64,000 nucleotides of DNA from NCBI RefSeq assembly GCF_963576615.1, contig NC_088711.1:38374621-38438620 (forward strand), in the 5' to 3' direction. The translations under genes were made by a program, and so were the position numbers. The stretch comes from Watersipora subatra. Its lineage: Eukaryota > Bryozoa > Gymnolaemata > Cheilostomatida > Watersiporidae. Below, one piece after another: positions 1 through 64,000 of this stretch (its first letter is position 1; each line of letters starts with the position of its first letter). The notes beneath the pieces are model-generated. The model did not search any database. It worked only from the letters and a program-made list of their open reading frames with translations, and had not been told where the DNA came from.

Positions 1-2029
1 ATAGATACAGTAGTAATAGGTACAGCAGTTATAGGTACAGTAGTTATAGGTAATAGGTAGTTGTGTGTGTGTGCGCGCGCGCGTGCATACACACAATACA
101 TGAAGACATACATGTCAACAATGTTGAAAAAAACAATGTAAATTTACAACGTTTCAGGCTCAAACGAATTGAAGTTATTGGAGTTGTCCTATTATTGTAG
201 AGACAAATGATAATGAAATTGATATTCTAGGCACGGTCAAGTTCATGAAACTCATAATATTGAACAATTTTGCATTTTCTAAAACATTGTACCAAGTATT
301 CTGTTGTTACAATGTTGATGCATCGGCAGTATTGATTGAATGCAGACGTCGACATTCTTAGAACACTCATAAAACTGTATCAATGGCATTGATGTATATT
401 TCCTGTTTCACCATATTGATGGCAAAAAAGAATATTCTTCTGAAAGATATCTATACTAAGACTTGTGTACTATCAATTGTGTATTTCAGCTTCAGCTCAT
501 CACTTTACAAAATCTTTGAACATTCTGAATTATCCGAAACTTGCTCATTTCTGCATTTGTTTTCCAGGTCTCAAAGACCTGCTCAAGCTGCGCCCCGAAT
601 ATTTGTATTTATCCTTCCACACATGACAAACATTGCTTTTTATTCTGTGACACAAACATACTACATCTATCATTGTATGTTTCAGTTTATGATCTTTCTG
701 TTACTACAACCTCCAGTTCACTATCCCTATTCCTCTGCAATACTATTAGATTACTAACTTTTAAAACATGTTTGTCCAACTCAATAATTACCTATTTCTG
801 TCTATTCATTTTTCTTCTTTTAGACATATAATATAATAATAATATAATATAATAAAAACATAATTTTGTTGATTATTACTAATAGCAATAAAAACTATAC
901 ATTACATACCACTTTTTGTCTATGGCCTGTGTGTTTTGACACGGTATATACTAACAGTAGCAGTAATGTGGTTGATGCTAAACAGGCTTTGTATTAAAGG
1001 CTGTTCAACATTACATTGCCTTGGCGGTATATTGCCAAAGCAGAAGCAGTATTAGAATTCTGTATAGCAAAACATAATGGCAACATTATAGCCTTTTTAT
1101 GAGCTACGATGAACATAAAAACGCATGAAAATATATCGATCTTGAAAAACATGTTAGGAAATGCTTCATGTAGATAAGATCTAGGTATAGCAGAACTTGA
1201 AGACCATAACTTGATATGACAATAAGGCCAGTTCACACTACATTGCTGTATGTCAGAGTTGTTCTCTCAGTGATAATTCATGAATTATGTGCACTATAAA
1301 CTGATGGCATTGTCAAGGTAAGGTCAAGGTGAGGTGCATACATCAATTAAGATTTAAGCTGTCAAACGTTTTTAATAGTTCGCACAGCATCCACAACAGC
1401 CTGCGCAATGTGCACACTTCGGGGATGGTGATTAGCCGTCGTAGATTGCTCGACCTACACATATATTGTATATCTTGATCATTACTAGTATTGGCTAGTA
1501 TTTCATTGTTTCCAAGAGCACATTGTATAATGAGAATGTTATATTATGGACTGGTCATTGAAGTAAACGCGGATGGGTTTGTGGGAATGTGAACATTGTT
1601 ATCACAGATGATCACTGAAGGATTGTGTGATTAATACGGACATGCAGTGATAGAGTGTGTACCAGCCTTTAAGGAATAGCTCAACATCTGCAGAAGCTTC
1701 TTGGAAACTCACTTCAGATCAGCATGGAAACTCAATGGGGTGGAGAGGCTGCCGCCAGCTGCCCGCACCAACAAACTTCTGACATTCTCTTATTATCAAC
1801 ACTGATCTTTTTAAACTAAGTCACTGAGTAGAGCTCAAACTTCTATCTTGGTACAAGTTTTGATCCTGACAACCTTCACTCTATTAGTGATGGTATTTTA
1901 TATATCTTATATGAGCTGCTTTTTATGACTTTAGCCCTTTCTACCTGTTATATTAATAATTTGAGAGGGTGTATGTCACATCACTGCTGTCATTACTGGT
2001 TTCATTTTTGAAAATGATTACAAGCATTT

Positions 2030-2160
2030 TCGACACTATTATTTGTTAACAAAAGTATTTTTTCACGCGGTCATTTGTTAAAACCAATACATGTTAACAT
2101 TAGCATTAATTAACATTGACACTTGCTAACGCCGGCATTCATTAACGCAAGCCCCATTTG
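2030..2160. repeat. Degenerate array of GTTAAC-containing motifs
   Basis: Repeated short motif of the type ttgttaacactagcattt, much diverged. Same array in U2 (22470-22610), U3 (40860-41000) and U4 (56900-57020). Confidence 0.5.
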
Positions 2161-2801
2161 TTATGCCCTAACTTAGATTTAAGCAACTTTTTATTTATAC
2201 CATGGTACTCTTCAATTAAAACTTACATACAGCTAACAATAAGTTTGAGCATTATAGACATATTAAATGTCTTTAAAGAATTTTTCGTTTCAAAAGTCCA
2301 CTTGTTATTTCACCTTGTCAAATTGAAATACTTACAAAACTTTCAAAAGCGTCCAGTTGTTTTGTAACTAGTACAATGTTGTTTGGTAAAGTCAAAAGGA
2401 ACATTTTGTGATCTGGTAAGGTTTACCCAGGTTTCTCATAGAACATCCATCGACATTCCTAGTCAAAGTGTAGTTGTACAAAGGAATGTATTATATCTGT
2501 TTTATTCACAGATTAATTCTGAAACTGACGGTAAAAAATAACATAGCCTTCCAACTAGGCTTACTTTGATCGCAACATAGATTATGACTCTAGCCATAAA
2601 GAGACAGCTCCATAAAAAATATACAGATTCAATCCGAGGTTGTTCTTAAATCCATGTTAATTATACCAATAACAAGACTTTATCTGGCTATGTTATGCTG
2701 TCCGTTTACCAGGGTTTGTGAGAATTAGTTTTTAAATCTTAAATTTTAAATCTTCTAGAAGAATCTAGAAGTTTTCCAAAGAATGAATTATATGGATAAA
2801 C

Positions 2802-2901
2802 CTGCTGAGCTGGAGATCCTTCACTGTCAAATATAGCTCCATTCTCATTGGCCCACTTAAATATGGATTCTCCAACTTGTATATCAACTTCTGAAGATTC
2901 C
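2802..2901 (-). pseudogene. Gene X internal exon, frameshifted (U1)
   Basis: Minus-strand exon with acceptor tgttacag at 2902 and donor cagcag|gtttat at 2801. It reads FKWANENGAIFDSEGSPAQQ at the end but has a one-base deletion upstream relative to U3 and U4 (100 bases against 101), so the incoming phase no longer fits. Downstream gene X exons are deleted in U1. Confidence 0.35.
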
Positions 2902-4217
2902 CTGTAACAATAATATATTAATAATTCGTAATTGTAGTGAGACTACAATAAACTATTCAAGATGTCAAATAGATGTACAAGGGGTACATTGCACTACAAA
3001 AGGCATTACCTAATTTCGTATAAAACAGTAGTAAGGTGCTCCTTAGGCAAGTATAACAATTAACTAGACAACCTCCAGAGTATCAAGGTGAATATCAAGT
3101 GGAATACTATAAACTATTGTCAAGATGGCAGACTGTAAAGTTCAATTGTCTAGCACACAAGTTATATTCTTAAAAAATATTTGTTAGTAGACAAAGAAAG
3201 TAACTCCAAAACTCTTTTAACGCTGTGCAGCCTATCAGATTAGAGAGTACAAACACACAGAGGATTTACTTCATACATGTATAGTAGACATATTCATCTG
3301 TATGCTTATGAGGAAACAATGGTACTTTAGAGAACGCGTATGTAATCAGAATGAAGGTGCTCCAGAAAAGATTGGAAGTTGGTGGCTGTAGACTACTACT
3401 AGAGCCAGATTTCTAACAAAAGACTTGAAGATATAGTCATTTTTAAAAATATTCAGTAGTTGTTGAGACATACTATCACATTGTCAATTAACAACCAGCA
3501 AGATCCATGTTATGTATTCTATTTTTTCTAGAATTTCTGGGAGTCTTCATTTAGGGACTGACTTTTACTTTGTAAATCTAGAATAACATTTATGCATACT
3601 TTAATGAAATTTATGCAATCTAAATAAATATACATTTGCACAAGTAAAATCATACTTGTCATGGTATTTTCACAACAAATTGCTAAAAGTTTACTACTGA
3701 CTGTGATGGACCCAGACAAAGGACAACTTCATGTTTATGGTTGTAGCGCTGACAGAAGCCATTATATCTCCAGCATGCTATAACAATTCCATAATACTAA
3801 ATAAAAATTGATTATCAGATTACATGAATATACCTCATTCTTGGTGAAAGCGAGGTATTGACTTCCAAGAAAAATGTTGAGAATAGTCTTGTGTAGTTTT
3901 ACAGGAGATGTAAACAGAATGGACACAAAATAAACATAGAGCTAACATGTGGTTAACTTACAATGAACGTAGATTGAACACAGGGTTAGCATAGATTGGA
4001 CATCCAGTAAACATAGAGTAAGCATAATTGAGTATGACCAGCAATGTGGTAGAATATGGAAATGAAAATTTACATAGTCATTATATTTAACAGCGCTGAG
4101 AATTAGGACGTCCCAATCAGTCCTTATCAAAAAATGGCATTAAGAGAAGACGAACTGCTTAGAAATGCCAAGTCATGTTCTCACTTCCGAGTTTAGATGA
4201 TTGATGAGTATGAAAAA

Positions 4218-4277
4218 CTATATAAGGCTAATTACTTTACTCAGACATCAGATCAACTGCAAGCACAGAGGAAACAG
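4218..4277 (+). promoter_or_regulatory. TATA box and probable non-coding first exon, copy A
   Basis: A strong TATA box (ctatataagg, 4218-4227) is followed about 20-30 bp later by a probable start region (ctttactcagacatc) and then by a splice donor, gaaacag|gtaaat, at 4277/4278. The block is preserved in all four units. I infer that a short untranslated exon is spliced to the coding exon, where acceptor-like 'cttgtag' (ending 4883) and 'tttacag' (ending 4891) lie upstream of the ATG at 4923. A second related donor block (aacactgaggaaacag|gtacat) ends at 4616. Not proven without transcript data. Confidence 0.55.
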
Positions 4278-4922
4278 GTAAATGTTTACTATTTACTCAT
4301 ATATATTATTAATGCTGATTTCTTTAAGCTAGTAAAATAGAAGATAGTTTAATAGTAAGTTAGAGTAACACTCTTGAGATTAAAGACCAGCTGTTATATA
4401 CATCATTTTATTAGTTAACATCTAAATAAGACAGCAATCAGCACATAGTCAGCACCTCAGTAGCTGCTAGTCTAACAATAACGTTGAAAATGAACTACTA
4501 AAAATTCTGGGTCACTTTTTAACTCATAAATATTGGTCATTAATGAATATTGAAACATGCAGAAGACCAGTTAGTTGATGCAAACATTAGCTCACCTGCA
4601 AACACTGAGGAAACAGGTACATATTATTATGTATATATTTATTATTGAGTCATATATATAACATTAATGGGAGAGATTTCACTAAATGAGAAATACACAA
4701 ACTAGTTTGGTAGTGAGTTCAGTATACATTGCTGAGGTAGCAGGGTAACAACCGTTTAATATATCATTCTATTAGTTTAAATTTGGAAAAAATAGCAGCT
4801 AAAATACCAGCCTATAACTCTCTACTCTATTAGTGCTATTGTGTTGGTTAATTGTATTCATAATACATCCCTGTATCTTGTAGATTTACAGATTCTCTTA
4901 GGTCTACACATCTTCTACAATA

Positions 4923-7231
4923 ATGAAGTTTTTGGTAGTATTCATGGCTGTCTGCCTTGCTTTCCATCAAATCAGTGCAAGCGGCTATCAGAGCAGCAAC
5001 AGTTTCGGCAACTCTAGGTATGTGTGCTTGTTTTTCTTGTTTTCGGTGTCTTGTTTTCTGTTTTTTTTTGTTCTTTTGCTGATGAGAGAATATTATTTTT
5101 ATTCTAAACAACCTAAAGGAGATTTTGTTAGTCATTTAAGATTAACAATTGTCTGCAACCCTGTCAACTATTAAAATATGAGCGTATTCATGTACCTTGA
5201 ATCCTACACCTATACTCATACCTGTTGAAGCTTTCAACTAGTCTTATTCTTCCCATAATGCAACATAAATATTTCATATTTTATATATTATGCTTAAGAG
5301 TTGGAGGAACAAGATCTGGAGGATCACAGAGTGGATTTGGAAGAGGGCTTGGACAAGGATTTAGTGGTGGATCCAGCAGAGGCTTTGGTGGATCCAGCAG
5401 AGGTTTTGGAAGTGGATCAAGCAGAGGCTTTGGTGGATCGAGCAGAGGCTTTGATGGAGGATCCAGCAGAGGTTTTGGAGAAGGATCTAGGCAAGGGTTT
5501 GAGGGAGGATCTAGGCAAGGGTTCGGCGAATCTAGACAAGGGTTTGGAAGCGGATCTAGCCGAGGATTTGAAGGTGGAGCTGGCCGTGGTGGTTTCAGCA
5601 GCGGAGGCAGAGGTGGATTTAGCGGAGGTTCTGGAAGAACACATGGAAGATGTAAGTAATAATATTTCTAACAGTATTTTTTTTCAGTTAGTGTAGTAAT
5701 GAACTTATATTTCCTCACAGAAGGATAAGTACCTGTTATAGCTTGTGAATATATATTTATATACAGTCAAACATGGATAACTCGTCCACGGATAGCTCGA
5801 ACACATGGTTAATTCGAACATTTCCTTTGGTCCGTTCCCACGTAATGATAAATTGCTATAGATAACTCGAACTCAACACTGTTAATTCGAACTGTTTTTT
5901 TGCCCAACAGCTACCGAAACGGTTGTTTTCGCTTTAGAAAATCACTTTATTCAAAGCCATAGAGGTAAACTTCATCTTTTCGTAATTTATAAGCGTCGTT
6001 ATTACCACCATCGGCAAAATATTTTTGTCAACGACTTTTCTAAAAGTTTGGTGAATTTTGATTTATACTGCGATACGATGAATAGCACGGGCTAGCCGGG
6101 TCACGCGCGCAAGAATTTTCGCCACGCACATACAAAACAAAAATCGCATGTTGTTTTGTATGTGCGTGGCAAAAATCTTTGAGTGCGTGACTCGGCTAGC
6201 CCGTGATGAATAGTTTTCCGACGTTGATTCCGTGTTGAATCAACGTCGGAATGTTGAATGTTTAAAACGTCTTAAAAAATGTTGTAATTAAACGTATACG
6301 TTGTCTGAGCTACAAAAAACTATTCATCGTTTGACCTAAACACAGAATACGTGTGTACATTCAATAAGTATCTATTAAAAAAGCGTGAGTGATATAGAAT
6401 GTACCGTAAAACCTCGTAAAACTTCTAATTGAACTGCCCCGGAGTGTTGCTCTTAACGAATCCCAGGTAAAGTAAGGTAATCTGCATAAATTTCAAGAAA
6501 AAACGGCAAAATTGATCGTGGGTAAAACCCCAAAAGAAAAAAATGTCTTTTCTTTTGAGCATTTTAACAACGATCAAGTTTTGCCAATGTCAATCTAAAA
6601 AACGTCCTGGCAATAACATCACCTCAATTAACAAACCAATCTCAAGTGATAGAAAAATCTCTATACTTTTTCATGAAAACGTTTTAAACTTTACATTAGA
6701 AGCATTTAATTTGAAACAAGCCATTTGTGCTTTTGATTTATATTATAGTTTGTATATGTACATGTATCTACTAATAAATAAGTAAATATATGGACTTGTG
6801 ACAGTGCTCTGATAACTTGAATGCTCTGATAATTCGAACACTTTTGCTCGGTCCCTTGAAGTTCGAGTTATCCATGTTTGACTGTATATGTATATTAAAG
6901 CTTTTAATATTTTCATGAACACCTGAAAAAGTATTTACAGAAATTGTAAAGAAAAACTAAGGTTTTAGCAAATTTCAACATGAATTATTTTGGCGCTTTT
7001 TTTAATAATATTTCAATTTAGTTTTTAAATGATAACAAAATCTTTCAATATTTGCCAAAACTGGCTACATCTGAACTTTTATTTCTGATAACTTTCACAT
7101 AAAATCTACTGTGTGTCTATGCTTCTAATGAATGTTCAAATTTTGTACAACCTCTACGTCTATGGTTCTAAAGAGTGTTTGTTATTCATTTCATAATTGA
7201 CTGTCAATTTGATAATACTTTTACAGACTAA
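4923..7231 (+). CDS. Secreted glycine-rich repeat protein, copy A (three exons)
   Basis: Exons 4923-5017, 5299-5651 and 7227-7231 join in phase to give 150 residues. Residues 1-19 (MKFLVVFMAVCLAFHQISA) form a clear signal peptide with probable cleavage before SGYQ. The mature part is Gly/Ser/Arg/Phe rich with about nine GGSSRGFG-like repeats, then GAGRGGF and GGRGGF blocks, and no cysteine. Donors are tag|gtatgt and agat|gtaagt; the exon 2 acceptor reads aag where the other copies read cag, and exon 3 supplies only five coding bases, giving a final Tyr and stop. If intron 2 were retained the protein would instead end in Cys-Lys. Intron 2 (1575 bp) is enlarged by a transposon at 5764-6884. Such compositions occur in shell, silk, mucus and antimicrobial proteins; the function here is unknown. 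Confidence 0.78.
5764..6884. mobile_element. Pogo-like non-autonomous DNA transposon in intron 2 of copy A
   Basis: Starts cagtcaaacatggataactc and ends with the inverted form (gagttatccatgtttgactg), flanked by TA on both sides (5762-5763 and 6885-6886). Internal copies of 'gataactcgaac'-type motifs extend the inverted ends. CAGT ends and TA target duplication fit pogo/Tc1-mariner-type MITEs. Copies B, C and D lack it at the same intron position. No transposase reading frame is visible. It contains a nested element at 6086-6205. Confidence 0.8.
6086..6205. mobile_element. Nested foldback MITE, 120 bp, with 8-bp duplication
   Basis: Long near-perfect inverted repeat: left arm begins cacgggctagcc, right arm ends ggctagcccgtg, with ttgttttgtatgtgcgtggc pairing near the centre. 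The flanks atgaatag (6078-6085 and 6206-6213) are a direct 8-bp repeat, as expected for hAT-type insertion. It sits inside the pogo-like element. Confidence 0.7.
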
Positions 7232-7401
7232 ATCTATGGACACCCTTCACAACCTGCCTACACTGACTTCCTGCTGTCATATCTGTTTGATAGGATGTTG
7301 AGCATTTCATTTATATGTTAATGTAACATGTGAATACTAAGTTATACTACTTTTAATGTTTATTATCTGTTTTTACCATTTCTATCACTTGTTGATTTCA
7401 A

Positions 7402-7407
7402 AATAAA
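7402..7407 (+). terminator. Polyadenylation signal AATAAA, copy A
   Basis: Canonical AATAAA about 170 bp after the stop, followed by a T/GT-rich stretch (tgtatttgttct). The same signal and surroundings are kept in copies B, C and D. Confidence 0.65.
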
Positions 7408-8157
7408 TGTATTTGTTCTATGATATTACTTTATAATAAGTTTACATTGTTTAACAACTAAAGTCATGCATCACAAGCAAATAATTAAAATTTTTAACAT
7501 AAACTGAGAAATGAAATAAGTAAAAGGTTGGCAGGTTAGCAATGCTTAGATAACAGCAGTTACAAATATTAGTTGAAATGTTATTTAATTGATGTACTGG
7601 ATAGAATTTTAGTAAACTTGATTTAAGATTTGGTTTCGCCATGTTTCTTGTGATGCAAACCAACAGCGAAAATCCAACAAATAAGGAATGGCATATGTTT
7701 ACCTTATTAGGCAACCATCTTAGGATTAAAGGCAAGAGATGACTACAATATTAGTACAGTAGACTATATTTTTCACAGTTTGTGCTGACAATATAAATAA
7801 GCAGAAAGCAAGCAAACATTTAAAATACATACATGTAATTCATATATTAGTTCCCAGCAGTTGGGGAACAATTCCCACAAAACCTACTTGAAAACAAAAT
7901 ATAAAGCAAACTTTTATAGCAAATGCAAGGCTAGAGACTGCCATTCATTTTCAAAAGATTATTTGTCTTTTCTCAAACTGACCTCAAACAGGACTAGATG
8001 ACATGAAAAATGTATTTGCAGTATCAAGAGTGAGGATTAGATAGGAAAATTTACAATTTAAAAGGCAGATTATGTCTCAAACACTCAGGTTGTGCCATTA
8101 CCTGTCAAACTTCAGAATGGTCTGCTTTGCCAGTTTGATTAGGATAATGCTTATATG

Positions 8158-9136
8158 TGACCTCTCATGTGAAAATCAACCAAAATGAGGGATTTTCAGG
8201 TTTTGAGTTAGTAACACAGCCAGATGCAGAATTTTGTGGAGAATTTAAAGCATTTTGAATTTCTTAGTTAGCTTAAGTGGTTCATGAGATATTGCGAATT
8301 TTTGGAAGGCACGTCAGCCAAAACTCTCAAAATCTGAAACAGAGAAAGTCGCGAATAAAGACGCGACGCACAGAAATAGGTTGTTTACGTTAGGTTCTCT
8401 TTGGATACGGCCATTTATATTTCACTGACTGAGGTGAAACTTGGTCTCTAGGGTAAGTAAACATGCTGAAACAGCTGGTGTACACCATTTTAAGGTAAGG
8501 ACAACAAAAGACTGGTAAACCCTGCTCTCAAATTGAAAAAAAATTGGACATTTTTACGCATCCGTACTTTACACTAACCGCACATTAGGAATAAGATGAA
8601 AAGCTCCTAGGTATATCACCACTAACTGATAAGCTGTATGATTTAACATCACATCTGAAATCCATACTGAGGTTTATTTTGCCAAAACAGTGAGGGTAAA
8701 AAACACAAGGGGTATCAGACCCAAGACTACGATTACATTCCTTCTCACATCTGACTCAGAAAAAAGGCTAAAATTCATGCTATGGTCACGTTTTACGCCT
8801 TTTACCATGAGGCTTTAGGCAAACTAAACCCTCAGTGCCAAGACGGCAAAATTCTCGAATGTTAGTATGCAAGTATTCTTGACGGTCATAGTCTAAACCT
8901 TCAGGTTTTATCACATTCAGCAGTCCATTGATACCTTCGAGTCTTACATCATACATCATGGCAGGGAGAGTCTAGATACGTCTGAACTTTTACTTTTCCT
9001 AAACAAAACAAAAACATGGCTGTGCATCAAAGTGACCCTGGTGGCATGGTTAGCAAACAGTACACACAACAATCTATAAGAATAACATGTCATCGTACCG
9101 GGGTAAGCTTGGCTGAACACCCACCAACATATTATG
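8158..9136. mobile_element. Unclassified 0.98-kb insertion private to U1
   Basis: U2 (near 27700) and U3 (near 45870) read continuously from 'gcttata' to 'ttggtggg', where U1 has about 979 extra bases. The flanks share tatg (8154-8157, 9133-9136), a possible 4-bp duplication. No terminal inverted repeats or transposase were found. The right end (9118-9130, cacccaccaacat) is the exact inverse of the flank just outside it (9134-9146), making a 13-bp hairpin. Confidence 0.5.
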
Positions 9137-9515
9137 TTGGTGGGTGTTTCTGACATCTCAGTAGGCCTTTTTGGGAATTGTACCCCCAGTCAATTGTCCA
9201 CTTGTTAGGCACGCTAAACACTACATCACGGCAGCTCATGAAAAGAAACCCAAAAGTTACGAATGTCTGAATTGCTTTTCTGTTTCATAGTTATAATTCC
9301 TTCCAAACAGACAAAAAGCCCCAAAAGTATTATATTTTAAGTATAATGAGTGTCTATGCTTTCTATGGGGCTTCTTTAGAGTGTTCCGAAGCAAATATAT
9401 TGCACCACTCTAAATACATGTATCTGTACCAAAATAATTAATATTTGGCAAATAATGAGCTGCTTTTATGTTGTGGTTGTGATGAAAGAACGAGAATGTG
9501 ATTTATATATACATG

Positions 9516-9700
9516 TAATTGAATATTATATCTCTTGTCTAGGACCACATTATTATTATTATTATCTATTGAAGATGTTTTTTTTAAAAAACTTGAAAAA
9601 AATTTATACGCAACTTTTCAAAAAATGAGCAAATGAATTAATTGAATACTGTTTATTACGTTTTTCCTGAAATGCTAGCAGTAGCTAAAGTCAGTGTTGG
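9516..9700. repeat. Interspersed repeat of about 190 bp, two loci per unit
   Basis: The segment from atctcttgtctagg to gctagcagtagctaaag occurs downstream of each glycine-rich gene (9516-9700, 28097-28270, 46266-46440, 62200-62345) and again in the accessory block of U2 (18728-18920) and U3 (38510-38690). It predates the unit amplification. No tRNA-like head is clear. Confidence 0.65.
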
Positions 9701-10908
9701 ATTAACGTTCCAGTTCTTCAAATTTAGGCCAGCGAATAATTTAGAAATGTTACATGCATGTTTATATGTTGATGGCTTGAGATTAGTTAGGCTTTGTTTG
9801 TAACAGTAACAAATTAAACTGAGATACAAAACTACTGGCACGTACACAGGGTAGATGTTTCTTTCAGACATTTTACACTCAACTTATTAGTCTAAAAAAT
9901 AATGGTAAACAATCCATTCAAACCAAACTACTACAAAACAAATTAAAAAAAAAACTATCAAGTTATTGTTGTTGAAAGTAGATTGTAGATGTGTATTGGA
10001 ATTTTAAACAAAGAACAGTTCATAACAACTGAATGAATGACTGAAAAACAAAAACAAAGGTTTTGCGCCATCATAACCAACTTTCTATCTTTTAAAACAA
10101 TAATTGAACAATTCATTTTTACTTTTTTCAAGCTAGAAGCTTAGCAAATTAAATCTTGCAGAGAATTCTTTTAAAATACTTGCCCTTGACCTTTTGCAGA
10201 TCATCAGAGTGTTGCCCATTTCACCTTGTCACTTTTAACCTTGATTTGCATTAACACTACTATACAATAATGTTCATTGTGTTCAACTTTGCTATTTTTT
10301 TAACTTGGCGCTTTAGTTTGTAAATAAAAACTACAAATTGAATGAATTATATATAAATCAAAAACCAGTAAAATTAACAAAAATGATAAAGAAAATTAAC
10401 AGATGATGATTTTCAGTTTAGCACAATTCAGTAGAATGTTTCCACAGTGTCTACCATCAACTCCATCAAATGAGCCAACAAATGTCAGTGCCTGAAGGTG
10501 GTAGTAAGTGTCCATATATTTACTATGAAGAAAATATGAATCAACTGATAAGTAGCATTAATAAATCTACAGTGAGTTTAGTAGTTGACTTAGAAGTAAA
10601 ACAAATAAGACTGGGGAATTTTTCACATCATCAAAATAACGTTCATTTTGATACCCAAAATATATTTAACTATTCATATTGTCTCATATTTTAAGAGATG
10701 TACATGTATGGCAGTTATTACATCATAACTTTTTACAAAATGCAGGTACTGTGATATATAATATGTAATACAGTTTTAAAGTTTTGAGTTCAATGTATAT
10801 TAGGAAAAGTTAAACAACTTACTGAAATATACAACTTTGGAATAATAAAAGTACAAACTTAGCCATTCTGTGACTAAACTTTACTTTAATAAATTATTTA
10901 TAGTTTCA

Positions 10909-11771
10909 TATTGTTGAGCCTTTTTCAGACTCTGCTTCAAACCCTTGGTCCAATCCTTGTTTAACTATTTGACCAGACTGAGGTTCAAACTATCCACTAG
11001 CTTCTCCTCCAAACCCTTGGCTAGATCCTGGTTCAACTCTTTGACCTGACTGAGGTCCAAACCATCCACTAGCATCTCCTCCAAACCATTGGCTAACTCT
11101 TCTTTTATGTTCGCTGTTAAACCCCTTCCCTTCAACCTTTCCTTAAATTGTCCTTTTGATCTGAACGAGATCTGAACCTTTGTCTAGTTTCTCCAAGTCC
11201 TTGGCATGATTTTCCTCCCATCTCTTGACTGAACCTGTTTCTAACTTTTTGACTGAGCTGAGATCTAAAACCTTCATTAGCCCCTCATCTAAATCCCTGA
11301 CTGGCTCTTCCTCCAACATTTTGACCTGCTCCTCCAACACCTTGGCCAGCTCTTTTCTTATATCTCTTTCTCCAACCGCTCTCTGTAATCCTTCAGATCA
11401 TACTCCCATAGACTTACTCTTTTTGACTCTGAAGTATCATAACCAAGCTATAAGACATCTCTGTTAAATTAGCAAAAAAATAGGCAAATTTACAAGGGTT
11501 AAAGCTTAAACAGGAATTCATATACATTTGAATATAAATAACTCAATGTGTTTTAGAAGGTTTGTGATATTAGGTGACTAACATACACTATAGCTGCAAT
11601 TTCTCCCAAGTAGAAATAGTACATGATCAATGCAAACAATGAAGTTTAGAGCTAAAATGGTCAACCTTATCCGAAGTTACTAAAGCTGTTGCTGCCATGA
11701 TAGCCATTTACTGTGATCTACAAAAAGCAGAAATCGAGGCAGAAAACCATAAGTTCTACCAAAAGCTTCAT
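10909..11771 (-). pseudogene. Inverted, decayed paralog of the glycine-rich gene (U1)
   Basis: On the minus strand the ATG at 11771 starts a recognisable but damaged copy of the signal-peptide exon (ATGAAGCTTTTGGTAGAACT), and the preceding 5' leader also matches the plus-strand genes. The frame stops within about 18 codons; an 8-bp insertion relative to the U3 copy is seen. The exon 2 equivalent (about 11440 down to 10909) keeps pieces such as SQGFGGEASG and GPQSGQ but carries a TGA where GVRSGG begins in U3, a two-base frameshift, a TAG further on, and has lost the gtaagt donor. A shifted acidic frame stays open for 65 residues (11143-11340), which I regard as a by-product of the repeat. Convergent with copy A. 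Confidence 0.7.
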
Positions 11772-11999
11772 TGTAACAGAAGGTATCTAGACTTTAGATA
11801 ATCTGTAATTCTACAAGATACAGGGTTGAGCTGGTAAGACCATGTACTGTAGATATAATCAGTCAACACCACAGCAAATAGACAAAAACAACTACTGAGA
11901 TGTTGACTATATGTTGATTACTATTTTCTTTAGATATTAAATTGGTATAATGATGTATATAAAAGCTTGTCTTTAATTACAAGAGTGTTACACTAAAGT

Positions 12000-14900
12000 T
12001 ATTACCAAACTAATTTGTGTAATTTTTTGCTCAGTAAAATTCTTAGCATTAATAATATATATCACTAATTATTAAACATACATATTATTAGTGTAACTAT
12101 AATGTAATTTTAAGGTATAACTTATATATAACCATATAATGTATAGTGTAACTTTAATTATTTAATAACTGACCTTTTATATTTTGAAATATTCATCAAT
12201 TGAAAATATTTAAATCATAGGAAGTGACTCAGTATTTTTACTAACGCCTCATCGACTTTATTATAACACCCATATGATAAGCTTATTTATAGCTTTATCG
12301 GGAATTCTCAAGCATATTGTTTTTTATACACTTATCTGACAAATGACATTTTTTCATTGTTTTACAAAATAAATGATCTCTCAGCTTCATTGGATTTTTG
12401 TATTCACTAAAGTTAGTTTAAAAAATATGAATTGAATAAAGTCATGACAACTCTGCATAAACTATTCATAAGGTTTAACTTGTTCTTTGACTCTTAATTG
12501 TCAAGTTTATGAACCTAAAATGAAAAAGCTGGTTATTGTAACAGAGAGTAAAATGTATAAAAATGTAATTTTCTTTAAAGACCATAAGACTACGTTACAA
12601 GCTTTGAAACATTCACTTTAATAACTTCAACTACGCAATGACCTGTAATTTGTTAACCTAATTAAGGATACTACGCTCGGCAATATTAATCAGCTTGTAA
12701 CTTGTTTTAGTTGGATGTTACACTGTATCCTCAATGATAGAAATCAATGATGGTACAATTGAAGTCTTATAAAAAACTGGATTGTGAAAAAGTAAACAAA
12801 TCTGCTTCAAAATTATAGACAAAGTTCCAGAAATCTTTTTGTCAATATAAAACAAGCCCATTAGTAAAAGACTATGTGAACTGAAGCACTTAACTGCAGT
12901 TGTAAAATCTTCTATTGTACTAACCAATAGTAACAAATGACAGCTATAGGAGTTTTGAGTAAAAGCCTTTAGGAAACCGTCTAGATCTGTCTAATAGACT
13001 AAATTTTGGCAAAAAGAAGTTTGTGGTTATGGAACATCATGCTTGTATTCTAAATATCTCACTCCGATCTATTAGAGCTTTAAACATGTAATTCAGCAAA
13101 AAACTAAGTCGCATTTTAACCCCCAAACCTGCATTAACTATGAGATATGAACATCTCTCTTTTTCTTAGTCACTTAACAAGTGACAAAGGAAAAGAGAAA
13201 TTGCATCAGCATATATTTTGCAAAGTTCACCTGACTTGGAACTCTCATTAGAGTTCAACATCTAATTTCGGTGCCATCACTTTCCATGACAAACAGTAGT
13301 ACAGTTATGATTGATTATATATTAGTGTATAATCTGTCAATCAACAACCCTTTCTAGAGGTAGCATTATCTTGTCATCCACCGCTGCTTCATAGTAATTA
13401 ATAGTGAACAAGGCCATACACTGAGACATTCTGTCTAGGATCTCCATAAAATTAATGAAGTAATAGATTTTAAATTAAGCCATGAGGTAAGAGTTGTTAG
13501 ATCTGTTGTAATAGTAACTATAATGAGAAAGTGATTATGTGATAAAAAAGTAACCATTTATAATACTGAGACAAAGCCAGCAGTCTTTTTATTGTCAATC
13601 GTAGGCTTCGGTAATTTACACTTATAAGAACCAAACACCAATTAATGGAAGAGAATGACGAACATCACAGTTCAGGTGCTTATAACTAATTTTATTTATG
13701 AGTACACAGTCTGCTGAAATCTGAAATATGAATCATTTTAAAGTGACAAAGGAAAAGAAAAATTTCATCAGTGTATATTCTAATTTCAAGAGGGGGTTTT
13801 TGGGGAATCTCACTAAAATAATATAATAATTTGAAAATTACAGCTCAACTTTATCTAAGGTTTGATTAGAGCCTCTTAAGAACCTTCTAGAGTTGTTATT
13901 TTCAAGGAGAAAAGAGATCGCTAATTATAAAACTTGATGCATTCATTAAAATATCTCAACCAAGTCTATATAAGCTGTTTACCACCTACTTTAGCAAAGA
14001 AATAAAATTTCAATTCAACTGCCAACTTACATTAGCTATGATTTATGATACAAAAGCGACTCAAAAGTTTCAACATCATAAAGATTTTGTAAGTTTTTTC
14101 GGATGACGAAACCTAATTAGAATTCAGTATCTATTTCCAGCTTCATCACCTCTCGTGGTACAGGATATCACAGTTTAGATTGATTGATATTTAATTAATG
14201 TATGGCCTGTTACAGTAGTACTGATATAATTAAGAGATTATACATTAATTTATGATCTGTCAGCAACCTTGTTATTGGCGTCAGTCTCCGCCATCTAGTA
14301 ATCTTAGTAGATAGGGTCATAAGTTTTATGATACAAAAGAACAATTGCATTGACATTTGACTCTGTGCCTTGAATAGATGCTTATAGATATTATCTACAT
14401 TAGGACATTTTTAGAACTCATAACTAAAGAGGCGTTGGTTATAAATAACCAGATACAGATCGTATCCACAGATTACCACTAAAACTATTTTCATCCAGGT
14501 ACCAAAACATATATCATACGCTGCAATGTTTATTGTTACCTGAATATACAGTATATAAAATATGCATCTATTAGTTTTTAAATATTTATGAAAAAAACTC
14601 AAGATTTCTTCAGTAATATTTGTACACAAACGTATCACATTCTGTTCTTGGTAGCTGGTGGTGGAAATAATTGTTTGTTTTTTTAAAAATGGGAATAGCC
14701 ACACATTTCATTTATATGACTACAAAAACCAAGCTTGCTGACCTTATCAGCGGCGGTTCTCAGAGATGCATAAAAGTCATTTAAGCAGTCACAAACAAAA
14801 TTCATTAAAACTCCATATTTGAAAAATAAACACATTTAATTTGTTTTATTTTACAGTGATCAGTGTAGAAAACATAAACTAAAACGGTTCAAAAGGTTCG

Positions 14901-15700
14901 TATATCTCTGTTCATAAACTTAATGTCTCTATTACAAATATCTCAGTCAAGTCTACAAAAGCTGTTTAACGTTTACTTCAGCAAAACAAATACTAAAATT
15001 TTATAATTTTAATATTCATGAGCACAGAGCATAGAGTTGGTGCAAAACTACTAAACTTTTATAAAAGCAGGTAAAATTTACATTATAACAGATTGAAGCA
15101 GTTTGAACCCACTTTTGTCAGCCTTTAAGTAACATGCATCACAATTTTTACAAGAAAAAAGTTGTTTCTTTTACAAGCTCATTTGGTTATAGTAAATTGA
15201 GAGTATCTTTATATTTTAAATTCAAAGTTTCAACTAGGAAATCTGCTAATTTTTGGTATTTAAAAAACAGAGTGGTTATAATAAGAAAGAAGAAGGGAGA
15301 CTAACCTTCACCATAGTATATGATAATTATAGCGTTTAACTGTCATATTATTGTAAGACTAGTATGTTCACATGTGATTTAACATAGTGGAGAGTGCCAA
15401 TAGATAATTAGATTACATTTAAAAAATAAATGATTTCACTTTACATGCAAGATGTAGCTATCTATGGCTATAACTATAATTATAGTTATAGCTACAGCTA
15501 TAACTATAATTGTAGTTATGCTGAGTAGAGGGTGCTAAGAGATACTAAGGTATTACCTTCAAAAATAAAAAATCAATGACTTTAAACTGCTTTACTTATT
15601 GCTTTCCGAACATATGTAACCAGTTTATGAAGCACTAGCTGCTAATACCCATCCACACAACAATGCCAACAACGGTTTCTTGAGAGTTATCTTTCATACT
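12000..15700. other. Non-genic spacer, U1, right part
   Basis: No supported gene. Homologous to 32000-35490 (U2) and 50200-55040 (U3). Only short, non-conserved open frames; ends in the boundary palindrome and microsatellite. Confidence 0.5.
15467..15492. repeat. 26-bp perfect AT palindrome next to a unit boundary
   Basis: gctataactata, AT, tatagttatagc: a perfect palindrome about 230 bp before the U1/U2 microsatellite. Imperfect relatives lie at the same distance before the U2/U3 (35170-35240) and U3/U4 (54720-54790) boundaries. Confidence 0.8.
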
Positions 15701-15943
15701 GTAAAATGACTAAATATTTACACGCACGCACGCGCACACACACATGCAGACATACACGTCAACAGTGTTGAAAAAACAATGCATTTTTACAATGTTTCAG
15801 TCTCAAACATTTTGAAGTTATTAGAGACATTGTACCAAGTATCCTGTTATTGCAATGCTGAGGCATCGGAAGTATTTATTGAATGCAGACATCGACATTC
15901 TTAGAACACTCATAAAATTGTTTCAATAACCTTGATATATATA

Positions 15944-16703
15944 CAGTCAAACTCGGATAACTCGTCCTCGGAGAGCATGAACACATGGTTAACTCAAACG
16001 GATTTGTTTGGTCTGTTTCCACGCAATGAAAAATTGCTTTAGATAACTCGACCTCAACTTCGTTAACTCGAACAGATTTTTGCCCAAATACTATCGAGAC
16101 GGTTGTTATCACTTTAGAATATCACTTTCTTCTAAGCCATACAAACAAACCTCAAATTTTAGTAGTTCATACGTATCGTTATTACCATCATCGGCAAAAG
16201 ATTTTTGTTAACGGCTTTTATAAAGCTTTGCAAAAAATCAAATTTTACCAAACATCTGTTTATCGATGGTCCTTCGAAGGCATGGACAAGCAAAGTAACC
16301 TTCGGATAAACTTTAAAAAAATCGGCAAAATTGATCCTGGTTAAAACGCTCAAAAGAAAAATATGTCTTTTCTTCTGAGCATTTTAACAGCAATCAATTT
16401 TGGCCAATTATAATTTAACAATGTCCTGGCAGTCACATTACCTAAAACGGCAAACAATTCTCAAATGGTAGAAAAATCTCTATACTTTCTGATAAAACTT
16501 TTTTAAACTTCACATTAGAAGCATTTAATTTGAAACAAACCATTTATGCTTTTGATTTATATTATAGTTTGTATATGTACATGTATCTACTAATAAATAA
16601 ATAAATACATAGACTTGTGACAGTGCTCTGATAACTTGAACGCTCTGATAACTCGAACACTTTCGCTCAGTCCCATGAAGTTTGAGTTTTCCATGGTTGA
16701 CTG
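15944..16703. mobile_element. Pogo-like non-autonomous DNA transposon near the U1/U2 boundary
   Basis: 760-bp relative of the element at 5764-6884: starts cagtcaaactcggataactc, ends in the inverted form (ccatggttgactg), with TA on both sides. Empty sites are legible near 390 (U1) and 36390 (U3). No transposase frame. Confidence 0.78.
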
Positions 16704-17047
16704 TATTTCCTGTCTCATTATATTAGTGGTGAAAATCAAAATTCCTCCTACAAAAAGTCATGCTAAGACTTGTGTACTATTTATCACAAAATCTAGCTTA
16801 CCACACTTCTACCAATCACCTCACTAAATCTTTGAACATATTACCTTATCTCAAACTTGCTCTGCACTTTTGTTACAAGTTTAAAAATCCTGCTTAAACT
16901 ACGCCCAGAATATCTGCATTTAGTCTTCCACACAAATGACAAACATTGTTTTTTATTTTGTCACACCAACATACTACATTTATCATCATATGTTTCAGCT
17001 TATGAACTTTCTGTTACTACAACCATCAGTTCCCGAATCCTCCCAGT

Positions 17048-17204
17048 ATGTTTGTAATGTATGTATGTATGTATGTATGTATGTATGTATGTATGTATGT
17101 ATGTATGTATGTATGTATGTATGTATGTATGTATGTATGTTTGTAATGTATGTATGTATGTATGTATGTATGTATGTATGTTTGTAATGTATGTATGTAT
17201 GCAT
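17048..17204. repeat. GTAT tetranucleotide microsatellite
   Basis: (GTAT)n interrupted by 'tttgtaatgt' spacers, about 155 bp. It is bracketed by two copies of ctgttactacaaccatcagt (from about 17011 and 17259), so the array sits inside a local duplication. Present only in U2. Confidence 0.9.
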
Positions 17205-17994
17205 GTAATCCTCCCCAATTGTAATCCTCCCCTCTCGTAAGTTTCTGCATATGATTTTTCTGTTACTACAACCATCAGTTCACTATCCCGACGTTCCACA
17301 ATTCTATTAGATTATCAACTTTTATGACTCCTTTGTTCAATTCAATGATTACCGATTTCTGTTTATTCATTTTTTTTCATTTCAGGCATCTAGTGAAAAA
17401 CATCATTTTGTTAATTATTACTAATACCAATAAAAAGCTATACATTGCATACCACCTTTTGTCTATGGCCGGTGTGTTTTGACATGGTATATACTAACAG
17501 TATTAGTAATGTGGTTGATGTTAAACAGGCTGTATTAAAGGCTGTTCGACATTACATTGCCTTGGCGGTATACTACCAAAGCAGAAACAGTATTAGCAAT
17601 CTGTATAACAAAACATAATGACAAAATAATAGCCGTTTTATGAGCTTCGATGGACAAAAATGCATGAAAATATATCAATGCTGAAAAATATGTGAGGAAA
17701 TGCTTCATGTAGATAAGATCTAGGATACTAGTATTTGTCTAGTCTTTCATTGTTTCCAAGAGCACATTGTATAATGAGAAAGCTATATCATGGACTGGTC
17801 ACTGAAGTAGACTAAATGGGTTTGTGGTAATGTGAACATTGTTATTACAGATGATCACTGAAGGATTGTGTGATAAACACTAACATACAGTGATAGAGTG
17901 TGTACCAACCTTTACATATCGGTAACTCAACATCTTTGCAGTTCTAACTGTTGGTTTAGAAATTTCGTCTCTTTTTCTATGAGAAGATATCTAT

Positions 17995-18192
17995 TCATGT
18001 GTTTTTGGCACTAGGCTTTGTAGGAGGTATTGCCTATAAAATTACAAATAACGCATGCAAAAACTCAAGACCAAGATTATTTGCTAACGCAGATATATTT
18101 GAAACAAAGAAAAGAAACCTTACCTTCTCGAGTCCTGACAATGTTACAATACAGTCCTCTAGATGTGGAAGTTGATTCAATAAATAAGGATT
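17995..18192 (-). CDS. Gene X, last two exons (U2)
   Basis: Two minus-strand exons with good borders: 18192-18124 (acceptor gttatag, donor gagaag|gtaagg; 23 codons with the pattern LLNQLPHLEDC and TLSGLEK) and 18033-17995 (acceptor ttttatag; AIPPTKPSAKNT then TGA), separated by a 90-bp intron. Both are phase 0. The homologous exons in U3 have the same length, phase and open frames, and the terminal exon is also present in U4. I do not recognise the family; leucine spacing suggests a helical segment. The upstream exon may be that at 23252-23342. Coding status is inferred from splice signals and cross-unit conservation only. Confidence 0.42.
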
Positions 18193-18639
18193 CTATAACA
18201 TAGAATAAAAAAGGGATAAAAATAACTCAATGATGTTAATGCCAGCAGTAATAAGACTTGATGGCTTGATAACATGATAAACGGCAAATGCAGAAAGAAG
18301 TATATTTTAAACCAAGTAAACAAACCTGTACATCAAAAATACCAACAACTTATTTTAGCAGTCTTCTAGATGTTAATATTTTACTGGTGTTTATTCACTG
18401 GTACTATGAAAAGAAATGAAAACAATGGAAAACTAAATAATGGGTTTAAAAAATATGTATTGTGAGTTATCAGCATTCAAAAATTGCAGTGAAAGCGACA
18501 TTTAATAATTAGTTTGATTACATTATTAGTTAGATACAAAACATATCACTGCTATACCATTCACATGTGTTGTTAATTTTTACTATAATAGGAATGATGT
18601 TCATCCATCTGCTTCTCTGAAGGCACCCTAACAGCGTTA

Positions 18640-18735
18640 GGGAAAAAGGTTACCTCACAAAGGAATTGAACCCAGGGGCATCAGATTCACTATTAATTCA
18701 CAGTGCACTAGACTGCCAAGTGTACTAGTTGGATA
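18640..18735 (-). repeat. tRNA-derived SINE-like fragment (U2)
   Basis: Read on the minus strand it has an A-box-like region (tggcagtctagtgc) and a B box, ggttcaattcc (18662-18672), spaced as in tRNA-derived SINEs. A diverged counterpart lies at 38345-38440. No cloverleaf good enough for a functional tRNA gene. Confidence 0.5.
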
Positions 18736-18920
18736 TCATATCTCTTGTCTAGGGCCACATCATTATTATTCATTGAGGTTGTTTACTTTAAAAAACTTAA
18801 AAAAATATATATACAACTTTTCAAAAAATGAAGATAAATTAATTGAATACTGTTCATTACGTCTTTCCTGAAATGCCATGCTAGCAGTAGCTAAAGTTGA
18901 ATGTTGGTTTAACGCTACAG

Positions 18921-19080
18921 CTACTAAAATGTAGGCTATATGTACTAAAGTTTAGGCCATTTGTACTAAAGTTTAGGCCATTTGTACTAAAGCTAGGCCA
19001 TCTGTACTAAAGTTTAGGCCATCTGTACTAAAGTTTAGGCCATCTGTATTAAACTTTAGGCCATCTGTACTAAAGTTTAA
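18921..19080. repeat. 21-bp minisatellite
   Basis: About seven and a half units of tactaaagtttaggccatyt plus g. U3 (38693-38740) has only one or two degenerate units, so the array expanded in U2. Confidence 0.85.
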
Positions 19081-19324
19081 TGTCTGGATGGAGCACTCAG
19101 CCTGACAATAGCCAGCAGGTAGCTGTTTAAGAGGCTGGTTTTTAGGAATCAAACAAAGTTTTGAAACCAAATACTTTTAGTGACTTGACTGAAGGCACAA
19201 CACATATGTGAGTGAAGTTTGGACAAAATTGACAAATAATGGTAAAACAATACCGCTTATGCAGACCAAGAGACAAACAGACACACAATGATGCAGTAAG
19301 ATTCACCTTTCAATTGTTTAATTA

Positions 19325-19530
19325 TTAAGATTTATTCCCTCTCCGCTGCATGGCCCTTCACTCTGAACCAGATTCATCCTAAAAACTAAATATACTGCAA
19401 CCATTTACTAATGAGGTTTGACACATACGGAAGCCCTTCCTAACACCATGAATGGTCCTTCTGTGATTAGAACCACTGACCTACTGATTATATGTCAGTA
19501 TACTAACCACTGAACCATAGCTGCTCCGTG
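19325..19530 (-). repeat. tRNA-derived SINE-like element (U2)
   Basis: Minus strand: A box tggttcagtggtta (19504-19517), B-box-like ggttctaatcac (19463-19474), followed by a body conserved with U3 that ends near 19325 in an A/T-rich tail. Confidence 0.55.
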
Positions 19531-20049
19531 GTACAGATGATTTTATTAAAATAGATTTAGCTATACTCAATACAAATAACATAAACCTTAATTTGGGATG
19601 CTAGTATGTTATTTCAACTAGTCTTGTCTAAAGAGAATCACTAAAAATGTTTAACTACAGCAATTTAGGGTTGAATGATATCACAGGTTGGTAGTCAAAG
19701 CTTAGTAAGATCTAATACGAGTGGTTAAACAAGAAAGAGCCAGTCAACAGCTGAATGACCATGACTTTCACTCACTTTGTGGTTACTCCATCTGAACACA
19801 CATAGACCTATGCATAACTATGCTCCTTCTACTGATTATCAATTGAAACCTTCTATTAATATTACTGTAACAATTTCGTCTAGCTATGAATTCAACTCAG
19901 ATTGAATTTGTTTATTGTTAAATTGAAAAATCTTACCTATGAAATGTCCCATCTATATAGTGTATAAATCTCAATGACTGTCTTTTATTGCTCAGTCATC
20001 TATGTGACCAACCCGTTATAGCGATAAAGGTTAAAGAATTAAAAATCTT

Positions 20050-20140
20050 CTTTGAGGAGGGTTTGATCTCAAAGCCTCCAGTTCTGGACAAGACAAGCTT
20101 ACTCAGTAGACTATGCCTCCAACTGCCCACAGCTATTGAT
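20050..20140 (-). repeat. Possible tRNA-like fragment (U2; counterpart 39715-39790)
   Basis: Minus strand: ggcatagtctactgagtaag resembles an A-box arm and is followed by a tgagatcaaaccctcc end. Conserved with U3. The B box is poor, so assignment is weak. Confidence 0.3.
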
Positions 20141-20412
20141 AAAAGTGAAGATATCAATTACATCAGTTAAAATACACATAACTGTTGTATCCCGCGTAAC
20201 GATTATCAGCTAGCCTTGTGGCGCATGCACGCATGAACTCACTGGATGCATGCGGGCATTTCTACGGGTAATAAAAGTAGTTTATAAACAGTTGCAGGTA
20301 ATGTAGTGTAAAGATAATGTAGTAAGTAAGGTAATGTAGGAAGTCTGGGAGACTCCTTCATGCCGAACCACAACAATCTCAAATCAACTGCACAATGGTA
20401 GTCAAATAAATA

Positions 20413-21074
20413 CCGTAAGTCCTCATGCTCAAGCCGTGCGGCTTGTGCTCAAAAACAGATGACTCACGAAGGAAAAAATAATCCTCCAACAAGCCGCATA
20501 TGCCTACAGACCGTGGCTAATGACTGAGGTTTTGTCGTCCTTGACCCCTTCGGGAGCGAGAGTGTTGAGACGGATTTCGCTATACCCCGTCCTTTTGAAT
20601 AAGAAAACAGGCTACATCAGTACACGTAAAAAGAATTTTCTTTTACTTCCAAGTTTGAATTAAAATTCCTAAACCCTTGCATCAAGAACTTACTTGTCAT
20701 GTCTCAGCTAGACTTTTATTGCGCTGTTAGAGGGCTTCACGTTTATGAAAATATGCCGGTAAAGAATGAAAAGGTGTTAATAACGTATGACTGAGGTGAG
20801 TTAAGCGTGAGCGAGAAATTCTTTTTAGTCTAAGTTATCCATAAACATGACCTTGAGAATAAATGAGTAGGTCGTCAAAACCACTTACATTAAAGTGTAT
20901 CATGACTTCGGATTTATGGTTATATCACAAAACTGAGCAGATACCGCATTTATCGAGAAGCCGCCCTGAGCCCCACATAAGTTTTAAAAACTTGGCTTTA
21001 GCCGCGGTCTATGACCTTGAACCAGAAGCCGCGCCCAACGACAAGCCGCGGGGCTTGAGCATAAGAACTTACGG
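20413..21074. mobile_element. 662-bp inverted-repeat element in the U2 accessory block
   Basis: Terminal inverted repeats of about 33 bp: left ccgtaagtcctcatgctcaa, right end reads back as ccgtaagttcttatgctcaa, both continuing into an aagcc/gcggcttg segment. U3 (near 40070) shows the uninterrupted flanks. It is richer in CpG than its surroundings. Target duplication unclear and superfamily not assigned. Confidence 0.68.
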
Positions 21075-21164
21075 GATGTACTGGTATGCTTGCCAGTCCT
21101 GTTCACTGTGAGAGATTGTCATGAGTAATCAGTATATGGAGAATTATTCAGTGAATTTTTAGGG

Positions 21165-21240
21165 CTGATTAGTGGTGTAATGGTAGTGTTCTTGCCTTAT
21201 GATCTGATGCTGCAGGTTGGACTCTGTGTGACTGAAATCC
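21165..21240 (+). repeat. tRNA-like SINE head (U2)
   Basis: Plus strand: A-box region agtggtgtaatggtagtg (21171-21188) and B-box-like ggttggactc (21215-21224). Lies in a stretch of U2 missing from U3, just before the 67-bp tandem array. Confidence 0.45.
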
Positions 21241-21289
21241 TTTTTCCAACACTTTTGATGTGGCTTCGGATAGAGGGAAGGGCACTCCT

Positions 21290-21690
21290 CTTATTATAGT
21301 AAAAATTGTATAACAGGATATAGAATGAAGCGCACACTGTATATAAAAACTGTCTTATTATGGTAAAGAATTGTATAACAGGGTATAGAATGAAGCACAC
21401 ACGGTATATGGAGAAACTCTCTTACTGTAGTAAACACTTGTATAACAGGATATAGAATGAAGCACACACTGTATATAGAGAAACTCTTTTGTTATAGTAA
21501 AGAATTGTATAACAGGATATAGAATGAAGCACACACTGTATATAGAGAAACTCTCTTATTATAGTAAATAATTGTATAACAGGATATAGAATGAAGCACA
21601 CACTGTATATAGAGAAACTCTCTTATTATAGTAAAGAATTGTATAATAGGATATAGAATGAAGCACACACTGTATGTAGAGAAAGTACAA
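21290..21690. repeat. 67-bp tandem repeat, six copies
   Basis: The core tataacaggatatagaatga recurs at about 21308, 21374, 21441, 21508, 21575 and 21642, a 67-bp period with few differences. Only in U2. Confidence 0.88.
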
Positions 21691-23251
21691 AGAAGCTATG
21701 CTTCATGATTGTGCTAATTCTCTTTAGATATAAACAAAAGAAAAGTAAGTTCTGCCCTCCTTTACCACATGCCATATCGATTTCTTTATTCTCTGGCAGC
21801 TCAGCTGAGTCAACCAGAGTCCAGAACTTGGCCAGACACAGGGCAGGCTGGCTCCCACCACAATACTTCTTATTTTGAGTTCATTATCTGTGCTCTTGTG
21901 TCTAGGGATGATCAGTAGCCTAAATTGTTCTCTTAAATAAGCTTTTGTATCATTTCCTTTTTACCCTATTTATACTAACTGCATGCTCAGTCTCAATGGC
22001 TACCTGGCTACCTTGATTCTCTGAACCATTTGTGATATTGAAGAACTCGCTCATTTTCAAGAGCTTTCAAAGATACCTTGGACTATTCAATTGTTACAAC
22101 GCTCTTAGATTTCAACTTGGCTGCAGAAGCTCCTTGGAAGCTCACTTCAAATCGCCATGGAAACTCAGTGCGGTTGGGGAGGCTGCCACCAGCTGCCTGC
22201 ATTAACAAAAGTCTGACATTCTTTTATTATTGACACAGATCTTTTTAAACTAATTCACTAAGTGGATCTCAATCTTCTATCTTGGTACAAGTATTGACCC
22301 CTTCGAAAACTTCACTCTATTAGTGATGGTATTTTGTACCTTTCATATGAGCTGCTTTTTATGACTTTAGAACTTTTTGTATCTACCTGTTATATTAATA
22401 CTTTGAGAGGGTGTGTATTTCACATCACTCCTGTCATTATTGGGTTGCTTTTTAAAAATTGACTACAAGCATTCTTAACACTGTCATTTGTTAACGCATC
22501 TGTTTTTTAAATTTGGTCATTTGGTAATACCAATACTTGTTAACATTAGCATCAATTAACATTACCACTTGCTAACACTGATTTTTGTTAACACAAGCCC
22601 TATTTGATATACCCTAACTTAAGTTTTAGTAACTTTTTATTGATACCATGGTACTTTTCAGTTAACATTCACATACAGCTAACAATAAGTTTGAACATTA
22701 TATAGATATTGATGCCTTTAATAAATTTTTTGTTTCAAAAATTTAGTTGTTACTTCACCTGATCAAATTGAAATACTTACAAAGCTTTTAAAGGCGTACA
22801 ATTGTTTTGTAACCAGTAGAATGTTGTTTGGTTAAGTCAAAAGGATCATTTTGTGATCTGGTAAGGTTTACCCAGGTTCCTCATAGAGTAGTCATTGACA
22901 TTCCTAGTCAAAGTGTAATCGTACAGAGAAATGTATTATATTCGTTCTATTCACAGTTTATTCCTTAAACTTATGGTAAAAAGTAACATAGCCTTGTAAT
23001 TAGGTTTACATGTAGTTTGATTGCAACATAGATTATCACTCTAGTCATAAAGGGACAACTCCATACAAATATTCAGATTCAATCTGAGGTTGTTTTTAAA
23101 TCCATGTTAATTATACCAATAACGAGACTTTATCTGGCTATGTTATGCTGTCCATTTACCGATGTTTGTGAGAATTAATTTTTTAATCTTAAGTTTTAAA
23201 CCTTTTAGAAGAATCAAGAATTTTCCCAAAGAATGAATTATACGGATGGAC

Positions 23252-23342
23252 TTGCAGAGCTGGAGATCCTTCACTGTCAACTATAGCTCGATTCTCATTA
23301 GCCCACTTAAGTATGAATCCATTCAATTTGTATATTGGCCCC
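23252..23342 (-). pseudogene. Gene X internal exon, shortened (U2)
   Basis: Minus-strand exon ending LKWANENRAIVDSEGSPALQ. It is 91 bases, ten fewer than in U3 and U4, which breaks the incoming phase; the donor changed from cag|gtcc to caa|gtcc. If gene X is functional in U2 it must skip or differ here. Confidence 0.35.
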
Positions 23343-24139
23343 CTGTAACAATAATATATTAATTATCTGTAATTATAGTGAGACTACAATAAGCTATTCA
23401 AGATGCCAAATAGATGTACAAAGGGTACATTGCAATACAAAACGCATAAAATAATTTCTTATAACACAGTAGTAAGGTTCCCCTTAGGCAAGTATAACAG
23501 ATAACTAAACAGTCTCTACAGTATCACTGATCTGTATCTAGTGGATATCAAGTGGAATACTATAAAATATCGTGAAAATGGCAGATTGCAAAGCTCAACT
23601 AGTCTAGCAAACAAGTTATATCCTTAAAAAATATTTGTTAGTTTACAAAGGAGGTAACTCCAAAACTCATTTAACGCTGTGCAGTTCAGCCAATCAGATT
23701 AGAGAGTACAAATGCACAGAGGATTTTCTTCATACATGTATAGTAAATATATTCATCTGTATGCTTATGAGGAAACAACGGTACTTTAGAGAATGCACAA
23801 GTCACCGGAATGAAGGTGCTCTAGGAAAGATTGAGAACTTGTGGCTGTAGACTACTACTGGAGCCAGATTTCTGACTCAAGGCTTCAAGATATAGTCATT
23901 AGTTAAATAGTCAGTAGTTGTTGAGACATACTATCACATTGTAAATTAACAACAAACAAAAGCCATGCAATGGATTCTATTTTTCTTGAATATTTGGGAC
24001 TCTTTATTTATACTGACTTTTAATCTGTATATAAAAAATAACATTTATGCATACTAGAAATTTATGAAATCTGAATATACATTTAAATTCATATTTGTTA
24101 CGGTAATTTTACAACAATTTGCTAATTCATATCTTATGA

Positions 24140-24400
24140 AAGTTTTCACTCAGCTCACCTGTTTAGCCATGTCGGATTTTGTTGCCTTACTTCTTGTCAC
24201 CTTTTATTTAACTTACCTGTTGGGTCATACCTCAAACATAAATTTTACTTTCTATGTCATTTTTTACTCAGCTTACCTGGTTAGTCTTGTTTACGCTGGT
24301 TGCCTTATTTCTTGTCATAAATTATCTAGCACGCCTGCTCAGTCGTGTCTTAGCCATCCACTACACTTTCTGTCATTCTTCACTTTAGACGTGGTGGCTG
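24140..24400. repeat. Imperfect tandem repeat of roughly 60 bp (U2)
   Basis: Repeated pieces like cagctcacctgtttag and gttgccttacttcttgtca make an imperfect array. Counterparts: 58575-58800 (U4), shorter 42360-42480 (U3), absent in U1. The 114-residue open frame over it (24064-24408) is not shared by the other units. Confidence 0.55.
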
Positions 24401-24946
24401 ATCTGTAGATGATGTTTACTATCGACTGTGATTGACCCAGACAAAGGAGAACTTCATGTTTATGGTTGTTGTGCTGACAGAAGACTTTTTATTCTCAGCA
24501 TTCTATAACAATTCCATAATACTAGTATATGAAATATGCTTATAAGATTACATGTATATACATCATTCTTGCTGAAAGCGAGGTTTTGACTTTCAAGAGA
24601 AATGTTGAGAATCGTCTCGCGTAGTTCTACAAGCGGTGTAAACAGAATAGACACAAAGTAAACATAGAGCTAACATGTGGTTAACTTACAACAAATGTAG
24701 ATTGAACGCGGGAGTCAGCATAGATTGAACATTCAGTAAACATAGAGTGAGCATAATTGAGAACGACCGGCAATGTGCTAGTATGTGGAGATGAAAATTT
24801 ACATAGTCATTATATTTAACAGCGCTGAGAATTAGGATGTCCCATTCAGTCCTTATCAAAAATTGGCATTATGAGAAGATGAACCGCTTAGAAACGCCAA
24901 GTCATGTTCTCACTTCCGAGTTTTGATGATTGATGAGTATGAAAAA

Positions 24947-25006
24947 CTATATAAGGCTAACTACTTTACTCAGACATCAGATCAACTACAAGCACAGAGG
25001 AAACAG
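24947..25006 (+). promoter_or_regulatory. TATA box and probable non-coding first exon, copy B
   Basis: TATA box ctatataagg at 24947-24956 and donor gaaacag|gtaaat at 25006/25007, matching the block in the other units. The second donor block downstream (ending 25337) reads gaaacag|gcatat, a GC instead of a GT donor, so any alternative first exon from it would be weaker in this copy. Confidence 0.55.
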
Positions 25007-25631
25007 GTAAATATTTACTATTTACTCATGTATATTATTAATGCGGATTTTTTAAAACAGAAGATAGCTCAATAGAAAGGTTAAAGTAGCACTACTGAAA
25101 CTGAAGATTAGCTGTTATATACATCATTTTATAAGTTAACATCTAAAGAAGACAGCAATCAACATATAGTCAGCATCTCAGTAGTTGCTAGTCTAACAAT
25201 AACGTTGAAGATGAACTACTAAAAATTTTGGGTCACTTTTTAACTCTTAAATATTGGTCGATAAAGTATATTGAAAAATGCAGAAGACCAGTTAGTCGAT
25301 GCAAGTATTAGTTCACCTGTAAACACTGAGGAAACAGGCATATGTTTAGTATTGAGTCATATATATATATAATATTAATGGGAGAGATTTCCCTAAGTGA
25401 GAAATACACAAACTAGTTTGGTAATGGGTTTAGCATACATTGCTGAGGTGGCAGGGTAACAGCTGTTTAATATATCATTCTATTAGTTTAAATTTGGAAG
25501 AGATAGCAGCTAAAATACTAGCCTATAACTCTCTACTCTTAGTCCTATTACGTTGGTTAATTGTATCCATAGTACATCCCTGTATCTTGTAGGTTTACAG
25601 ATTCTCTCAAGTCTACACATCTCCTACAATA

Positions 25632-26788
25632 ATGAAATTTTTGGTAGTATTTATGGCTGTCTGCCTTGCTTTCCATCAAATCAGTGCAAGCGGCTATCAA
25701 GGCAGCAACAGTTTTGGCAACTCTAGGTATGTGTGCTTGTTTTTCTTGTTTTCGGTGTCTTGTTTTCTGGTTTTTTTTGTTTTTTTGCTGATGAAAGAAT
25801 ATTATTGTTATTTTAAACAACGTAAAGAAGATTTTGTTAGTCACTTAAAATCAACAACCGTCTGCAACCCTGTCAAGTATTAAAATATGAGCGTATTTGT
25901 GTACCTTCAAACCTACACCTATGCTCATACCGCTGAAACTTTCAACTAGTCTTATTCTTCCCATAATGCAACATCAATATTTCATATTTTATATATCATG
26001 CTTCAGAGTTGGAGGAGCAAGATCTGGAGGATCACAGAGTGGGTTTGGAGGAGAGCTTGGACAAGGATTTAGTGGTGGATCCAGCAGAGGCTTTGGTGGA
26101 TCCAGCAGAGGTTTTGGAAGTGGATCAAGCAGAGGCTTTGGTGGATCGAGCAGAGGCTTTGATGGAGGATCCAGTAGAGGTTTTGGGGGAGGATCTAGGC
26201 AAAGGTTTGGAGGAGGATCTAGGCAAGGGTTCGGTGGATCTAGACAAGGGTTTGGAAGCGGAGCTGGCCGTGGTGGTTTCAGCAGCGGAGGCAGAGGGGG
26301 ATTTAGCGGAGGTTCTGAAAGAACACATGGAAGATGTAAGTAATAATATTTCTAACAGCATTTTTCTTTCAGTTAGTGTAGTAATGAACCTTTATTGCCT
26401 CACAGAAGGATACGTACTTGTTATAGCTTGTGAATATATGTATATCTATTAAAGCTTTTAATATTCTCATGAACACCTGAAAAAGTATTTACAGAAGTTG
26501 TAAAGAAAAACATAGGTTTTAGCAAATTTCAACATGAATTATTTTGGCGCCTTTTTTAATAATTTTTTAATTTAATTTTTAAATGATAACAAAATCTTTT
26601 AATACTTGCCAAAACTGGCTAAATCTGAACTTTTATTTCTGATAACTATTGCACAACAGCTGCTACTGTGTGTCTATGCTTCTAATGACTGTTCACATTT
26701 TGCACAGCCTCTACGTCTATTTTTCTAAAGGATGTTTGTTATTTATTTCATTATTGACTGTCAATTTGATAATACTTTTACAGACTAA
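25632..26788 (+). CDS. Secreted glycine-rich repeat protein, copy B (three exons)
   Basis: Exons 25632-25726, 26007-26335 and 26784-26788 give 142 residues with the same phases as copy A. The signal peptide is identical to copy A over residues 1-19. The mature chain has one repeat fewer (an in-frame 24-bp loss near the C-terminal third, where a GSSRGFEG block is missing), a GGEL variant near the start of the repeats and SERTHGR instead of SGRTHGR near the end. Introns are 280 and 448 bp. Intron 2 has no transposon and so shows the empty site for the insertion in copy A. All splice sites are canonical (acceptor cttcag for exon 2, tttacag for exon 3). Confidence 0.8.
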
Positions 26789-26958
26789 ATCTATGGACAC
26801 CCTTTACAACCTGCCTACACTGACTTCCTGCTGTCATATCTGATTGATAGGATGTTGAACATTTCATTTATATGTTAATGTAATATGTGAATACTAAGTT
26901 ATACCTCTTTTAATGTTTGTTTTCTTTTTTTACCATTTCTATCACTTGTTGATTTCAA

Positions 26959-26964
26959 AATAAA
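26959..26964 (+). terminator. Polyadenylation signal AATAAA, copy B
   Basis: AATAAA in the same context as copy A, about 170 bp after the stop codon. Confidence 0.65.
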
Positions 26965-29048
26965 TGTATTTGTTTTATGATATTACTTTATAATAAGTTT
27001 ATATTGTTTAACAACTAAAGTCATGCATCACAAGCAAATAACTAAACTTTTTAACATAAACTAAGAAATTAAATAAGTAAAAGGTTGGCAGGTGAGCAAG
27101 GATTAGATAACAGCAGTTACAAATATTAGCTGAAATGTTATTTAGTTGTTGTATTGGATAGGATCTTAGTAAACTTGATTTAAGATATGGTTTCACCATG
27201 TTTCTTGTAATGCAAACCAACAGCCAAAAACCAACAAATAAGGAATGGCATATGTTTACCTTATAAGCCAACCATCTTAGGATTAAAAGCAAGAAATGAC
27301 CACAATATTAGTACAGTAGACTATATTTTTTACAGTTTGTGCTGACTCTATAAACAAGCGGAAAGCTAGCAAACATTGAAAATACTTGATTCATATATTA
27401 GTTCCTAGCAGTTGGAGAACAATTCCCACAAAACCTACTTAAAAACAAAATACAAAACAAGCTGTTATAGCAAATGCAAGGCCAGAGACTGCCATGCACT
27501 TTCAAAAAAATATTTGTATTTTTTCAAGCTGACCTCAAACAGGACTAGATGGCATAAAAAATTTATTTACAGTATCAAAAGTGAGGATTAGGTTTAAAAA
27601 TTTACAATTTAAAAGACAGATTATGTCTCAAACAATCAAGTTGTGTGATTACCTGTCAAACTTCAGATTGGCCTGCTTCGTCAGTTTGATTAGGTGAGTG
27701 CTTATAGGTTGGTGGGTGTTTTTGACATCACCATAGGTCTTTTTGGTAATTGTGCCCTCCAGTCAATTGTCCACTTGTTAGGCACATTAAACACTACATC
27801 ATGGCAGCTCATGAAAAGATACCCACAAGTTAAGAATGTCTGAATTACTCATCTGTTTCACTGTCATACTTCCTTCCAAACAGACAAGAAGCACCACTAG
27901 TGTTCTATTTTAAATATAATGAGTGTCTATGCTTTCAATGGGGCTTCTTTATAGAGTTCCAAAGCAAATATATTGCATCATTCTAAATACATGTATCTGT
28001 ACTAAAATAATTAAAATTTGGGAAATAATGAGCTAAGCTTTTATGTCGTGGCTGTGATGAAAGAAGGAGAAGATAATTTATATGTACATGTAATTGGATA
28101 TCATATCTCTTGTCTAGGGCCACATTATTATTAGTCATTGAATCTGTTTGCTTTAAAAAGCTTAAAAATATATCTACAACTGATCAAAAAGTGAGAAGAT
28201 GAATTAATTGAATACTGTTCATTATGTTTTTCCTGAAATGCTAGCAGTAGCTAAATTCAGTGTTGGTTTATCGTTCCAGGTCCTAAAATTTAGTCCAGCG
28301 AATAGTTTAGGAATGCTACATGGATGTTTATATGCTGATGGCTTGAGATTGGTTAGACTTTGTTGTGAAATTAACAACTTAAACTGAGATACAAAACTAC
28401 TGGCACGTACACAGGTGGTGCTTTCAGACAAATTACACTTAACTTCTTAGCCTAAAAAATAGTAGTAAACAATCCGTTCAAACTAAACTGCTACAAAACA
28501 AACTTGTAAAAAATTATCAAATTATTGTTGTTGAAAAAGTAGAATGTAGATGTGTATTGGAATTTTTAACAAAGAACAGTTCATAACAGCTGACTACGTG
28601 AGTGAAAAGCATAAACAAAGGTTTGCTGCCCATCATAACTTACTTTTTATGCATTAAAGTAAAAGTATTACAGAACATTAGAATAGAGAGATTAAATTTT
28701 ATTTGAATAAATAATTTTTAATAACAACTTATTACCAAAATTATTTCTATTAAATATATTAATATTATTTTAAAGTATAATACTCACCACTCATATCCAT
28801 AGTCCCATGACATTATCAGCTGAATACTGCACATAGAAATTATTTTAATTTACACTAACACAAATAACTAACCTAACATAACTTTAATATCTAATTTAAC
28901 AAGAATGTATTTGGCTACCTTTATTTATTTAAGTTTAACAGATATATATTCTTATTTAGTTTATGTTAAAGTATGACAGCCAGCAGCGAAGTAGACTGTC
29001 ACAAAGTAGAAAAGAGAGTTTACATAGTTATTGTATTTATTCAGACTC

Positions 29049-29072
29049 AAAGATGAAGATATCTTCATCTTT
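29049..29072. repeat. 24-bp perfect palindrome (U2)
   Basis: aaagatgaagat followed by its inverse. An identical palindrome is at 48103-48126 in U3. Confidence 0.8.
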
Positions 29073-30770
29073 CTTCATCATGCAAATCCTATATTAAAGT
29101 GAAAGATGAGTCACTGTTAAATGTAATGTCCTACATCCAAATATTGACAGTTAATACATATTGAGGAGTTGGAAAAGACAGTGATTGAATACAGACATTA
29201 GCTAAACAGCAAACATATAGTAAACAGATAACATACAGTAAACAGGTTTTGCCATTGGATTATCCAATTTTTGTAAGTATATAGACTTCAAGTAATAAGT
29301 AAGTAAATATGAAAATCATTTTAGTTTAATGTAAGGTGAGTGCAACACTATTGTGACTAAAATTGTTTACTTTTGTATACAGACTTTTGTTTGATATATG
29401 TGCCTAAATTTGCTTTTGAATTATAAAAAGCAATCAGATGATCGTGAACTAATGCATGCTTACAAAATATTGTGTACTCAAAGATCTTTAAAAGAAACAG
29501 GCTAATATAAACCAATTATCTGGCGATTAAAGCTTAGAAACTATGATTATGAGTATATAGCTGTTCATCCATTTAGAGATGGTAGCCTCAGTTGGTGACT
29601 CTATATCTCCAGGAACTGGTATTACCTATTATTATTCATATAAGCTAACAACTGTATCAATCACTCTTTATGACAAAACATGTCTAACAACTATTCAGTG
29701 ATATTCAGTTGTTTTTAGCCTTTTACCACTTCATTTTGTTGTTTATGAATTGACAGCGATGACTTCAATGACCCTGTTGCAAACAAGAAAGTTGCAATTG
29801 AACAGAAGTAGAGTTACTGTATGCCGCAACTTCAAAGACAATGTACGAAATCTCAAATATAACAGCAAAAATGTAATTAAATTAACTTTATTTGAAGTTT
29901 ACTTAAGTTAAAACAGACAAGTCATAACTTTATTATCACCTCAACCTGCATTTCATATCCACTATACTAGCAAGGATATCCATATACAGCTATCAGCATG
30001 TATACTCATACGTGGAGTAGATGCTGAACTTTTTCACTTATTAATTGAACAATTCATATTACCAATACTTTATTCACGCAAGAAGCTTAGCAAATTCTTG
30101 CAAATAATTCTTTTGAACTATTTGTCCTTGACCTTTTGCAGATCAACAGAGTGTTGCACATTTCACCCTGTTACTTTTAGCCTTGATTTGTATCAATAAT
30201 ACTAAATATTAATTTTTATTGTGTTAAACTTTGTTAGTTGCTTTCATTGTGCATTTTAGTTTATAAATAAAAATTATAAGCTGAATGAATTATATATAAT
30301 TCAACAAACAATAAAAATTACAAAAACAGATAAAGAGAACTAACAGCTGATGAATTTCAGTTTTGCACAATGCCATAGAATGCTTCTATAGTGTCTACCA
30401 TCCACTCCATCAAATGAGACAATCAAGTGTCAGTGTCTGAAGGTAGCAGTAAGTGTCCATATATTTAGTCTGTAAAATATGAATCAACTGATAAGTACAG
30501 TAGCATTAATAAACCTACAGTGAGTTTAGTAGTTGACTTAGAAGAATAACAAACAAGACTAGGGAATTATTCACATAAACCAAAATAGCATTAATATTGA
30601 TACCAGAAATATATTTAACTATTCTTATTGCCTCATATTTGAAGAAATGTACATGTATGATAGTTATTACACTATAGCTTTTCATAAGATGCAGGTACTA
30701 TGATATATAATTTGTAATACAGTTTAAGGGTTATGAGTTCAATGTATATTAGGTACATGTATATATAGTT

Positions 30771-30773
<3 letters not shown>

Positions 30774-30826
<53 letters not shown>
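30774..30826. repeat. AT dinucleotide microsatellite
   Basis: Perfect (AT)n of about 53 bp between 'caac' and 'gttaaac'. Absent from U1 and U3 at this position. Confidence 0.9.
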
Positions 30827-30829
<3 letters not shown>

Positions 30830-31105
30830 AAACAACTTACTGAAATATACAACTTTGAAATGATGAAAGGGCAAATTCAGCCATTCTGTAACTAAACTTG
30901 AACAAGTGTTAGCTATAAGCAAGAACACCAATAACGTTACTCATGGTCATGCCAAATGCATCCTCAAAATACTTGAGTTAGTTATCACAAGGAGAAACCA
31001 TTAATCATTAAATACTGTTGGCACTGTTCATTAAGCTATGAGACAACAAAAGTTCTTATGTAATTTAATTATAAAGAAAGAACTTGATAAAATTTTTATA
31101 CTTAC

Positions 31106-31848
31106 ATCTTTTTTGTTGAGCCTTTTTTAGACTTTGCTCCAGACCCTTGGTTAGATCCCTGTCCAATTCTTTGACCTGACTGATGTCCAAACCATCCACT
31201 AGCTTCTCCTCTAAACCTTTGGCTAGCTCTTCCTTCATACTCGCAGTTAAACCCCTTCCCATCCCTTTGATGTGAATGAGATGTGAACCATTGTCTAGCT
31301 CCTCCAATTCCTTGGCTAGATTTTCCTCCCATCTCTTGGCTGAATCTGTCTCTAACTTTTTGGATGAGATGAGATCTAAAACCTTCATTAGCTCCTCTTC
31401 TAAATCCTTAACTGGCTCTTCCTTCAACATCTTGGCCAGCTCTTCTCTTATATCTCTCTCCAACTGCTTTCTGTAGTCTTGCAGATCTTACTCCCATAAA
31501 CTTACTCTTTTTGACTCTGAAGTATCATAACCAATCTATAAGACGTCTCCGTTAAACTAGCAAAAGAATAGACAAAAATACAAAGATTAAAGTTTAAACA
31601 GGAATTCATGTACATCTGAATATAAATAACTCAAATTGTTTTAGAAGGTTTGTGATATTAGGTGACTTACTAACACTAGCTGCAATTTCTCACAAGAAAA
31701 ATAGCACATAATCAATACTAGCAATGAAGTTGAGATGTAAATTCGCCAACCTTGCCCAAAGTTACTAACGCTGTCGCTGCCATAAAAGTAATTTGCTCTG
31801 AAGGAAAGCGAGGCAGAAAGCCATAAGTGCTACCAAAAACTTCATCAT
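31106..31848 (-). pseudogene. Inverted, decayed paralog of the glycine-rich gene (U2)
   Basis: Minus strand. The signal-peptide exon starts at tandem ATGs (31848 and 31845) and reads MKFLVALMAFCLAF, close to the plus-strand genes, but an indel then shifts the frame into a stop. Exon 2 equivalent runs 31516-31106 with acceptor cttcag and donor agat|gtaagt kept. In the glycine frame there is an in-frame TAA (after GRAS) where U3 has a CAA codon. The alternative acidic frame is open for about 130 residues (Glu/Lys/Leu rich). No exon 3 was identified. Probably a pseudogene. Confidence 0.68.
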
Positions 31849-31999
31849 GATAGAAGGTATCTAGACATTAGAGAATCTGTAAATCTACGAGATACAGGGA
31901 TGAGGTGGTAAAAATTTGTACTTTAGTTATAATCATTCAAAATTATAACAGATAAACAGAAACAACTACTGAAATGCTGACCATAAGTTAGTTGGTCTC

Positions 32000-34900
32000 T
32001 TCTTTAGATGTTAAATTGGTATAATGATGTGTATGCAATATAACAATATACATAATTTTATTGAATGCGTGAAGTATATTTGTGAAAATATTTTGATGAA
32101 TGAGGGTGCGTGAAAGTGTAAACAGAAGCCATCTTGTACAACTACGTCCTATTTGAGCCGTTTTGGAAAGAAATTCTAATCTACGTCGGTCTCGTGATGG
32201 CGGCGATTAACTGTTCGTGTTTTAGCTTTTAAGAGCTTGTAATCACATTTCCATATATTTTGCGTCTACAACACAGCAGAGTAAGACATAGTGAATCTTT
32301 TGATACCAAATAGCTGTAATGTGAATTTTGTTGCTAGTCAATCTTTAAAGAATGTAAGACTATGTTACAAGCTCTGGAACATTTACTTTAATAGCTTTAG
32401 TTACGCAATGACCTGTAATTTGTTAACATAATTAACGATACTATGCTCTGCAATGATAATCAGCTTTTAGCTTGTTTTTAGTTAGATGTTGCACTGTATC
32501 CTTAATAATAGAAGTCAATGATGGTACAATTAAAGTCTTATAAAAAACTGGACCGTGAAAATGTAAACAAATCTGCTTCAAAATTATAGACAAAGTTCCA
32601 GAAATAGTTTTGTCAATATAAAATAAGCACATTAGTAAAATAATATGTGAACTGAAGCACTTAACTGCAGTCGTAAAACCTTCTATTGTACTGACCAATA
32701 GTAACAAACAACAGCTATAAAAGTTTTGAGTAAAAGCCTTTAGGAAACCTTCTAGATCATCTGTCTAATAGACTAAGTTTTGGCAAAAAGAGGTTTGTGT
32801 TTATAAAACTTTAGGCTTCTATTCTAAACATCTCAGTTCGATCTATAAGAGCTTTTTAACATGTAGGCCTACTTCAGTAAAAAACTAAATCTCATTTTAA
32901 CCACCAAACCTGAATTAACTATGAGATATGAATACCTCTTCTTTTCTTTATCACTTAAAAAGTGACAAAGGAAAAGAAAGATTGCATCAGCATATATTTT
33001 GCAAAGTTCACCCTGACTTGGAACTCTCACTAGAAGTCAACATCATTATTCAGTGCCATCATCTTTCATGACAAACAGTAGTACAGTTATGATTGATTAC
33101 ATATTAGTTTATAATCTATCAATCAACAACCGTTGCTAGAGGTAGCAGTATCCTGCCATCCACTACTGCTTCTTGGTAATTAATAGTGAACAGGGTCATA
33201 CACTGGGACATTTTGTCGAGTCTAGGAATTCCACAAAAGTAATGGAAAGCAAAAGTGTGAACTGAACTAAGAGTTAAGAGTTATTAGACACAGTTATACA
33301 AAGCTGTGTACATATTCTTACAGTAAAGCCTCTTCCTCTCCTATCAACCAGCCATGTTCAAGTTACTATCTTTAGTATTAACTTGGTAGTTGCTTATCAG
33401 CCTAAATAAACCTTTTTCTGTAATAAGGCAGGCAATTCTAAATATTATGTTTTCTACTGAAGTTATAGGTTGCTTTTGCTGTTTTAGCTCTAAACTTTGT
33501 AAAATGAAATAGAAAATAATTTTTGTACAATAGAAATATTCAGCAAAACTTATTTATTGTTTTACATGTTTAATTTTGCTGTTTTACAAACATGAGACTT
33601 CAGTAGTAAGAAGAGCAATGATGATTTTAGCTGAGGCTATGAAAATTCTAACGAAGTCTCATTGATTCTAATTTCAAGAGTGGTTTTGTGGAGTCACACT
33701 AAAATAATATAATAACTTGAAAATTAAAGCTCAACTTTATCTGAGGTTTGATTAGAGCTTCTTAAGAACCATATAGAGCTGTCTCTTCTCAAAGAGATAA
33801 AAGATGGTTATTTATAAAACTTAATGTATTCATTAAAATATCTCAACCAAGTCTATAAGCTGTTCAACAACTACTTTAGCAAAAAACTGAAATTTCAATT
33901 CAACAGCCAACTTGCAATAATGATTCATTTAAAAGCGGCTCAAAAATTTCAACACCGTAAAGATTTTGTAAGTTCTCTTAGATGACGAAACCTAATTAGA
34001 ATTCAGTATCCACTTTTAGCTTCATCACCTCTCGTGGTACAGGGTATCACAGTTTAGATTGATTGATATTTAATTAATGTATGGCCTGTTACAGTAGTAC
34101 TGATATAATCGAGAGATTATACAATAATTTATGATCTGTCAGGAACCTTGTTATTGGCATCAGTCTCTGGCATCTACATGTAGTAATCTTAGGAGCCATG
34201 GTCATCAGTTTTATGATTCAAAAAAACAATAGCATAGACATTTGAGTATGTGCCTTGAGTGGATGCTTATAGATATCATCTACATTAGAACATTTTTAGA
34301 ACTCATACCTATAGAGGCGGCGGTTATAAATAACCAGATACAGATCGTATCCACAGATCACCACTAAAAACTATTTTCATCCAGGTACCAAAACAGATAT
34401 ACGCTGCAATGTTTATTGCTACTTGAATGTACAGTACATAAAATATAAATGTATTAATTTTTAAATATTCATGAGAAAAAAGCACAAGATTTTTTTGGTA
34501 ATATTTGTACACAAAAGTATCACATTCTGATCCTGGTAGCTGGTGATCGTTATAATTGTTTTATTTAAATGGGACTAACCACACATGTTACTTATATGAC
34601 TAAAAAACCAAGTTTGCTGACTTTATCAGCTGTGTTTCTCAGATATGCATAAAAGACATTTGAGCAGTAATAAACAAAATTCATTAAAACTACATAGTTG
34701 AAAAATAAACAAACTGTTTTATCTTACAGTGATCAGTTTAGAAAACATAAACTGTTACTGTTAGAAAGAGCCGTACGTCTCTACTCATAAACTTGATGTC
34801 TCTATTACAAGTACATGTATCTCAGTTAAGCCTACATGAGCTGCTTCACGTCTACTTCAGCAAAACAAATAATAAAACTTTATAATTACAATATTAATGA

Positions 34901-35490
34901 GCACAGAGCATAGAGTTGGCACAAAACTATTAAACTTGTATAAAAGCAGGTAAAATTTACATTATAACAATTTGAAGCAGTTTGAACACACTTTTGTCAG
35001 CGTTTTAATAACTTACATCACCATTTTTACAAGAAGCAAGTTGTTTCTTTTTCAAGCCGATTCGGTTATAGTAAATTTGAGAGTAACTTTTTATTTTTAT
35101 ATAGCTACGTGGAGAGTGCCAAGAGATAATTAGATTAAATTAAAAAATGACTTTTCACTTTCCATGCAATAGCTATATAGCTATAACTATAACTTCAGCT
35201 ATAGTTATAGCTACAGTTGAAGTTATAAAAATGGCTACAGCTGTAATTGTTGCTATGCTGAGTAGAGGGTGTCAAGAGATAATCAGATATTGCCTTCAGA
35301 AATAAAATTCAATGCCTTCAAATATTTTTACTTATTGCTTTCCTAACATAGATAATCCCCTTATGAAACACTGGCTGCTAATACCCATATACACAAATAA
35401 GCCAGAGCAACAAAGATTTCTTGAGAATTATCTTTCATACTGTAAAATAATTTCAAATTTGCTGCTTCTATTGCAACTGTTGTGCTGCTC
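32000..35490. other. Non-genic spacer, U2, right part
   Basis: Homologous to the right parts of U1 and U3. At 32025-32340 it carries a U2-only sequence of more balanced composition (includes gatggcggcgatt), origin unknown. No gene seen. Confidence 0.5.
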
Positions 35491-35498
35491 AGACTATG

Positions 35499-35568
35499 CA
35501 TACACGCACACACACACACACACACACACACGCACGCACGCACGCACGCACGCACGCACACACACGCG

Positions 35569-35617
<49 letters not shown>

Positions 35618-36110
35618 GCACGCACGCACACACACGCGCACACACACGCGCACACACACGCGCACACACACGCGCACACACACGCGCACACACACGCGCA
35701 CACACACGCGCACACACACGCGCACACACACGCGCACACACACGCGCACACACGCACACACACGCGCACACACACGCGCACACACACGCGCACACACACG
35801 CGCACACACACGCGCACACACACGCGCACACACACGCGCACACACACGCGCACACACACGCGCACACACACGCGCACACACACGCGCACACACACGCGCA
35901 CACACACGCGCACGCACACGCGCACGCGCACGCACACGCGCACGCGCACGCGCACGCACACGCGCACGCACACGCGCACGCACACGCGCACGCACACGCG
36001 CACACACACGCGCATACACACGCGCACACACACGCACACACACACGCACGCACACACACACACACACACGCATGCACGCACGCACACACAAACACACGCA
36101 CGCACATACA
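35499..36110. repeat. Alternating purine-pyrimidine array, CA/CG rich (U2/U3 boundary)
   Basis: About 0.6 kb of almost unbroken purine-pyrimidine alternation: (CA)n and CACG pieces around a core with period 12 (cgcgcacacaca), about two dozen units, plus a CGCACG-rich zone near 35910-36000. First break in alternation near 36091. The other boundaries hold only short forms (61-95, 15720-15745, 55040-55062). Long open frames across it are artefacts of the repeat. Confidence 0.9.
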
Positions 36111-37722
36111 TGTCAATATTTTTGGTAAAAACGATGCAAATCTACAAAGTTTCAGGTGCAAATGAGGTGAAGGTATTGGAGTTGTCCTATTATCGCAGAG
36201 ACAACTGATAATTAAATTGACATTCTAGGCAAATTCAAGTTCTTGAAACTTCTAGTATTGATCAACTTTGCATTTTTTAAGACATTGTACCAAGTATCCT
36301 GTTATTGCAATGCTGAGGCATCGTAAGTATTTATTGAATGCCGACGTCGCCATTCTTAGAACACTCATAAATTTGTATCAATGGCATTGATACATATTTT
36401 CTGTCTCACCATATTGATGGCGAAAAAGAATATTTCTCTGAAAGAAATCTATCCTAAGACTTGTGGACTATTTATTACGTATTCCGGTTTAATCACAAAA
36501 TTTTTGAACATTTTGCTTTCTCTCAAACTTATGCATTTCTGCATTTGTTTGACAGGTTTCAAAGTTTTACATAAACTATGCCCAGAATGATTGTATTTAT
36601 CTTTTTACACATATGATAAACATCGTTTTCTGCTTTGTGACACCAACAGACTACATTCACCATCATACTGTTCAATTTGAAAACTTTCTGCTACTACAAC
36701 TATTAATTCACTGTTTAGACTGCTCCACAATGCTATTAGATTACCAACTTTTAAAACACGTTTGTTCAACTCAATAATTACTGATTTCTGCCATTCTGTT
36801 TTCTTCTTTTAGACATATAATAAAAACATTATTCTGTTGATTATTACTAATACCAATAAAAACTATACATTACATACCACTCTTTGTCTATGGTCTGTGT
36901 GTTTTGACATGGTATATACTAACAGTATCAGTAATGTGGTTGATGCTAAACAGGCTTTGTATTAAAGGCTGTTCGACATTACATTGCCTGGTGGTATATT
37001 GCCAAAGTAGAAACAGTATTAGAAATCTGTATAACAAAACATAATGACAAAATAATAGCCTTTTTATGAGCTACGATGGACAGAAATGCATGAATATATA
37101 TCAACGCTGAAAAATGTATGAGGAAATACTTAATGTAGATAAGATCTAGGTATAGCAAAACTTGAATAACATAACCTGACATAACAATAAAGGCTGGGTC
37201 ACACTATTAACATTACTGTGTGTCAGAGTTGTCTTCTCGGTGATAATTCATGGATTATGTGCACTATAAACCGAAGGCATTGTCTAGATAAGGTAAGGTG
37301 CATACATTAATAAAGATTGAAGCTGTCAAACTTTCTTAATAGTTCACCGAGCATCTACAACAGCCTTTGCAATATGCACTATGCACTATTTAGGCGATGA
37401 TGGTGATTGGCCGTCATAGATTGCTCGATATACACATATATTGTATATCATGATCATTACTAGTATTGACTAGTATTTCATTGTTTCTAAGAGCACCTTG
37501 TACAATGAGAAAGCTATAATATGGACTGGTCACTGAAGTAAACGTGAATAGGTTTGTGGTACTGTGAACATTGTTATCACAGACGATCACTGAAGTATTG
37601 TGTGATTAACAGTGACATACGGCGATAGAGTGTGAACCAGCCTTGACGTAATGTTGACTCAACATCTTTGCAGGTCTAACTGATGCTTTAGAAAATTGGT
37701 TTCTTTTTTTATGAGAAGATAT

Positions 37723-37927
37723 CTATTCTTGTGTTTTGGCACTAGGCTTTGTAGGAGGTTTAGTCTTTAAAATTACAAATTAGCATGCAGAAATTTGGTA
37801 CCAACATTATTTGCAAAAACAGATATTCATGTATTTGAAACAAAAAAAGAAACCTGACCTTCTTGAGTCTTGACAATGTTGCATTAAAGTCTTCCAGGTG
37901 AGAAATTTGCCTCAATGAAGTATGATT
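37723..37927 (-). CDS. Gene X, last two exons (U3)
   Basis: Minus-strand exons 37927-37859 (23 codons, LRQISHLEDFNATLSRLKK core) and 37764-37723 (TKPPTKPSAKTQE then TAG). The acceptor tgttgtag is good; the donor gtcagg is weaker than gtaagg in U2. The first exon differs from U2 at 17 of 69 bases yet keeps length and frame. Unknown function. Confidence 0.4.
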
Positions 37928-38344
37928 CTACAACATTGAATAAAAAAACATTCAATGGTGTTAACGCATGCAGTAACCAGATTTGATGGCTCGAAAACAT
38001 GATAAACAGTAAATGCAGAAAGAGGTATATTTTAATCCAAGGAAACAAACCTGTATTTCAGGAATACCAACAATTTGATTTAACAGTCTCCTAGATGTTA
38101 ATATTTTACTGGTGTTTATTCATTGGTACTACAAAAGAAAAGAAAACAATCCAAAACTAAATGGTAGGTTTAAAAATATGTATTATGAGTTAATAACATT
38201 CAAAAATCGCAGTGAAAGCTGCATTAAATGAGTTAGGTAGAAAACATATCACTGCTATACTATTTAAATGTGTTGTTAATTTTTACTATAATAGGAGCAA
38301 TGTCCATTCGTCTGCTTCTCTGAAGGCCCCCTAAAAGCATTAGG

Positions 38345-38440
38345 AAAAAGGATTACCGCACAAAGGAATTGAACCTAAGGCGACTGATTCACAAGCAAGC
38401 ACACTATACAACTTCACTACTCGGTTGCCTTGACACTGCA
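38345..38440 (-). repeat. tRNA-derived SINE-like fragment (U3)
   Basis: B box ggttcaattcc on the minus strand, in the same place as the U2 fragment at 18640-18735 but with a diverged A-box half. Confidence 0.45.
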
Positions 38441-38959
38441 TTGTATAATCCTGCACATAATGAGTACTCATGATGGTCTCTCACAGTGCAGTGGACTGGC
38501 AAGTGTACTAGTTGGATATCATATCTCTTGCCTAGGGTCACATTATTATTATTATCCATTGATGTTTGCTTTAAAAACTTATAAAAATATATATACAACC
38601 TATCAAAAATGAGAAAATATATTAATTGAATACTGTTCATTATGTTTTTTTTGAAATGCTAGCAGTAGCTACAGTCAGGGTTGGTTTAAAATTACAGCTA
38701 CTAAAAAAAGGCCATCTGTACTGAAATTTAACGTCTGTAAGTAGCACTCACCCTGACAATAGCCAGCAGGTGGCTGCTTAAAAGGCTGGTTCTCAGGAAT
38801 CAAACAAAGTTTTGAAACCAAATATCTTTAGTGACCTGACAGAAGGCACAGCGCATATGTGGGTAAAGTTTAGACAGAATTAACAGAAAATGGTGAAATG
38901 ATACCGCTTATGCAGACCAAGAGACAAACAGACACACAATGATTCAGTAGGATTTACCT

Positions 38960-39190
38960 TCCAATTTTTTAATTACTGAGATTTACTTCCTTTCTGCTGC
39001 GTGGCCCTTCATTCTGAACCAGATTCATCCTAAAAACTAAATATACTGCAACCATTTATTTATGAGTTTGGTACAGTTGCAGCTGGAGGTCCTTCCTATC
39101 ACTACTAATGGTCCTTCTGGTATTCGAACCACTGACCAACTGATTATATGCCAGTGTACTAACCGCTGAACCACAGCTGCTCTGTGGTCC
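38960..39190 (-). repeat. tRNA-derived SINE-like element (U3)
   Basis: Counterpart of the U2 element at 19325-19530 with a better B box: ggttcgaatacc (39119-39130) and A box tggttcagcggtta (39160-39173). A/T-rich tail near 38960. Confidence 0.6.
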
Positions 39191-41454
39191 AGAGGATTTT
39201 ATTAAAATAGATTCAGCTATAATCGATGCAAATAAATGTGTGTTTACATCACATGAACCTTAACTTGAAATACTGGTATGTTATTTCAACTAGTCTTGTC
39301 TAAAGAAAATGACTAAAAATGTTTAACTACAGTAATTTAGAGTTGAATGATATCACAGGTTGGTAGTCGAAGATTAACAAGATGTATTATGAGTGGTTAA
39401 ACAAGAAAAAGCCAGTCAATGGCTGAATGACCACAACTCTTGTCCGTCTTTATTGTTACTCCACCTGACCACACATAGACCTATGCATAACTTTGCTCTT
39501 ACTGATTGTCAATTGAAACTTTCTATTATTAATATCACGTTAATAATTTTGTTTAGTTATGACTTCAAATACGATTAATTTTTTTTATTTTTAAATCGAA
39601 AAATGTTACCTAGGAAATCTCTTATCTATATATAAATCTCAATGCTTGTTTTTTGTTGGTCGGTCATCTATGTGACCCATTGTAATGATAAAATTGTAAG
39701 CATTACATATCTGCTTCGCAGAGGGTTTGATCTTAAAACCTCCAGTTCTGAACACAACAAGCTTACTCATTAGACTATGCCTCCAACTGCCTACAGCAAC
39801 TGATAATAGTGAAGATATCAATTACATCAGTTAAAATACACATAATGACGTTGTGTCCCACGTAACCATCACCAGCTAGCCTCGCCGGTATTGACTCACT
39901 AGATGTATGCGCAGCATTTTCACGGGTAATAAAAACAGCTTATAAACAGTTGCAGGTAATGTAGTGTAAAGATAATGTACCGTAGTAGGTAAGGTAATGT
40001 AGGAAGTCTGAGAGACTCCTTCATGCCGCACCACATCAATCTCAAATCAACTGCACAGTGGTAGTCAAACAAATGTGTACTGGTATGCTTGCTAGTCCCG
40101 TTCACTGTGAGAGATTGTCATGAGTAATATGAGCAAAGGCAAGATTTGGACAAAGGCAAAAGTAGCTCGGCCCTTCTTTACCGTGCATGCTATGTTGGTT
40201 TCTTTATTCGCTGGCAACGTGGCTGAGTCAACCAAAGCCCAGAGCTGGACCAGACACAGGGCAGGCTGGCTCCCACCACAATTCTTCTCCTTTTGAGTTC
40301 ATTATCTGTGCTCTTGTGTCTAGAAATAATCAATAGCCTAAATTGTTCTCTTAAATAAGCTTTTGTATCGTTTCCTTTTCGCTCTATTTACACTAAGTGC
40401 ATGCTCAGTCTCATTTGCTACCTTGATTCTCTCAACCATTTGTGATAGTGAAAAACTCGGTCTTTTAAGAGCTATCAAAGATAACTTGGACTTTTCAATT
40501 GTTACAATTAACGCTCATAGATTTTAACTTGGCTGCAGTAAGTGGAAGCTCATTTCAAATCTGCATGGAAACTCAGTGCAGTCTCAGTGAGAGGCTGCCG
40601 GCATTATCTTCCGACATTAAAATCCGACATTATATTATTAATGGCACTGATCTTTTTAAACTAATTCGCTGAGTAAAGCTCCAGCTTCTATCTTGGTACA
40701 AGTATTGACCCTTACAATCTTCACAATATTAATGATTGTACATTATTTTATACTTCTTATACGAGCAGCTTTTTTATGACTTTAGCCCTTTTTGTTTCTA
40801 CCTGATATATGATTTTACATCACTGCTGTCGTTATTGGGTTCACTTTTGAAATTGACTACAAGTATTTTTAACACCATAGTTTCTTAACACAAGTGTTTT
40901 TTAATGTGATCATTGTTAATACCATTGCTTGTTAAAATTAGCATTAATTAACATTAACAGTTGCTAACGCTTGTATTTGTTAACACTAACACTATTTGTT
41001 ATACCCTAACTTAATCTTTCGCAACTTTTTACTTATACCGCGGTGCTCTTCAGTTAACATTTACTTTACTTACTAGGTTCCTCATAGAACATTCATGGAC
41101 ATTCCTAATCAAAGTATAGTCGTACAGAGGAATGTATTATATTTGTTCTATTCACAGTTTATTCCTTAAACTTATAGTGAAAAAGTAGCATAGCCTTAAA
41201 ATTAGGCCTAGTTAAATTGCAACATAGATTATCACTCTAGCCATAAAGCGACAACTCCATAAAAATTATCCAGATTCAATCTGAGGTTGTTTTTACATGT
41301 AAATCCATGTTAATTATACCAATAACAAGACTTTATCTGGCTAGTTTATGCTGTCTATTTACCAGTGTTTACACAAATTAGCTTTTAAATCTTAAATTTT
41401 AAATTTTCTGGAAGAATCTAGAATGTTTCCAAATAATGAAGTATATGGATGGAC

Positions 41455-41555
41455 CTGCTGAGCTGGAGATCCTTCACTGTCAACTATAGCTCTATTCTCA
41501 TTGGCCCACCTAAATCTGGATCCCTCCAAGCTGTATATCAGCCGCTGAAGATTCC
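41455..41555 (-). CDS. Gene X internal exon (U3)
   Basis: Minus-strand exon of 101 bases (two bases plus 33 codons): acceptor tgttacag, donor cagcag|gtccat. It opens NLQRLIYSLEGS and ends WANENRAIVDSEGSPAQQ, leaving phase 0, which fits the next exon at 37927. The 3.5-kb gap between them is mostly the accessory block. Family not recognised. Confidence 0.4.
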
Positions 41556-43027
41556 CTGTAACAATAATATATTAATAATATGTAATTATAGTGAGACTAC
41601 AATAAGCTACTCAACATGTCAAATGGATGTACAACGGGTACATTGCAATACAAACAGCATAACATAAATTCCTATAAAACAGTAGTAAGGTTCCCCTTAG
41701 GTAAGTATAACAGATAACTAGACAGTCTCCAGAGTATCACTGGTCTGTATCTGGTGAATATCAAGTGGAATACTATAAACTATTGTGAAAATGGCAGACT
41801 GTAAAGTCCAGCTTGTCTAGTAAACAAGTTATATCATTAAAAATATTTGTCAGTGAACAAAGGAGGTGACTCCAAAACCTTTTTAACGCTGTACAGTTCA
41901 GCCTATCAGATTAGAGAGTGCACACACAGAGGATTTACTTCCTACATATACAGTAAATATATTCGTTTGTATGCTTTTGAAGAAACAATGGTACCTTAGA
42001 GATTGCGTAAGTCACCAGAATGAAGGTGCTCTGGGAAAAGGTTGGAAGTTGGTGGCTGTAGACCACTACTACAGCCAGATTTCTGACTAAAGACTTGAAG
42101 ATATAGTCATTAGTTTAACTAGTCAGTAATTTTTGAGATATACTATCACATTGTACATTACCAACCAGCAAGAGCCATGTAATGGATTCCATTAATTTGA
42201 ATATTTGAGAGCCTTCATTTATTGACTGACTTTTATTCTGTAAATCTAGAATAACATTTATGCATATTAGAAATTTATGCAATCTAATTATACATCTAAA
42301 TTCATATTTGTCATGGTATTTTCACAAAAATTTGCTAATTGATTTCTTATAAAAGATTTCACCCAGCTCATCAGTTTAGTCTTGTCTACGCTGGTTGCCT
42401 TACTTCTTGTCATCATTTATCTAGCACACCTGCTCGGTCATGTCTCAAACATCCGCTACACTTTCTGTTATTCTTCACTTCAGAAGAGCTGATCTGTAGA
42501 TCACGTTTACTATTGACTGTGATTGACCCATGGAGAACTTCATATTTACGATTGTAGTGCTGACAGAAGAATTTTTATCCCCAACATGCTATAACAATAC
42601 CAAGATACTATATGAAATATGATATTCAGATTACATGTATATACCTGATTCTTGCTGAAAGCGAGATATTGACTTTCAAGAAAAATGTTGAGAATCGTCT
42701 CATGTAGTTCTACAAGAGGTGTAAACAGAATGGACAAAAGGTAAACATAAAGCTAACATGTGGTTAACTTACAATAAATGTAGATTGAACACAGGGTAAG
42801 CATAGATTGAACATCAGTAAACATAGAGTGAGCATAATTGAGAACGACCGGCAATTTGCTAGAATGTGGAGATGAAAATTTACATAGTCATTATATTTAA
42901 CAGTGTTGAGAATTAGGATGTCCCAATCAGTCCTTATCATAAATTGACATTATGAGAAGATGAACCGCTTAGAAATGCCAAGTCATGTTCTCACTTCCGA
43001 GTTTAGATGATTGATGAGTAGGAAAAA

Positions 43028-43087
43028 CTATATAAGGCTAACTACTTTACTCAGACATCAGATCAACTGCAAGCACAGAGGAAACAG
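43028..43087 (+). promoter_or_regulatory. TATA box and probable non-coding first exon, copy C
   Basis: TATA box ctatataagg at 43028-43037 and donor gaaacag|gtaaat at 43087/43088. The second donor block ends at 43425 and reads aaacag|gtatat. Same arrangement as in the other three units. Confidence 0.55.
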
Positions 43088-43716
43088 GTAAATGTTTACT
43101 ATTTACTCATATATTATTAATGCGGATTTCTTTAAGCTAGTAAAATAGAAGATAGATTATTAGTAAAGTTGGATTACTTCTCTTGGGATTAAAGACCAGC
43201 TGTTATATCCATCTTTTCATTAGTTAACATCTAAAGAAGACAGCAATCAACATATAGTCAGCATCTCAGTAGTTGCTAGTCTAGCAATAACGTTAAAGAT
43301 GAATTACTAAAAATTTTGGGTCACTTCTTAACTCTTAAATATTGGTCATTAATGAATATTGAAACATGCAGAAGACCAGTTAGTTGATGCAAACATTAGT
43401 TCACCTGCAAACACTGAGGAAACAGGTATATATTTAGTATCGAGACATATATATAATATTAATGCGAGAGATTTCACTAAGTAAGAAATACACAAACTAG
43501 TTTGGTAGTGAGTTTAGTATAACATTGCTGAGATGGCAGGGTAACAACTGTTTAATATATCATTCTATTAGTTTAAATTTGACAGAGATAGCAGCTAAAA
43601 TACCAGCCTATAACTTTCTACTCTTAGTCCTATTACGTTGGTTAATTGTAACCATAATACATCCTTGTATCTTGTAGATTTACAGATTCTCTCAGGTCTA
43701 CACATCTTCTACAATA

Positions 43717-44894
43717 ATGAAGTTTTTGGCAGTATTCATGGCTGTCTGCCTTGCTTTCCATCAAATCAGTGCAAGCGGCTATCAGGGCAGCAACAATTTC
43801 CGCAACTCTAGGTATGTGTGCTTGTTGTTCTTTTTTATGATTTCTGGTTTTCAGTTTTTTTTGTTTTTTTGTTGATGAGAGAATATTATTGTTATTCTAA
43901 CCAGCCTAAAGGAGATTTTGTTAGTCATTTAAGATTAACAACTGTCTGCAACCCTGTCAACTATTAAAATATGAGCGTATTTATGTACCTTGAATCCTAC
44001 ACCTATGCTCATACCTGTTGAAACTTTCAACTAGTCTTATTATTCCTATAATGCAACATCAATATTTCATATTTTATATATCATGCTTCAGAGTTGGAGG
44101 AGCAAGATCTGGAGGATCACAGAGTGGATTTGGAGAAGGGCTTGGACAAGGATTTAGTGGTGGATCCAGCAGAGGCTTTGGTGGATCCAGCAGAGGTTTT
44201 GGAAATGGATCAAGCAGAGGCTTTGGTGGATCGAGCAGAGGCTTTGATGGAGGATACAGCAGAGGTTTTGGAGGAGGATCTAGGCAAGGGTTTGAGGGAG
44301 GATCTAGGCAAAGGTTCGGCGGATCTAGACAAGGGTTTGGGAGCGGATCTAGCCAAGGATTTGAAGGCGGAGCTGGCCGTGGTGGTTTCAGCAGCGGAGG
44401 CAGAGGTGGATTTAGCGGAGGTTCTGGAAGAACACATGGAAGATGTAAGTAATAATATTTCTAACAGTATTTTACTTTCAGTTAGTGTACTAATGTATTT
44501 ATATTTTGTCACAGAAAGATATGTACTCATTATAGCTTGTGAATATAAATATCTATTAAACCTTTTAATATTCTCATGAAAACCTGATGTAGTATTTACA
44601 AAAATTGCAGAGAAAAACCAAGATTGTAGCAAATGTCAACAAGAATTATTTTGGCGTCTTTTTCAATAATTTAATAATTTTTTAATTTAACTTTTCAAAA
44701 TTAACAGAATTTTTTAATATTTTCTAAAGCTGGCTAAATCTGAACTTTTATTTCTGACGACCATCGCACAACATCTATGTCGATGCTTCTAATAAATGTT
44801 CATTTTTGTACAGCCTCTATGTTTATGGTTCTAAAGAGTGTTTGTTATTTGTTTCATTATTAACTGTCAATTTGATAATACTTTTACAGACTAA
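43717..44894 (+). CDS. Secreted glycine-rich repeat protein, copy C (three exons)
   Basis: Exons 43717-43811, 44092-44444 and 44890-44894 give 150 residues. The signal peptide differs from copy A by V5A. The linker after it reads GYQGSNNFRNS. In the repeats a tyrosine replaces serine in one unit (GGYSRGFG) and one unit reads GSSQGFEG. Splice sites are canonical and phases match the other copies. Intron 2 (445 bp), the end of exon 2 and the start of exon 3 lie in a 470-bp tract identical to copy D, which points to recent gene conversion or exchange between the two copies. Confidence 0.8.
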
Positions 44895-45064
44895 ATCTAT
44901 GGACAACCTGCACAACCTGCTTACACTGACTTCCTGCTGTCATATCTGGTTGATAGGATGTTGAGCATTTCATTTATATGTTAATGTAACATGTGAATAC
45001 TAAGTTATACTACTTTTAATGTTTATTATCTGTTTTTACCATTTCTATCACTTGTTGATTTCAA

Positions 45065-45070
45065 AATAAA
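45065..45070 (+). terminator. Polyadenylation signal AATAAA, copy C
   Basis: AATAAA in the same context as in the other three copies, followed by tgtatttgtttt. Confidence 0.65.
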
Positions 45071-46859
45071 TGTATTTGTTTTATGATATTACTTTATAAT
45101 AAGTTTACATTGTTTAACAACTAAAGTCATGAGTCACAAGTAAATAATTAAACTTTTTAACATAAACTAAGAAATGAAATAAGTAAAAGGTTGGCAGGTT
45201 AACAAGGAGTAGATAATAACAGTTACAAATATTAGCTAAGATGTTATTTAGTATTTAGTATTGGATAAAATCTTCGTACTCTTGATTTAAGATATGGTTT
45301 CACTATATTTCTGGTAATGCAAACCAACAGCTAAAAAAACCAACAAATAAGGAGTGGCATATGTCTACGTTACTAGGCAACCATCTTAGGATTAAAGGCA
45401 AGAGATGACCATAATACATAATGGCCATAATAATGTATTAATATAGTAGACTATATTTCTCACAGTTTGTGCTGACAATATAAACAAGCAGAAAGCTAGC
45501 AAACATTTAAAATACTTAATTCATATGTTAGTTCCCAGCAGTTGGGGAACAATTTCCACAAAACCTACTTGAAAACAAAATATAAAACAAGCTTTTATAG
45601 CAAATGCAAAGCCAGAGACTGCCATGCATTTTCAAAAGATTATTTGTTCTTTCTCAAACTGACCTCAAACAGGACTAGATGACATGAAAAATGTATTCGC
45701 AGTATCATAAAGTGAGGATTAGACTGGAAAATTTACAATTTAAAGCGGAGAGGCAGATTACATCAATTAAAAGGCAGATTACGTCTCAAACACACCAGTT
45801 GTGCGAGATTGCCTGTCAAACTTCAGACTGGTCTGTTTTGTTAGTTTGATTAGGGTTGTGCTTATATGTTGGTGGGGGTTTCTGACATCCCCGTAGGCCT
45901 TTTTAGGAATTCTAACCACAGTCAATTGTCCACTTGTTAGGCACACTAAACACTACAGCATGGCAGCTCATGGAAAGATACCCACAAGTTACGAATGTCT
46001 GAATTACTCTTCTGTTTCGCTGTCATACAATGTAACTCTTTCGATACAGACAAAAAACACCATTAGTATTATATTTTGAATAGAATGAGTCTCTATATGA
46101 TTTCTATGGGGCTTCTTTAGAGGGTTCCAAAGCAAATATATTGCCTCATTCTAATACATGCATACGCACCAAAATAATTAATATTTGGCAAAGCGTGAGC
46201 TGATCTTTTATGTCATGGTTGCGATGAAAGAACGAGAAAATAAATTATATGTACATGTACATGTAATTGGATATCATATATCTTGTCTAGGGCCTCATTA
46301 TTATTATTCATTGAGGTTGTTTGCTTTAAAAAGCTTAAAAATATATCTACAACTGATCAAAAAGTGAGAAGATAAATTAATTGAATACTGTTCATTATGT
46401 TTTTTTTGAGATGCTAGCAGTAGCTAATAAAGCTGTAAAGTCAGTATTGGTTTAACGTTACAGCTACTAACATTTAGGCCAGCGAATAATTTAGGAATGC
46501 TACATGGATGTTTATATGTTTATAGCTTGAGATTGGTTAGGCTTTGTTAGAACATTAACAAATTAAACTGAGATACAAAACTACTGGTACGTACACAGGG
46601 TAGATAGTTCTTTCAGACAAATTACACTGAACTTATTTGCCTAAAAAGTAATAGTAACCAATTCATTTAAACTAAACTACTACTAAACAATTTTTTAAAA
46701 AGTTATTAAAATATTGTTGTTGGAAATAGAAAGATTCTAAAGTAAAGAGCGTACTTGACATACTTTGTATTACAGAGTGGTATTATTAATAGCTTCCGTG
46801 TATAATAATACATTTAAAAATGAACATACTCCAAGTTTTAGTTGATTTGATCAAAAACT

Positions 46860-46980
46860 ATTTTATATTTATATATATATTTATATATATATTTATATAT
46901 ATATGAATATAAAAATGTTTTTTATATTTTAAAATTTAAATATACTTTATATATATGTATATATATTTTATATTTATCAG
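46860..46980. repeat. AT-rich low-complexity tract (U3)
   Basis: Runs of tatatat and tttatat over about 120 bp with no longer period. Much shorter or missing in the other units. Confidence 0.7.
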
Positions 46981-48102
46981 TATTTTTCTATTTTTAGTAA
47001 TTGGTTTTGATGTTTGAGGTGATCTGACTATCAAAACCCCAAACATCGGTTTGAGGTTTTGTTAGTCAAGACCTCAAACTGAGTTCTTGACTAACAAGAT
47101 GTTTCAAGACATGATGTTTCAAGATTGAAGTCGACAAAACCACAGTTATAGCACACAGATTGTCTATAGTTTTAAAGACACCAATAGAATGGAGATGCGT
47201 AACGCTGCGGCTTGAATGCATTAGCCAATATCAACTACAGCAATGATAACAAATAGTAGTTGTAATTTTGCACATATTTTCTTTTGAGCGTTTTAACTGC
47301 AATCAAGTTATGTCGTTTTTAATCTTGAAACATCCTCGCAGTCAGATAATCTCAAACATGAATACAATTACAAATGATAGTAAAACACTTATACCTTACA
47401 ATGAAATCTATTAAAATTTTGTTTAAGTTTATTAATTACCAAAATGTTATTACCTAATACTGTCTCAAGAACATACTTGTTGTTTCAACAGAAATAATTA
47501 ACTACGAAAGAAAATACACATGTTTACTATTAAGCAGAGTACCAAATACAACATTGTTAGTCGCGGAGCTGTTGCAATCCATAAACAATACAATATTGAA
47601 CCTGAATTACTTATTTTTCTGTCAAAGAATGTAGATGTGTATTGGAATTTTCAACAAAGAACAGTTCATAAGAGCTGACTGCGTGACTGAAAAACAATAG
47701 CAAAGGTTTGCTGCCCATCATACCCTACTTTTTATGCATTAAAGTAAAAAATATTACAGAACATCAGGAAAAAAGAAGTTAAATTTCGTTTGAATAAATG
47801 ATTTTGAATAACCCTTTATTACCAAATTTATTTCTATCAAATATACTAATATTATTTTAAAGTATAATACACACTACTCATATCCATAATTCTATGACAC
47901 TATAAACTGAGTACTGTACATAGAAATTATTCTAAGTTACACCAACACAAATAACTAACTTAACATAACTTTAATACTTAATTTAACAAAAATGTATTTG
48001 TTTACCTTGTGGATATCAGTGTTAAAGTATGACAGCCAGCAGCGAAGTAGACTGTCAAAAAGTAGAAAAGAGAGTTTACATAGATATCATATTTATTCAC
48101 TC

Positions 48103-48126
48103 AAAGATGAAGATATCTTCATCTTT
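48103..48126. repeat. 24-bp perfect palindrome (U3)
   Basis: Same sequence and position within the unit as 29049-29072. The segment is missing in U1. Confidence 0.8.
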
Positions 48127-49221
48127 CTTCATCATAAAATCATATATTGAAATGAAAGATGAGTCACTGATAAATGCATTGTCCTACATCCAAATATTGA
48201 CAATTGATACATATTGAGGATTTGGAAAAGACAGTGTTTGAATACAGAAATTAGTTAAGCAGCAAACATATAGAAACAGGTTTTGCTATTAGATTATCTA
48301 ACTTTTATAAGTATATAGACTTCAGGTAAGAAGTAAGTAGATATGCAAATCAATTTAATCTAATGCAATTTGAGTGCAACACTATTGTGATTAAAATTGT
48401 TTACTTTTGTATACAGAATTTTTTTTGGTCATAAAAATATAATGATATATATGCCTAAAAACTACTTTTGAAGTTATAAAAATGCAATCAGATGATCATG
48501 ACCCAATGTACGAGTATGCTTACAAAATATTATGTACTTACAAATCTTTAAATGAGGCAAGCTAATATAAACTAATTATCTGGTGATTTAAAGCTTAAAA
48601 ACTACGATTCTGAATATTTAGCTGTTCATCTATTTAGAGATAGTAGCCTCAGTAAGTGACTCTCTATCCTCAGAAATATAGGTATTACATGTACCTTTGA
48701 TTATTTATATAAACTAATAATTGTATCATATCAATTACTCTTTATACCAAAGCATGTTTAGCAATTATTCAGGGATAGACAGTTATTTTTAGCCTTTTAC
48801 CGCTTCATTTTGTTGTTTATGAATTGACAGCAATGACTTCAATGACCCTGTTGCAAACAAGAAAGTTGCAATTGAACAGAAGTAGAGTTACTGTATGCGG
48901 CAACTTCAAATACAATGTACGAAATCTCAAATATAAAATAAAAATTTTTATTAAATTAATTTTATTTGAAGTTGACTTAGGTTAAGCTAGACAAGCTGTA
49001 CCTCCATCATCACTTCAACCTGCATTTCATCTATCCACTATATCAGCAAGGAAATCTATATACACATATCACCAAAAATATCCATATACAGCAATCATCC
49101 AGTATATCTATATACAGATATCAGCAAGTATATCTATTAACAGCTATCAGAAGGATAAACAACAAAAGTCCTTATGTAATTTAATTATAAATGAATAACT
49201 TGATAAATATTTTGTACTTAC

Positions 49222-49983
49222 ATCTTGTTGAGCGTTTTCCAGACTTTGCTTCAGACCCTCGGTTAGATCCCTGTCCACTTCTATGACCTGACTGACGTTC
49301 AGACCATCCACTAGTTTCTCCTCTAAACCTTTGGCTAGCTCTTCCTTCATGCTTGCGGTTAAACCCCTTCCCATCCCTTTGATCTGAATGAGATGTGAAC
49401 CATTGTCTAGCTCCTCCAAATCTTTGGCTGGATTTTCCTCCCATCTCTTGACTAAGACCATCTCTAACTTTTCGACTGAGCTGAGATCTAAAACCTTCAT
49501 TAGCTTCTCTTCTAAATTTTTGACTGGCTCTTCCTCCAACACTTTGATCCGCTCCTTCAACACTTTGGCCAGCTCTTCTCTTACATCTCTCTCCAGCTGC
49601 TCTCTGTAATCCTCCAGATCTTACTCCCATAGACTTACTCTTTTTGACTCTGAAGTATCATAACCAAGCTATAAGACATCTCTGTTAAATTAGCAAAAAT
49701 AGGCAAAAATACAAGGGTTAAAGCTTAAACAGGAATTCATATACATCTGAATATAAATAACTCAATGTGTTTTAGAAGGTTTGTGATATTAGGTGACTAA
49801 CATACACTATAGCTGCAATTTCTCCCAAGTAAAATTAGTACATGATCAATGCAAACAATGAAGTTTAGAGCTAAAATGGTCAACCTTATCCGAAGTTACT
49901 AAAGCTGTTGCTGCCATGATAGCCATTTACTGTGATCTACAAAAAGCGAGGCAGAAAGCCATAAGTTCTACCAAAAGCTTCAT
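49222..49983 (-). pseudogene. Inverted diverged paralog of the glycine-rich gene (U3), best preserved
   Basis: Minus strand. Exon 1 candidate 49983-49931 (17 codons plus 2 bases, MKLLVELMAFCLAFCRS) would use a new donor, tcaca|gtaaat, because the old downstream donor is behind a TAA. Exon 2 is 49649-49222 (428 bases) with acceptor cttcag and donor agat|gtaagt, open throughout in the glycine frame (GVRSGG start, blocks such as SQRFRGETSG and GQGSNRGSEAKSG). With the new donor all phases match the plus-strand genes, giving about 160 residues before a third exon that I could not locate. Glu inside the signal core weakens export. It may be a rescued diverged gene or a pseudogene that happens to stay open; both sister copies are broken. 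Confidence 0.5.
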
Positions 49984-50019
49984 TGTAACAGAAGGTACCT
50001 AGACTTTAGATAATCTATA

Positions 50020-53000
50020 AATCTACAAGATACAGGGTTGAGCTGGTAAAACCATGTACTGTAAATATAATCAGTCAACACCGCAGCAAATAGACAGAAA
50101 CAACTACTGAGATGTTGACTATATGTTGATTACTATTTTCTTTAGATATTAAGTTGGTATAATGATGTATATAAAAGTTGGTCTTTAATTACAAGAGTGT
50201 TACACTAAAGTTATTACCAAACTAATTTGTGTAATTTTTTGCTCAGTAAAATTCTTAGCATTAATAATATATATCACTAATTATTAAACATACATATTAT
50301 TAGTGTAACTATAATGTAATTTTAAGGTATAACTTATATATAACCGCATAATGTATAGTGTAACTTTAATTATTGAATAACTGGCCTTTTATACTTTGAA
50401 ATATTCATCAATTGAAAATATTTGAAACATGGGAAATGACTCAGGATTTTTACTAATGCCTCATCGACTTTATTATAACACCCTTATGATGAGAACAGAT
50501 TGAGGCACTTTCATTCATAGCTTTACCAGAAACTCTCAAGCGCCCTGTTTCTTATACACTTACCGTATCTGACAAATGACACTTTTTTCATTGTTGTACA
50601 AAATACATGATCTCTCAGCTTCATTGGATTTTTGTATTCGCTAAAGTTAATTCAAAAAATATGAATTGAATTAAGTCATGATAACTCTGCATAAACTATT
50701 CATAAGGTTTAACTTGTTCTTTGACTCTTAATTGTCAAGTTTATGAACCTAAAATGAAAAAGCTGGTTATTGTAACAGAGAGTAAAATGTATAAAAATGT
50801 AATTTTCTTTCTTAAAGACCGTAAGACTATGTTACAAGCTCTGAAACATTCACTTTAATAACTTCAACTACGCAATGACCTGTAATTTGTTAACTTATAT
50901 AAGTATACTAAACTCAGATTTAACTTGTTTGTAGTTGGATGCTGCATTCCATCCTCAATAGTAGAAATCAATGATGGTACAATTGAAGTCTTATACAAAA
51001 CTGGATTGTGAAAAAGTAAACAAATCTGCTTCAAAGTTATGACAAAGTTCTAGAAATATTTTTGTCAATATAAAATAAGCGCATTAGTAGAAGACTACGT
51101 GAACTGAAGCACTTAACGGCAGTTGTAAAACCTTCTATTGTACTGACCAATAGTAACAAATGACAGCTATAGGAGTTTTGAGTAAAAGCCTTTAGGAAAC
51201 CTTTTAGATCTGTTTAATAGACTAAGTTTTGGCAAAAAGAGATTTTTGTTTATGGAACATCATGCTTGTATTCTAAACATCTCAGTCCGATCTATTAGAG
51301 CTTTTAACATGTACTTCAGTAAAAAACTAAGTCACATTTTAACCCCCAAACTTGCATTAATTATGAGATATGAATATCTCTCTTTAAGAGGCGGAACGAG
51401 ACAGGTTTTTCAAGTTCGAGACGAGACTCGAAACACTGTCTTGTAAAAATTCGAGACTCGAGACACGAGACAGTAAAATAATGAGCATTTGGTGATGATT
51501 TCACTACACAAGTACTAGCGTACTTGATACATATAGAATTAATAAACCTTTTTTTAAATTGTACTTTCACCTGATGTAAATGATTTAAATACCACATTTT
51601 AATAGTGATATGCATGTATTTTTTTGTAAACAAAAGTGACACAAACAGTTCTAAAATAGCGAAGTTATATATTTCAAAGAAATTTGAGCTTGATTGATAA
51701 TAATTATTATAAACAAAATGCTTTGTACATGTAAACTTTTACCATATATTGAATAGGTCTTACTTTTTATTGCAATGTGTAATGAAACTGATAGCCATCG
51801 CTCTACAAAAAATACTGCAACTAAAAGAACACACGATAACACTTTCATTCTTATTGTTTCATTAATGTTAAGTTTTATTTGTGTATTAACTGTAGTATGT
51901 GAATTATATTTAAATTGTACTCATGAAATTATATGACTTACTGTATACATGTACATGTATATTCTTATACTGAACTAGCAATAATGTCATTGTTAACTAA
52001 ACACGGACTATGGTCGACACGGCCTTTCGTTCGTTTCTCTGTGTCCGGGCAAGTTTTACCCGCAGTTGGTAGCAAATAAAAGAGGCCTGAATTTTATGAA
52101 GGGCAGTTGGTGTTAGGACATGATACAATAAGATAAAGACATTTTACCCGCAATAGTCTTATTTATTAAATCGGATTATCCGGAGGGTAATTGGATACAA
52201 CCCGGTATCTGTTTTAAGGACACAGAACCGAACTACAATATATTAACAGGGCCGTTGTCCGGACTACATGATTAGACTCGGTGGCTAACATAATCAATAG
52301 CAGCAGGTGGTAACGGACCAGGTATAACTTTGAAGGCAGTTGCCCGTAATCCATTCCAATATATGGAGTTGTTGTTACCGCGAGAAGCCATGTTTTAACA
52401 ACCGTGCGCAAGCGCTTTTGTACTATTTCCTGTCTCGAGTTTGGCAATAGTTAAGTCGAGATGAGACCGATACGAGACGAGACAGGTCGATACTCGAGAC
52501 GTCTAGTGTCTCGTTCCACCTCTACTCTCTTTTCCTTTGTCACTTAAAAAGTGACAAAGAAAAAGAGAAATTTCATCAGCATAAATTTTGCAAAGTTCAC
52601 CCTGACTTAGAAATCTCACTAGAAGTCAACATCTAATTCCAGTGCCATCACTTTTCATGAAAAACAGTAGTACAGTTATGATTGATTACATATTAGTGTA
52701 TAATCCCCCTGTAACATTATTCTGCCATCTACCACTGCTTCTTGGTAATTAATAGGGAACAAGGTCATAGACTGGGACATTTTGTCGAGTCTAAGGTTTC
52801 CATAAAAAATAATGAAAAGCAGAAGTGTGAACTGAGCTAAGAGTTAGGAGTTATTAGACACGCTATACAAAGCTGTGTACAGAGTCTTACAGTAAAGCCG
52901 CACTCTCTCTCTCCTATCAACCAGCTATGTTCAAGTTACTATCTTCAGTATTAACTTCATAGTTGCTCATCAGTCTAAATAAACCTTTTTTTGTAATAGG

Positions 53001-55040
53001 GAAAGCAATTTTAAATATTATGTTTTCTACTGAAGCTATAGGTTACTTTTGCTGTTTTAGCTCTGAACTTTGTAAAATGATATAGAAAATAATTTTTGTA
53101 CAATAAAAATATGCAGCAAAACTTATTTATTGTTTTACATGTTTAGTTTTGCTGTTTTTCCAACCTGAGACTTTACTAGTAAAAAGAACAATGATGATTT
53201 TAGCTGAGGCTATGAAAATTCTCACCAAATCTTATGGATTCTAATTTCAAGACTGGCTTTTGTGGAGTCTCACTAAAATAATATAATTTGAATATTAAAG
53301 CTCAACTTTATCTAAGGTTTGATTAGAGCCTCTTAAGAACCTTCTAGACCTGTCTATTCTCAAAGAGAAAATAAATGGCTATTTATAAAACTTAATGTAT
53401 TCATTAAAATATCTCAACCAAGTCTGTATAAGCTGTTTAATACTTACTTTAGCAAAAAATGAAATTACAATTTAACCACCAACTTGCATTAAATATGATT
53501 CATTCAAAAGCGGCTCAAAAATTTCAACACCCTAAAAATTTTGTAAGTTCTTTCGGATGACGAAACCTAATTAGAATTCAGTTTCCATTTCCAGCTTCAT
53601 CACCTCTCATGGTACACGGTATCACAGTTTAGATTGATTGATATTTAATTAATGTAAGGCCTGTAGTACTGATATAATTGAGAGATTATACAATAATTTA
53701 TGGTTTGTCAGCAACCTTGTTATTGGCGTCAGTCTCCGGCATTTAGTAATCTTAGCAGTCAGGGTCATCAGTTTTATGATACAAAAGAACAATAGCATAG
53801 TCATTTGACTATGTGCCTTAAGTGGATGCTTATAGATATGATCTACATTAGAACACTTTTAGAACTCATACCTATAGAGGCGGCGGTTATAAATAACCAG
53901 ATACAGATCGTATCCACAGATTACCACTAAAAACTATTTTCATCCATGTACCAAAACAGATATCATACGCTGCAATGTTTATTGCTACTTGAATGTACAG
54001 TACATAAAACATACATGTAGATGTATTAATTTTTAAATATTCCTGAGAAAAAAGCACCAGATTTTTTTGGTAATCTTTGTACACAAAAGTATCACATTCT
54101 GATCCTGGTAGCTGATGGTCATTATAATAGTTTTATTTAAATGGGAATAACTACACATGTTACTTATATGACTAAAAAACCAAGTTTGCTGACTTTATCA
54201 GCTGTGTTTCTCAGATATGCATGAAAGACATTTCAGCAGTAATAAACAAAATTCAGTAAAACTACATAGTTGAAAAATAAACAAATTGTTTTATCTTACA
54301 GCGATCAGTTTAGAAAACATAAACTGTTACTGTTGGCAAGAGTCTCTACTCATAAACTTGATGCCTCTATTACAAATATCTCAGTCAAGCCTACAAAAGC
54401 TGCTTCATGTCTACTTCAGCAAAACAAATACTATAACTTTATAATTTTAATATTGATGAGCATAGAACATAGATTTGGTGCAAAACTACTAAGCTTATAA
54501 AAGCAAGTAAACTTACATTATAACAGTTTGAAGCAGTTTAAACCCACTTTTGTCAGCATTTAAGTAACATGCATCACCATTTTACAAGAAGCAAGTTGTT
54601 TCATTTTTTAAGCTAATTTGGTTATAGTAAGTTGAGAGTATATTTTTATTTTAACATAGCTACGTGGAGAGTGCCAATATATAATTAGATAAAATTAAAA
54701 TATGACTTTTCACTTTACATGCAATAGTTATATATAACTATAACTATAACTACAGCTATAGTTATAGCTACAGCTAAAGTTATAAAAATGGCTATAGCTG
54801 TAATTGTTGCTATGCTGAGTAGACGGTGTCAAGAGATAATCAGATATTACTTTCAGAAATAAAAAATCAAGGCCTTCAATTTTTTTACTTATTGCTTTCC
54901 TAACATAGATAATTACCTTATGAAACACTGGCTGCTAATACCCATACAACAAAGATTTCTTGAGAGTTATCTTTCATACTGTAAAATAACTCCAAATTTG
55001 CTGCTTCTATTGCAACTGTTGTGCTGCTCAGACTATGCAT
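50020..55040. other. Non-genic spacer, U3, right part
   Basis: Homologous to the right parts of U1 and U2 except for the hAT-like insertion 51386-52524. No supported gene. Confidence 0.5.
51386..52524. mobile_element. hAT-like non-autonomous transposon, 1.14 kb, private to U3
   Basis: Flanked by an exact 8-bp duplication, ctctcttt (51378-51385 and 52525-52532). Ends are inverted: left agaggcggaacgagaca, right end reads back agaggtggaacgagaca, followed by more cgagac-rich subterminal repeats. U1 (near 13155) and U2 (near 32940) have the empty site. No transposase frame was found. The 8-bp duplication and the ends fit hAT. Confidence 0.78.
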
Positions 55041-56461
55041 ACACACATGCACGCACATACATGTCAATATTTTTTGGAAAAACAATGCGAATCTACAAAG
55101 TTTTAGGCGCAAACGAGTTAAAGGTATTGGAGTTGTCCTATTATTGTAGAGACAACTGATAATGAAATTGACATTTTAGGAAAATTCAAGTTCTTGAAAC
55201 TTCTAGCATTGAACAACTTTGCATTTTCTAAAACATTGTATCAAGTATCCTGTTATTGCAATGCTCAGGCATCAGAAGTATTTATTGAATGCAGACATCG
55301 AAATTCTTAGAGCACTCGTAAGAATGCATCAATGGCATTGATAAACATAAACTATGCCCAGAATATTGGTGTTTATTCTTCCACACTTATCACAAACACC
55401 GTTTTCTGCTTTGTGACTTCAACAGACTACATGCACCATCATAATTTTCAGTTTCAGTGTCTAGACCCCTCCACAATACTATTAGATTACCAACTTTTAA
55501 AACACGTTTGTTCAACTCAGTACTAACTGATTTCTGTCTTTCTGTTTTCTTCTTTTAGACATATAATAAAACATTATTTTGTTGATTATTACTAATACCA
55601 ATAAAAACTATATATTACATACCACCTTTTGTCTTTGGTCTGTAAGTTTTGACATGGTGTATACTAACAGTAGCAGTAATGTGGTTGATGCTGAACAGGC
55701 TTTGTATTAAGAGCTGTTTGACATTACATTGCCTTGGCAGTATATTATCAAAGCAGAAACAGTATTAGCAATTTGTATAGCAAAACATAATGGCAACATA
55801 ATAGCCTTTTTATGAGCTACGATGAACATAAAAACACACATGAAAGTATACCAATCCTGAAAAGCATGTTAGGAAATGCTTCATGTAGATAAGATCTAGG
55901 TATAGCAGAACTTGAATACCATAACTTGATATGACAATAAATACCAGTTCACTATATTGCTTTATGTAAGAGTTGTCCTCTTAGTGATTATTCATGGACT
56001 ATATGCACCGTCAATCGATGACATTGTCAAGGTAAGATCAAGGTAAGGCGCATACATCAATAAACATTGCAGCTGTCAAACTTTTTTAATAGTTTGCCGC
56101 CGAGCATCCACAACAGCATGTGCATGAGCAGCACTTTGGTAATGGTGATTGTCCTTCACACATTGCTCAATCTAGATTGTATATCATGATCATTACTAGT
56201 ATTGACTAGCATTTCATTATTTCCAAGAGCACATTGTATAATGAGAAAGCTATATCATGGACTGGTCACTGAAGTAGACTCGAATGAGTTTGTGGTAATG
56301 TGAACATTGTTATCACAGACGATCACTGAAGTATTGTGTGATTAACAGTGACATACGGCAATAGAGTGTGTACCAGCCTTTACATATCGGTAACTCAACA
56401 TCTTTGCAGGCCAAACTGTTGCTCGAATAATTTGGTATCATTCTCTATGAAAAGACATCTA

Positions 56462-56500
56462 TTATTGTGTTTTGGCAATAGGCTTTTGAGGAGGCACCTT
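56462..56500 (-). pseudogene. Gene X, isolated terminal exon (U4)
   Basis: The terminal exon is kept (acceptor ttttaaag, KVPPQKPIAKTQ then TAA), but the preceding exon seen in U2 and U3 is lost with the accessory block, so this copy is likely truncated. Confidence 0.35.
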
Positions 56501-57655
56501 CTTTAAAATTACCAATTTTACAAGTTCTTGACAGGTCTAACTGCTGCTTTAGATAAAGTGGTTTCTTTCTTTTTGAGAAGATATCTATTTTTTTGGCACT
56601 TGGCAGCTGGCTGCCGCAAGCTGCCTGCACTAACTAAAATTTTGACGTTCTCTCATTATCGGCACTGATCTTTTTAAACTAAATCCCTGAGTGAAGCTCA
56701 AGGTTCTACCTTGAATACAAGTATTGAACCCTGACAACCTTCACACTATTAGTGATAGTATTTTGTATCTCTTATATGTGCTACTTTTTCTGACTTTAGA
56801 CCTTTGTATTTATGCCTGTAATATTAATACTTTGAGAGGGTATTTCACATCACTGCTGTCTCTATTGGGTTCATTTTCGAAATTGACTGCAAGCATTTTC
56901 AACACTATAACTTGTTACCACAAGTGTTTGTTAGCAAGGTTACTTGTTAATACCAATACTTGTTAACATTAGCACTTGCTAAAGCTAGAAGTTGTTAACA
57001 CAAGCCCTATTTGTTATACCCTAACTTAAGTTTTCGCAACTTTTTATTTATACCATGGTACTCTTCAGTTAACATTTACATATGGCTAAAAATAAGTTTG
57101 AACATTATATAGATATTGATGCCTTTAATAAACTTATTTGTTTCAAAAATCTACTTGGTACTTTACCTGATCAAATTGAAATACTTACAAAGCTTTCAAA
57201 GATGTACAATTGTTTTGTAACTAGTAGATTGATAGTTGGTTTAGTCAAAAGGAACATTTTGTGATCTGGTAAGGCTTACCCAGGGTCCTCATAGAACAGT
57301 CATTGACATTCCGAGTCAAAGTGTAGTTGCACAGAGGAATGTATTATATTCATTCTATTCACAGTTTACTCCTTAAACTTATAGTGAAAAAGTAACATAG
57401 CCTTGCAATTAGGCCAAGTTGGATTGCAACATAGGTTATCACTCTAGTCATAAAAGGACATCTCCATAAAAACCATCCAGATTCAATCTAAGGTTGTTCT
57501 TAAATCCATGTTATTTATACCAACAACAAGGCATTATCAGGCTATATTACGTTGTCCATTTACCAGTGTTCACGACAATTAGCTTTTAAATCTTAAATTT
57601 CAAATGTTGCAGAAGAATTCAGAATTTTTCCAAAGAATGAATTATATAGATGGAC

Positions 57656-57756
57656 CTGCTGAGCTGGAGATCCTTGACTGTCAACTACAGCTCGATTCTC
57701 ATTGGCCCACTTAAATATAGATCCCTCCAAATTGTACTTCAGCCTCTGAAGATTCC
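57656..57756 (-). CDS. Gene X internal exon (U4)
   Basis: Minus-strand exon, 101 bases, same borders and phase as U3; it opens NLQRLKYNLEGS and ends with the SPAQQ segment. Open frame and exact length are shared with U3, the main support for coding. The following 23-codon exon is missing in this unit. Confidence 0.38.
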
Positions 57757-59361
57757 CTGTAACAATATATTAATACTGTAATCCGTAATTATTGTGAGAC
57801 TACAATAAGCAATTCAAGATGTCAAATAGATGTACAACGGGTACATTGCAATACAAAAGGCATAGCCTAATTTCCTATAAAACAGTAGTAAGATGCTTTT
57901 TAGGCAAGTATAACAGATAAATAGACAACCTCTAGAGTATCACTGATCTGTATCTGGTGAATATCAAGAGGAATACTATAAACTATTGTGAAAATGGCAG
58001 ACTGTAAAGTTCAGTTGTCTAGCAAACAAGTTATATTCTAACAAAATATTTGTTAGTAAACAAGGAAAGTAACTCCAAAACTCCTTTAACGCTGTGCAGT
58101 TCAGCCTATCAGATTAGAGAGTACAAACGCACAGAGGATTTACTTCATACATGTATAATAGTAGATATATTCAATTGTATGCTTATGAGGAAACAATGGT
58201 ACTTTAAAGAATGCGTAAGTAATCTGAAGGAAGGTGCTCTAGGAAAGATTGGAAGTTGGTGGCTGTAGACTACTACCAAATCCAGATTTCTGACTAAAGC
58301 CATGAAGACATAGTGATTAGCTTAAATAGTCAGTAGTGGCTGAGACATACTATCACATTGTAAATTAACAGCTAGCAAGATCCATGTAATGGATTCTATT
58401 TTTCTTGAATCTTTGGGAGTCTTTATTTATTGAGTGACTTTTATTCTGTATATCCATTATAACATTTATGCATACTAGGAATTTATGCGATATAAATATA
58501 CATTTGTACAATTAAAATCATATTTCTCATGATATTTTTACAACAAATTGCTAATTCATATCTTATAGAAGTCTTCACTCGGCTCACCTGTTCAATCATG
58601 TCGACTTTGGTTGCCTTACTTCTTGTCACCTTTTATTTAACTTACAATTTTGAACATCCATTTTACTTTCTATGTCATTTTTTAAACAGCTCACCTGTTT
58701 AGTCTTGTCTATACTGGTTGTCTTACTTTTCGTCATCTATTATCTAGCACACCTGCTCGGTCATGTCTCAACCATCTACTACACTTTCTGTCATTGTTCA
58801 CTGCAGAAAGGGTGGCTGATCTGTAGCTGACGCTTACTATTGACTGTGATTGACCCAGACAAAGGAAAGCTTCATGTTTATGGTTGTAGTGCTGACAGAA
58901 GCCTTTTTATCCCCAGTGTCCTATAACAATACCATAATACTAAATGAAATGTGATTAAACGATTACATGTATATACGTCATTCTTGCTGAAAGCGAGGTA
59001 CTGACTTTCAAAAGAATTTTTGAGAATCGTCTCGTGTAGTTCTACAGGAGGTGTTAACAGAATGGACCCAAAGTAAACATAGAGCTAACATGTAGTTGAC
59101 TTACAATAAACGTAGATTGAACACGGGAGTCAGCATAGATTGAACATCCAGTAAACATAGAGTGAGCATAATTGAGAACGACCGGCAATTTGCCAGAATG
59201 TGGAGATACAAATTTACATAGTCATTTTATTTAGCAGCGCTGAGAATTAGGAAGTCCCAATCAGTCTTTATCAAAATATGGTATTAAAAGAAAATAAACT
59301 GCTTAGAAATGCCAAGTCATGTTCTCACTTCCAAGTGTTGATGATTGATGAGTATAGAAAA

Positions 59362-59421
59362 CTATATAAGGCTAACTACTTTACTCAGACATCAGATCAA
59401 GTGCAAGCACAGAGGAAACAG
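59362..59421 (+). promoter_or_regulatory. TATA box and probable non-coding first exon, copy D
   Basis: TATA box ctatataagg at 59362-59371 and donor gaaacag|gtaaat at 59421/59422. A second donor block ends at 59759 (aaacag|gtatat). Conserved with the other units. Confidence 0.55.
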
Positions 59422-60053
59422 GTAAATGTTTACTATTTACTCATATATAATAATAATGCTGATTTCTTTAAGCTAGTAAAATAGAAGATAGTTTAATAGT
59501 AAGTTAGAGTAACACTCTTGGGATTATAGACCAGCTGTTATGTACATCATTTTATTAGTTAGCATCTAAAAAATTAGCAATCAACATACAGTCAGCACCT
59601 TAGTAAATGCTAGCCTAACAATAAAGTAGAAGATGAACTACAAAAAGTTCTGGGTAACTTCTTAACTTTTAAATGTTGACCCTTAATAAAGATTGAAACA
59701 TGCGAAAGACCAGTTATTCGAGGTAGGCATTAGTTCACCTGCAAATACTGAGAAAACAGGTATATGTTTAGTATCAAGTCATATATATATAATAGTAATG
59801 CGAGAGATTTCACTAAGTGAGAAATACACAAATTAGTTTGTTAGTGAGTTCAGTATACATCGCTGAGGTGGCAGGATAACATCTGTTTAATATATCCTTT
59901 TGTTTGTTGAAATTCATAAGAGATAGCAGCTAAAATATCAGCCTATAAATCTCTACTCTTCTAGTGCTATTACACTGGTTAATTGTATCCATAATACATC
60001 CCTGTATCTTGTAGATTTACAGATTCTCTTAGGTATACACATTTTCTACAATA

Positions 60054-61227
60054 ATGAAGTTTATGGTAGTATTCATGGCTGTCTGCCTTGCTTTCCATCA
60101 AATCAGTGCAAGCGGCTATCAGAGCAGCAACAGTTTCGGCAACTTTAGGTATGTGTGCTTGTTGTTCTTTTTTTCGGTGTCTTATTTTCTGTTTTTTTTT
60201 GCTGATGAGAGAATATTATTCTTATTTTAAACAACGTAAAGGAGATTTTGTTAGTCACTTAAAATTAACAACTGTATACAACCCTGTCAACTATTAAAAT
60301 ATGAACGTATTTGTGTACTTTGAATCCTACACTTACGCTCATATCTGTTGAAATTTTCAACTAGTCTTATACTTCCCACAATGCAACATAAATATTTCAT
60401 ATTTTATATATTATGCTTCAGAGTTGGAGGAGCAAGATCTGGAGGATTACAGAGTGGGTTTGGAAGAGGGCTTGGACAAGGATTTAGTGGTGGATCCAGA
60501 GGAGGCTTTGGTGGATCGAGCAGAGGTTTTGGAGATGGATCCAGCAGAGGCTTTGGAGGTGGATCCAGCAGAGGCTTTGGAGGTGGATCCAGCAGAGGAT
60601 TTGGAGGAGGATCTAGCAGAGGTTTTAGAGGAGGGTCTAGTCAAGACTTCGGCGGATCTAGACAAGGGTTTGGAGGCGGATCTAGCCGAGGATTTGGAGG
60701 CGGAGCTGGCCGTGGTGGTTTCAGCAGCGGAGGCAGAGGTGGATTTAGTGGAGGTTCTGGAAGATCATATGGAAGATGTAAGTAATAATATTTCTAACAG
60801 TATTTTACTTTCAGTTAGTGTACTAATGTATTTATATTTTGTCACAGAAAGATATGTACTCATTATAGCTTGTGAATATAAATATCTATTAAACCTTTTA
60901 ATATTCTCATGAAAACCTGATGTAGTATTTACAAAAATTGCAGAGAAAAACCAAGATTGTAGCAAATGTCAACAAGAATTATTTTGGCGTCTTTTTCAAT
61001 AATTTAATAATTTTTTAATTTAACTTTTCAAAATTAACAGAATTTTTTAATATTTTCTAAAGCTGGCTAAATCTGAACTTTTATTTCTGACGACCATCGC
61101 ACAACATCTATGTCGATGCTTCTAATAAATGTTCATTTTTGTACAGCCTCTATGTTTATGGTTCTAAAGAGTGTTTGTTATTTGTTTCATTATTAACTGT
61201 CAATTTGATAATACTTTTACAGACTAA
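60054..61227 (+). CDS. Secreted glycine-rich repeat protein, copy D (three exons)
   Basis: Exons 60054-60148, 60422-60777 and 61223-61227 give 151 residues. The signal peptide differs from copy A by L4M. This copy is the most regular: several successive GGGSSRGF repeats, fewer acidic or Gln substitutions, and SYGR instead of THGR before the last Tyr. Introns are 273 and 445 bp with canonical borders. Intron 2 and its borders are identical to copy C over 470 bp although the coding repeats differ at many sites, so exon 2 and intron 2 have different recent histories. I consider all four copies potentially functional because each keeps frame, signal peptide, splice sites, TATA box and polyadenylation signal. 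Confidence 0.8.
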
Positions 61228-61397
61228 ATCTATGGACACCATAGACAACCTGTCTACACTGACTTCCTGCTGTCATATCTGATTGATAGGATGAAGGTCA
61301 CTTCATTTATATGTTAATGTAACATGTGAATACTAAATTATACCATTTTTAATGTTTGTAATCTGTTTTTACAATTTCTACCACTTGTTGATTTCAA

Positions 61398-61403
61398 AAT
61401 AAA
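61398..61403 (+). terminator. Polyadenylation signal AATAAA, copy D
   Basis: AATAAA in the same context as in copies A-C. Confidence 0.65.
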
Positions 61404-62910
61404 TGTATTTGTTTTATAATCTTACTTTATTATAAGTTTACAACATTTAAAAACTAAAGTAATGCATCACAAGCAAATAATTAAAGTTTTTAACATAAAC
61501 CACGAAATGAAATAAGTAACAGGTTGGCAGGTGAGCAATGCTTAGATAATAACAGTTACAGATATTAGTTAAGATGTTATTTAGTTGCTGTATTGGATAA
61601 AATCTTAGTAAACCTGATTTAAGATATTGTTTAAGATAACTGTTCTGAAATTGGATTAGATGGCATGAAAATGTATTTACAATATCAAAAGTGGGTATCA
61701 GGTTGGAAAATTTACACTTTAAAAGGCAGATTACGCCTCAAACACTAAAGTTGTGTGATTGCCTGTCAAACTTCAGACTGGTCTGCTTTGTCAGTTTGAT
61801 TAGGAGAGTGCTTATAGGTTAGTGGCTGTTTTTGACATCCCTGTAGGGCGTAGGCCTTTATGAGAGCTGTACTATCACTCTATTGTCTACATGTTATGAT
61901 ATGAGGTTATGGCTGCTCATGAAATTATACCCACAAGTTAAGAATGTCTGATTTACTCATCTGTTTCACTGTTATAATTTCTTTCGTACAGACAAGAAGC
62001 ACCATTAGTATTATATCTTAAATATAATGAGTGTCTATGCTTTCTATGGGGCTTCTTTAGAGGGATCCAAAGCAAATATATTGTCCACTCTAAATACATG
62101 TATCTGTACAGAAACAATTAATATTTGGCAAATCATGAGCTAATCTTTTATGTTGTGGTTGGGATAAAAGAACGAGAAAGTCATTCAATTATACATGCAA
62201 TTGGATATCATATCAATTGTCTAGGGCCACATTATTATTATTTATTGAAGCTGTTTGCTTTAGAAAACATTATAAAGAAGAAGAAGATGAATCAATTGAA
62301 TACTGTTTATTATATTTTTCCTGAGATGCTATCAGTAGCTAAAGTCAGTGCTGGTTTACTACTTACGGTTTTGCTACTACTATTTAAGTCAGCGAATAAT
62401 TTAGAAATACTACATGAATGTTTATACGTTGATGGCTTGAAATAGATTAGACTTTGTTAGAACATTAAAATTAAACTGAGATACAAAACTACTGGCACGT
62501 ACACAGGATAGATGGTTCTTTCAGACAAAATACACTCAACTTATTAGTCTAAAAAGTAATAGTAACCAATCCATTCAAACTATACTACTACAAAACAATT
62601 CTTTTTAAAAATGATTACAATATTGTTGCTGTAAATAGAAAGATACAAAGGTAAAAAGCGTACTTGGCATACTTTATACTACATAGTAGTAACATTAATA
62701 TCTTCCATGTATAATAATAGTACATTTAAAAATGAACTCACACCAATTTTTACATTAATTTGATTAGAAAGCATCGCTATTTACTTATCATTTGTGATTG
62801 TTTTTGATGTTTGAAGCAATCTGACTGCCAGGATGTTTCAAGATTTAAATCGATAAAACTTGATTACAGTTATAGCGCACAGACCGAGTAAAAGTGCAAT
62901 AATGTCTATA

Positions 62911-64000
62911 CAGTAGTGATACAAATTATGGAACCGCCTCTAATTTTCGTTACATAGCAATGAATTCTGAGTTGTGTTTGTTTTTTCTACAATCAAAATT
63001 CTACATAACTATACAAAATTATATATCATTTGATTCGTCACAATGTTGGCTTTTTGATAAACTTAAACTAAAATCACATATTTTATTGTATAAAAATATT
63101 ATTAAAGGTTTGCTGAAAGCTGTCAGAGAGTTACTGCACAGTTATCATTTCTATTAAATAGCGTCTGACCAAAAGTCATAAAATAACATGTTTTTTTTCT
63201 TTAAAATGGCTTTTATTGTGAATTAACTCAAAGACAAAGTATAGTAGCTTTAAAAAAAGCTGTTTTGGTCCTTAAGGTGATCAATACTTGGTTGGCCAGC
63301 CTTTGTTGTCAATCACTGCTCGGCAACGCCTGGACATACTATCTGTCAGCGTCTGAAGCTCTTCAGGTGTCACTATTCGATGCCAGGATTGCACAATAAG
63401 CTCCATCAATCATCTTTTATTTGTGGGTTTATCTTTAGTTACGAGATTGCCTATTCTGCTATACAAATTTTCAATTGAGTTAAGGTCTGGTGACTGAGCA
63501 GGCCAAGTCAGAGTGTAAACATTATTGTCAGCAAACCACTTCTTTACTCTTCCGGCTGTGTGGCATGGGGCATTGTCTTGCTGGAACAGCCACTCTCTAT
63601 CAAACAGACTTCTAGCAGATGGTATCATCACACTTTGCAGTACTCCACAATATTTTTCTGCATTCATCATACCATCAACAAAATTTAATCTACCAGGACC
63701 AGCAGCGGAGAAACAATCCCAAACCATTACTGAGGTGGGATGCTTTATCGTAGGTAAAATACATTCTGGTTTAAACTCTTCACCAGGTCTCCTTCTTACA
63801 TAATTGTTGCCAGAGTAATTTTGCACAGTAAATGTGCTCTCATCGCTGAATAATACTGCTCTCCAGTCTTCTGGTGACCAATTCACATGTTTTTTTGCCC
63901 ATTGTAGACGAGCCTTTCTTTGTCGAGATGATAACAACGGTTTTCTACGAGCTTTACAGCCTCGTAAGCCATTATCTCTCAATGATTTGCGAACAGTTGA
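62911..64000 (-). mobile_element. Tc1-family transposon, cut by the window edge
   Basis: Begins cagtagtgatacaaattatg next to a TA dinucleotide (62909-62910), the usual Tc1/mariner target. The transposase lies on the minus strand and runs off the right end, so the other terminal repeat is outside the window. It interrupts U4. Confidence 0.78.
63281..64000 (-). pseudogene. Tc1-like DD34E transposase, partial, one premature stop
   Basis: Catalyses cut-and-paste transposition. Visible from STVRKSLRDNGL (end of the DNA-binding region) through the catalytic core: first Asp in LFSDEST, second Asp in QQDNAPCH, then exactly 34 residues to Glu in SPDLNSIENL, the DD34E pattern of Tc1. A TGA at 63410-63412 interrupts the same frame 42 codons before the natural stop at 63281, and the downstream segment (QSWHRIVTPEEL, ending GWPTKY) still reads as Tc1 C-terminus. 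The N-terminal helix-turn-helix part is beyond the window. Otherwise intact, so the insertion may be fairly young; autonomy is doubtful because of the stop, unless the shortened protein works. Confidence 0.85.

Follow-up and report, generated by a model that had tools for sequence, protein, structure and literature searches.

A tandem array of predicted secreted glycine-rich genes and their decaying inverted paralogues in Watersipora subatra

A 64,000-nucleotide stretch of the Watersipora subatra genome (hereafter the window) contains a genuine array of four head-to-tail units (U1–U4), each with an open copy of a glycine-rich gene that we call A. We consider it somewhat likely that the array belongs to a supercluster of genes for related secreted glycine-rich proteins, all derived from one four-exon template, which evolves by birth and death and has a structural or matrix role.

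Comparison of the units by blastn gave collinear inter-unit blocks across the whole window at ~71–91% identity, with 76–98% of each unit matched by another (U4 counted with the Tc1 element). Successive A genes are spaced 20.7, 18.1 and 16.3 kb apart. These data bear out an earlier sequence-only reading of the window, which had proposed at least four head-to-tail units of 16–20 kb. It had also allowed for a continuation on the left, where we indeed found the tail of a further unit (Table 1) and, in the flank, further A copies at -10837 and -30495 (window coordinates). On the right, it had U4 interrupted by a Tc1 element. Such an element does follow the point at which homology to the other units stops (62770), but it is not the end of the array, which goes on past it; the next inverted copy after A4 lies beyond. 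The proposal of one complete glycine-rich gene per unit holds for A, but U1, U2 and U3 each contain a decayed, inverted paralogue, B, as well. An assembly artefact, in which a single locus or two haplotypes were joined end to end, could be suspected because repeats this large are hard to assemble, and a 481-bp tract that U3 and U4 share without a single difference could be a mis-join. However, the units differ from one another by about 11–15% and contain insertions private to single units, both of which argue against an artefact, and further copies, including an inverted one, were found outside the window on its 67 Mb contig. We therefore regard this explanation as extremely improbable.

Table 1. 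Positions of the array features in window coordinates; gene models are predicted.
Feature	Position	Strand	Parts	Remarks
Tail of further unit left of U1	1..3688	+		98% matched by other units
Gene A1	4219..7416	+	TATA 4219; exon 1 (non-coding) ~4250-4277; exon 2 (5'UTR + signal peptide) 4892-5017, ATG 4923; exon 3 (Gly-rich) 5299-5651; exon 4 7227-7416	open frame; TATA, donors, acceptors and AATAAA conserved across copies
Insertion of 1.1 kb in A1 intron 3 (U1)	5763..6878	+	terminal inverted repeats	from unit comparison
B1, in U1	10880..12181	-	TATA 12181; ATG 11771; repeat exon from ~11428	signal-peptide exon with a stop; donor missing; repeat exon with frameshifts and stops
Gene A2	24948..26973	+	TATA 24948; exon 1 ~24979-25006; exon 2 25601-25726, ATG 25632; exon 3 26007-26335; exon 4 26784-26973	
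B2, in U2	31060..31902	-	ATG 31845	deletion and stop in signal-peptide exon; stop in repeat exon
Gene A3	43029..45079	+	TATA 43029; exon 1 ~43060-43087; exon 2 43686-43811, ATG 43717; exon 3 44092-44444; exon 4 44890-45079	
U3/U4 identical tract, 481 bp	44436..44916 (U4 start 60769)	+		embedded in ~12% divergence; spans gene A 3' end
B3, in U3	49150..50393	-	TATA 50393; ATG 49983	repeat exon still open; donor missing; signal-peptide exon with frameshift and stop
Gene A4	59363..61412	+	TATA 59363; exon 1 ~59394-59421; exon 2 60023-60148, ATG 60054; exon 3 60422-60777; exon 4 61223-61412	
Tc1-type transposase frame	63413..64387 (past window end 64000)	-	PF01498 + PF13358	325 codons open

Comparison of eight copies of A predicts a gene of four exons: a tiny non-coding exon behind the TATA box, a signal-peptide exon ending in phase 2, a glycine-rich exon that holds all the repeats and ends in phase 1, and a last exon with a Tyr-stop and AATAAA. 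The TATA spacing was used to place the start of exon 1, and an acceptor-like site to place that of exon 2. The sequence-only reading had rightly seen an open glycine-rich frame, but its gene model was incomplete, lacking the non-coding first exon and the distant last exon. Its statement that frame, signal peptide, splice phases, TATA box and polyadenylation signal are retained agrees with our results: all four frames in the window are open with like splice phases, the TATA box (TATATAAG) lies 684–704 bp upstream of the ATG in every window copy, and AATAAA falls within a block identical in 8/8 copies. The proposed C-terminus GRCK-stop, on the other hand, is probably unused, as a GTAAGT donor sits there and the last exon opens with AC-TAA, giving a predicted end in ...GRY-stop. 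The far acceptor TTTTACAG is kept in all eight A copies and is followed by ACTAA in seven and by AATAA in the broken copy A6; among B copies, TTTTACAG or TTTTGCAG followed by ACTAA was found in four of the five checked. A 37-base intron after the A stop (GTAAGT...TTTCAG) was dropped as a candidate because of this conservation of the far acceptor in A and in most B copies checked. The predicted A proteins have a composition of Gly 38–47%, Ser ~20%, Arg ~12% and Phe 11%, a pI of 12 and mature lengths of 121–138 residues in regular repeats of GGSSRGF chemistry. They vary in repeat number and by scattered replacements and are otherwise alike.

Mild purifying selection on A, with its product retained, is supported by the coding sequences. 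The dN/dS comparison across the seven open copies gave an omega of ~0.5 (2dlnL = 11.8, p 0.0006, likelihood ratio test), a value that averages over sites under a codon model whose assumptions are broken by gene conversion and by the repeat-rich exon. Mean divergence among the same copies was 4.6% for promoter/exon 1, 3.8% for the signal-peptide exon, 7.7% for the glycine-rich exon and 7.9% for exon 4, as against 9.4–13.1% for introns and 16–19% for flanks, although the intron and exon ranges overlap. Windows of low divergence also occur outside gene A, for example at 49650 (B3) and 53850 in U3. In pairwise tests, replacement changes fell below the neutral expectation at p < 0.05 in only three of the six window pairs, and the A1–A3 pair has 2 synonymous and 13 replacement changes. 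The sequence-only reading had suggested selection for dosage or diversity of the product. That the product is kept fits its first half, but diversity finds no support in A, with its variation in repeat number, its scattered replacements and a mean omega below 1; this omega and the conservation of exons and promoter favour the keeping of a similar product over diversification. The A data fit dosage or retention better than diversification, with dosage itself a conjecture.

A different picture was obtained for B, which has repeats of GSQSGQRVGQGS chemistry. It is broken in all three window units that carry it, yet across the whole cluster it is open at three of nine loci. These losses and survivors, as read from the sequence, show what appears to be birth-and-death turnover, not simple amplification of one gene. 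For the three open B genes omega was ~0.8, which is not distinguishable from 1 (p 0.22), and no constraint was found in the G frame of the three window copies. Passive tandem duplication without selective benefit, with the open frames as mere survivors, would accommodate the broken B copies of the window, the two stops in A6 and the mildness of the constraint on A. It sits poorly with the likelihood ratio test and with the conservation of exons and promoter relative to introns, and four of four window A copies would stay open without selection with P ~8e-5 (assumed rates, ~11–15% divergence). We judge it very unlikely.

Searching the 784 Mb genome that contains the window gave eight copies of A, seven of them open, and the nine B loci mentioned above. 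To the right of the window lies a third family, C, with GGYGRGG repeats and the same design (signal-peptide exon matches, n=8). All strong matches to the three families fall inside ~270 kb of the 67 Mb contig, in which convergent A-> <-B pairs have been duplicated many times. Weak matches at 38679188, 38704043 and 38716030 on this contig are candidates for further genes. The predicted splice design is common to A, B and C, and the N-terminus is hydrophobic in each by inspection. In the explanation that we favor, unequal crossing-over would multiply the A/B pair, selection would keep enough A copies and surplus B copies would decay. Less certain is a further step, in which the products would be secreted in quantity as disordered components, cationic (A, B) or Gly/Tyr-rich (C), of an extracellular material, candidates for which are cuticle, periderm, shell matrix, tube, adhesive and mucus. 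As bulk components of such a material, they would make copy number a means of dosage, and the locus would then show composition being set through gene copy number. A bolder extension, which we offer as a tentative possibility, is that a single four-exon cassette has been reused within the ~270 kb for Arg/Phe-rich A, Gln/Arg-rich B and Gly/Tyr-rich C, only the repeat exon changing, so that the locus would supply, under common regulation, the several components of one extracellular material. Secreted proteins of low complexity are difficult both to detect by similarity and to trace in evolution. Here the signal-peptide exon, the last exon and the arrangement of exons and introns provide handles that similarity searches of repeats lack, and through them birth, death and repeat turnover of a family may be read within one locus.

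Clusters of secreted glycine-rich repetitive proteins are known from other animals. For example, five Shematrin genes of pearl oyster lie in tandem on two scaffolds (PMC4759782), and the family resembles the present cluster in both respects. Shematrin XGnX repeats (X = I, L, V, Y) are absent from all seven A and two of three B proteins, with two in B8, whereas mature C1, of 66 residues, has nine. The Shematrin C-terminus is basic, of the RKKKY type, and differs from the ends predicted in the cluster (GRY, STRY/SSRY and GYY). A parallel to C comes from the hydroid Hydractinia, in which, according to the accessible part of PMC11876637, Shematrin-like genes are clustered and stolon cells express them along with genes for chitin synthesis; the Shematrin-like/Prisilkin-like cluster likely arose by tandem duplication and has a second cluster nearby. 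Like the present locus it is a genomic cluster of secreted Gly-repeat genes, and its proteins contain XGnX singlets and duplets, as does C, but that part of the paper describes neither an A-like RGF family nor inverted A/B pairs.

A cationic, glycine-rich character is typical of antimicrobial peptides as well. The cluster could accordingly encode glycine-rich antimicrobial peptides of the nlp-29/caenacin or arthropod type, tandem duplication broadening or boosting defence; we think this unlikely, if still worth weighing. The products are small, predicted to be secreted, cationic and rich in glycine, and the Caenorhabditis nlp-29/caenacin cluster (PMC2453101) likewise consists of adjacent duplicated genes, for Gly/Tyr-rich peptides to which C is compositionally close. 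Glycine-rich antimicrobial peptides have also been reported from scorpion, brine shrimp and woodlouse. However, positive selection is reported for the nlp-29 cluster, while A is conserved on average, and the length and regular repeats of mature A are closer to a material protein. Searches also failed to point to such peptides: Pfam at E <= 1 returned no family for A1, B7 or C1, and peptide strings of A and of C were not found in the papers searched. A1 had no match in the PDB.

The 481-bp tract shared by U3 and U4 is probably the product of recent gene conversion. It could also suggest an immune family that diversifies in the manner of SpTransformer (185/333), with tandem repeats as the source of variation in copy number and sequence. 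PMC5491942 discusses gene conversion and segmental duplication for these sea urchin genes, a family called unique to euechinoids in PMC11810900. There, as in A, a leader exon precedes a repeat-bearing exon, the one in A being glycine-rich, and the genes are clustered; broken copies are a further likeness. Set against this are four predicted exons here versus two, and the RGD and His-rich regions of that family, neither of which is present in the A and B proteins (no RGD, His at most 3% in 10/10). The A products, moreover, resemble one another. This possibility is accordingly given very little weight.

Several other candidate features were discarded. A second, Leu/Glu-rich frame of A exon 3, open in all four window copies, appears to be a by-product of composition, because it survives codon-order shuffling every time (100%) for A1–A3 and in 29% of shuffles for A4, and no constraint was found there in the window copies. 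The corresponding frame is also largely open in B2 and B3, and a hint of constraint in the raw counts for B was gone under the local substitution spectrum (P 0.73, 0.47, 0.085). A Val-rich frame in the right flank (125258-125887, window coordinates), which resembled a new gene, consists of a (TAG)n repeat. No tRNA genes were found, Rfam gave no match at gathering scores, and the assembly lacks COX1. The sequence-only reading had noted transposons in the spacers. The Tc1 element lies at the right end of the window, and the inverted-repeat insertion in A1 intron 3 has the look of a MITE of the pogo/Tigger type.

Comparison of the 64-kb window (33.4% G+C) with itself revealed a collinear head-to-tail array of units (U1–U4), each with a plus-strand glycine-rich gene of family A (A1–A4). 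The sequence-only reading took this array to be real, and we agree. The units diverge by 10.9–15.5% according to unit pair (aligned blocks, with pairs assigned roughly by alignment start) and carry insertions of their own, up to ~1.1 kb in length, which is not the pattern expected of a collapsed assembly or of two haplotypes placed one after the other. The suspected continuation to the left was also borne out, the left 3.7 kb of the window being the tail of a further unit (98% matched).

While the array is real, it is one corner of a larger locus that the earlier picture had not included. Searches of the genome that contains the window (783.7 Mb in 239 contigs; window at 38374621–38438620 of contig C4) score the best candidates only, and all counts of matches and copies are therefore lower bounds. 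The A3 gene returned at least 26 matches, with at least eight A copies (86–100% identity to A3) at 38.343–38.475 Mb of the window's contig (C4) and matches to a paralogous family, B, between and beside them. Seven of the eight A copies are open, the last carrying two stops. To the right of the A/B cluster lies family C, which is built of GGYGRGG repeats and has the same gene design. In each of the three C genes examined by letters, a TATAAATAG box lies upstream, the signal peptide is followed by a GTAAG donor, and exon 3 closes with TATT/GTAAGT; the last exon (ATTAG) was found in two of them, and the third gene extends past the end of its piece. A genome search with one C gene, C1, gave at least 15 matches, 8 of them signal-peptide exons and the other 7 repeat exons, which together form 7 pairs; all those listed fall at 38.50–38.61 Mb of C4. 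Three weak matches of the A3 search lie farther right and are possibly additional family members (table).

Features of the locus (window coordinates, negative to the left of the window, unless a contig or flank piece is named)
Feature	Position	Remark
Start codons, A1–A4	4923, 25632, 43717, 60054	
A copies outside window	-30495, -10837, 85348, 99893	first inverted; from flank reading
Open B loci	68787, 109822, 121649	
Broken B loci	near -3.6 kb, B1–B3, 78368, 92226	
Weak Gly-rich exon matches	C4:38679188, 38704043, 38716030 (minus)	200–240 kb right of last A
Donor-like sites, second GAGGAAACAG/GT block	4617, 43426	intron 1
Further low-divergence windows, U3	49650, 53850, 44950	first in B3
U3/U4 identical tract	44436–44916; from 60769	
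Element with terminal inverted repeats	5763–6878	1.1 kb; inside intron 3 of A1
Related stretch	16288–16706	420 bases; shorter relative of the A1 element
Tc1-type transposase frame	63413–64387	325 codons without stop; extends beyond window
Retroelement polyprotein-like long frames (by eye)	L020 3615–7768; L024 5789–9292	left-flank pieces, left of cluster
Array of 12-base CACACACACACG unit	35509–36105	600 bases
(GTAT)n simple repeat	17046–17207	
67-base unit	21288–21684	six copies
Dispersed repeat	379–909	matches of ~74–82% identity on at least 10 contigs (best candidates)

The exon structure of A is a prediction from comparison of the copies. As had been claimed, all four window genes keep open coding frames and like splice phases. 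Among the lowest-divergence 150-base windows in U3 are those covering the Gly-rich exon and a block ~690 bp 5' of the ATG. This block contains TATATAAG with an initiator-like site whose spacing looks right by eye, followed by a non-coding exon of ~28 bases and a CAG/GTAAAT donor; 8 of its 95 columns vary among the four window copies. On the 3' side, all eight copies have a GTAAGT donor and, ~450 bp on, the acceptor TTTTACAG (~1.6 kb in A1, insert included). The acceptor is followed by ACTAAATC in seven copies and AATAAATC in A6, a copy outside the window, and an AATAAA-bearing block further downstream is identical in all eight. The predicted A protein thus ends in ...GRY-stop, and its mature form would lack cysteine. 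Intron 1 holds a second copy of the first-exon block GAGGAAACAG/GT that lacks a TATA box, a duplicated first exon that is possibly dead or alternative.

Besides the one complete glycine-rich gene per unit that had been described, U1, U2 and U3 also contain an inverted, minus-strand B paralogue. On the evidence of the window B looks like a fossil, as all three copies have a frameshift or stop in the signal-peptide exon and an altered donor, and no constraint on their G frame was found. The flanks contradict this, as three of at least nine B loci in the cluster are open and six broken. A matching acceptor with ACTAA is present in four of five B copies checked (B2, B4, B7 and B8, but not B3). Among at least 13 genome matches to B, one weak match (C7, E 4.7e-4) lies outside the cluster contig. 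No array genes were found in the left-flank pieces L020 and L024, apart from one weak B match with stops in L020.

That the A genes are conserved had been judged rightly. Among the seven open copies (A6, with stops, omitted and the A1 insert excised), mean pairwise divergence was 4.6% for promoter plus exon 1, 5.3% for the exon-2 5'UTR, 3.8% for the signal-peptide exon, 7.7% for the Gly-rich exon and 7.9% for the last exon, compared with 11.1, 9.4 and 13.1% for the introns and 16.1 and 18.9% for the flanks, with single-pair ranges overlapping between regions. A codon model gave omega ~0.5 (lnL -1103.49 free versus -1109.40 at omega 1, best over a kappa grid; p 0.0006), with p 0.0012 for the Gly-rich exon by itself; for the three open B genes omega was ~0.8 (p 0.22). 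Against constraint on A stand pairwise tests with the local substitution spectrum, in which only three of six pairs of window copies reached p < 0.05, and the A1–A3 pair, with 13 replacement and 2 synonymous changes. If the copies are related by a star tree and indels arise at a rate that we set near the observed one, four open frames would arise without selection with a probability of ~8e-5 (~0.01 for stops alone). Open copies number 7/8 for A and 3/9 for B (Fisher p 0.050).

The history of the locus is likely one in which convergent A/B pairs would undergo birth and death, with A retained. U3 and U4 share 481 identical bases (470 in the blastn alignment) against a background divergence of ~12%, running from the 3' end of the Gly-rich exon through intron 3 into exon 4. 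Were the changes independent, such a tract would have a probability of ~2e-27; it reflects either recent conversion or a mis-join.

The A, B and C products are likely secreted structural or matrix components made in quantity; the main rival is that they are antimicrobial peptides. Once cut, presumably at residue 20, A products have 121–138 residues, carry a charge of +11 to +15 and consist of 38–47% Gly, ~20% Ser, 12% Arg and 11% Phe. B products contain 24–28% Gly, with Gln and Arg, and C1 is 61% Gly, 27% Tyr and 11% Arg. A Pfam search with A1, B7 and C1 matched no family. Among published parallels, Shematrin genes are clustered in pearl oyster (PMC4759782) and a cluster of secreted glycine-repeat genes is expressed in Hydractinia stolon cells (PMC11876637); nlp-29 (PMC2453101) and SpTransformer (PMC5491942) offer further parallels. 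By the XGnX rule, as defined in the Hydractinia paper (PMC11876637), C1 has nine motifs in 66 residues, whereas all seven A proteins and two of three B proteins have none, so that C is Shematrin-like by motif and A and B are not. A and B nevertheless share with C the gene design and a resemblance in the signal peptide (9/19 for A1 and 11/19 for B8, relative to C1). The Tc1-type element at the right edge of the window is possibly young.
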